Source: Paludibacteraceae bacterium (GTDB taxonomy: Bacteria > Bacteroidota > Bacteroidia > Bacteroidales > Paludibacteraceae). Taken from it: DNA of 39,091 nt. The notes beneath the pieces are model-generated. The model saw nothing but the letters and a program-made list of their open reading frames with translations, ran no database searches and was not told the origin of the DNA. Shown one piece after another: positions 1 through 39,091 of the stretch (within the stretch, counting starts at the first letter, position 1; every line of letters starts with the position of its first letter). The stretch spans positions 1-39,091 of the forward strand of contig JAFSTG010000076.1 in assembly GCA_017450605.1 (NCBI GenBank). The letters are read 5' to 3'. A program made the position numbers and the translations under genes.

Positions 1-133
1 GACTAAAAAAATCAGCCTGCAAAATGACACTTAGAGCAATTTAATTCGTCAATTTTGCCTCTGAAACGTTTGAATCCTTGCTAACGCTTGTATTTATCGG
101 ATTTGAGACCATATCTCAGCCTGCAAAATGACA
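1..133. mobile_element. Putative end of an insertion element (IS21-like?), rest outside window
   Basis: On the minus strand this segment begins with TGTCATTTTGCAGGCTGA (133 down to 116), and the same sequence recurs in direct orientation at 29-12. The junction falls inside the 3' end of the beta-helix gene, just where a C-terminal sorting domain would be expected. Multiple direct terminal repeats and a 5'-TG end are known features of IS21-family elements, so an IS21-like end is my best guess. No transposase gene is in the window, and the opposite end and any target duplication are not visible. It could equally be a non-transposing dispersed repeat. Confidence 0.3.
12..33 (-). repeat. 22-base direct repeat, copy 2
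   Basis: Identical over 22 bases to the copy at 116-137, same orientation, with a start-to-start spacing of 104 bases. The sequence between the copies shows no obvious further identity. On the minus strand the unit starts TAAG followed by TGTCATTTTGCAGGCTGA. Confidence 0.9.
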
Positions 134-3100
134 CTTACGCCAATAAATATAGTTGAATTTTCAAGGCATAAACGCGGACTCAGTGCAGGTAATGTTTTCG
201 TATCAAGGTCATCGGTTCTGCTTACAGCAACATATTTAGCGATGTAGTCAGCATTACCTGTTACAGGCACCGGTTCGGGTTCCCAACCTGCAAATGTATA
301 TGTATATTCAGTATCCGCCTCTCTCCGTGGTGTCTCTCCTACATACACAGGCACTGCCCCGTAAGGCAGAATAACTTCATAAAGCAACATATCGTCGTAG
401 TTGAAAAACGAAATAAGATATGTACTTGTTCGCTTCTGACTTTGCCAGTACCTCAAAGTATCGTTGTAGAAATAATACTCGAAGAGAGAATCGCTGATAT
501 AAACATAGTAGTTTTTTCCTGATTTTTCCACTTCTATGAAATTGCAAAGCGAGTCGTTAACGAGCCACTGCACATGCCCATCGGTTTCAGTTATGAAAGC
601 ATGGTCGGGCATTTCAATCAACTCGTTTTGTGTGTTGGCTGATTCGTAACTATGTGCTCCGGTATTGTCAGTTATCCGAAGTACACATCCGTCGTCCACC
701 CTGCTCTGCCACATTCCATCGGTATAGTTATAGATATCGCCTCGCATGGCACTTAAAGTAGCTGTCAGAGAGCCATCCTGATTGCGTAGAGGAGCTGAAG
801 CTGCTATACTTCGAGAATATTTATACGATTCGGTATTACCTGTTAACTGAAATATAACGATAGTTGTAGGTGCTCCATTTGTCAGTTTCACCACTCCTTT
901 GGAATTTGCAGAGCCAATCACTTGCGCACCTCCTTGCGTTGCCAAAACAGCACCGTTGATTAGCAATTCGCCATCCACCGTCAAACGTGCGGAGTTGAGT
1001 TCAGTTGAGCGAGGGCAAACGCTCCAACTTGGCGACCAACTGATAGTGAAGTACTGTGTCCCCAAAAATAAACCCCACTGCTCTTTATCGTAAAGATATA
1101 AACCTATGTTTTCCGGAACAACAAACGATGCTCCACTACTGATACTTATTTCTGCTCCGGGCAGCATTACAACATCTCTGTTGATAGTGAAGACTCCTTG
1201 TTCGCAGTTGATAGTCAGATTAGTGGTTAGTGGCATAATGTAATGCGAAGATCGGAGTTGGTATGAAAAGTTTTTATCTTCGCTTGACGAAAGAGCAATA
1301 TTAAGTTCATCAAGCGCCACATCACCATGCGTGGTAAATATAAGACGGTCGGTAGAGGCATCGTATTGTTTCCTAATCCACGATGAAGAGTTAGTGAGCC
1401 CACCATCTAAAACAAACAAAGCATCTTTGCCTCCGATGAACAATGTGGTATCACTGACAATAGTAAGCGATCCGGCTGTTTCGGAACACGAGGCGAAAGC
1501 CTGGGCACCACTATAGTATGTTATAGGAGCCTCAATGTTTTGGTAGAAATAATGAGTTATGGGGAATACCCTTTGCGGATTATCCACTACTTCGTACAAC
1601 ATCCTACCACCTTTCCAATCGCCTATTATCATATCTTCATAAACCTTAGAGCCTGCCAAAGCATGCACCTCTCCTTCTCCTATCACACACCCCCATGCAT
1701 GCATTGAAGCACCATCGTGCAATACGACCTGCGAACCCTTAAGAAGTTGCATCACACCATAGCTGCCTATAACCCCACTTCCTATATATTGCCTTGCACT
1801 CACCTCAAGCATACCCTTAATATGCAGAGTAGCCGAATCGAGAATCAGGCGCACATACTCTTCGCGATGTTTATATTCGCTTGTGCGCATTGCCACCTCC
1901 CCGATTGGAGCTGTTTGGTCAGAATAGTAAGGTACAACCAACGAGGCATTGTTAGGTATAGTAAGCTCTTTATCACGAAGTTTATAATCGGACATCATTA
2001 CTATTGCGAAGTGTTTGTTAGGATTCTTCTCAGCAAATGACGCTGCCGCCTCAAGCGAATAGAAATAGCCTGATTTTTCGCCTTCTTCAGAATAAACACA
2101 TGTTATAACAGCCTCAGGATTATCAAGCGGACGAATAACATACCGATATCCTTCGTCGTAGTCAGCACCTAACACAAGGATGTAAACGCCACAACTATCG
2201 GTCGGTATATATCTTCGCAGATTATCTGCCGAAGAATAATATCCGGCATTTAGAATCAGTTTACCTATTACCGCATCATTACGACGCACACAAGCGTAAA
2301 GAGTATCTGCCAAAGTTTTCAAGCGACAATCGTTGAGTTCGCATTTGCTTGAAGTATTGTATGCATAAAGTGAGTAAGCCTCTTGTCCTTTGGAGAGAAC
2401 AGTAATAGTGCACGTATCAAAAACAGCCTCACCCGACACGTATGCTCCATATATGTATTTTGCTGCTTGGGAATTTGTTGCCTGAACAAAAAAATTGGTA
2501 TTATTAACCTGTGCTGTCTGAGCATTTGCCACAGCTATTCCGCGAGAAAATGTATCGGTAAAGATGGTATCACCCAGCTGGTTAACTATTACAACCACGC
2601 GGCAATCGGAAGCATATAGATGCCCTTTGTTAACATGTATGCCAACAGCCGAATCACCATTACTTTGCGCCTTGATATTAGTGTTTTTCAGTTCGACATT
2701 TATGGTATCGACACTTAGATAGAAAGCAGTGGCTGCTTTTCTGCCAGCAAACGATGATACCTCGCAGTCGTGTATCTTGGTGTTATTATGCAGATATACG
2801 GTATAGGAACTGGCGCTATCAGCCTGAGTTGTTATTGTATCAGAAGTTAAATTTATTTTGGCATGAGAAAAAACTCCGTATGCCAACGCTTTTGTCTTAA
2901 CCGAAACATTCACTTTATCGACTATTGCAATCGGGCTAATGCCGGAGACGGGGTCAGTGAAGTTGAACACTCTTATTCCGTAGATTTTATCAATAGCGGC
3001 TTCAACATTAACGCGAGAATTGCGAATAGTAAGATACGCATAAGCTCTAATGCCATTGATATTTGTATTTCCTTCAACTTTGATGTCGAAATTTGTAATA

Positions 3101-4545
3101 TTCACCTTACCGCATGTTGTATTATCACCTAATACATAAATTGCATTTGCATTGCTAAGTGCATAGCAATTGATAACCACGTCTTTTCCTTCAAAATCGA
3201 CTTCATTTCCCAAATATATTGCCGTTGAGTTTTCTATCGCTGAATATGAATCGATGCTACAATTATTGAGTAGCAACTTACCTGCCGAACACTTAACGCA
3301 CTGTGCTAAGCGAGAAAACTGCGTATTTGTTGCTCGGGCTGAGAATTGACAATTTCGAGCTTCTATAGACGATGAGTTATTGGCATATAATGCATGCACT
3401 GAGGCATCAACAAAACTTGTAGCCGTATCCTGACGCGCTTGTGCATCGAGTATGCTTTCCTCTACCATGACATTTCCTCTGAGCATATAAAGGGCATAAG
3501 CGGTAGTGTAACCTGCCAATGCTTTCAACAATGAATTCGAAACAGCGGAATGAGCGGTGTCGTTAACAATATAAAGCGCTGATGCTGATTTAATTTGTGA
3601 CTCTGCCGTCAACTTACAGAACGTTGCATTTACAGTATTGTCGCAATAAACAGCACATGCCTTTTCGCTAATGCAGTCGGCATGAATAGTATCATTGGCA
3701 AGTAGCAGATTACCTCTCGAGGAGATGCCATACGCATTCTGAGCGGCAGAAACCGACAACTTCAAATTCCTGATGTCAGCCACGGTATAGGTTAGTTGCG
3801 TACTATCATAGAAATTGTTTAGATTTATGCCATACGCAGATTGTCCTTGGGCGGCAACATCTATCAAACACGAGTCGAGCGACAACTGTGTATATGCTTT
3901 AACAGCATATACCGCCTCTGTCCCTTGGGCAGATATTCGGCAGTTTTTTATCCGAACATCAGCCGCCGAATTGTCATTTCCCGCTCCTGACACTGCATAA
4001 ACCGCTTTGTCAGCAACACATAGGATGTCGCAATTATACATCTGCATGGAAGAGTTAGCGCCTATATAGATGGCAACGGCAGAAACCGACTTGTTCGTCT
4101 CGTTGTAGGGACATAGATTGCTAAACTCGAGTGCCATATCATGCAACAAGAGGTTGCCCCTTGAAATATTCAGCGCAACCTGTCGCGCGTTTCTATTGGC
4201 AATTGCACGGATTTTCCCACCTAAGCGAGAAGAATAAATAGAGAGTGTAAGAGTATCGTTGTTGAGTTGGAGAAATGAAATAGCCGACATCGTATCGCCA
4301 AGTATAAAACCATTTAGGTCGATGCTTAAATTAGTCTTCACTTGCAACGAAGGCATGCTATTCTCGAATGACACATTCGAGTCGAGACGGATATGTGCCT
4401 TTTTTGAAGTATTGGCATAGGTGAGTGCCGCAGGGAAGTCGGCATGGTGTGTGGTGTCGGTTTCGGTAATGACACATATATCGTTCGCATAAACAACATG
4501 AGATATAATGGAAAACAACAATATTAACCAACAACGATGACGCAT
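94..4545 (-). CDS. Giant secreted parallel beta-helix surface protein, C-terminus apparently replaced
   Basis: About 1,483 residues. I start at the ATG at 4545 because it gives a clean signal peptide (MRHRCWLILLFSIISHVVYA, then NDICV); the upstream ATG at 4581 adds a 12-residue tail that spoils it. Roughly the first 800 residues are imperfect coils with recurring motifs such as AYGI, AVYA, ALYA or AIYV, each followed by a beta-rich stretch with an Asn/Cys/Asp turn, which is typical of right-handed parallel beta-helices. The second half has more beta-rich segments. Near the end, YTFAGWEPEPVPVTGNADY matches the Listeria-Bacteroides (InlB/Flg_new) repeat. Such proteins usually finish with a T9SS-type tail. 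Here LCLENSTIFI looks like the start of one, but the ORF then reads into a direct repeat and stops at 94. It lies 45 bases downstream of rfbD. Function unknown; adhesin or structural surface protein is an inference. Confidence 0.7.
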   Translation of the reverse strand: MRHRCWLILLFSIISHVVYANDICVITETDTTHHADFPAALTYANTSKKAHIRLDSNVSFENSMPSLQVKTNLSIDLNGFILGDTMSAISFLQLNNDTLTLSIYSSRLGGKIRAIANRNARQVALNISRGNLLLHDMALEFSNLCPYNETNKSVSAVAIYIGANSSMQMYNCDILCVADKAVYAVSGAGNDNSAADVRIKNCRISAQGTEAVYAVKAYTQLSLDSCLIDVAAQGQSAYGINLNNFYDSTQLTYTVADIRNLKLSVSAAQNAYGISSRGNLLLANDTIHADCISEKACAVYCDNTVNATFCKLTAESQIKSASALYIVNDTAHSAVSNSLLKALAGYTTAYALYMLRGNVMVEESILDAQARQDTATSFVDASVHALYANNSSSIEARNCQFSARATNTQFSRLAQCVKCSAGKLLLNNCSIDSYSAIENSTAIYLGNEVDFEGKDVVINCYALSNANAIYVLGDNTTCGKVNITNFDIKVEGNTNINGIRAYAYLTIRNSRVNVEAAIDKIYGIRVFNFTDPVSGISPIAIVDKVNVSVKTKALAYGVFSHAKINLTSDTITTQADSASSYTVYLHNNTKIHDCEVSSFAGRKAATAFYLSVDTINVELKNTNIKAQSNGDSAVGIHVNKGHLYASDCRVVVIVNQLGDTIFTDTFSRGIAVANAQTAQVNNTNFFVQATNSQAAKYIYGAYVSGEAVFDTCTITVLSKGQEAYSLYAYNTSSKCELNDCRLKTLADTLYACVRRNDAVIGKLILNAGYYSSADNLRRYIPTDSCGVYILVLGADYDEGYRYVIRPLDNPEAVITCVYSEEGEKSGYFYSLEAAASFAEKNPNKHFAIVMMSDYKLRDKELTIPNNASLVVPYYSDQTAPIGEVAMRTSEYKHREEYVRLILDSATLHIKGMLEVSARQYIGSGVIGSYGVMQLLKGSQVVLHDGASMHAWGCVIGEGEVHALAGSKVYEDMIIGDWKGGRMLYEVVDNPQRVFPITHYFYQNIEAPITYYSGAQAFASCSETAGSLTIVSDTTLFIGGKDALFVLDGGLTNSSSWIRKQYDASTDRLIFTTHGDVALDELNIALSSSEDKNFSYQLRSSHYIMPLTTNLTINCEQGVFTINRDVVMLPGAEISISSGASFVVPENIGLYLYDKEQWGLFLGTQYFTISWSPSWSVCPRSTELNSARLTVDGELLINGAVLATQGGAQVIGSANSKGVVKLTNGAPTTIVIFQLTGNTESYKYSRSIAASAPLRNQDGSLTATLSAMRGDIYNYTDGMWQSRVDDGCVLRITDNTGAHSYESANTQNELIEMPDHAFITETDGHVQWLVNDSLCNFIEVEKSGKNYYVYISDSLFEYYFYNDTLRYWQSQKRTSTYLISFFNYDDMLLYEVILPYGAVPVYVGETPRREADTEYTYTFAGWEPEPVPVTGNADYIAKYVAVSRTDDLDTKTLPALSPRLCLENSTIFIGVSVILQAEIWSQIR
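116..137 (-). repeat. 22-base direct repeat, copy 1
   Basis: Perfect match to 12-33. This copy is read through by the beta-helix ORF and supplies residues of its last 15 (GVSVILQAE...), which resemble no known C-terminal domain. This suggests the copy was inserted into, or recombined onto, the gene end. Confidence 0.9.
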
Positions 4546-4590
4546 CTCATTAAATGCAAAAAAGAATTCTATCAAGAACAACTATAATAA

Positions 4591-5478
4591 TTATCTGCAA
4601 ATATTCCTCATACATACTTGCAGAGAATCAGTCCAATATGGAATCTCAACACCAAATGTAGCACGTATCTTCGTTTTGTCTAACACCGAATAAGCAGGAC
4701 GAACAACCTTACTTGGATACTCTTCTGAGCGGCAAGGGATGATATAGCAATTGTTATGTCCGGCATAGGAAGCTATATGCTTCGTAAAATCGAACCAAGA
4801 GCACACACCTTCGTTTGAATAGTTATAGATTCCTGTTTTGCCGATATATTTACGTTCGTTTATTATCGAATATATAGCATTAGCTAAATCAAGCGCATAG
4901 GTCGGAGTACCCACTTGGTCGTACACTACTTTTAGCAAAGGCTTAGTCTGTGTGAGGTTGAGCATTGTTTTGAGAAAATTCTTTCCATACTCGCTATACA
5001 ACCATGCCGTGCGAATTATAAGATGTGGGCATCCTGCTGCTATTATGTTTTTTTCTCCTTGAAGTTTCGATGCTCCATATACGCCGGTAGGAGTGCCTGT
5101 CATATCTTCACGGCATGGAGTGTTATAAACCTCTTTGCCAAACACATAGTCGGTAGAAATATGAACTATCAAACCTTGTCGGCGAGCCATCACCTCAGCA
5201 AGAATAGCAGGAGCTTCGGCATTGAGTTTATAAGCCAAAGCTTCGTTATCTTCGGCAGCATCAACATTGGTATATGCGGCACAATTAACTATAGCGTCGA
5301 TGTTATTCGCTTCTACCACCTTTTCTACTGCATCCATATCGGTGATATCTAATCTGAACGTTTCGACGCCTGCTTGATCATTTATGTCAGAAAACAGATA
5401 GCGGTCAGAGGAGTTGCGAGTAACAATTCGCATCTCATTGCCAAGCTGACCATTAGCACCTGTAACAAGAATAGTCAT
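4591..5478 (-). CDS. rfbD: dTDP-4-dehydrorhamnose reductase
   Basis: 295 residues, normal for RfbD/RmlD. It catalyses the last step of dTDP-L-rhamnose synthesis, the NAD(P)H-dependent reduction of dTDP-4-keto-L-rhamnose in the cytoplasm. The N-terminus has the Rossmann glycine motif TGANGQLG, followed by NCAAYTNVDAAE, HISTDYVF and the catalytic YGASK (Tyr-x3-Lys) of the extended SDR family, as well as the GTPTYALDLA segment typical of RmlD. It is the fourth of four rhamnose genes in the order A-B-C-D on the minus strand. The gap to rfbC is 52 bases and is filled with 7-base-period DNA. The product supplies rhamnose for surface polysaccharide. Confidence 0.95.
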   Translation of the reverse strand: MTILVTGANGQLGNEMRIVTRNSSDRYLFSDINDQAGVETFRLDITDMDAVEKVVEANNIDAIVNCAAYTNVDAAEDNEALAYKLNAEAPAILAEVMARRQGLIVHISTDYVFGKEVYNTPCREDMTGTPTGVYGASKLQGEKNIIAAGCPHLIIRTAWLYSEYGKNFLKTMLNLTQTKPLLKVVYDQVGTPTYALDLANAIYSIINERKYIGKTGIYNYSNEGVCSWFDFTKHIASYAGHNNCYIIPCRSEEYPSKVVRPAYSVLDKTKIRATFGVEIPYWTDSLQVCMRNICR

Positions 5479-5553
5479 TGTTTGTTTTTGTGTTTAGTGT
5501 TTAGTGTGTACGCGACATGCTACCTACGAATTACGACCTACTACTTCCTACCT
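5479..5553. repeat. Heptanucleotide-period array filling the rfbC-rfbD gap
   Basis: Read on the minus strand, the 3' end of rfbC and the whole gap to the rfbD ATG can be laid out in 7-base steps: AGGAAGT, AGTAGGT, then CGTAATT, CGTAGGT, and closer to rfbD two exact ACACTAA units followed by ACACAAA. The array includes the rfbC stop codon and encodes its last residues. I see no hairpin or promoter in it. Confidence 0.7.
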
Positions 5554-6118
5554 GCCACATACTTATCTGCTTAAATTCTTCTATTTGTTCAGTGAATGTT
5601 GCATGATGTTTGTCCTTTTCTGAAAGGATAACATCCCAAACTGGCAGATGCCAATCAATATTCAATTGTTTATCATCCCATGTTATAGCGCCCTCTGCCT
5701 CAGGATGATAGAATTCGTCGCATTTATACTGAAAAACAACTTCCTTGCTCAACACGGCAAAACCATGTGCTATACCTTTAGGCATAAAAAATTGAAGATG
5801 GTTTTCTTCGGTCAGTTCAACCGAAGTCCATTGCCCGAATGTAGGACTATCGCAGCGTATATCAACTGCCACATCAAGTACTCTGCCACGAACTACTCGC
5901 ACGAGTTTCGATTGTGTAAACGGTGGTTTCTGAAAATGCAAACCTCGAAGTACTCCGTATTGCGACTTCGACTCGTTATCCTGAACAAAACGAATATCTG
6001 CTACATGCTGACTAAATTCTCGCTCGTTGAACGACTCGAAAAAATAACCACGCGAGTCGTTGAATAGGCGGGGTTCAATAATTACTACACCGGGAATTTT
6101 TGTTTTTATAATATTCAT
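5531..6118 (-). CDS. rfbC: dTDP-4-dehydrorhamnose 3,5-epimerase
   Basis: 195 residues, slightly longer than the usual 180-190. It converts dTDP-4-keto-6-deoxy-D-glucose to dTDP-4-keto-L-rhamnose; the family is a cupin-fold dimer. Visible family motifs are FNDSRGYFFESFN near the N-terminus, GVLRGLHFQ with the catalytic His at residue 61, the FMPKGIAHGFAVLS strand, and FQYKCDEFY with the expected Tyr region, followed by WDD. The final residues (about QVGSSRS) come from the heptanucleotide array at 5479-5553 and are unlikely to be functional; this accounts for the slight extra length. Third gene of the rfbABCD run. Confidence 0.95.
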   Translation of the reverse strand: MNIIKTKIPGVVIIEPRLFNDSRGYFFESFNEREFSQHVADIRFVQDNESKSQYGVLRGLHFQKPPFTQSKLVRVVRGRVLDVAVDIRCDSPTFGQWTSVELTEENHLQFFMPKGIAHGFAVLSKEVVFQYKCDEFYHPEAEGAITWDDKQLNIDWHLPVWDVILSEKDKHHATFTEQIEEFKQISMWQVGSSRS

Positions 6119-6159
6119 TTCAAGATTGTTAATAGTTGACCTTTAATAGAAAACACACC

Positions 6160-7299
6160 TTATCTGCCGGAGTACATCTTTTCATAATATTGCTGGTAGT
6201 CGCCTGACGTTACATTGTCCAACCACTGCTGATTATCAAGATACCAACGCACGGTTTTCTCTATTCCTTCTTCAAATTGCAAAGAAGGTTCCCACCCTAA
6301 TTCCTTTTGAAGTTTAGTAGAGTCTATCGCATATCGCATATCATGACCTGCACGGTCGGTAACAAAAGTTATTAGGTTGAGGTCTTCACCCTCTTTACGG
6401 CCAAGAAGTCGGTCAACGGTAGCAATCACTACTTTGATGATATCAATATTCTTCCACTCGTTGAATCCACCGATATTATATGTATCAGCAACCTTGCCGT
6501 TATGGAATATTAAATCAATAGCACGAGCATGGTCTTCCACATAAAGCCAATCTCTTACATTCTCGCCTTTACCGTAAACAGGCAGAGGTTTGCGATGCTT
6601 GATATTGTTAATAAACAAAGGTATCAGTTTTTCGGGGAACTGATAAGGTCCATAGTTATTAGAACAATTGGTAACAATGGTGGGCATACCATAAGTATCG
6701 TGGAAAGCACGCACAAAATGATCGGATGAAGCCTTACTTGCCGAATACGGCGAATGAGGATTGTATTTTGTTGTCTCGTAGAAAAAATCATGTCCATAAG
6801 CGAGATGGTGAGTGCCAGATGATGCCCGCGTAGTAAATGGGGGCTCTACTCCTTCGGGGTCGGTTAGCTCGAGCGCACCATAAACCTCGTCGGTGGAGAT
6901 ATGATAGAAACGCTTACCTTCATATTTCTCTGGCAACGACTCCCAGTAGAGTTTTGCTGCCTGCAACATTGAGAGCGTACCTAACACATTTGTGCGGGCA
7001 AATGTGAATGGGTCTTTTATTGAACGATCAACATGACTCTCAGCCGCAAGGTGAATAATTCCATCTACATGTTCACGACAGATAAGGTCGTAAACCGAAT
7101 CGAAATCGCAGATGTCGATTTTAGCAAACTTGTAATTAGGTGCTTTTTCCACATCTCGCAGATTTGCGAGATTGCCGGCGTATGTAAGTTTATCTAAATT
7201 GATAATCTTATAATTTGGATATTTATTAACGAAAAGTCGAACTACATGGCTACCTATAAATCCGGCACCACCTGTTATAACTATTGTTCTGCTCATCAT
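6160..7299 (-). CDS. rfbB: dTDP-glucose 4,6-dehydratase
   Basis: 379 residues; slightly longer than the approximately 350 typical of many homologues. It dehydrates dTDP-D-glucose to dTDP-4-keto-6-deoxy-D-glucose, with bound NAD. Motifs: TGGAGFIGSH at residues 9-18, HLAAESHVDRSI near 83, STDEVYG with catalytic Thr136-Asp137-Glu138, and the Tyr185-x3-Lys189 pair (YSASK). An insertion between STDEVYG and YSASK (roughly residues 145-180) explains the extra length and is common in Bacteroidales RfbB. Two adjacent ATG codons (7299 and 7296) could each be the start. It lies 31 bases downstream of rfbA across a heptad array. Confidence 0.95.
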   Translation of the reverse strand: MMSRTIVITGGAGFIGSHVVRLFVNKYPNYKIINLDKLTYAGNLANLRDVEKAPNYKFAKIDICDFDSVYDLICREHVDGIIHLAAESHVDRSIKDPFTFARTNVLGTLSMLQAAKLYWESLPEKYEGKRFYHISTDEVYGALELTDPEGVEPPFTTRASSGTHHLAYGHDFFYETTKYNPHSPYSASKASSDHFVRAFHDTYGMPTIVTNCSNNYGPYQFPEKLIPLFINNIKHRKPLPVYGKGENVRDWLYVEDHARAIDLIFHNGKVADTYNIGGFNEWKNIDIIKVVIATVDRLLGRKEGEDLNLITFVTDRAGHDMRYAIDSTKLQKELGWEPSLQFEEGIEKTVRWYLDNQQWLDNVTSGDYQQYYEKMYSGR

Positions 7300-7304
7300 A
7301 ATAA

Positions 7305-7325
7305 GGTGAAAAGTGAAAGGTGAAT
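7305..7325. repeat. Three heptanucleotide units in the rfbA-rfbB gap
   Basis: On the plus strand the units are GGTGAAA, AGTGAAA and GGTGAAT, in register. They occupy most of the 31-base gap between the rfbA stop (7331) and the rfbB start (7299). The same GGTGAAA/AGTGAAA wording recurs at 36031-36040 and 36119-36132. Confidence 0.7.
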
Positions 7326-7330
7326 ATTAA

Positions 7331-8236
7331 CTATTCGAGGTTGGCATACCCCGTATCTTGCATTTCGTCGATTACACGTAGCAGATATTGTCCGTATTGG
7401 TTTTTAAGCATAGGCTGTGCCAACTCGCGCATCTTCTTTTCGCCAATCCACCCCATCCTATATGCTATTCCTTCGAGACACGCAATTTTCAGCCCTTGCC
7501 TTTTTTCTATCACCTCAACAAAAGTAGAAGCCTCTGACAAGGAATCGTGAGTCCCGGTATCTAACCATGCAAAACCACGACCTAAAGTCTGCACTTTCAA
7601 TTCGCCTGCACGCAAAAATTCCTGATTGACAGTTGTTATCTCAAGTTCTCCTCGCGCAGAAGGCTTGATGTTTTTTGCCACCTCTACCACACGATTAGGA
7701 TAGAAATACAAACCTACAACAGCATAATTCGACTTTGGTACAGCTGGTTTCTCTTCTATCGACAGACAGTTACCCTCTTTGTCGAATTCTGCCACTCCGT
7801 ATCTTTCGGGGTCGCTCACCCAATAACCAAACACGGTTGCCTTATTCTCCGTTTCGGCTGTTCGCACTGCCTCACGGAGCATACTCACGAATCCGTTTCC
7901 ATGGAAGATATTATCTCCAAGAACTAAACATGCCGAATCGTTGCCAATGAACTTCTCGCCAATAATGAATGCTTGAGCTAAGCCATCGGGCGAAGGTTGC
8001 TCGGCATATTCGAAGTTCACTCCATAATCGCTTCCATCACCAAGTAATCGACGAAAACCAGGAAGGTCCTGCGGAGTAGAAATGATAAGTATATCACGGA
8101 TTCCGGCAAGCATAAGAGCCGAAATAGGATAATAAACCATTGGTTTATCATAAATAGGAAGAAGTTGCTTACTAACTCCCTTAGTAATCGGATATAGGCG
8201 TGTTCCAGAACCGCCAGCCAAAACGATACCCTTCAT
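7331..8236 (-). CDS. rfbA: Glucose-1-phosphate thymidylyltransferase
   Basis: 301 residues, the normal RmlA length. It makes dTDP-glucose from dTTP and glucose-1-phosphate, the first and feedback-inhibited step of the rhamnose pathway. The nucleotide-binding signature [11 protein letters not shown] starts at residue 8. It is followed by [17 protein letters not shown], the LGDNIFHG metal-binding strand, and [12 protein letters not shown], all hallmarks of RmlA. First gene of rfbABCD; 63 bases separate it from the M3 peptidase upstream. That gap contains a GC-rich hairpin but no clear TAnnTTTG promoter, so it may be transcribed from further upstream. Confidence 0.96.
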
Positions 8237-8255
8237 GATTGTTGAAAAGTTTTTA

Positions 8256-8273
8256 GTCCGCCAACAGGCGGAC
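8256..8273. other. Perfect GC-rich hairpin between M3 peptidase gene and rfbA
   Basis: GTCCGCC, loop AACA, GGCGGAC: a perfect 7-base stem with a 4-base loop. On the minus strand it is followed by TAAAAACTTTTC, not an uninterrupted T run, so it is a poor intrinsic terminator for the peptidase gene. It could attenuate, protect an RNA end, or be a dispersed palindromic repeat. Confidence 0.6.
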
Positions 8274-8299
8274 GAATGGTTGAATGCCTCTATTTATTT

Positions 8300-10447
8300 T
8301 TATTTATTAACTATAATGGCTTTTATTCCGTCGCGTTCGAGGATGGCATCTATAGTAGGTTCACCACCGCGGAAACGTTTATAAAGTTCCATAGGGTCTT
8401 CTGTTCCACCGCGTTCAAGAATATTGGTACGGAAAGCATCTGCTGCTTTTTTATCAAATATAGAACCATTTTTCTTTGCAGCAGCTTTGAATACCGAGAA
8501 TGCATCAGCATCGAGCAACTCCGACCATTTATAGCTATAATAACCTGCGGCATACCCGCCGGAGAAAATATGCGTAAATGCCGTCTCCATCTGTGTTCCT
8601 GACACTATCGGCATTAGTTGAACCGTCTCCATAGCTTTGTTGCCAAACTTAAGCACAGCCTCCTCGACACTCAAACCGGCTGGTACTTCGAAAGGTGATG
8701 TGAGAGTATGCCATGCCATATCAAGATAACCAAACGACAACTGACGGGCACATGCGTAAGCAGCATGATAGTTTTGCGAAGCATGCATCTTATCAAGCAA
8801 TTCCTGAGGCAACGACTCGCCGGTTATATAATGCTTTGCGAAGGTATCGAGAAACTCTTTCTCATCAATGAAATTCTCGTTGAACTGCGAGGGTAACTCC
8901 ACAAAATCGCGGGGCACATTAGTTCCCGACATCGAAGCATATTGGCATTGAGTGAGCATACCATGCAGACCATGACCAAACTCGTGCAAGAATGTACGTA
9001 CTTCGTCGTAGGTAAGCAAAGCCGGTTTGTCGTCGGTAGGACGAGTGAAGTTCATTACGTTGACGATATGCGGACGATTATTCTTCCTGCCTTCTTTCCA
9101 TTGCGGACGGAAATCATTCATCCATGCACCGCCACGCTTGCCATCACGCGGATGGAAATCGCAATAATATACGGCAATATAATTACCCTTAGCATCATAC
9201 ACCTCGTATGCCGACACTTCGGGGTTATATACTTGAATGTTCTTATTCTCTTTGAATGTGAGCCCATAGAGACGCTTTGCCAACCCAAATACACCTTTTT
9301 TCACATTCTCCAACTCGAAATACGGGCGAAGCAAATCGTCGGATATAGCATATTTCTCGTTTTTGAGTTTCTTTGAATAATAACTCCAATCCCATGGTTG
9401 CAGTTGAGCATACAGTCCATGCTCTTTGGCATATTGTTGCAGTTCCTCTGCCTCCTGATGAGCTACCGGCATATATGCATCGCGCATCTCGTCGAGCAGT
9501 TTATACACATTCTCTTTATTCTTTGCCATCGATTTATATAGCGACTTATCAGCATAGCAGTCTTTACCGAACAACTTAGCAATAGCCAGGCGGGTGTTTA
9601 CTATTTCAACTATCACCTGAGTATTATCGAACTCGCCACCTATGCAACGCGAATTATAAGCAGTATAAAGTTCACGGCGGACGTCGCGATTATCGCAGTC
9701 TTGCATAACCGGTATATATGTAGTAGGTTTCAAGTCGAGCAACCAGCCTTTCATTCCCTTACGTTCGGCATTCTGAGCAAGCATCTTCTTCGTATCGTCG
9801 TTCAAACCTGCCAAGACAGCCTCATCTGAAATGAGCATTGTCCAAGCATTTGTTGCCTTTAGTACATTCTGTCCATACTGAAGAGTAAGACGCGACAGTT
9901 TGGCACTCAGTTCTTTGTAAGTGAGTTTATCTTCAGCAGAAAGATTGGCACCATTATTGGCAAATCCATCATAAATATCCTGCAACATTTTTTGCTGCTC
10001 TTTGGTTAATTTGAGTTTGTCGCGCTGATCATAGACAGCTTTTATTCTCTGGAAGAGTTTCTCGTTGAGACGAATGGTTGACGAGTATTCCGACATTTTA
10101 GGAGATAACTCCATTTCCAATTGTTGGAGTTCATCGTTTGTCTCAGCACTTGTCAGATTATAAAAACACGAAGCCACAACCGACAAAAGTTGACCTGACT
10201 TCTCGTAAGCCTCTATTGTATTAGCAAAGGTAGGAGCCTTCGGATTATTCACAATAGCATCGATTTCGGCTAATCCCTGACGCATACCTTCTTCAAAAGC
10301 GGGCATATAATCGCTCGTTTTAATCTCGTTGAAAGGATAAGTAGAACGCGGAGTTTTCCAATTTTTGTAATTGAAGAATGGGTTTATCTCAGCATGAGCG
10401 ACCATAGTAGCAGCAAGTGCCATAACGAACAAAAGTTTAGTTTTCAT
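8300..10447 (-). CDS. dcp: Secreted M3-family zinc peptidase (peptidyl-dipeptidase Dcp / oligopeptidase)
   Basis: 715 residues, full length for the M3A family. The N-terminus has a signal peptide (MKTKLLFVMALAATMVAHA, then EINPFF), so it probably works in the periplasm. The zinc site is HEFGH at residues 488-492, with the downstream Glu at 517 in FVELPSQFNENF; these give the two His and one Glu ligands of gluzincins. The C-terminal FSGGYAAGYYSYKWSELLDADAF is a strong M3 signature (substrate-binding Tyr/Gly loop). The family trims short peptides; Dcp removes C-terminal dipeptides, oligopeptidase A cuts internally, and sequence alone does not separate them firmly. It lies 26 bases downstream of the T9SS cargo gene. 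Confidence 0.9.
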   Translation of the reverse strand: MKTKLLFVMALAATMVAHAEINPFFNYKNWKTPRSTYPFNEIKTSDYMPAFEEGMRQGLAEIDAIVNNPKAPTFANTIEAYEKSGQLLSVVASCFYNLTSAETNDELQQLEMELSPKMSEYSSTIRLNEKLFQRIKAVYDQRDKLKLTKEQQKMLQDIYDGFANNGANLSAEDKLTYKELSAKLSRLTLQYGQNVLKATNAWTMLISDEAVLAGLNDDTKKMLAQNAERKGMKGWLLDLKPTTYIPVMQDCDNRDVRRELYTAYNSRCIGGEFDNTQVIVEIVNTRLAIAKLFGKDCYADKSLYKSMAKNKENVYKLLDEMRDAYMPVAHQEAEELQQYAKEHGLYAQLQPWDWSYYSKKLKNEKYAISDDLLRPYFELENVKKGVFGLAKRLYGLTFKENKNIQVYNPEVSAYEVYDAKGNYIAVYYCDFHPRDGKRGGAWMNDFRPQWKEGRKNNRPHIVNVMNFTRPTDDKPALLTYDEVRTFLHEFGHGLHGMLTQCQYASMSGTNVPRDFVELPSQFNENFIDEKEFLDTFAKHYITGESLPQELLDKMHASQNYHAAYACARQLSFGYLDMAWHTLTSPFEVPAGLSVEEAVLKFGNKAMETVQLMPIVSGTQMETAFTHIFSGGYAAGYYSYKWSELLDADAFSVFKAAAKKNGSIFDKKAADAFRTNILERGGTEDPMELYKRFRGGEPTIDAILERDGIKAIIVNK

Positions 10448-10473
10448 TGTACTTGTTATTTTATTATTTCTTA

Positions 10474-11802
10474 TTATCGCTTAATAAGTCGTAGGAATTC
10501 TACAGATTTATCGGTTGCCAATTCCAACAGATACACACCGCTTGGCATGTCGGTTATATCAATATTGGCATTTGAGCCTGTTATGGTTTTAGTCTCGACA
10601 ACCGATCCGCTGAGTGTAATGACTCTGAGTTTATATTGTTGTGGTGAACTCATCTCGATAGCAAACATGCCATCCGAAGGATTAGGATACACGCGGCATT
10701 GAGCCACACTCTGATTGTTCACAGCTGAATTGATATACTGACGTTGTCCATAGTTGACCTGCATTGTTACACCATACTTGGTGGTAAGATGATTGTCGGT
10801 TAAAAACGGGCACGGTAAAGCATAATGGTTGATATAATCTCCCGCCCAGAACGACAGAGTGTTGACCACACGATATGTATCATCCGAATAAGAGAAGCGA
10901 GTATCGACCCACGATTTCCACTGCTGATTAATAGGTTTATTCACTATCACCGATGCCAAACGGTTTTGGTCATCGTAAGCCCACTGACGTTGCAGTTGCG
11001 GAGTCCAATACATATCGTGCCACATGCTAAACCGCTCAACACTGAGGAGTCCGTTATTTGTTTCTGTTGCACCATTTTGGTACGCCACCCACTCCATGCC
11101 TCGAGCAGTGCGCTGCCATACCTCAACAAGTTGCGAAAGTTCAGAGCCTGTCGCTGGGTCGAGATTACGGGTGAAACGCATCTGCGGAGTCCACATAGCA
11201 TCGTCGGTAAGTTGCTCTAACTGATAAACAGCTTTGTCAACGTCGTCGGTAATAACCCGCAAGCGAATATTAGTCTCGTTCTTATCGGCATCGGTAATAT
11301 CAAAATTTATATACCCTAATTTTCCTAAGACTCCGGTGGTATAAATCCACGATTGGTGTAGAGTTGTCGTCTGCGAGTTTTTAGTAGTAGTTGTTGTTTG
11401 CAACACTATACGTCCGAATCGGTCGTATGACATAGAAAACTCTCGTGTCTCACCATCGGCAAAAGTCTGAGTAGCAGCCACCAATCGGTCTTGCTGATAC
11501 GAGAATGTCATACGTTCTTCCACCACCCACTCTGCGTCAACATAAACCTCGTGTGTCTGGCGGAGATAATTCTGAGTACCACTGGCAAAATTGCGTACAA
11601 TACGGCGGGTTGGCAGCCATTCACTACCCACAAGTTGCGACTCACGCTCCATCATAAGTTGACCTGCATGAGTGTAGAAATAATCATACTTGAAGGTTCC
11701 GTCGTTCTCTGTTTCTACAACTATATCTCTAACATCTAAATTCTGGCACCACGCCGCAAGTGCTACCAACGCCAATGCTATAATAGATAGGCTACGTTTC
11801 AT
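10474..11802 (-). CDS. Secreted protein with T9SS type A sorting domain
   Basis: 442 residues from the ATG at 11802. I prefer this over the ATG at 11823 because it gives a signal peptide (MKRSLSIIALALVALAAWCQ) and leaves about 27 bases of leader after the predicted promoter. The middle (about residues 30-350) is beta-rich with repeats of the form 'Y..D...R.' and 'W.' that recall YD-type repeats, for example SYDRFGRIV. The last 75 residues, from CRVYPNPSDGMFAIEM to SGVYLLELATDKSVEFLRL, are a classic Por secretion tail (type A CTD), which directs export through T9SS and is normally removed at the cell surface. No enzymatic motif is visible. The substrate or role is unknown. Confidence 0.8.
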   Translation of the reverse strand: MKRSLSIIALALVALAAWCQNLDVRDIVVETENDGTFKYDYFYTHAGQLMMERESQLVGSEWLPTRRIVRNFASGTQNYLRQTHEVYVDAEWVVEERMTFSYQQDRLVAATQTFADGETREFSMSYDRFGRIVLQTTTTTKNSQTTTLHQSWIYTTGVLGKLGYINFDITDADKNETNIRLRVITDDVDKAVYQLEQLTDDAMWTPQMRFTRNLDPATGSELSQLVEVWQRTARGMEWVAYQNGATETNNGLLSVERFSMWHDMYWTPQLQRQWAYDDQNRLASVIVNKPINQQWKSWVDTRFSYSDDTYRVVNTLSFWAGDYINHYALPCPFLTDNHLTTKYGVTMQVNYGQRQYINSAVNNQSVAQCRVYPNPSDGMFAIEMSSPQQYKLRVITLSGSVVETKTITGSNANIDITDMPSGVYLLELATDKSVEFLRLIKR

Positions 11803-11834
11803 TTCGAGAAAAACTTTATACAATTATGAGGTTG

Positions 11835-11869
11835 CAAATTTACACTTTTTTTTTCATACACACAACAAA
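11835..11869 (-). promoter_or_regulatory. Bacteroidetes-type promoter for the T9SS cargo gene
   Basis: On the minus strand, a -7 element TAAATTTG (11842-11835) is preceded at 20 bases by TTG within TTTGTTG (11869-11863). This fits the Bacteroidetes sigma-ABfr consensus TTTG/TTG...TAnnTTTG. The predicted start, about 6 bases downstream, leaves a 27-base leader to the ATG at 11802. Confidence 0.6.
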
Positions 11870-11907
11870 TTTTTCAACTCAAAATTACAAATCAGCACAA
11901 CAAAAAC

Positions 11908-11942
11908 AAAAGTGCCGTTTAGCTTTACTAAACGACACTTTT
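11908..11942 (-). terminator. Intrinsic terminator after the six-repeat lipoprotein gene
   Basis: The arms AAGTG-c-CGTTTAG and CTAAACG-a-CACTT flank a 5-base loop, making a 12-pair stem with one mismatch and A/T flanks that extend it. On the minus strand it is followed by a T-rich run (TTTTGTTTTTG). It sits about 40 bases past the lipoprotein stop at 11981 and just before the next promoter. Confidence 0.75.
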
Positions 11943-11980
11943 ACAATTATCATTTTCTATTGAATTGCAGCGGATTATAC

Positions 11981-13270
11981 TTAATCATTCAAATCTTCGC
12001 AAGCGTCTTTGTCAGTTGCACTTGCCTTTGAATAATTGATTGTCGGCTGTATTGGAGATTCTGCAAATTTCTGTTTGGCAGCATCAACAATGGCTTTAGC
12101 AACATCTTCTGATGCCCACACATACTCAGTTTGCGACTGTCCCATCATTGAAATAGTAATTTGCCAGCATGAAGCGTTGGCATTATTGAATGCCTCGCAA
12201 GAATCTTCATCGTCGGCTGCAGCAGGCTCATAAGATGTTTTGAATCCTTGAGTCTCAGATATTGCTACTTGTTGTTTGATAGTCTGTTCAGATTCCCATG
12301 TGTAGATAACTATTGTCAGACCTTCAGGGGAAGTAGTCGTCAGCTTCCAACATTGTTCCTCACCTGCAGGATTGTTATTTTCAAGTTCGTCGCAAGCATC
12401 TTCATCGGCAGCATTCGCCTCTTCATGGCGGAAAGTCTGCCCTCCAAGAACCAGGTCTGCAACTGCTTCGCGCTCAGTACCCCACGTATAATATTCTTCG
12501 GTTGTACCTTGGTATATAACAGCAATATGCCAGCACTTCTCAACAGTGTTATCATATCCTTCGAGTGCAGGATTTTCCGGATTATCAGGATTGTCCGGAT
12601 TATTGAGAGCGTCACAAGCATCTTCGTCGTCAGCATTAGCCGGAACGAGTTTGAAATCTACACCAGAGTAAACAAGATTAGCAACTGCCATACGCTCTGT
12701 AGCCCAAATGTATGTGGTCTCTGTGCGTCCGTAAGCGGATACGGTGAGTTGCCAGCAACGAACAGTGATGCTATCATACTGTGCAAGCGGATCTGTAGGA
12801 GTAGGATCTTCATCGTTAAGTTTCTCGCAAGCATCTTCGTCTTTGGCATCAGCCTTCTCGTATGTTGCACCCATAAGGTCGGCATACTGTTTGATGCCTT
12901 CCTCCGAGTCCCACATATAGGAAACGTACATTCCGCCGTAAGCAGTTACTTTCCAACAGTAGTGCTCTTCGTAGTCAGGATTAAGACGCTCGCACGACTC
13001 TTCGTCCTTTGCAGAAGCCTCTGAATACTTCCATGTGTACTTAACGGGACTGAGTTTTTCCGCTTCCTGCAACACGCCGACAATAAAACGCTCGGTACCC
13101 CAGACATAACCCTCCTCGGTTACACCGGCGTAGGTAACGGTAGTTTTCCAACACTTGGCAGTTGTATTGTCAAGGTCATCAAGATTGAGTTTCGACGGGT
13201 CGTCACCGCCGCAGGCAGCAAACAAGGTAACTGCCATGACGCATACAAATGCGTAAAAAAACTTTTTCAT
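11981..13270 (-). CDS. Lipoprotein with six tandem Cys-Trp...Cys repeats, unknown function
   Basis: 429 residues. The N-terminus is a lipoprotein signal (MKKFFYAFVCVMAVTLFAAC) with lipid-accepting Cys20, followed by GGDDPSK. The rest is six repeats of 60-75 residues. Each opens with CW[KQH] (Cys at 40, 105, 172, 246, 307, 368), runs through a G-x3-5-Y-x-W-x-[ST]-E motif (such as YVWGTE), and closes with [KDAT]D[EK][DE][AS]C[ED]xh[NE] (Cys at 93, 148, 219, 293, 358, 424). Linkers are rich in Asn-Pro-Asp. Each repeat has one Cys pair, probably a disulfide, in a short alpha/beta fold. I do not recognise the family. It stands alone between its own promoter (13313-13344) and terminator (11908-11942). 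No catalytic motif is seen; binding or adhesion is a guess. Confidence 0.8.
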   Translation of the reverse strand: MKKFFYAFVCVMAVTLFAACGGDDPSKLNLDDLDNTTAKCWKTTVTYAGVTEEGYVWGTERFIVGVLQEAEKLSPVKYTWKYSEASAKDEESCERLNPDYEEHYCWKVTAYGGMYVSYMWDSEEGIKQYADLMGATYEKADAKDEDACEKLNDEDPTPTDPLAQYDSITVRCWQLTVSAYGRTETTYIWATERMAVANLVYSGVDFKLVPANADDEDACDALNNPDNPDNPENPALEGYDNTVEKCWHIAVIYQGTTEEYYTWGTEREAVADLVLGGQTFRHEEANAADEDACDELENNNPAGEEQCWKLTTTSPEGLTIVIYTWESEQTIKQQVAISETQGFKTSYEPAAADDEDSCEAFNNANASCWQITISMMGQSQTEYVWASEDVAKAIVDAAKQKFAESPIQPTINYSKASATDKDACEDLND

Positions 13271-13312
13271 GAGATTATATATTTAGTGAATAATTATTTT
13301 TCAAATATGCTG

Positions 13313-13344
13313 CAAATTTAGAATATTTTTTTATAATTCTCAAA
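13313..13344 (-). promoter_or_regulatory. Promoter of the six-repeat lipoprotein gene
   Basis: On the minus strand, TTTG (13344-13341), exactly 20 bases, then TAAATTTG (13320-13313), a full match to the Bacteroidetes consensus. The predicted leader to the ATG at 13270 is about 37 bases. Confidence 0.75.
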
Positions 13345-13371
13345 AAATGCAGAAAAATAATCAGTGAAAAC

Positions 13372-13383
13372 CCACAAATGTGG
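13372..13383 (-). terminator. Weak hairpin after the S9 peptidase gene
   Basis: CCACA-TT-TGTGG is a perfect 5-base stem with a very short loop, followed on the minus strand by GTTTTCA. It lies directly after the S9 peptidase stop at 13395. It is too small to be sure of; it could be chance. Confidence 0.2.
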
Positions 13384-13394
13384 AGTATTTTGCT

Positions 13395-15527
13395 TTATTC
13401 TTTCAGCCATTTGTCCAACCATTCATAGAAAGTGCGTTGCCAAAGAATTCCGTTCTGAGGTTTGAGTACCCAGTGATTCTCATCGGGAAAAACAAGTAAT
13501 TCGGCAGGTATGCCGCGCATTTTAGCTGCATCGAATGCCGCCATTCCTTGATTTGCAAGGATGCGATAGTCTTTCTCACCATGTATGCAAAGAATAGGAG
13601 TATCCCAACGGTCAACAAACAGGTGTGGTGAATTCTTAAACGTGCGTTGTGCCACAGCGTTATCTTTTTCCCAATAGGCTCCGCCCATATCCCAGTTAGC
13701 GAACCACTTTTCTTCTGTTTCAAGATACTGCATTTCCATATTGAAAATACCGTCGTGAGCAATGAATGCCTTGAAGCGTTTGTTGTGGTTGCCGGCAAGC
13801 CAATATACTGAATATCCGCCGAACGAAGCACCTACGCAACCTAAATGTTCGCGGTCAACATACGGCTCCGAGCAGAACTCGTCGATAGCTGTGAGATAAT
13901 CTTTCATACACTGTCCGGCATAGTCTCCTGAAATTTGTTCGTTCCACTCAAGTCCAAAGCCGGGCAAGCCTCGACGATTAGGTGCAACCACAATATAATC
14001 GTGTGCCGACATCATCATAAAATTCCAACGATAACTCCAGAATTGCGACACGGGCGATTGTGGTCCGCCTTCGCAGTAAAGCAGCGTTGGATATTTCTTC
14101 TGAGGGTCGAACTCAGGGGGATAAATTATCCACGTAAGCATTTGTTTACCATCGGTAGTTTTCTGCCAACGAGGGACAACCCTACCCATCTCCACTTGGT
14201 CGTAGATATGTTTATTCTCGAAAGTAAGTTGACAGAGAATACCCTGCTTTTCCAACATTGATTCTTCTCGATAGACATCTACTTTGGGTTGACGCGCGAT
14301 ATCAACCACTGCACTTGCAAGAGAGAATATCTCATCTGCCTCACGCATTGAGTGTCGTTTTAAATAAAGTTGGTCTCCGGCAGAACCTATAAGCGAGTAG
14401 TCGTATTGCCCATCGGTCAATTCAAGCACCTTCCCTTTCATATCAACAAGATAGATATGCTCAAGCGCATGCCAGCAACCTGCAAATGCTATTTGAAAAT
14501 TGTCTAACCACAAAAACTCATCCACATTACTCTCAAACTGCTTTGAAAGAAAAGTCTTCTCGCCAGTCTCCAAATTCATCACGAACAAACGGTTTTGGTC
14601 GCTCTCATATCCGTCGCGTTCCATCGAGAGCCATGCAATCCGTGTGCCATCGGGTGAATACTGGGGATTAGTATCATAGCCCATCATTCCTTGGGTTATA
14701 TTTTTGTGAGTTTTCTGAGCCACATTGTAAAGATAAATGTCAGAGTTAGTAGAAACAGCATATTCAAGTCCGGTTTTCTTTCGGCATGTATATGCCAACT
14801 CGGTTCCGTCAGGACTCCATGCTATCTGCTCTATTCCGCCGAAAGGCTTCATGGGCGATTCGTATGGTTGACCTTCAAGAATGTCGATAATGTTTTCAAG
14901 TTTACCATCGTTTACCTCGGCAATAAATGGGTGCGGCGCAGTCTCTGTCCACTCATCCCAATGTTTGTACATCAAGTCGTCAACAATCCTGCCAGTCGCC
15001 TTGTCAAGATCGGGATATATATCTTGAGTCGATTTTACCGTCTTCACCTGCGCCACAAATACTACTTTCTTTCCGTCTTTTGAAAATTTAAATCCTTCGA
15101 TATCACCATCGTAATATGAAAGTTGACGACAATCGTTACCATTTTTGTCCATTGTCCAAATCTGCGAAGAGCCGGACTTGTTGCTCAGATATGCTATTCG
15201 CTCTTCGTCAAGCCAAGCAGGATCTGACTCACGATAAGCACTATGAGTAAGTTGCAGAGATTTCCCCTCGTCAGAAATTACGAAAAGTTCGGTGTTCGAC
15301 TTGTTTTGAGCCACCGAGTAATATGTTACTTGGTAAGCAAGTTGCCCGTAGTCGCTTACTGCTGCCGAGCCTATTCTTCCCATAGCCCACAGTGCTTCAG
15401 CCGTCATGCGTCCGCCTTCAATTTTAATATCATTTTTGCCGATAATGGCAGTGTTATTGTTTTGCTCAACGCAACCGGTGGCAGCAAGCAGGGTGAGAGC
15501 AGACATAATATAATGAGTTATTGTCAT
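13395..15527 (-). CDS. S9-family serine peptidase (prolyl oligopeptidase/DPP-like), putative lipoprotein
   Basis: 710 residues. The N-terminus ends in LLAATGC, a likely lipobox with Cys19, so it may be anchored in the envelope. Residues about 40-430 form the beta-propeller typical of S9 enzymes, with WD40/TolB-like blades such as SPDGTELAY and SPDGTRIAW. The C-terminal alpha/beta hydrolase carries the triad Ser568 (GASFGGY), Asp653 (GEKDYR) and His685 (ENHWV). The family cleaves short peptides, often after proline, or removes N-terminal dipeptides or acyl-amino acids. The N-terminal dipeptide-anchoring Glu-Glu motif of DPP4 is not clearly identifiable, so the specificity is open. It lies 19 bases downstream of the metallophosphoesterase and is almost certainly co-transcribed with it. 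Confidence 0.88.
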   Translation of the reverse strand: MTITHYIMSALTLLAATGCVEQNNNTAIIGKNDIKIEGGRMTAEALWAMGRIGSAAVSDYGQLAYQVTYYSVAQNKSNTELFVISDEGKSLQLTHSAYRESDPAWLDEERIAYLSNKSGSSQIWTMDKNGNDCRQLSYYDGDIEGFKFSKDGKKVVFVAQVKTVKSTQDIYPDLDKATGRIVDDLMYKHWDEWTETAPHPFIAEVNDGKLENIIDILEGQPYESPMKPFGGIEQIAWSPDGTELAYTCRKKTGLEYAVSTNSDIYLYNVAQKTHKNITQGMMGYDTNPQYSPDGTRIAWLSMERDGYESDQNRLFVMNLETGEKTFLSKQFESNVDEFLWLDNFQIAFAGCWHALEHIYLVDMKGKVLELTDGQYDYSLIGSAGDQLYLKRHSMREADEIFSLASAVVDIARQPKVDVYREESMLEKQGILCQLTFENKHIYDQVEMGRVVPRWQKTTDGKQMLTWIIYPPEFDPQKKYPTLLYCEGGPQSPVSQFWSYRWNFMMMSAHDYIVVAPNRRGLPGFGLEWNEQISGDYAGQCMKDYLTAIDEFCSEPYVDREHLGCVGASFGGYSVYWLAGNHNKRFKAFIAHDGIFNMEMQYLETEEKWFANWDMGGAYWEKDNAVAQRTFKNSPHLFVDRWDTPILCIHGEKDYRILANQGMAAFDAAKMRGIPAELLVFPDENHWVLKPQNGILWQRTFYEWLDKWLKE

Positions 15528-15546
15528 TTTTTAAGAATCTATATAT

Positions 15547-17466
15547 TTACCAAATTATTTCTTTCTTTCCATTCCGTATATACACGCCACCTTGCGTCGG
15601 ACGCTCAACATACCGGCGCCCCATAATGTCGTACCAACAGTTGTTGGCCGGATATGAGATATTATCAACAGAATGTGAACGTGCAGGGGCAAGATTTAAT
15701 TTAACAAACAGATCGTTGGTACGATTCTGGTCTTTTTTGCCATAATTAGAATAATCATATAAAATTGACGATACTGGTGTCTCAACCAAAGAAAGAATAA
15801 CATTTTTCACTTCGGTCTTGAACAAATAAATTTCAAGAAGCGAGAAATTATTTTCAACAGCTATGTCGTCAATCATATTATCATAGCCTATATTCACCAT
15901 TTCTCTTATTCGCTCAACAAGTTTGCGATTTTCATTTGCTTCAGATGTGGTGAGTAGAGACAATTGGCAAGCTTCATGTGTATATTTAATCAGCATATCA
16001 GCCATCTCGCTCGGATTGTCAGGGAATGCGTTCAGCAGTTTGCCTATTTGTGGAGTCAAGGCTGTCATCTGCTGCTTTTTCTCAATAATCTGAGACGAGA
16101 ACGAAGATATAGCCGTCCTTATCAATCTATCAGAGCGGCTTGCTATCTCCTCTCGCGAGAACACTTGCAAATCACCAAGACTATTCAAACTTTGCACCTT
16201 ACGCGTAAGAATCTCTACATTTCCTCCATTACCGCTGAATGTTATCCACCTATAAGGACACGGATAAGTGATAGGCGAACCGGTGCTTACTTCCACTATA
16301 CTATCTGTCATATTCTCGTTGTAAGCGACAGAGATATTAGATATATGCATGTGTCCGGTAAACACAAGATGAATATTATGCTCGATAAAGAGTTGGGTTA
16401 TACTATCACCTTTTTCAATAGCTGCAGAAGCCATCATACGGCGTTGCTCGTTGAAGTGCTCAACTAATTGATGATGCATCATAGCAAATACCATCTGTCC
16501 GTTCTTTGCAGCCTCGTCGGCACGGTCGAGAACCCACTGAAGTGTCGGGTCGGCTAATCTGCCGTAGTCTATACGCGAGTTTGCATTATCACCTCGACGG
16601 ATAGACTTGTTTTCGCTCCAGCGATTAGCGTCGATAGCTATCATTCGTATTGACGGAGTAAGGTTTACCACATACGATAGCGAAACACTATCTTGCTCGT
16701 AAGAGGTAGCGTCGTATCCGAAATCGCGGTATATCTGCCTGAATTCGTTGGGCGTAACGTCATCGGTTTGATGCCTCTCGTCGCCATCGAAAACCACTGC
16801 ATAAGGATTTAATATATCATGATTGCCCGGAATAACGAAACATTCTATACCTTTGTCTTCAAGGCGTTTAAGTCCGTCAGCCACCATCTGATGACTTATC
16901 TTCTCCCCATCTTTTGTAAGGTCGCCGGGGATGATTAGCACACTCGGATTGCAACGCTCAATAGTGTCTAACAACGCATCGAAAATCTCTTTGCTCTGAC
17001 GTAGCATTTTTCTATCTGACTCTATCACATCGTTTATTGCCTTCCCTTCGGAAACAATAAGTTCGGGGTGCATGAGGTGAATATCGGTAAGAAGCATCAT
17101 ATTGAGATCATCGGTGTTGAAAGGCACTTCCTCTACCACGAAACCGGTTGTTGCAAGCAACTCCTCGCCTGCCACCACTTCTACCCGATAATTACCCTGT
17201 TCGAGTGTATCTCCTACAGCGAAAGTACCATCCATATACTTCACATTCAGGTAGGTGGCAAGAGGTAACTTGGCTGCATCTTGATAGATGTAGATATCGG
17301 CCTTTCGTGTGAAATTAGAATAGTCGATTGTTATCTGTTCTCCTACTCTATATCTTTGCTTAGCCATAGATAAAACAAATTCGTCGGCAGCAACAGGTTC
17401 TGCAAACGATAGAAAAACAAGTGCGATTAAAGTCAACACAGTGCTTCGTTGTAAGTATTGTTTCAT
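15547..17466 (-). CDS. Secreted calcineurin-like metallophosphoesterase with short C-terminal sorting-like tail
   Basis: 639 residues, with a signal peptide ending near FAEPVAA. After a beta-sandwich N-terminal domain (about residues 28-115), the phosphoesterase core shows every motif of the dinuclear-metal family in order: DIH (Asp128, His130), GDLTKDG, GNHD, MMHHQ and GHMH. A helical region follows (about 430-580). The last 30 residues (YDIMGRRYVERPTQGGVYI then RNGKKEIIW) resemble the short terminal motif found on many Bacteroidales secreted proteins and may be a variant T9SS or anchoring tail. The substrate (phosphomonoester, phosphodiester or nucleotide) cannot be told. It sits upstream of the S9 peptidase; a terminator just upstream separates it from the TPR gene. 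Confidence 0.85.
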   Translation of the reverse strand: MKQYLQRSTVLTLIALVFLSFAEPVAADEFVLSMAKQRYRVGEQITIDYSNFTRKADIYIYQDAAKLPLATYLNVKYMDGTFAVGDTLEQGNYRVEVVAGEELLATTGFVVEEVPFNTDDLNMMLLTDIHLMHPELIVSEGKAINDVIESDRKMLRQSKEIFDALLDTIERCNPSVLIIPGDLTKDGEKISHQMVADGLKRLEDKGIECFVIPGNHDILNPYAVVFDGDERHQTDDVTPNEFRQIYRDFGYDATSYEQDSVSLSYVVNLTPSIRMIAIDANRWSENKSIRRGDNANSRIDYGRLADPTLQWVLDRADEAAKNGQMVFAMMHHQLVEHFNEQRRMMASAAIEKGDSITQLFIEHNIHLVFTGHMHISNISVAYNENMTDSIVEVSTGSPITYPCPYRWITFSGNGGNVEILTRKVQSLNSLGDLQVFSREEIASRSDRLIRTAISSFSSQIIEKKQQMTALTPQIGKLLNAFPDNPSEMADMLIKYTHEACQLSLLTTSEANENRKLVERIREMVNIGYDNMIDDIAVENNFSLLEIYLFKTEVKNVILSLVETPVSSILYDYSNYGKKDQNRTNDLFVKLNLAPARSHSVDNISYPANNCWYDIMGRRYVERPTQGGVYIRNGKKEIIW

Positions 17467-17485
17467 AAGACAAGTAAATACAAAA

Positions 17486-17519
17486 TACCGCAGATACCCA
17501 TTTTAGGCTATCTGCGGTA
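17486..17519 (-). terminator. Strong intrinsic terminator after the TPR gene
   Basis: Perfect 11-base arms TACCGCAGATA and TATCTGCGGTA around a 12-base loop, with AAAA before and CTTTTT after on the plus strand. This makes it a plausible terminator in both directions. On the minus strand it follows the TPR gene stop (17534) by 15 bases and is followed by TTTTGTATTT. Confidence 0.8.
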
Positions 17520-17533
17520 CTTTTTGATTATTA

Positions 17534-18799
17534 TTACATATTGTTTAGTTTCTCAGTTATCTCATCGTATTTCTTCTGATATTCCGGTTCAGAACGGAAA
17601 CGATAATAGAGACCTTTAACGTGAAGCATGTAGTCGCGATTTTGCTCAAGTTCTACAGCCTTTTCGAAGTAGGGAATTGATGCTTTGTATAGAACATCCA
17701 ATTCCTTGAGAGCCTTCTGATATGCGGCATTGTCGGAAATATGGTTTACTTCCTCAGTACGTGCAGCAGCATCGTTGTAGAAACAACGTCCCATACCTGC
17801 GTAAGCCTCTGCCTGCTTTGGATCCATATCAATCACTTTCTGGAAGTCAGCTTTTGCCTCCTCAAATTTCTGGTCGTGCTCGAGCAAGTTACCACGAATA
17901 AGATAATACTGAGCAATAGTGGGGTCGGCTGCAATAGCTTGATTCAGATACTCGAGAGCGGCATCTAACTGACCTGAGAAGATATAGTGGTTGATAAGAT
18001 TCTGAATAAACCACGACTCCTTCGGGAACTTCTTTATTGAATTCTCAAGCGCAGCAACGTAGTTGGCTGTATCTTTCTGGTCGTAGTAGCATTGATAAAT
18101 AAACTCGTTGGCAGTTATTATATCCGATTCCTTAGCGGCTGCTGCCACCTCGGGCTTGTTCATCTGCGAGAACCAGGCAATGGCTTTATCATATTGTTTT
18201 GCCATATAAAGGAAACGTCCGGCATAAATAACATAGGTGTAATATACGGTATCCTTAACAAACTGAGCTTTCATTTTCGGCTCTTGCATCATATCAAGTT
18301 CAGGAATTGCCAAATGTTTTGCAAATGCTTCGTATGCTCCCATGTAGTCGCCACTCTCATATAGTTGCAAACCATATACTATAAGAGTCTGCCCTGTATA
18401 GTATTCCATAATGCGTTGCGAGATGTTTTTTCTTGTTTTAGCATCTACCTTTCCTTTTGCATTAGGCACTTGCGACATCTTATCAGCAATCAACCAATAA
18501 TCGTACGACTCGCTTGTGGGTTTCGACATTGTAAGATCATCAACTGCCTGCCCCATACCACGCTGAATGAAATAATGCTGATACTCGTTGTATCCTACCA
18601 ACCCTGCTACATACCATGTATTTGTCAGGTCTTTGGTAGTAGGATCTTGCAACGCAGCCTCGATAGCCTTACGGGCGCCATCGAAATCAGGATTCTCATA
18701 AGCCGACGACAAACTCTTCGCCTTATTTACATTGCTCTTTTGAGCAAAGCAACCCGTTACAACAATAACGAGTGCAAGAATTGTTGCTAACTTTTTCAT
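17534..18799 (-). CDS. Exported tetratricopeptide-repeat protein
   Basis: 421 residues. The signal peptide MKKLATILALVIVVTGCFAQ allows either lipidation at Cys17 (VTGC) or cleavage after the later Ala-Gln. The rest is alpha-helical with TPR units; the clearest runs from YYLIRGNLLEHDQKFEEAK to the AYAGMGRCFYND repeat around residues 300-350, with others at 200-290. TPR arrays bind other proteins; no enzymatic domain is present. It is downstream of gyrA on the same strand with a 75-base gap that contains no clear promoter, and is followed by a strong terminator, so it may be the second gene of a gyrA transcript. From memory, a TPR protein next to gyrA recurs in Bacteroidota. Confidence 0.8.
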   Translation of the reverse strand: MKKLATILALVIVVTGCFAQKSNVNKAKSLSSAYENPDFDGARKAIEAALQDPTTKDLTNTWYVAGLVGYNEYQHYFIQRGMGQAVDDLTMSKPTSESYDYWLIADKMSQVPNAKGKVDAKTRKNISQRIMEYYTGQTLIVYGLQLYESGDYMGAYEAFAKHLAIPELDMMQEPKMKAQFVKDTVYYTYVIYAGRFLYMAKQYDKAIAWFSQMNKPEVAAAAKESDIITANEFIYQCYYDQKDTANYVAALENSIKKFPKESWFIQNLINHYIFSGQLDAALEYLNQAIAADPTIAQYYLIRGNLLEHDQKFEEAKADFQKVIDMDPKQAEAYAGMGRCFYNDAAARTEEVNHISDNAAYQKALKELDVLYKASIPYFEKAVELEQNRDYMLHVKGLYYRFRSEPEYQKKYDEITEKLNNM

Positions 18800-18874
18800 A
18801 ATTCTATTATTTTAAGAGGTTTTACAATTTAATGTTATTTTCACATTGCTTATTTCAAAATGTGTGCCAAACTA

Positions 18875-21430
18875 TTATTCTACAACTGCCTCCTCGTCGG
18901 CTTGTGCATCGAAATCACCTTCTTCTGGTTCGGTCTGCTCGGCTGCTATCGGAGCGGGTTGTTCTTCGTCTTTTGGTACTACACAACCGAATACAAGTGT
19001 ATCCTGACGTTTCTGCAAATCGATGAGTTTAACGCCTTGAGTTGCACGGCCACAAACACGGATAGAATCCATCGACATACGGATAGCTGTGCCCGATTTG
19101 TTGATAAGCATCAGGTCAACATCATCGTCAACGGCATCTATTCCAATCAGATTACCTGTCTTTTCGGTGATATTCATCGTCTTCACACCCTTGCCGCCAC
19201 GGTTTGTTATTCTGTAAACGGGTTCTCCGTTCTCGTCGTCGAGTGCAGTGCGCTTGCCATAACCCTTTTCGGAAATTACAAGAATTGTTTGCTTCGTGCC
19301 CTTATCAACGGTTACTACACCTACTACTTTATCTTTCCCGTCGTCGTCGAGAGTGATAGCCTTTACACCTGTAGCCGGGCGTCCCATCGGACGAACTGTC
19401 TGCTCGTTGAAACGAACAACCTTACCATTATAACTTGCCACAAGAATCTCAGAATTACCATCGGTAAGCGAAACACGGATTAGTTGGTCATCTTCGCGCA
19501 TTGATATAGCAATTATACCATTTGCACGCGGACGCGAATATGCTTCGAGAGTAGTCTTCTTTATTATACCATTCTTGGTAATAAATACAAGATAATGATT
19601 TTCTACATATTCTTTGTCTGTTAGACCTTTCACATTGATAAATGCACGAACCTTATCACCCTTCTCAAGGTTTATCATATTCTGAATAGCACGGCCTTTC
19701 GACTGCTTGTTGCCTTCAGGTATATCATACACCTTAAGCCAATAGCAACGTCCCATCTCTGTAAAGAACATCATCGTAGAGTGCATCGATGCGGTATAGA
19801 TATACTCAATGAAATCTTCATCGCGAGCATTTCCGGCTCTTGAGCCTAAACCGCCCCTACCCTGCTGACGGAACTCGGTAAGTGCCGTGCGCTTGATATA
19901 TCCGAGGTGAGAAATGGTGATTACCATGTCGTCGTCGGCATAGAAATCTTCAGGATTGAATTCTTCGGCAGCATAAGCAATCTCGGTGCGACGCTCGTCG
20001 GCATATTTTTCTTTTATTTCAAGAAGTTCCTGACAAATAAGGTCGTATCGAAGCTGCTCATTAGCGAGCAATTCGTTCAAATGCTCGATTAATTTTTCTA
20101 ATTCGGCATATTCATTTCTGAGTTCGTCAATTCGCAAACCTGTAAGTTGCGAGAGACGCATATCTACAATAGCCTTCGACTGCAAGTTATCTATATTAAA
20201 CCGTTCTTCGAGTGCAGTCTGAGCCTCAGAAGGAGTATGCGAAGCACGGATAATTCGAACCACTTCGTCAATATTATCCACTGCAATTATCAAGCCCTCC
20301 AAAATGTGTGCACGCTCTTGTGCTTTACGCAGTTCGTAGCGGGTACGACGTATTACCACGTCCATTCGGTGCTCAACGAAATTCGAAACAAGTTGCTTAA
20401 GAGTAAGCAGACACGGGCGCCCTTTTACTAAGGCAATGTTATTTACCGAGAATGCTGATTGAAGTTCGGTGAATTTATATAGTTTATTGAGAACAACCGA
20501 TGCATTGGCATCGCGCTTTATCTCAATTATAATTCTTACATCTTGTTTTGACTGGTCGGATATGCCGGAGATACCTTCTATTTTCTTAGTGTTAACAAGG
20601 TCGGCTATTTTCTCTACTAATTCAGCCTTAACCACTCCGTATGGCAGTTCAGTAATTACGATACGTTCTCTACCGTTGTCTTCGGTCTCGATATCTACTT
20701 TCGAGCGAATAACGATGCGTCCTCTACCTGTCGAGTAAGCATCTTTTACGCCTGAATAGCCATAAATAATACCACCGGTTGGGAAATCGGGCGCTTTAAT
20801 ATAATTCATCAGCCCGTCAACATCTATGTCAGGGTTATGAATGTACGCAATACATCCGTCAATCACCTCGCCTAAATTATGAGTTGGCATATTGGTTGCC
20901 ATACCCACTGCAATACCATTTGCTCCGTTGACGAGCAGATTCGGGAAGCGTGTCGGCAAAACAGTAGGTTCGCGAAGTGTATCATCAAAGTTGAGTTGCA
21001 TATCAACTGTATCTTTCTCAACATCGCGAAGCATCTCTTCTGCCAATTTCGACAAGCGAGCCTCTGTATAACGCATGGCAGCAGGGCTATCTCCGTCAAC
21101 CGAACCGAAGTTTCCTTGCCCGTCAACAAGCGTATAACGCATTGCCCATGGCTGAGCCATACGCACCAATGTGCCGTATATACTTGAGTCGCCATGAGGA
21201 TGGTACTTACCCATAACCTCACCGACGATACGAGCCGATTTCTTTGTAGGCTTATCACTTGTATTGCCTAATTCGTTCATTCCGAATAACACACGGCGGT
21301 GAACAGGCTTAAATCCGTCGCGAACATCAGGCAGAGCACGACTTACAATCACACTCATTGAATAATCGATGTAGGATTGTCGCATCTCCTCATCGATGTT
21401 TACTTTTAAAATTCTGTCGTTATCTATCAT
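18875..21430 (-). CDS. gyrA: DNA gyrase subunit A
   Basis: 851 residues, normal length. With GyrB it introduces negative supercoils using ATP; GyrA makes the double-strand break. The catalytic Tyr is at residue 121 in [10 protein letters not shown]. The quinolone region reads [12 protein letters not shown], with Ser82 at the E. coli Ser83 position and Gly86 where E. coli has Asp87. The C-terminal beta-pinwheel is present. The GyrA box at 523-529 is QGRGGLG rather than the textbook QRRGGKG, yet keeps the RGG core. The protein ends in a Glu/Asp-rich tail (about residues 820-851), which in other gyrases tunes DNA wrapping. A consensus promoter lies 26 bases upstream. Confidence 0.98.
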
Positions 21431-21455
21431 TGTTTTGGTTTTATAATTTCACGCG

Positions 21456-21487
21456 CAAAGATACAATATTTTTTTGATAAACACAAA
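21456..21487 (-). promoter_or_regulatory. gyrA promoter
   Basis: On the minus strand, TTTG (21487-21484), exactly 20 bases, then TATCTTTG (21463-21456): a perfect Bacteroidetes promoter. The predicted leader to the ATG at 21430 is about 20 bases. The remaining bases to 21601 hold no gene or strong hairpin. Confidence 0.8.
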
Positions 21488-21601
21488 TATTTTTGCATCT
21501 GACGCATTTTTGTTTTGTTTTCGACATTTATTCTACTTCAACACAAGTCTGCTTATTTCGTCATTAAATGGCATTTTCATCCAAATAGGCCGATTTGGGT
21601 A

Positions 21602-22240
21602 TTAACGAATACCTGCAAGTTTATGGGTTTGCATCGAGAGTCGCCACCATGGATGACCGAGCACATACTGAATAGTCTTTTGCAAGTTTTCTCGGTTTTT
21701 CTCCTCGTCGTTAACATCGCATGGCTGAAGCAGATAGTTAGGCGCTTTAATTTGTTTGTGCCAATGCTCCACATCCTGGCAGGTGTACACCACTTTTACC
21801 TCGTCAGCCTCAGTAAGCACAACTCTACTACCCTCTTTTGGCGAGCATGTTACCCAATCAATTGTTGTAGGGAGTTGCCGAGTACCGTTGGTCTCAGCAC
21901 AAACAAAAAAACCTGCTCGATGAAGAGTTTCAACGAGCATCGTATCTACCTGCAAGGCAGGTTCCCCGCCTGTAAGCACAAGCAACGGACGAGCGTCATA
22001 ATCTTGATTTAGCGCCTTCAAAGAATCGGGTAATAACAGAAGGGCACGTTCAGCTATCTGTTTGTCGGTAAGGATTGTAAAAGACGAGTAATCGGTATCG
22101 CAAAACGAACAGCGCAGATTACAACCGCTCAACCGAACGAATACAGACGGTTTGCCTGTATTGCACCCTTCACCCTGCAAAGAATAGAATATCTCGTTTA
22201 CACGATATTGCGATGAGCCTATTTTATTCGTCTCGCTCAT
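21602..22240 (-). CDS. queE: 7-carboxy-7-deazaguanine synthase (radical SAM)
   Basis: 212 residues, within the QueE range. It converts 6-carboxytetrahydropterin to 7-carboxy-7-deazaguanine by a radical SAM ring contraction. The [4Fe-4S] cysteines are C40, C44 and C47 in SGCNLRCSFCDTD, preceded by the LQGEG motif of QueE. LTGGEPALQ (the SAM-binding GGE motif) and ETNGTRQLP are also present. The start overlaps the queD 3' end by 17 bases, which suggests translational coupling. Last gene of the queF-queC-queD-queE run. Confidence 0.95.
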   Translation of the reverse strand: MSETNKIGSSQYRVNEIFYSLQGEGCNTGKPSVFVRLSGCNLRCSFCDTDYSSFTILTDKQIAERALLLLPDSLKALNQDYDARPLLVLTGGEPALQVDTMLVETLHRAGFFVCAETNGTRQLPTTIDWVTCSPKEGSRVVLTEADEVKVVYTCQDVEHWHKQIKAPNYLLQPCDVNDEEKNRENLQKTIQYVLGHPWWRLSMQTHKLAGIR

Positions 22241-22559
22241 AAATAGCTATGTTTCCCTCCGACTCTTGGACACTTACTTTGTAACAGTTTTTAACATGGT
22301 CGCATATCCAGCGTGCGATATTTTCTGCCGATGGATTAACATCGAGTATGTCGTTGATATACTTATGGTCGAATGTATCCTTAACAATTTTCTTAATGTG
22401 GGTAAAATCGGTAACCATACCGTCTTGGTCGAGTTCTTTTGCCTTACAATATACATAGATTACCCAATTATGCCCATGCAGTGCCTCGCACTTACTCTCG
22501 TAAGAAAGCGACAGGTTATGCGCCGCTGAAATCTCAATTCTTTTTTGTACGTAATACAT
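22224..22559 (-). CDS. queD: 6-carboxytetrahydropterin synthase
   Basis: 111 residues, the short QueD type. It makes 6-carboxy-5,6,7,8-tetrahydropterin from dihydroneopterin triphosphate (the GTP cyclohydrolase product), the first committed step of preQ0 synthesis. The zinc-binding histidines are His14 (SAAHNL), His28 and His30 (LHGHNW), and the catalytic Cys is Cys24 (CEALHGH). The C-terminal QESEGNIAIYE has the conserved Glu that holds the pterin. It overlaps queE by 17 bases and lies 20 bases after queC. Confidence 0.95.
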   Translation of the reverse strand: MYYVQKRIEISAAHNLSLSYESKCEALHGHNWVIYVYCKAKELDQDGMVTDFTHIKKIVKDTFDHKYINDILDVNPSAENIARWICDHVKNCYKVSVQESEGNIAIYERDE

Positions 22560-22579
22560 TTTGCAATTTATTATTATTT

Positions 22580-23233
22580 TTACTCTTCGTATTCTGTGGG
22601 GTCGCTGACACCTGCAAGACGGAAAGCTTCACGACGCTCCGTACATGTGCCGCATAGTCCGCAATGCTTATCTTTACCTTTGTAGCAACTCCATGTATGT
22701 GCATAATCAACGCCAAGCGCCACTCCACGCTGTACAATCTGCGTTTTAGTAAGATTGGTGTAAGGCGTTATGAGATGCACCCCGTTGTAAGTGCCTGCTT
22801 CTATTGCCTTGTCCATTGCCTCAACAAATTCCTGACGACAATCAGGGTAGATAGCATGGTCGCCTGCATGGTTGGCAAGCATGACATAACTTAAATGTTC
22901 GTTTTCAGCCATTCCTGCTGCAACAGCAAGCATTATTCCGTTTCTAAAAGGCACAACGGTAGAGTGCATATTCTCATCGTTGTAATTCCCCTCAGGAATA
23001 TCGTCGGCCCCTGTGAGCAAAGAACTGCGAAACAAGTGCTTTATAAAGTCTAATTTGATAATCAGGTGCTTGATGCCAAGTTTCTCACAGTGGTAGGCAG
23101 CACATTCTAACTCACGGGCATTATGATTGCTACCATAGTCAAACGACAATGCAAGAGCAATATGCTCCTCATACTCGTAGAGCATTGTTGTAGAATCCAA
23201 TCCACCGGAAAAAACGAGTATAGTATCTTTCAT
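22580..23233 (-). CDS. queC: 7-cyano-7-deazaguanine (preQ0) synthase
   Basis: 217 residues, typical for QueC. It uses ATP and ammonia to turn 7-carboxy-7-deazaguanine into the nitrile preQ0. The ATP-pyrophosphatase P-loop is SGGLDST at residues 9-15. The C-terminal zinc site is the Cys cluster SCYKGKDKHCGLCGTCTERR, and PFRNGIMLAVAAGMAE is the conserved central segment. It lies 12 bases after queF. Confidence 0.96.
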   Translation of the reverse strand: MKDTILVFSGGLDSTTMLYEYEEHIALALSFDYGSNHNARELECAAYHCEKLGIKHLIIKLDFIKHLFRSSLLTGADDIPEGNYNDENMHSTVVPFRNGIMLAVAAGMAENEHLSYVMLANHAGDHAIYPDCRQEFVEAMDKAIEAGTYNGVHLITPYTNLTKTQIVQRGVALGVDYAHTWSCYKGKDKHCGLCGTCTERREAFRLAGVSDPTEYEE

Positions 23234-23245
23234 TTTTTAATAAGT

Positions 23246-23722
23246 TTATTTTGCCAACACAGCCGCCATCTGTGCTCTACGTCGTTCGTGAAGCATATCA
23301 AGATGGTCGGCATCAGCATAATTAGCAAACGGATAAATACTTATACCGCCACGAGGCGTGAAATAGCCGGTAACTTCGATATACTTGGGATCCATCAAGG
23401 CTCGCAAATCGTTCATTATAATATTTATGCAATCCTCATGAAAATCGCCGTTGTTGCGGAACGAAAACAAATAAAGTTTAAGCGATTTCGACTCTACCAA
23501 AAGATTTCGTGGAATATATGATATTATTATATGCCCGAAATCAGGCTGACCCGTCTTCGGACAAAGAGATGTAAACTCCGGGCAATCGAGAGTTACAAGA
23601 TATTCGTTTTCAGGATGTTTATTTTCGAATGCTTCCAATATCTGAGGAGAATATATCGTGGGATATACAGTCTTCGACTGACCCAGCAAATTAACTCCTT
23701 CTAATTCTTTTTGTGTACGCAT
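23246..23722 (-). CDS. queF: NADPH-dependent preQ0 reductase
   Basis: 158 residues, the single-domain (B. subtilis YkvM-like) form. It reduces the nitrile of preQ0 to the aminomethyl group of preQ1, which a tRNA-guanine transglycosylase then puts in tRNA. The nucleophile Cys54 sits in [14 protein letters not shown], with the general acid Asp61. The QueF signature motif is [13 protein letters not shown], and [10 protein letters not shown] is the C-terminal conserved block. It is the first gene of the operon, with a promoter about 24 bases upstream. It shares a 90-base divergent region with the plus-strand gene at 23813. Confidence 0.96.
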
Positions 23723-23745
23723 AATAAAGTTTTTTTAATTCTGCG

Positions 23746-23776
23746 CAAAGATAGCACAATTTTTGTTATTATAAAA
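23746..23776 (-). promoter_or_regulatory. queFCDE operon promoter
   Basis: On the minus strand, TATCTTTG (23753-23746) is a full -7 match. The -33 region is only TTTT (23776-23773), 19 bases upstream. The predicted leader to the queF ATG is about 18 bases, too short to hold a preQ1 riboswitch. Confidence 0.6.
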
Positions 23777-23812
23777 GGAGTATTCGCAAATATTATAAAT
23801 TCTCTTTCTAAA

Positions 23813-25069
23813 ATGCATAGATTTTTCAAGTATTCTCTCACTTCAATAGTCCTGATACTGCCGTCATTACTTTCTGCTAACACCTATAAGGGACGTGTAA
23901 TCGACCAAAATGGTAATCCCGTATCTTATGCTACAGTATATGTTCTGCAAGACCCTACAACCGGCACTGCTACCGATAACGACGGAATTTTCAGCCTCGA
24001 CGCTTATATAAGTAATTCTAACACCGTTATCGTTTCCTTCCTCGGTTACGAGAAGCAGGAGATTCCTCTTCAGCAATTTGCTGACACTTCGTCGCTACAT
24101 GTTGTTGTTCTAAAAGAGCAACCCATAGCCCTCGAAGAGACTGTTATTGCAGCCAAACCTTCGAAGCAGCGTAATAAACGCAAGCAGATGGCAGAAGTTC
24201 TCTATAAAGTGTATAACCGTATGCTTTACGACATGCCCGACGAAAATGTTAAATACCAAGTGGTGAGCGATGTACGCATGAATTCAGAAAACCAGCCGTG
24301 GGGGATGGAGCAAATGATAGCCACCATAGTTAATCTTCCGCGCAGTGGAAGAGAAGGACGCGATTCCATACAGTTTGCTGCCGATATGTGCAAACGATTT
24401 TTCAAGAAAGAAATACGCCAGCGTGCCAACGAAATATATTCTGACAGTCTGCTCAACCAGCGTATGCTGAATGCTGCTTATGCCGTCGATTCAGGTGTTG
24501 TAGTTCATCAGGCGCTATGGGCATTGGGCAATGTGCTTTACGACATGGAAAACACAATGAAAGATTTGCGTCATTGGACAATAAGCAACGAGAGCGAGAC
24601 AGAGACAGTGCTTACACATACTGAAAAACACAACTACTTCGGAATATTTAAATACGAAATAAAGCGTCATTACATAGTTGACTCTTACACCTACCAAACT
24701 CATCGTTTCTCGATAGAAGGAACAGCAAAAATCAGTATTCCTTTTGGTTATAAAGTAAAAGGAGTGTATCTCGACATGCTCAATCTTCTCAATATGGACA
24801 ACAACAGTATTGAGAAATTCCGTATTCGCAGAGCCAATGCTAATGTAAAGCTTAACACTATCTATCATGAAGTTGACGGTCAGGTGCGACCATTGGAGAA
24901 GAACCTCACAGCCGAAGCGCTTATCGAAGGTACAAAAAAAGCAGAAATTCCGTTTAACATCTGTGCCACACAGCGTGTTACCTCCACCCTAACCCACGAC
25001 GTTCAACCCCTGACGGCAAAACAAATGACGCGCCGTGTAAAGCGCGTCATTGTGGAAGGGAATTGGTAG
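23813..25069 (+). CDS. Secreted protein with carboxypeptidase-regulatory-like domain, no receptor barrel
   Basis: 418 residues from the ATG at 23813. The ORF opens upstream at 23711 inside queF, but only the internal ATG gives a good signal peptide (MHRFFKYSLTSIVLILPSLL, then SANTYK). Residues about 23-105 are a CarboxypepD_reg-like beta-sandwich (YKGRVIDQNGNPVSYATVYV ... FLGYEKQEIP), the domain usually found at the start of TonB receptors. Here it is followed by about 300 residues with no plug or barrel, similar in layout to DUF5686-type or other outer-membrane-associated proteins, but shorter. Function unknown. No strong promoter is visible; an AATTTTTG at 23758-23765 is a near match. It is convergent with the SIMPL gene. 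Confidence 0.7.
   Translation: MHRFFKYSLTSIVLILPSLLSANTYKGRVIDQNGNPVSYATVYVLQDPTTGTATDNDGIFSLDAYISNSNTVIVSFLGYEKQEIPLQQFADTSSLHVVVLKEQPIALEETVIAAKPSKQRNKRKQMAEVLYKVYNRMLYDMPDENVKYQVVSDVRMNSENQPWGMEQMIATIVNLPRSGREGRDSIQFAADMCKRFFKKEIRQRANEIYSDSLLNQRMLNAAYAVDSGVVVHQALWALGNVLYDMENTMKDLRHWTISNESETETVLTHTEKHNYFGIFKYEIKRHYIVDSYTYQTHRFSIEGTAKISIPFGYKVKGVYLDMLNLLNMDNNSIEKFRIRRANANVKLNTIYHEVDGQVRPLEKNLTAEALIEGTKKAEIPFNICATQRVTSTLTHDVQPLTAKQMTRRVKRVIVEGNW
25024..25051. other. Perfect 10-base inverted repeat in the 3' end of a coding region
   Basis: AATGACGCGC, an 8-base loop, then GCGCGTCATT: a perfect 10-base stem ending 16 bases before the stop codon at 25067-25069. It encodes a basic MTRRVKRVI stretch. 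No T run follows on the plus strand, so it is not a standard terminator, but it may slow exonucleases or pause transcription at the convergent gene junction. Confidence 0.55.
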
Positions 25070-25096
25070 TAGCATCCAAGGAGCCTCATCTCTACC

Positions 25097-25120
25097 TGAT
25101 ACATAGCCATGATACATAGC
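25097..25120. repeat. Two-copy 13-base tandem repeat between convergent genes
   Basis: TGATACATAGC occurs at 25097-25107 and 25110-25120, a 13-base period. It lies in the 63-base gap between the convergent genes ending at 25069 and 25133. No terminator hairpin is recognisable in this gap. Confidence 0.6.
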
Positions 25121-25132
25121 ACCAGACACTTG

Positions 25133-25864
25133 CTACTTAAGCTTGTATGACATTCTTACTGTAATACGGGCTTTCTTTTCCTTCGAAGAGGTATTAAAAG
25201 TTCCTCCGTACGAATATTCATCGTTACCTGTTGCCGATGTAATCTGAAATACGCCGAGCGAAGCTGTAGATGCCTTGCCAAGTTTTGCACCGGCGTTGTT
25301 TACAATATTCTCGGCACGAGCACGAGCATCTTTCGAAGCCTTCTCAATAAGAGAGAGTTTCAGGTCGTCGAGATGTGAATAATAGTAGTCGGGAGTCCAC
25401 GATTCGATATCTATTCCCTGCGATATGAGCGAAGATATTTCACGTGAAATAACCTCTACTTTGTCAACATCGTTCGATGAAATAGTGAAACTCTGACTGA
25501 GTGTGTAGTAAGCAAAGCGCGAACCGGCATAGTTACCATTGCTGTTGTAAACCGACTCGAATTGTTTGTCAACCTCAACAAATGAATAGGTTACTTCCTG
25601 CGAACTAATTCCGTTTTCAGCAAGATATTGAGCCACTTTCTTCTGGTTGGCAGCAATCTGCTTGTAGCCTTCCTGCTTATTGTAAGCATCAACACGAATA
25701 CGTCCGGTCCAAACAATCTGGTCGGAAGTGAAGTATTCCTCGCCCAGACCTGTAACAGAAATAACATCGCGCGAACGACCATAATAAGTGATGGCAAACG
25801 ACAGCACGATAACACTGATGATAACACTCACACCAATAATGGCGTATTTAAGTAAATCATTCAT
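25133..25864 (-). CDS. SIMPL domain (DUF541) membrane-anchored protein
   Basis: 243 residues. A single N-terminal membrane segment (about residues 7-28, YAIIGVSVIISVIVLSFAIT) probably anchors it with the SIMPL domain in the periplasm. The start ISVTGLGEE and the motif KASKDARARAENIVNNAGAKLGK, followed by SLGVFQIT and the closing KARITVRMSYKLK, are typical of SIMPL/DUF541 (the BP26/OMP28 family). These proteins form oligomeric rings or channels in studied cases; the precise role is unclear. It is the last gene of the rseP-led run, 30 bases after the Nudix-like gene. Confidence 0.9.
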   Translation of the reverse strand: MNDLLKYAIIGVSVIISVIVLSFAITYYGRSRDVISVTGLGEEYFTSDQIVWTGRIRVDAYNKQEGYKQIAANQKKVAQYLAENGISSQEVTYSFVEVDKQFESVYNSNGNYAGSRFAYYTLSQSFTISSNDVDKVEVISREISSLISQGIDIESWTPDYYYSHLDDLKLSLIEKASKDARARAENIVNNAGAKLGKASTASLGVFQITSATGNDEYSYGGTFNTSSKEKKARITVRMSYKLK

Positions 25865-25894
25865 AATAAAAAATTTTAAAGTTAATAAATTAGG

Positions 25895-27391
25895 TTAATT
25901 ATTATTTATCTTGTTAATCTGTAACTCTTCGCAACCTGTAAGAAACCAGAAATTGCTAATCAGATTCTGCTCGAAACTAAACCGATGTTTTTCATTAGTA
26001 AGTTGCAGGCGCTCTGCTACTTGCTGCATCTTTTCCGCCATCTTATTCGATTGCTTTTTGTTTTGCTTTGGCGTCCAAGCCTTAAATTCAAGTCGCAGAT
26101 TATCTGCTGATTTATTATACGCCAAGTTATCTCCGCTACCCACCACGGCTTTTTCTTTACTGCTTTCCATACCCACAGTTTGCCAATCGGCAAGGTAATA
26201 TTCTTCCACCTCATCCATCGAGTCGGCACTAAGAGGCAAGAAACCTTCTTTTGTTTTCTTGCGCTTTGAGCGTGCTTTGTTGCGGTTCTCTAAGAAAAGA
26301 GTATTCTGAACCACATACTCCTCGCAAGTCATATTCAAATACACAACATAGAACAATGTAGGTTTGCCGCCCTCATAAATATCTCTGCATAAGCCGAGAA
26401 ATTCAATTTCTACATCATCATCCCTTACACTATCTGCCGATATGCCTATCGACGATGCTAAATTCTCTTTTATGCAGCCATTCTTTACATAATCTTCAGT
26501 CAGGTAATCCTCATATTTATTTTTAAAGCTATCCATTTTAAGCCTAATAGCCACACTTGCAGTAACTCCATTTTTCGCAACCGTAGCATTGTCCCCCCTC
26601 TTGGGCAAGATCAGGTAGCCACGCTTGTTGTCGCCTTTAGGAAGAAAAACCAAAGCATTAACGCCTATATGATTCGACATCTTAGAGCGGCGCAAAGAAT
26701 ACAACTGATTGCTATTCTCGTAGATATGACGGATAGTAACATCGGGCTTTATAGGATAGTCAAGAGCTCTGTTGGTCAGCAAATGAGCGAGATAGGTACT
26801 CCTCTCTGTTTCCATTACAGCAGTTAAGCCGTTTTCAGGCGTTGGAGCCTCGAAGTTACGCAACCTAACAGTTAGACTATGTATGCTTTTGCTCTTGGCA
26901 TGTGCCTCTTGAAGATTGAAATATTGCGATTTGATAAATGTATCGAGTTCGAAATAATCGTTAGGATGGTCATTTATTACCAATTTTTTGGACTCACTTT
27001 TCTCGAAGAGTTTGGCACAATAAACAGTAAACACACTACTCCTTCCTCCAACCTGTTTCAAATCGAATTGGTGAAGATACTCTGTGCCATACTGAGTCCA
27101 CATATCGCTATTCCGATAACTTACCTTTAGCGAATCTTCGTCCCTCTGAAGAGCACGCGAGATAGCCATAACCAAAATATATGCTACAAAGAATGCCAAT
27201 ACCGATGCCAGTAAGTTGACATAGACATCGGAGATGGTCTGTGCTATGACATATATGCTTCTATCTGCCCAAACGGGTAGAAGAATAAGCAATGCCACCA
27301 AGACGACAACCACGCTTAGCGAAACAAATATCAGTTTATAAGGATGACGCCGATAATGCCATTTTATGTATCTTAGCAAATAATCTTCCAT
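25895..27391 (-). CDS. Two-TM protein with a putative degenerate Nudix-like domain
   Basis: 498 residues; I recognise no named family. Two membrane helices lie near the N-terminus (about residues 20-42 and 55-80, the second including NLLASVLAFFVAYILVMAI), so most of the protein is probably cytoplasmic. Residues about 239-360 read like a Nudix fold: GVNALVFLPKGD, YLILPKRGDNATVAKNGVTA, a helix ending ENLASSIGI (309-317), then FLGLCRDIYEGGKPTLFYVV. In an active Nudix box the helix would be RExxEExGU; here the Arg and the metal-binding Glu residues are replaced (E, N, S, S) and only the Gly-Ile survives, so hydrolase activity is doubtful and a ligand-sensing role is possible. A Lys/Arg-rich segment (369-382) and a coiled region (about 445-470) follow. 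It starts 5 bases after the oxidoreductase gene. Confidence 0.6.
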   Translation of the reverse strand: MEDYLLRYIKWHYRRHPYKLIFVSLSVVVVLVALLILLPVWADRSIYVIAQTISDVYVNLLASVLAFFVAYILVMAISRALQRDEDSLKVSYRNSDMWTQYGTEYLHQFDLKQVGGRSSVFTVYCAKLFEKSESKKLVINDHPNDYFELDTFIKSQYFNLQEAHAKSKSIHSLTVRLRNFEAPTPENGLTAVMETERSTYLAHLLTNRALDYPIKPDVTIRHIYENSNQLYSLRRSKMSNHIGVNALVFLPKGDNKRGYLILPKRGDNATVAKNGVTASVAIRLKMDSFKNKYEDYLTEDYVKNGCIKENLASSIGISADSVRDDDVEIEFLGLCRDIYEGGKPTLFYVVYLNMTCEEYVVQNTLFLENRNKARSKRKKTKEGFLPLSADSMDEVEEYYLADWQTVGMESSKEKAVVGSGDNLAYNKSADNLRLEFKAWTPKQNKKQSNKMAEKMQQVAERLQLTNEKHRFSFEQNLISNFWFLTGCEELQINKINNN

Positions 27392-27396
27392 AATGA

Positions 27397-28293
27397 TTAT
27401 TTTAATAATATTTTGTAAAGTTCACTTATAACTTCAGCCGACGGATGTTGGTATGCCAACTTGTAAAAATTCTTGTAATGACGAGTAAGGCGCTCGTCTG
27501 CACCTTGATAAGCAAACACTAATTCACCATCAACAAATACTTGCTGTGCACTATGGTCGAGCACATAATGCGAGTCGGCTTCTATGGTAGTCTTTTTATA
27601 ATTATCTCCTTTATCCCAATGAATCTCTATTTCCACTTGTGTTGTATTGCTTTGGGCTGTCAGTCGGCTTGCAAAAGGCAACTGCGATTTTATGTCGAGT
27701 TGATGAGTCAGTTCTATCATTTTGAGTGTTGACAAATCAACAAATCCCGAAAGCATGGCAAGTGCATTCGAGCCGCTGTCTAACCAACAGCCACCAAGCG
27801 AGAGCCGGTCTGAACGAATCTTGCCTTCTGCATCGGCATATGGGTCAGACAACTCCATCTTTACTCTTCTTATATCACTAAAATGTATATTTTCATAAAC
27901 CCACAACATCTCCTCGCCATATAAATTATGACATACAGCAACGAATCTGTCGGTTACGCGAGGTGAGAGGAAATAGTTGAGTTCGGCATTATCTGTTGCC
28001 AAAGGTTTTTCGACAAACGGCACACAACCATGTTCTATGCAGTATCGAGCAATCGGGTAATGAAATGCGGGCGGAGTGGCAACTACAACCACTTCTGGTT
28101 TTACTGCTTTTATCATCTTGCGATAGTCGGCAAAAAAAGGCAAGTGGCAGTAAATCGGGTTACGAGCGGCTTCTTCGTTGACATCGCAAACCGCCACAAG
28201 CCGATAATTGCCGGATGCCATGATACCGGCATAGTGATAGCGGGCAATAGTGCCCAGCCCAATCAGTACAGTATTGTGTTGTTTTATATTCAT
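27397..28293 (-). CDS. Gfo/Idh/MocA-family NAD(P)-dependent oxidoreductase
   Basis: 298 residues, slightly short for the family (330-380). The N-terminal Rossmann fold shows VLIGLGTIARYHYAGI with the Gly motif, LVAVCDVNEEAA, VVVVATPPAFHYPIA and the family signature VEKPLA with its active-site Lys. The C-terminal alpha/beta domain (about 120-298) contains GGCWLDSGSNALAML, the position of the expected His-Asp pair in this family (GG...D.G.H); His is replaced by Asn here. The substrate is probably a sugar or sugar nucleotide but cannot be assigned. Neighbours are DUF4293 (11 bases upstream) and the two-TM Nudix-like gene (5 bases downstream). Confidence 0.85.
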   Translation of the reverse strand: MNIKQHNTVLIGLGTIARYHYAGIMASGNYRLVAVCDVNEEAARNPIYCHLPFFADYRKMIKAVKPEVVVVATPPAFHYPIARYCIEHGCVPFVEKPLATDNAELNYFLSPRVTDRFVAVCHNLYGEEMLWVYENIHFSDIRRVKMELSDPYADAEGKIRSDRLSLGGCWLDSGSNALAMLSGFVDLSTLKMIELTHQLDIKSQLPFASRLTAQSNTTQVEIEIHWDKGDNYKKTTIEADSHYVLDHSAQQVFVDGELVFAYQGADERLTRHYKNFYKLAYQHPSAEVISELYKILLK

Positions 28294-28304
28294 TATAACA
28301 TGCG

Positions 28305-28730
28305 TTATCGTATTCTATCGGCTGCACGGACAAGAGCTTCATCCCGCAATATCCGACGGACGGCCATCATCGTAAGAACCAGGCAGACAAGAGGAATAGC
28401 AGCCCAAATGGTAACATACCAATCAACATTGAAATTTTGTTTTTCGAACCATATATAAACAAAGCATATAGCATACCAACCTATGCACAGAAAAGCATTG
28501 ACTATATTCACTCGTGCCTGAAGTATCCGGTGTTTGAAGAGGAATATATCAACAGCGGCAATAAGCGGAATGGCTATTGTAATGACTGCCAAAGGCCACT
28601 TTGAAAACACTTGCAATTCGCCAATTGTAAGGTTTTCAGGATAGACGTATGTTACAGGTGCAAAGAAGCATAGCAGCACACCAAGTACTACTACAAGAAA
28701 CAAATAAAGAGTTTGAATACGCTGAATCAT
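28305..28730 (-). CDS. DUF4293 family membrane protein
   Basis: 141 residues with four predicted membrane helices: about 8-26, 46-64, 78-95 and 105-123. The opening MIQRIQTLYLFLVV is the characteristic start of DUF4293, a family restricted as far as I know to Bacteroidota. No function is established. It lies 12 bases after the DUF4249 gene, across a heptanucleotide array, and 11 bases before the oxidoreductase gene. Confidence 0.88.
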   Translation of the reverse strand: MIQRIQTLYLFLVVVLGVLLCFFAPVTYVYPENLTIGELQVFSKWPLAVITIAIPLIAAVDIFLFKHRILQARVNIVNAFLCIGWYAICFVYIWFEKQNFNVDWYVTIWAAIPLVCLVLTMMAVRRILRDEALVRAADRIR

Positions 28731-28733
28731 GAT

Positions 28734-28754
28734 AGTTAACAGTTAATAGTTAAT
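28734..28754. repeat. Three heptanucleotide units spanning the DUF4249 stop codon
   Basis: On the plus strand the units are AGTTAAC, AGTTAAT and AGTTAAT, in register. They fill most of the 12-base gap and contain the DUF4249 stop (28743-28745) and its last codons (Asn-Tyr). Confidence 0.7.
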
Positions 28755-29846
28755 ATTTGGATAGGTTATTTCTTCTGTTGTTATGGCTTTTCCGGTTACG
28801 TGCCCTAAGCCCCCGTTGATATTGCAGAACAGTTGAACTCCGCTCTCCATCCCGAAATCCCGACTAACAGTAGTTGAAAACTCGCTTGCTACTTCGGTTA
28901 GGTCGAAATCAAAGACATTACCTAAGTTATCGCGATAGTTATCGTTGGGATATTCCCCCTTGTAAATGGCTTTCGTGCAATAATATCGGTAGGTATCCTC
29001 AGTCCAATTCTCAACTTTAATTGTCGTTTTAAGGTTACATTTGGCAATATCTTCCTCTTTAAGATTCTGCCCCAGCCTGCTCCTGAAGGTAATATTAGCA
29101 TTGAGGTGAAGCAGATAATCAGCTGTAGCAAGCACTGCAGCCGGCAGCAATAGATATTTGCCGTCGATAGGATAATAGTTCATTTTGCTTGAACGAAGGT
29201 TTGCACAACGCTCAAACACCGAGTCGTTGCAGTAGAAAGTACTCGGGCTCAATGTTGCCAACAGACTATCCTGAGCATCGTAACACTCTAACTCCACTTT
29301 CAGCCGAAGAGCCACATACTCATTTTCTTTCCCCTGATACTGCAACAGGTTAATATCAACTGAGTATGCCTTATCATTGTAAGTTATATTCGAAATTGTG
29401 AAATCTATCGGTTTTGGCAGCTGTTGTTCTGCACTCACCTCGCCTATCGACGGACAAGTGGCACGCAAAGAAACCGCATCGCCGGGTTGAAGAATGTATC
29501 CTTCGGCTTTGTACATCATCACATTGTCGGTTGTATCTTTATAAATACTCATCCTTCCCCATTCTCCTGAGTTTATCTGATACTCGACAATAGCATTAGT
29601 AAGGGCTCCAAGTTGATGATTGGAAGTCTCTTCAAGGCGGTTTGTGTCAACAGGCGTAAGGTCGGTAACATTCTCATCGAGGAAGAAATACGAGCGCCCT
29701 ACGTATGCCGTGAGCGGTTGTCCTGCAACCATTTCTGAATGCAGAACAGGTAGCGGTTCTTCTACCTCGCCCTTGAACTGAACTGTAGTCTCGCACGACA
29801 CAAAAACAAACAGCAACAAGAATATATATAATTTTCTATTTATCAT
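28743..29846 (-). CDS. DUF4249 family lipoprotein, partner of the TonB receptor
   Basis: 367 residues from the ATG at 29846. An alternative ATG at 29861 overlaps the receptor stop as ATGGTAA and adds MVRRE; the inner start gives a normal lipoprotein signal (MINRKLYIFLLLFVFVSC) and has AAGAAGAG just before it. After the lipid Cys the protein is beta-rich with several Ig-like or transthyretin-like stretches. DUF4249 genes are regularly found directly after a TonB-dependent receptor with a CarboxypepD_reg domain, as here, so it is probably a surface lipoprotein working with that receptor. The ligand is unknown. Confidence 0.85.
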   Translation of the reverse strand: MINRKLYIFLLLFVFVSCETTVQFKGEVEEPLPVLHSEMVAGQPLTAYVGRSYFFLDENVTDLTPVDTNRLEETSNHQLGALTNAIVEYQINSGEWGRMSIYKDTTDNVMMYKAEGYILQPGDAVSLRATCPSIGEVSAEQQLPKPIDFTISNITYNDKAYSVDINLLQYQGKENEYVALRLKVELECYDAQDSLLATLSPSTFYCNDSVFERCANLRSSKMNYYPIDGKYLLLPAAVLATADYLLHLNANITFRSRLGQNLKEEDIAKCNLKTTIKVENWTEDTYRYYCTKAIYKGEYPNDNYRDNLGNVFDFDLTEVASEFSTTVSRDFGMESGVQLFCNINGGLGHVTGKAITTEEITYPNINY

Positions 29847-29854
29847 TTCTCTTC

Positions 29855-32260
29855 TTACCATTTAAATGTGTAACTCAAACTTGGCAATATAGGGAAAATA
29901 GTTATCTTATATAGTTGTCCTTCACGCTCGTCGGCATAGAGAAGGAAGGGATTCATATTGTTATAAACATTATATACAGCCACATTAACCAAGTGTTCGG
30001 CGTTCTTCCACTTATGGTGAGGAATATGGAAATTCGCTCCTAAATCCAATCGGTGATAGTTTGGCATTATGTAATTATTGCGCTCTTCGTAATAATATAC
30101 ACTATGGCGGCGTGTACTAATATCAGGGTCGTAATAACGCTGCATAGCCAATGTTGCACGATTTCCCGAAGAGAACACAAAAGTGCCTGACACATCTATC
30201 TTCGGTGTTATCTGATAACTAAGAGTAACACTCAGGTCGTGTTCGCGATCGTATTTGGCATGAAATGGTTTTCCGAAATTCAACACCTGCCCCTCACGAG
30301 CAAACTGCCGCATAGTCCGACTCCATGTATATGCTATCCAGCCTGTAAGTTTACCTATTTTGCGCTGAGCAAGAAACTCCACTCCGTAACTCCAACCATC
30401 CCCCATAAAAACTTTATTCTCCCATCCGGCTGCCGAGCCGAAGAAAGAAGCTCCGTCGCGATACTCAACAAGATTTTTCATAAACTTATAATACCCTTCA
30501 ATCGACAATTCCACCTGTCCTAAAACATTATAAGTTACCCCAAGAGCAGCTTGCAGAGAACGCATGGGGGCGATTTTACTTGTCACAGGCACCCACAAAT
30601 CGGTTGGTAGCGACACACTCGAGTTGCTAAGCAAATGTATATATTGCGACATATAGGAGTAACTTGCTTTTATTGCTAAATCACGCGTTATCAATGTTCG
30701 CAAGCCTATGCGCGGTTCAATTGAAGGATACACCTTACCTTTTACTGCATACAAACTGCCATGCAGACCTATATTCATCTTCAGCCACCACAACGGACTA
30801 TATGTATCTTCAACGTATGCCGACACTTCGTGAGAATTGGTTATTCCGCCCGACAATGTTGTGTCAACAGGTAATCCATTCGATAACGACTCAACCCCAA
30901 ACATGCTAAGCGATGCCACCTGCGGATTAAAACGATGATATACATATTGTGCCCCATACCGAAGGTTATGTTTATTGTTTGGCGTAAACTCAAAATTCGA
31001 CTGAAGCACCAAGTCCATGATATGCGATCTGTATTGCAACTCTTCGTTAAGGTTGAGCCGGCGATTGCTATCTGTCGAGTCGAGAGCCAAAGAAGCATCA
31101 AGAGTCTGCTTTAGATTATAGCGGTAACGTGTGAAACTAAGTTGGGTTATAGCAAACATCTTTGGCGAGAAACGATGTTCCCAAGACACTGCTCCCAACA
31201 GATTTCCCCAGTTCCAGCCAAGACTTAACTTCGAACGCCCGCCATCCATTCCCTCCACCTCGCGCTCTCTATAATTGACATACACCTTGTCGTCGCCGAT
31301 ATAGAAAGAGCCGGAAAGTTTGTCGTTATCCGAAAAACGATGTGTTACTTTAGCATTCACATCGTAAAAATAATAACCTGCCGCTGCACTTCCATCGTTC
31401 ATCTCGCTTTTGGAGATTGCGTGCATAATAGGTGCTGTGATAAGATCGAAGTAAGTACGGCGTGCCGACACATTAAACGAGGTCTTCCCTTTCACAATCG
31501 GGCCTTCTACATTCACCTTGGCAGCTATCAGACCTACTGTAACACTACCCCTGTATTGCTGAAGGTTTCCGTCGTTTTGCCTGACATCAATAACCGACGA
31601 TAGTCGGGAACCAAAACGAGCCGGAAAATTACCCTTGTATAGCGTCAGACTCTTCACCGCGTCGGCATTAAATACGGAAAAGAACCCCATCATGTGGTTT
31701 ACGTTATACAACGGTACTCCATCGAGCATAACAAGATTCTCATCGGGTCCCCCGCCTCTGACATACACTCCTGCAGAACCTTCTGTTCCGGCTTGAACAC
31801 CGGGCAACAACTGCAAAGCCTTAAGCACATCCACCTCGCCGCCTAAAGCCGGAATACCTTTCATCTGCTGAACCGGTACTTCCACAGCCGACATCTGCAC
31901 CGACTGCGGACTGCTAAGCGACTGATTTGCCACAACGGTTACTTCGCTCAAATGAGCATTGTTCGACAAGTTGAAATTCAACAACGTATCTTTTTTAACA
32001 GACAATTGCATATTTAATGTCTCATAACCCACATAACTCACTGTGAGTATTATGTTGGTTGCCGGAAGAGTCAGAGTATAGAAACCGGCATTATTAGTAA
32101 CCGTTCCTACAGAAGTCGTGTTCTCAAAAACTGTGGCACCTATTAAGCGTTCTCCTGATTCCGCATCCGACACATATCCGTTTAGGGTTATGCCCTGTGC
32201 ATTGCCCCAAAAAGAAAAGGTCATCAAGCAGAAACAGAAACAAAACAAACGCTTGCACAT
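29855..32260 (-). CDS. TonB-dependent outer-membrane receptor with CarboxypepD_reg domain
   Basis: 801 residues. Signal peptide ending near FWGNAQ. Residues about 24-105 are a CarboxypepD_reg-like domain (LNGYVSDAESGERLIGATVF ... VSYVGYETL). The plug follows (about 125-230) with LQLLPGVQAGTEGSAGVYVR, VMLDGVPLYN and GNFPARFGSRLSSVIDVR. The rest is a 22-strand-type barrel ending in the aromatic strand LPSLSYTFKW. It lacks the length (about 1,000) and extra features of SusC proteins. TonB-driven import of a ligand that cannot be named. It starts 3 bases after the acetyltransferase stop and is followed by its DUF4249 partner. Confidence 0.93.
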   Translation of the reverse strand: MCKRLFCFCFCLMTFSFWGNAQGITLNGYVSDAESGERLIGATVFENTTSVGTVTNNAGFYTLTLPATNIILTVSYVGYETLNMQLSVKKDTLLNFNLSNNAHLSEVTVVANQSLSSPQSVQMSAVEVPVQQMKGIPALGGEVDVLKALQLLPGVQAGTEGSAGVYVRGGGPDENLVMLDGVPLYNVNHMMGFFSVFNADAVKSLTLYKGNFPARFGSRLSSVIDVRQNDGNLQQYRGSVTVGLIAAKVNVEGPIVKGKTSFNVSARRTYFDLITAPIMHAISKSEMNDGSAAAGYYFYDVNAKVTHRFSDNDKLSGSFYIGDDKVYVNYREREVEGMDGGRSKLSLGWNWGNLLGAVSWEHRFSPKMFAITQLSFTRYRYNLKQTLDASLALDSTDSNRRLNLNEELQYRSHIMDLVLQSNFEFTPNNKHNLRYGAQYVYHRFNPQVASLSMFGVESLSNGLPVDTTLSGGITNSHEVSAYVEDTYSPLWWLKMNIGLHGSLYAVKGKVYPSIEPRIGLRTLITRDLAIKASYSYMSQYIHLLSNSSVSLPTDLWVPVTSKIAPMRSLQAALGVTYNVLGQVELSIEGYYKFMKNLVEYRDGASFFGSAAGWENKVFMGDGWSYGVEFLAQRKIGKLTGWIAYTWSRTMRQFAREGQVLNFGKPFHAKYDREHDLSVTLSYQITPKIDVSGTFVFSSGNRATLAMQRYYDPDISTRRHSVYYYEERNNYIMPNYHRLDLGANFHIPHHKWKNAEHLVNVAVYNVYNNMNPFLLYADEREGQLYKITIFPILPSLSYTFKW

Positions 32261-32263
32261 ATT

Positions 32264-32842
32264 TTATTCAGCCGCTAATACAACGCAATTATCTTTCATG
32301 ATATATGTTTCGCCGGTAGCAGGGCATTTTGCCACCCCCTCGTCGTTGAAATGCAACTTCTCGCCATGCCGCGAAACCCACCCTATACGACGTGCAGGAT
32401 TGCCTACCATCAAAGCAAAGTCAGGCACATCTTTCGTAACCACTGAGCCGGCGCCAATAAGACAATACCGACCAAGCGTATGACCACACACAATGGTGGC
32501 ATTAGCACCCACCGAAGCCCCTTGTTTGATAATTGTGGCGCGATATTCATCTTTGCGAGATACTGCCGACCGAGGGTTGATGACATTGGTAAAGACCATC
32601 GAAGGTCCGAGGAAAACATCATCTTCGCATACCACACCGGTATAAACCGATACATTATTTTGTATCTTCACATTATTACCTAACACTACATCGGGTGAAA
32701 TAACCACATTCTGCCCTATGTTACATCTCTCACCGATCTTGCAACCCGACATAACATGGCAGAAATGCCAAATCTTAGTACCATTGCCAATCAGGCAACC
32801 ATCGTCAACATACGACGACTCATGAACATAATAAGGTAGCAT
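32264..32842 (-). CDS. WlbB/WbpD-like sugar N-acetyltransferase (left-handed beta-helix)
   Basis: 192 residues, the normal size. Imperfect hexapeptide repeats (such as IGNGTKIWHFCHVMSGC, IGERCNIGQNVVISPDVVLG) form a left-handed beta-helix. The segments KIQNNVSVYTGVVCEDDVF, GPSMVFTNVINPRS and VGNPARRIGWVSRHG match WlbB/WbpD, which acetylate the 3-amino group of UDP-2-acetamido-3-amino-2,3-dideoxy-D-glucuronate in di-N-acetylated mannuronate synthesis. A conserved C-terminal CPATGETY tail is also present. The companion enzymes of that pathway are not next to it. Its start overlaps the rseP stop by one base (TGATG arrangement). Confidence 0.85.
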   Translation of the reverse strand: MLPYYVHESSYVDDGCLIGNGTKIWHFCHVMSGCKIGERCNIGQNVVISPDVVLGNNVKIQNNVSVYTGVVCEDDVFLGPSMVFTNVINPRSAVSRKDEYRATIIKQGASVGANATIVCGHTLGRYCLIGAGSVVTKDVPDFALMVGNPARRIGWVSRHGEKLHFNDEGVAKCPATGETYIMKDNCVVLAAE

Positions 32843-34362
32843 CAGAAAAATCTAATTACATCATTGAGGTTGGCGTAGATAAGTAGTGCTATCAGCAGCC
32901 AAAAACCTATATTATTTGCTATTTCGAGGAAGCGGTCGGAAGGTTTGCGGCGAGTAATCATTTCGAACAACAGCATCAGCACATATCCTCCATCGAGTCC
33001 TGGAATAGGTATGATATTCATAAATGCAAGAATAATACTCAGGAAAGCTGTCATATTCCAGAATATAGTCCAATCCCATACAGGCGGGAAGAGATTACCA
33101 ATCGAACCGAAACCACCGAGCGACTTAGCTCCCTCTTTGGTGAACACAAGTTTAAATTGTTTGACGTAACTAACAAGCACACTCCAACCATATTCTATAC
33201 CAGCAGGTATCGACTCCCAGAATCCGTATTCCACGCGAGTGGTTTGCAGATAATCGTATGCCGAGCGCCAACGCACACCCATTATGCACTCGTCGCCAAT
33301 AAACATCTCGCAAGTTTGCATCTGCTCATCGTCACGGCGGAAATAACTGACTGAAATAGTTTCGCAAGGATGTTTCATCAACTCTGCCTTCACATCTTGT
33401 GCAGCCGTAGTCATCACTCCATTAACAGCCACTATGCTATCACCTTCCGCCATCAACGCCATGGCAGCTGCACTACCCTCAGACACCTCGCCGACCACTG
33501 CAGGGAATCGGTAATCGAGCATCCCGGTGCCGGAAGCGAGAATCTTTTGGTCGATGCCGTCAGATAACGTTATGGCAATAGTGTCGTAGGTAGCTGGTAG
33601 TTGCTCATAAGTAACAGGACGTAAGAGAACAAAGTCGTGCTTGCCTTCGACCAATGCCCATTCCACAACATCCTTCGTTGTTTCGGGTTTTTCGCCGTTG
33701 ATGGTAAGTATCTTATCTCCATTTTTGAAACCTTCTTCCAAGAGGACATCAGAATACTGCATTCCATAGGTAGCATTCTCTATCTTCATATACTCCTCAC
33801 CATTGGAGAACATTAGAGCCGAATAGATTATCATTGCAGCTATAAAATTGACGAGCACACCGCCTATGATTATCGGAAGACGCTGATATGTAGGTTTCGA
33901 ACGGTATTCCCAAGGTTGGGGCTCCGAGGCCAATTCACCGGCCGAAGTCGTCTCGTCAACCATTCCTGATATTGCACAATATCCTCCGAAAGGAAGCCAG
34001 CCTATTCCCCACTCTGTGTTCTGCGGATCATGACGCCAATCGTCGGCAGGCAATGAGGCTATCTCCTCATCAGTCATAGGGCGGAAAACGGGTTTACCTT
34101 TGCGGTCGAGAATAGTATTGCCGTTGGCATCTTTCTTCTCAACCATTGCATTTTCGACATTTGGGGCAAAGAAACGGAAACGCCATTTGCCGGCAATTTT
34201 TTTCATTCGGAAGATGGAAAACGACGGATTGAAAAACATATAGAATTTCTCAACCCTCACCTTGAAAATACGAGCAAAAGTAAAATGACCCAATTCGTGA
34301 ATTATAACAAGAAATGAAAGCGATAAAATGAGTTGTAGAGCTTTAATCCAAAAAGTTGACAT
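32842..34362 (-). CDS. rseP: RIP metalloprotease RseP (site-2 protease)
   Basis: 506 residues, longer than the 450 of E. coli RseP. A membrane zinc protease that cuts anti-sigma factors or leftover signal peptides within the membrane. The zinc motif HELGH is at residues 22-26 in the first TM helix. The third ligand lies in NIIPIPGLDGG (Asp457) in a C-terminal TM region. PDZ-type segments lie between (about 205-265 and 285-355), with NGDKILTINGEKP and EGDSIVAVNGV as their binding-loop strands. It heads an eight-gene run. The commonly adjacent dxr is not next to it. A perfect promoter lies 35 bases upstream. Confidence 0.95.
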   Translation of the reverse strand: MSTFWIKALQLILSLSFLVIIHELGHFTFARIFKVRVEKFYMFFNPSFSIFRMKKIAGKWRFRFFAPNVENAMVEKKDANGNTILDRKGKPVFRPMTDEEIASLPADDWRHDPQNTEWGIGWLPFGGYCAISGMVDETTSAGELASEPQPWEYRSKPTYQRLPIIIGGVLVNFIAAMIIYSALMFSNGEEYMKIENATYGMQYSDVLLEEGFKNGDKILTINGEKPETTKDVVEWALVEGKHDFVLLRPVTYEQLPATYDTIAITLSDGIDQKILASGTGMLDYRFPAVVGEVSEGSAAAMALMAEGDSIVAVNGVMTTAAQDVKAELMKHPCETISVSYFRRDDEQMQTCEMFIGDECIMGVRWRSAYDYLQTTRVEYGFWESIPAGIEYGWSVLVSYVKQFKLVFTKEGAKSLGGFGSIGNLFPPVWDWTIFWNMTAFLSIILAFMNIIPIPGLDGGYVLMLLFEMITRRKPSDRFLEIANNIGFWLLIALLIYANLNDVIRFF

Positions 34363-34396
34363 TATCGTAGAATATTAATTAAAGATTTTCAGGCTA

Positions 34397-34428
34397 CAAA
34401 AATAATATATTTTTGCAACATACACAAA
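34397..34428 (-). promoter_or_regulatory. Promoter of the rseP-led run
   Basis: On the minus strand, TTTG (34428-34425), exactly 20 bases, then TATTTTTG (34404-34397). The predicted leader to the rseP ATG is about 29 bases. This is the only consensus promoter I see for the eight minus-strand genes down to 25133. Confidence 0.8.
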
Positions 34429-34454
34429 ATATCGACAAATAACATGCCGTAATA

Positions 34455-34484
34455 TTGTCAAACGAAAAAAAATAACTATTTTTG
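34455..34484 (+). promoter_or_regulatory. Promoter of the SDR-FNT-GT2 run
   Basis: TTG (34455-34457), 19 bases, then TATTTTTG (34477-34484). The predicted leader to the ATG at 34518 is about 28 bases. It is divergent from, and about 30 bases away from, the rseP promoter. Confidence 0.65.
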
Positions 34485-34517
34485 CAGAGTTTAACAGATA
34501 ATAAACAATAATCATCT

Positions 34518-35324
34518 ATGAATAGTAAATACGCTTTAGTAACCGGTGCATCGTCTGGAATAGGCAAATGCTATGCTCAGATACTTGCCCGCGATTATCA
34601 TTATAACCTACTGCTTGTTAGCAATCAGCAGAAAGAACTACAGGATGTGGCTGAGTACTTAAGCACCGAATATAAGATTAAAGCCATACCACATTACTGC
34701 GACCTTGCCCGCACAGATGCAGCAAAGCAACTATACGACTGGTGCCGGGAAGCGGAGTATGAAGTAGATGTACTGATTAACAACGCAGGAATGTTTTTTT
34801 GGAAGACCCTTATTGATGTCGATCCCAAGAAGATAGAATGCATGCTGCTCGTTCACATGCATACTCTTGCAATGATGTGTCGCTACTTTGGCGAGGCGAT
34901 GTGCAGGCGAGGCAGTGGTTACATACTCAATATGTCGTCGCTTACGTATAAAATGACCTTCCCCGGTATTCAGTGTTATAACTCCACTAAAGCCTTTGTA
35001 TATAGTTTCTCAAAGTCTCTGTGGTACGAGTTTAAGCCATTAGGTGTAAAAGTATGCACTCTCACTCCCGGAGCCATCGATACTCCACTTTACGGTCTGA
35101 ACGATAAAGCCCGCCGTTTGCTCGTCAGATTCGGAATATCGTTCACACCTATGCGATTTGCTGCAATTGCACTCAAGCGAATGTTCAAAGGACGCAAAAC
35201 GGCAATGCCGGGATGGATTAACCATATCGCATTACCCATTATCATTCACCTTCCTGACTGGGCTATTTTCTTTGCCATGAAACGCTTACCGCAATACGAA
35301 GGAATATATAATCGAAGGTCGTAG
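34518..35324 (+). CDS. Short-chain dehydrogenase/reductase (SDR)
   Basis: 268 residues, the classical SDR size. NAD(P) is bound by TGASSGIG (residues 9-16). VLINNAG is the central strand, NMSS holds the catalytic Ser, and YNSTK gives catalytic Tyr154 and Lys158. A basic residue near the first strand end and the C-terminal hydrophobic/basic segment (GWINHIALPIIIHLPDW) recall membrane-associated SDRs of the DltE/YqjQ type. The substrate is unknown. The last codons (Arg-Arg-Ser) begin a heptanucleotide array. First gene of a three-gene plus-strand run. Confidence 0.88.
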   Translation: MNSKYALVTGASSGIGKCYAQILARDYHYNLLLVSNQQKELQDVAEYLSTEYKIKAIPHYCDLARTDAAKQLYDWCREAEYEVDVLINNAGMFFWKTLIDVDPKKIECMLLVHMHTLAMMCRYFGEAMCRRGSGYILNMSSLTYKMTFPGIQCYNSTKAFVYSFSKSLWYEFKPLGVKVCTLTPGAIDTPLYGLNDKARRLLVRFGISFTPMRFAAIALKRMFKGRKTAMPGWINHIALPIIIHLPDWAIFFAMKRLPQYEGIYNRRS

Positions 35325-35358
35325 GTAGCAGGTAGAAAGTAGCAGGAAGCAGGGAACA
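35317..35358. repeat. Six heptanucleotide units starting in the SDR stop region
   Basis: In-register units on the plus strand: GGTCGTA, GGTAGCA, then GGTAGAA, AGTAGCA, then GGAAGCA, GGGAACA. The SDR stop TAG (35322-35324) falls across units 1 and 2. This is the clearest of the arrays. Confidence 0.85.
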
Positions 35359-35436
35359 CCGGTTTCCAACCGACGATAGAATTGAGAAAAGGATAGTAAT
35401 GGAGAACACTAATTTTGAAAATTAACAACTATTTAG

Positions 35437-36048
35437 ATGAATAAATTCGACATTTTCCGTTCTGCCATAATGGCAGGAATATGTATTGGTATAGCAGGAT
35501 TCGGATATCTTGTTAACTCCACTTTTGGCATGTTTCTTTTCGCGTTTGGGCTGGCTGCTGTTGTGCAATACAAACTCAAACTCTTTACCGGCACTGCGGG
35601 ATTCGTTGAGAGCAAAAGCGATTTACTCGACCTCCTTATTATCCTTGCAGGTAATGTTGTAGGTTGCTTGTGCGTTGCGCTCTTATCACGTTGCTCAAAT
35701 TTCGAACTACAAACAGCAGCCGAAGCACTACTCGACAAACGACTCACCAACGGACCTCTTAATGCATCCTTATTATCAATTGGTTGCGGATTTCTTATGA
35801 CAACAGCAGTAACCTTTGCTCGTAAGTCGAAGGAGTTTGCTGATTGGCTTCCACTGCTATTCGCAGTACCCATGTTCATTCTTTGTGGATTTCCGCACTG
35901 CATAGCAGATAGTTTCTATTATCTCTGCTGCAGCCCCAAAAAGTTACTTAGCGAACCAATGTTTCCGCTGTTGTATGCAGGTATAATAACCGGTAATTTT
36001 ATAGGATGTAACCTGTACCGACTACTAATAAAGGTGAAAAGCAATTAG
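35437..36048 (+). CDS. Small formate/nitrite transporter (FNT)-family channel
   Basis: 203 residues, shorter than the usual 250-285. It has six hydrophobic segments: about 8-25, 27-44, 63-83, 105-125, 135-152 and 175-195. The FNT signatures are recognisable: KLKLFTGTAGFV matches the LFTG loop before helix 3, and GFPHCIADSFYY matches the G-x-x-H-x-x-A/S-N/D-M/S segment with the central pore His. The family conducts small monovalent anions such as formate, nitrite, hydrosulfide or lactate. Shortening is in the N-terminus and loops. The last residues (VKSN) lie in GGTGAAA-type repeat DNA. Confidence 0.75.
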   Translation: MNKFDIFRSAIMAGICIGIAGFGYLVNSTFGMFLFAFGLAAVVQYKLKLFTGTAGFVESKSDLLDLLIILAGNVVGCLCVALLSRCSNFELQTAAEALLDKRLTNGPLNASLLSIGCGFLMTTAVTFARKSKEFADWLPLLFAVPMFILCGFPHCIADSFYYLCCSPKKLLSEPMFPLLYAGIITGNFIGCNLYRLLIKVKSN

Positions 36049-36067
36049 ACATTAAAAATATATAAAT

Positions 36068-36103
36068 TCTGTTAAATCTGAAAAATCTGTGTTATCTGCG
36101 TGA
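36068..36103. repeat. Four 9-base units beginning TCTG
   Basis: In-register units TCTGTTAAA, TCTGAAAAA, then TCTGTGTTA, TCTGCGTGA, followed by AATTCC. Period 9, different from the neighbouring heptad arrays. It lies in the 117-base gap between the FNT and GT2 genes. Confidence 0.75.
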
Positions 36104-36111
36104 AATTCCAT

Positions 36112-36160
36112 TTAGAAAAGTGAAAAGTAAAAGGTAAAGAAATAAGAAATTAGAAATATA
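36112..36160. repeat. Seven heptanucleotide units before the GT2 gene
   Basis: In-register units on the plus strand include TTAGAAA, AGTGAAA, then AGTAAAA, GGTAAAG, then AAATAAG, AAATTAG and AAATATA. The array ends five bases before the GT2 start codon at 36166, so it occupies the ribosome-binding region, where no classical Shine-Dalgarno sequence is seen. Confidence 0.7.
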
Positions 36161-36165
36161 AATTC

Positions 36166-37137
36166 ATGCTTTCCATCATTGTCCCTATATATAATGTTGA
36201 GCAGTATCTGCATAAATGCGTCGATAGTCTCTTGCAACAGGATATTGCACCAACTGATTACGAGATACTGCTCATCGACGATGGCTCAACCGACAACTCG
36301 GCTCAGATAGCCGATTATTATGCAGAGCAACATGAAAATATACATGTCGTTCATCAAAACAACGCAGGACTGAGCGATGCACGAAACGTAGGTATCGACA
36401 AAGCAAAAGGCGACTTCGTTATGTTTGTCGATTCCGACGATTTTCTTGAGCCTTGTGTGCTTGGCACGTTAATTAAAAAAATGAAAGATGATAATCTCGA
36501 TATTCTAAGATTTAATTATCAAAATGTGAACGAGAATTATGAGCCATATAACCCCAATAAGACTTACAAACCGTTCGTTGATTTTCGAGATGAGGTATGC
36601 GACGGACAGACATTTCTCAACCAAAGGTTAGGAGGAGCATGTTATGCATGTCAGTTTATTTTAAAAAATAAATTCACCCACACGACGAGATTCATGCCTG
36701 GCAGATACTACGAAGATATGCTCTGGACTCCTGAGGTGCTACTCCGCGCACAGCGAGTAACCTCGATTGATACCATAGTTTATAATTACTTCACTCGCGC
36801 AGACTCGATAACTAAATCTCCTAACCCGAGTAAAGTTCGTAAACGCATTGAAGACAGTATGTTTGTTGTTGAAACCTACTTGCAAATGAAGCGAGACGTA
36901 ACAGACAGCCGCTGGTTCGATTCTGCTATAGCACAAAAAGTAGTGAATGTCTTGCAAACGGTAGCCACTAACTTCCCCACCGAACTCGACTCCTACCTCT
37001 CGCGTATTAAGGCTCTGAATGTATTTCCACTGCACGACTATCACGCCACAAAATTTTTCCGCAGAAAACTTTTCCTCATCAATCTCAGTCCCCTACTCTT
37101 CTGCTATCTTATGCAAGTCGTAGGTCGTAGTAGGTAA
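36166..37137 (+). CDS. Family 2 glycosyltransferase
   Basis: 323 residues, GT-A fold. The N-terminus SIIVPIYNVEQYLHKCVDSL, the LIDDGSTDNS strand and the metal-binding FVDSDDFL (Asp89-Ser-Asp91-Asp92) are those of inverting GT2 enzymes that build surface polysaccharide or glycolipid. The middle GGACYACQFILK and RYYEDMLWTPEVL (ED acid motif) are typical of Bacteroidales GT2 proteins. The last residues (QVVGRSR) are encoded by repeat DNA at 37116-37150. The donor and acceptor are unknown. It is third in the plus-strand run and convergent with susD. Confidence 0.92.
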   Translation: MLSIIVPIYNVEQYLHKCVDSLLQQDIAPTDYEILLIDDGSTDNSAQIADYYAEQHENIHVVHQNNAGLSDARNVGIDKAKGDFVMFVDSDDFLEPCVLGTLIKKMKDDNLDILRFNYQNVNENYEPYNPNKTYKPFVDFRDEVCDGQTFLNQRLGGACYACQFILKNKFTHTTRFMPGRYYEDMLWTPEVLLRAQRVTSIDTIVYNYFTRADSITKSPNPSKVRKRIEDSMFVVETYLQMKRDVTDSRWFDSAIAQKVVNVLQTVATNFPTELDSYLSRIKALNVFPLHDYHATKFFRRKLFLINLSPLLFCYLMQVVGRSR

Positions 37138-37150
37138 TAGGTAGGCAATA
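37116..37150. repeat. Five heptanucleotide units spanning the GT2 stop codon
   Basis: In-register units AGTCGTA, GGTCGTA, then GTAGGTA, ATAGGTA and GGCAATA. The GT2 stop TAA (37135-37137) falls across units 3 and 4. This is nearly the same wording as the array at 35317-35358 and the reverse complement of part of 5514-5553. Confidence 0.85.
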
Positions 37151-37163
37151 TTTTTATATTTTT

Positions 37164-38786
37164 TCAGTATCCCGCATTCTGTTTAATGCTTTTATTCATA
37201 TCGAGAAGCGACTGAGGAATAGGGAAAACGGTGGTAAATCCATACGAGTCGTGTTCACCCTCTACCTGTTGTCTCTGCGATAATCGATACTGACGTGTGA
37301 ATATTCGCTGACGTATCATATCTTGACGGCGCCAACCTTCCCATACCAACTCGCGTTGCCGCTCTGCATATATATTTTCGAGTGTAGGCTCTATATCCGG
37401 CATTTGCGCCCTACTCCTCACTAAATGTAATTTCTCTGAGGGGTCTTGCCCCAAATGCTCCATAGCCTCGGCTTCCATAAGTAGGACATCTGCATAGCGA
37501 TACAACACTATATCGTTATGCCGCAAAGTACCGTCAACAATAGCATTGGGGTCGATTTCGTACTTATACATACGAGCACCTGCAGTGGCTATATACCTGC
37601 TCGAGGTCAGGTTCTGCTCAACCTCGAGCGGCATATACACCAAAATGCTACCATTGCTGAGCGTTAGCGGTTCATCGTCAACATATATAGTGTCGGCAAA
37701 AAAGCACATTGAGAAGCGATTATCCTGTCGGCTTGTCCCATAAGAAAAAGCCTCAAGCGTTTCAAGCGTGGCACAGGTGCCGTTCTCACCTCCATATCCT
37801 ATAGAAGAAGCATGCTGATAATGCAACGAACGGAACTGATATTTATAACGTTGACTATACAAAGTGGGGTCCATAGGGATGACAAATATATTCTCTCTTG
37901 ACACCTCATTTCTAACCGAAAAACAGGTTGTATAGTCGCCGTCGAGCACATGACCAGCCTGACGTATCACCTCGGCATAAAAACACACTGCCTGCCATGC
38001 ATTCTTGCATTGTCCTCCACACGAGAAATAAACATTGCTTGCATCTACAAACACCTCATCTGTCCAATCATCGTCGGTGTAGATAGCAGCATTTAAAGCC
38101 AATTTCATAAGCAGAAAAGCTGCCACAGGTTGCGTAAAATGCCCATATGTGGAGCCGAATACGTTTGAAGGTTGTACAACTAAATATGGTAATACGTCGG
38201 TTAGTTCCGTGCGTACAAAGTCGAACACCTCTGAGCGTGAAGCAACATCTGTAACCGTTTGATTTGCTTCTGTGAGTATTGGTACGCGTGCAAACAAGTC
38301 GAGCAAGTAATAATAGTACATTGCCCTCAGCCCTCTTACTTCAGCTTGGTAGGCCTGCAATTCGTCGGACGACAGTAGATATGAGTATTTGTCGAGCAAG
38401 CAGAGCGAGTTGTTACACATCACCACACATTTAAATAGGTAGTTCCATGCGTTTTCACATACTTCGTTTTCAGCCGACCACGTATGCTGAAACAGACTTA
38501 GCCACAAGCCTCCATCTTGCCAATCGCCGCCACGTACAGGAATGATTGCCTCGTCGGATGTAAGTGTAAGCAAATCGTAAACGCCACGATATGTGCCATG
38601 CAACCCTTCGCCATCAACATCACTTCCTATGAGCGAATACAGATTAGCAACCGCCACATTACGAAGCGAAGCAGCATCTTCTATCACCTGCTCTTCCTTA
38701 AGTTCTGAAACTGGATTTTCATTTAAAAAAGAACATGCACAACAAAGCGACGACAAGCCAAGTAATATGTAATGTAAAATTTTCAT
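37164..38786 (-). CDS. susD: SusD/RagB-family outer-membrane lipoprotein
   Basis: 540 residues from the ATG at 38786. The longer ORF start at 38861 lies inside the susC 3' end and adds no signal. The signal peptide MKILHYILLGLSSLCCAC gives a probable lipid Cys before SFLNENPVSELKEEQVI, the usual SusD opening. The N-terminal RagB/SusD helical region contains LRNVAVANLYSL, VRGLRAMYYYYLLDLFARVP (the TPR-like core) and, later, DIVLYRYADVLLMEAEAMEHLG and AERQRELVWEGWRRQDMIR, all SusD signatures. Such proteins cap a SusC transporter and bind a glycan or peptide at the surface. It follows susC by 4 bases and ends the transcript; no glycoside hydrolase lies downstream. The ligand is unknown. Confidence 0.93.
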   Translation of the reverse strand: MKILHYILLGLSSLCCACSFLNENPVSELKEEQVIEDAASLRNVAVANLYSLIGSDVDGEGLHGTYRGVYDLLTLTSDEAIIPVRGGDWQDGGLWLSLFQHTWSAENEVCENAWNYLFKCVVMCNNSLCLLDKYSYLLSSDELQAYQAEVRGLRAMYYYYLLDLFARVPILTEANQTVTDVASRSEVFDFVRTELTDVLPYLVVQPSNVFGSTYGHFTQPVAAFLLMKLALNAAIYTDDDWTDEVFVDASNVYFSCGGQCKNAWQAVCFYAEVIRQAGHVLDGDYTTCFSVRNEVSRENIFVIPMDPTLYSQRYKYQFRSLHYQHASSIGYGGENGTCATLETLEAFSYGTSRQDNRFSMCFFADTIYVDDEPLTLSNGSILVYMPLEVEQNLTSSRYIATAGARMYKYEIDPNAIVDGTLRHNDIVLYRYADVLLMEAEAMEHLGQDPSEKLHLVRSRAQMPDIEPTLENIYAERQRELVWEGWRRQDMIRQRIFTRQYRLSQRQQVEGEHDSYGFTTVFPIPQSLLDMNKSIKQNAGY

Positions 38787-38790
38787 TTTC

Positions 38791-39091
38791 TTAGAACTGC
38801 AATAGCAAAGCCACACTATATGTCCTCGACACGGGATACGAATTTTTGTCGTCAACTCCAAGTGTTGAGTTGATAACCGAACTATTAATTATTGGTGTAA
38901 GACCTGAATATGCCGAGATTGTGGCAAGGTTATTAACCGAGGCAGAGACACGCAAACGACTGACACGAGTTTGAGGCTTCAGCGGAATATTATAACCTAT
39001 TGTCAGATAGTCGATGTTAACATAATCGCCTCGTTCGAGCCAATAGTCAGTTACGGTCATGTCGTTGATATAGAGTTTGCTTGCCGTAGTC
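38791..39091 (-). CDS. susC: SusC-family TonB-dependent receptor, C-terminal part
   Basis: Partial; the gene runs off the right edge of the window. The 100 visible codons encode the end of the barrel: GDYVNIDYLTIGYNIPL, RLRVSASVNNLATISAYSGL, the SusC-typical turn PVSRTYSVALLLQF, and the aromatic terminal residue that the outer-membrane assembly machinery recognises. It is followed at 4 bases by SusD. SusC forms the outer-membrane barrel of nutrient-uptake systems. Confidence 0.9.
   Translation of the reverse strand, partial: TTASKLYINDMTVTDYWLERGDYVNIDYLTIGYNIPLKPQTRVSRLRVSASVNNLATISAYSGLTPIINSSVINSTLGVDDKNSYPVSRTYSVALLLQF

Follow-up and report, generated by a model that had tools for sequence, protein, structure and literature searches.

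Heptanucleotide arrays in Bacteroidales gene gaps look like the product of a fast, mostly neutral DNA-growing process shared with cyanobacteria

Between the genes of a gut-type Paludibacteraceae bacterium and its relatives, degenerate units of seven bases recur in tandem far more often than in shuffled sequence. The pattern has the look of rapid and largely neutral growth of DNA, of a kind that cyanobacteria share. We think it fairly probable that these arrays reflect tandem growth that is for the most part neutral and turns over rapidly, joined by a spread of words and hairpins, rather than an RNA signal.

The starting point was a 39,091-nt window, the whole stretch of DNA that we analysed, in which the initial annotation had laid out six gaps in 7-base units. 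That layout was borne out: lag-7 identity exceeded 5,000 dinucleotide shuffles of the stretch's own sequence at all six, and TRF reported period 7 at five. Identity reached 43/68 at 5479-5553, 13/14 at 28734-28754 and 26/35 at 35317-35358 (0 of 5,000 shuffles each), 28/42 at 36112-36160 (P 0.0008), 18/28 at 37116-37150 (P 0.002) and 11/14 at 7305-7325 (P 0.005). Lag 7 was the top one of lags 5-12 in every stretch, with P from 0 to 0.012 after allowing for the best of these lags. Because the stretches had been chosen by eye, a test free of that bias takes the whole set of 24 window gaps with 300 shuffles, which yielded 6 lag-7 segments against a shuffle mean of 0.07 (largest 2). Across lags 3-14 only lag 7 was in clear excess, each other lag giving 0 or 1.

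Four of the six arrays reach the 3' end of the upstream gene (those at 5479, 28734, 35312 and 37116). The array at 5479-5553 (minus strand; TRF 5486-5507) spans the rmlC 3' end and the rmlC-rmlD gap, reading on the gene strand as GGTAGGA/AGTAGTA/GGTCGTA/GGTAGCA words followed by CTAAACA words. It encodes the C-terminal tail of RmlC, a protein of 195 aa here and 182-188 in most congeners. A short array at 7305-7325 (TRF 7306-7324), with GTGAAAA words on the plus strand, occupies the rmlA-rmlB gap, and TTAACTA/TTAACTG units at 28732-28755, matching the TRF interval, run from the end of a DUF4249 gene into the gap before a DUF4293 gene. On the plus strand, GGTCGTA/GGTAGCA/GGTAGAA/AGTAGCA units at 35312-35353 (TRF 35323-35353) extend from the 3' end of a short-chain dehydrogenase gene into the gap, where they are abutted at 35353-35375 by a decayed plus-strand copy of the dispersed hairpin GGTACGCCRRTTTRYAAYYGGCG, found at 4 mismatches and not recovered at ≤3. 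Also on the plus strand, two abutting runs at 36115-36157, AGTGAAA words then AGAAATT/AGAAATA words (TRF 36116-36138 and 36137-36158), lie upstream of a glycosyltransferase gene, and GTAGTAG/GTAATAG/GTAGGCA words at 37116-37150 cross the end of that gene. The last is the weakest site, because TRF prefers period 11 there (37130-37150). TRF also returned a perfect period-7 run of 2.6 copies (score 36) within rmlB at 6325-6342 (minus strand), absent from the initial annotation, which may be ordinary coding sequence.

A lag-7 peak in many intergenic regions had been predicted, and it was found. The 56.9 kb of gaps surveyed in the window's genome (G000) gave a lag-7 count of 25 against 0.8 in shuffles, congener G014 gave 26 against 0.45, and 80 loci of relatives gave 53 against 0.7, with arrays in 22 of the 80; these counts keep four loci labelled outside Bacteroidia/Bacteroidales (two Akkermansia, one Eubacteriales, one Capnocytophaga). 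Arrays are scarce in the nearer congener G023, with 2 in 10.3 kb of gaps. Periods 3-6 showed no clear excess over shuffles in G000 (1, 0, 1, 1) or in the 80 loci (5, 3, 2, 3 against 3.2, 2.3, 1.1, 0.8). Period 7 is the commonest period in G000 and not the sole one, since periods 8, 9, 11, 14, 16 and 18 also exceed shuffles (7, 17, 11, 15, 7 and 11); periods 8, 9 and 11 are likewise in excess in the relatives' loci. The period-14 count in G000 partly re-counts period-7 arrays. Array density in G000 was 1.2 per 100 kb in coding sequence and 43.9 in gaps. The survey covered 0.77 Mb of the 2.24-Mb genome (1.04 Mb for the hairpin search), most contigs by their first 20 kb, with an array threshold of mostly score 10 (match +1, mismatch -2), genes called by an open-frame caller in all scripts, and comparisons drawn between species rather than strains.

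Arrays avoid divergent gaps, and convergent gaps are as dense as co-directional ones: per 100 kb of gap we counted 63.5 in co-directional (131 arrays), 71.6 in convergent (24) and 18.6 in divergent gaps (11). Among the co-directional arrays, 71 of 131 lay ≤15 nt from a stop and 57 of 131 ≤15 nt from a start, where uniform placement predicts a fraction of 0.36 for each. Both orientations occur, and composition on the gene strand is biased, with 82 purine-rich arrays against 46 (P 0.002). The A/G-T-rich wording of the initial annotation was only partly right, the array at 7306-7324 being pyrimidine-rich on the gene strand; its same-direction gene setting was too narrow, as arrays elsewhere also occupy convergent gaps and called genes, and rmlB holds the run at 6325-6342.

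Inside called genes we found 32 of 166 arrays, some in short or edge frames because of the open-frame caller. In the RmlB of two loci (L145 and L153), arrays sit between the conserved blocks AKLYWE and RFYHIST. A loop of a PyrK-like protein has 6 residues in 6 of 14 congeners and 12-29 in the other 8; by eye, the long loops hold heptads plus a hairpin in G014 and G024 and longer-period repeats in the other six. The G014 insert contains a 50-nt stretch 96% identical to one within another called gene of G112, and heptads adjoin both by eye. Several arrays of the G014 clade close with AGGCAAG a few bases 5' of the start codon.

Stop codons were found on the sense strand only in 32 of 96 arrays and on the antisense strand only in 11, a bias that is partly an artefact because genes were called by open frame. 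Among arrays >15 nt behind the stop the counts were 17 against 6 of 49 (P 0.035), and at >30 nt they were 15 against 6 of 43 (P 0.08). A role as stop-codon insulator, prompted by a sense stop in nearly all gap arrays, was dropped as a main claim: stops often fall on both strands, and a frame-extending gene caller favours the sense-stop result. Against letter shuffles of 134 units, both strands counted, TGA was enriched (54 against 38), and TAA (70 against 62) and TAG (32 against 36) were not. An Rfam search of positions 1600-2800 of locus L126 gave no match.

Comparison of orthologous gaps showed variable presence and, at one site, change by whole units. A gap with GAxTCCC words measures 48, 62 and 90 nt in three congener species (G076, G112 and G095), differing by 14, 28 and 42 nt with a 4-unit block doubled; the predicted length steps of seven appeared here, with the fourth species, G111, irregular at 64 nt. 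Arrays no more than two unit changes apart were present on both sides in only 4 of 482 orthologous gap pairs: one pair differs by 28 nt, one is identical and two differ by 3 nt between different words. The rmlC-rmlD gap holds an array in some congeners and none in others. In 24 congener loci rmlD is adjacent, and 15 of these gaps measure ≤30 nt and are free of lag-7 and lag-8 segments; lag-7 segments occur in L056, L076 and L083 and lag-8 segments in L056, L068 and L075, all in words other than the window's. The likeness of some arrays exceeds what drift alone would preserve, so there is constraint or exchange: one gap of G073 and G118 contains 53 identical nt, with flanking identity mostly 80-94% per 100 nt, and an array in G073, G111 and G125 has 29 identical nt in common.

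Words proved to be genome-specific and common to genes and gaps. Array pairs at most one unit change apart numbered 43 of 740 in the window's genome (letter shuffles 19.9, maximum 31) and 77 of 737 in G014 (28.2, maximum 40), and 19 of 31 in-gene arrays had a match among the gap arrays of their own genome or locus (6.25 expected). Compared with letter shuffles, Bacteroidales gap units and cyanobacterial units alike are rich in GAA and TCA/TGA and poor in GTA, ATA and CAT; AAC and ACT are high in the former and low in the latter, so no one word rule emerges. Published words of the cyanobacterial STRR repeats are CCCCAGT, TTGGTCA and CAACAGT. The idea of a single grammar, RGTNNNN, arose from the first arrays together with published words; it was rejected for its numerous misfits (AGATTTC, AGGAATC and AGCAATT words). 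Copying of long array pieces between loci was likewise rejected, as the longest common substrings of array pairs were no longer than after whole-unit shuffling. The order of unit variants was not common to different loci in this comparison.

The hairpin GGTACGCCRRTTTRYAAYYGGCG is present in 34 copies in G000 (reversed-pattern control 0); at ≤4 mismatches, 1.04 Mb of that genome gave 31 matches and three shuffles gave 0, 1 and 1. A search of 178 genomes at ≤2 mismatches returned 181 copies in G181, 24 in the window's own genome, one in each of three congeners and none in the other 173, which argues for recent spread; the G181 copies examined were those in the sampled loci. A lag-7 array lies within 45 nt on the 5' side of 8 of 56 distinct copies (0.18 in shuffles); leaving out the window copy, admitted at 4 mismatches, makes this 7 of 55. 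The 3' side has 2 of 56 (0.2 in shuffles), other lags giving 0-1, and similar words flank some copies on both sides by eye (for example in L287 and L340). In three counts, 5 of 50 arrays (4% under random placement), 9 of 66 (11%) and 6 of 75 (6%) adjoined a hairpin, and 12 of the 31 matches form one cluster with no heptads in the flanks examined. By eye, copies in G000 begin with GGTA and end in varied sequence, and hairpins of the G014 clade have GTAG/CGTC-like ends. Among 61 genomes of the genus, 18 had the Y1 transposase domain PF01797 above its cut-off; G014 and G000 did not, G000 being 84% complete and giving below-cut-off matches only. A search for further hairpin foot motifs gave GGTA in G000, which is the GGTACGCCRRTTTRYAAYYGGCG family, along with TTAC and AGTG in the G014 clade, for which a single repeated gap is largely the source; no other motif was conspicuous.

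In the four-step account that we favour, 7-base units would be strung head to tail where extra DNA harms little, namely behind stops, in intra-operon and convergent gaps and in protein surface loops, and would lengthen or shorten in 7-base steps by replication slippage or unequal pairing. Units below seven would fail to accumulate because mismatch repair removes small loops, those of seven or more escaping; MutS and MutL domains are present in G000. Most new arrays would be seeded by pieces of a genome's existing arrays, giving each genome its own words, and small REP-like hairpins would spread through the same sites. Array sequence as such would have no conserved task, leaving arrays mostly neutral or selfish. 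Several observations pull against this account. Unit-wise length steps occur at one gap only, with the fourth species irregular, and just 4 of the 482 orthologous pairs had closely similar arrays; there is a purine-rich sense bias and a sense-stop bias, and some arrays are over-conserved; periods 8, 9 and 11 are in excess too; escape from mismatch repair fails to explain why 7 beats 5 and 6; and the unshared order of unit variants lends no weight to the copying of extended array stretches. Slippage growth of short seeds, as originally suggested, agrees with the genome-wide lag-7 excess, the variable presence and the 14-, 28- and 42-nt steps, but local slippage of random seeds leaves unexplained both the recurrence of similar words at unlinked sites, in gaps and genes, and the link of some arrays with the hairpin.

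That link could instead mark a mobile system in which REP-like hairpins carry or target arrays, a putative enzyme copies short array pieces with them into gaps and genes, and slippage trims later. The recent spread of GGTACGCCRRTTTRYAAYYGGCG, the arrays on its 5' side, the similar words around some copies and the stretch shared by the G014 and G112 genes all speak for it, yet most arrays adjoin no hairpin, the cluster of 12 matches shows no heptads in the flanks examined, no dedicated transposase was seen, and hairpins inserting into pre-existing arrays would look alike; we regard it as unlikely, if worth weighing. Similarly unlikely is the bolder proposal of a private 7-base vocabulary in each genome, actively copied with small hairpins into gaps and protein loops by a templated unit-of-seven process in Bacteroidales and Cyanobacteria alike, with slippage as pruning only.

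The initial annotation left the choice between a spacer or RNA signal and neutral expansion, and neutral expansion fits better with convergent density, divergent avoidance, both orientations and protein loops. A cis-acting RNA signal would have the repeats bind a protein, such as a cold-shock protein (which MacGregor names among the candidates for TAACTGA repeats, PMC4679880), or space a stop from the next start. Placement near stops and, somewhat, near starts, the sense-strand biases, the AGGCAAG ends before start codons and the identical arrays in some congeners suit it; we nevertheless judge it improbable, given equally dense convergent gaps with no downstream start, different words at the same gap in different species, both orientations, arrays within reading frames, and mostly short, array-free rmlC-rmlD gaps. 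Phase-variable loci, where array length switches or tunes the next gene, are very improbable: a period that is not a multiple of 3 would shift frames, some arrays lie in frames and gene ends, and one gap varies in steps of seven, but the arrays are short, degenerate and mostly outside frames, and the neighbours looked up are household-type (the rml operon, a formate/nitrite-transporter family protein, a glycosyltransferase, dihydroorotate dehydrogenase). We give almost no credence to an assembly or sequencing artefact. Although the G000 assembly is a draft in 120 contigs and metagenome labels are common among the 80 loci, arrays of 20-50 nt fit within single short reads, 22 of those 80 loci, from other records, contain arrays too, and the same spectrum appears in parts of three cyanobacterial plasmids titled complete and not in parts of two control plasmids.

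Why bacteria prefer 7-base over shorter repeats is an old question. With more than 100 arrays, array-free orthologous gaps, arrays within enzymes and genome-specific words, slippage, site-to-site spread and selection become separable. The arrays account for some odd inserts and ragged ends in uncultured Bacteroidales proteins (RmlB, RmlC, PyrK-like) and can mislead annotation; such gap repeats should not be taken for regulatory motifs.

Heptanucleotide arrays were already known in cyanobacteria, as were TAACTGA repeats in taxa including Paludibacter; new here are in-gene arrays, including those in RmlB and PyrK-like loops, genome-specific shared words, avoidance of divergent gaps and hairpin contact. 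The earlier view that Bacteroidales had no described counterpart does not hold: MacGregor 2015 (PMC4679880) describes TAACTGA heptamer direct repeats between genes of Beggiatoaceae, cyanobacteria and five Bacteroidetes, including Paludibacter propionicigenes, a member of the Bacteroidales, and cites Mrazek et al. 2007 on slippage and for the statement that heptanucleotides are the commonest class in the majority of genomes. As with our arrays, some TAACTGA sets lie within genes, and the gaps of close relatives can be shorter, with no repeats evident (PMC4679880). That system has one fixed word, mostly just upstream of the start in orange Maribeggiatoa, whereas the arrays here have many words per genome, both orientations and convergent gaps too, with 57 of 131 co-directional arrays ≤15 nt from a start; TAACTGA was not among the window units (TTAACTA/TTAACTG, AGTGAAA, GGTAGCA, CTAAACA, AGAAATT). 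Tandem heptamers of a few fixed words are described in Geobacter metallireducens, intergenic and intragenic (PMC2700814), and intergenic G-rich ones in Xanthomonas and Nostoc (PMC4692102), unlike the many degenerate, mostly AT-rich words here.

The hairpin, not the heptads, resembles REP elements, GTAG/CGTC-tagged palindromes that lie mostly between unidirectional and convergent genes (PMC3733652): GGTACGCCRRTTTRYAAYYGGCG is a short palindrome dispersed in many copies between, sometimes inside, genes. It differs in having no GTAG/CGTC tag; a matching transposase did not pass the cut-off in the 84%-complete G000, and the sections of PMC3733652 consulted describe no link of REP elements to heptad arrays. 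Phase-variable simple repeats have units of 1-5 nt, and periods 3-5 show no excess in G000 or the window. The small dispersed repeats of Elhai et al. 2008, from another phylum and with other sequences than the arrays here, are reportedly very small and mobile, some beside or within heptameric tandem repeats.

Cyanobacterial STRRs offer the comparison by the same script. Four cyanobacterial plasmid samples gave a lag-7 count of 31 against 1.2 and zero at lags 3-6, with the period-7 spectrum in three and none in the Nostoc UHCC 0926 sample; 50-kb parts of control plasmids from R. albus and B. thetaiotaomicron (6.4 and 14.7 kb of gaps) held no period-7 arrays. Words are not common beyond composition (11 of 31 cyanobacterial units equal a Bacteroidales unit; letter shuffles 5.4, maximum 12). 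Arrays in enzyme loops with gap words, as seen here, are not mentioned for cyanobacterial STRRs in the source excerpts consulted; a title in the reference list tells of a cyanobacterial RNase P RNA gene with an STRR inserted. Like STRRs, the arrays here clearly exceed shuffles, are mostly intergenic and number many per genome, with period 7 dominant, periods 3-6 not in clear excess and degenerate units.

The initial annotation had laid out six gaps between co-directional genes in 7-base units, and this reading held: lag-7 identity, the matching of a stretch with itself at an offset of 7, exceeded dinucleotide shuffles in all six stretches, and lag 7 was the best of lags 5-12 in each. Across the 24 gaps of the window, we found 6 lag-7 segments against 0.07 in shuffles, with 0 or 1 segments at each other lag from 3 to 14; TRF concurred with period 7 at 5 of the 6 sites. 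Four of the six arrays enter the 3′ end of the upstream gene, and the C-terminal tail of RmlC is array-encoded. The window corresponds to contig C40 in a draft genome (G000) of 2.24 Mb and 120 contigs that is 84% complete. The best relatives of its RmlA come from records that bear the label Bacteroidales or Bacteroidia, and many of these records are assemblies from the rumen or gut.

A genome-wide lag-7 excess over shuffles, the check that the same annotation had named, was also found. In 769 kb of G000, with 448 gaps (56.9 kb of gap DNA), gaps carried 25 lag-7 segments against 0.8 in shuffles. Coding DNA held 8 in its 689 kb, and lags 3-6 gave just 1, 0, 1 and 1 segments in gaps. Further lags rose above shuffles in G000: 9 (17 segments), 14 (15), 11 (11), 18 (11), 8 (7) and 16 (7). 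Tandem families of period 9 (TCCGGCATT and CCGGAAAnn), 8 (CATTAAAT) and 11 (TCCTGTCATCT) were seen in its gaps, at L011 12453-12513, L012 6880-6949, L019 11060-11130 and L029 13523-13561. Congener G014 yielded 26 lag-7 segments (0.45 in shuffles) from half the gap length of G000, and congener G023 only 2 (0.05 in shuffles) from 10.3 kb of gaps. Among relatives, 80 loci yielded 53 segments against 0.7, spread over 22 of the 80; four of the 80 bear labels other than Bacteroidales, Bacteroidia or similar. Two plasmids, one from Ruminococcus and one from Bacteroides, showed no lag-7 segments in the 50-kb parts analysed.

When arrays were counted anywhere in G000, G014, G023 and the 80-locus sets, 32 of 166 lay inside called genes. 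A larger sample restricted to gaps, coincidentally also of 166 arrays, gave densities per 100 kb of gap of 63.5 for co-directional, 71.6 for convergent and 18.6 for divergent gaps. Co-directional arrays lay within 15 nt of a stop in 71 of 131 cases, above the 0.36 expected under uniform placement, and within 15 nt of a start in 57 of 131, slightly above 0.36. This placement is the pattern of DNA tolerated away from promoters. One array (L015 3976-4003) occupies the gap directly upstream of a MutS-domain frame (G000:C14:3602-3940, minus strand). In the G014 clade, several arrays finish in AGGCAAG a few bases ahead of the start codons of unrelated genes (L126 1860, 4414 and 5137; L133 9815; L277 8736; L265 9591 and 10384; L273 19300; L263 18425).

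Arrays also reach into protein loops. In RmlB of two loci (L145 and L153), heptad-encoded residues separate the conserved blocks AKLYWE and RFYHIST, an interval of about nine residues in most other RmlB proteins; RmlB of L168, L184 and L193 carries long inserts of other kinds at this loop, one with an 11-residue repeat. A PyrK-like protein, with a DHODB Fe-S domain and a gene adjoining dihydroorotate dehydrogenase, has a stretch of 6 residues between RPISVC and LTIIYKV in 6 of 14 congeners; in the other 8 this stretch counts 12-29. By eye, the insert comprises heptads plus a hairpin in G014 and G024 and has a longer period in the remaining six. Fifty nucleotides of the G014 insert are 96% identical to a stretch within a different called gene of congener G112.

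Array words recur within genomes. Consensus units of unlinked arrays were at most one change apart in 43 of 740 pairs in G000 (19.9 for letter-shuffled units) and in 77 of 737 in G014 (28.2). For 19 of 31 in-gene arrays, the same genome or locus supplied a matching gap array; comparison with an equal number of arrays from other genomes gave an expectation of 6.25. Given this likeness, the vocabulary looks like a genome-level property, one stock on which genes and gaps alike draw. The order of units was not common to different arrays.

Between species, arrays turn over. rmlD adjoins rmlC in 24 of 29 congener RmlC loci; no more than 30 nt separate the two genes in 18 of the 24, and 15 of those 18 lack a lag-7 or lag-8 segment. 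Lag-7 segments occupy this gap in L056, L076 and L083 and lag-8 segments in L056, L068 and L075, all with words that differ from the window's. Among 482 orthologous gap pairs from 15 genomes, 377 had no array, 93 had one on one side and 12 on both, 4 of these 12 agreeing within two unit changes. The gap behind the PyrK-like gene holds several sets of unrelated repeats among congeners whose flanks are 80-91% identical. Here the proposal that lengths change in steps of 7 stood in part: a GAxTCCC family shared by G076, G112 and G095 measures 48, 62 and 90 nt, a 4-unit block being doubled in G095; the G111 gap, at 64 nt with an A-run, is irregular. Identical array stretches of 53 nt (G073/G118) and 29 nt (G073/G111/G125) argue against pure drift. 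Two species share more than 100 nt of identity over a gap and the adjoining coding ends (L272 ~8266-8319, L265 ~10343-10396, reverse-complement coordinates), with flanking genes only ~85-90% identical; either recent exchange or strong constraint would account for it.

A dispersed hairpin, GGTACGCCRRTTTRYAAYYGGCG, adjoins some arrays. G000 has 34 copies at up to 3 mismatches (none for the reversed pattern); at up to 2, G000 has 24, G181 181 and three congeners one each, with none in 173 of 178 genomes. Heptads lay directly 5′ of 8 of 56 distinct copies (G000's, part of G181's, three others and the window's) against 0.18 in shuffles, or 7 of 55 leaving out the window copy, admitted at 4 mismatches, and directly 3′ of 2 of 56 against 0.2. 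That copy (35353-35375) ends the array at 35312-35353; a 4-mismatch match is near chance per megabase (0, 1 and 1 in three shuffles), not at this position. Some copies are flanked on both sides by similar words by eye, as would be expected from a hairpin inserting into an array. Hairpins adjoin 5 of 50, 9 of 66 and 6 of 75 arrays; because most arrays lack one, hairpins are not the general cause. A cluster of GGTACGCC hairpins (L330 13401-16531; G000:C74:18401-21531) has 12 of 31 matches, in both orientations, with printed flanks free of heptads, and G181 has similar clusters. A third dispersed stem-loop of about 50 nt has heptads alongside (L126 2052-2099; L280 5076-5125 and 7685-7756; L270 1680) and falls within called genes in L126 and at L280 5076.

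We read the arrays as tandem growth, mostly neutral or selfish, at tolerated places. Lengths would change by units of 7 with quick turnover, and new arrays would be seeded largely with words from arrays the genome already has. MutS and MutL are both present in G000. Their presence accords with the scarcity of short units if mismatch repair removes small loops and spares those of at least 7; the lack of periods 5 and 6 is not accounted for in this way. An RNA role is superfluous for the arrays as a group, and single arrays may have acquired one.

Heptanucleotide arrays as such are already known. TAACTGA repeats are described from Beggiatoaceae, from cyanobacteria and from five Bacteroidetes (PMC4679880); one of the five, Paludibacter, belongs to the Bacteroidales. 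Heptamers are also described in Xanthomonas and Nostoc (PMC4692102) and in Geobacter, there within genes too (PMC2700814). Our search, to which subscription journals were mostly closed, found no report of Bacteroidales protein loops that carry multi-word heptad arrays with shared words. A second type of hairpin, from the G014 clade (AGGACG-stem-CTAYAG; L126 1709-1871, L277 8736, L265 9591 and 10384, L272 8307), with varied stems, is embedded in heptads; by eye, its ends on the other strand resemble the REP-element tags GTAG and CGTC (PMC3733652). Cyanobacterial STRRs are described as usually 7-bp repeats without known function (PMC2670836). Our script, run on four cyanobacterial plasmid samples, returned zero segments at lags 3-6 and 31 at lag 7 against 1.2 in shuffles, one sample having none.
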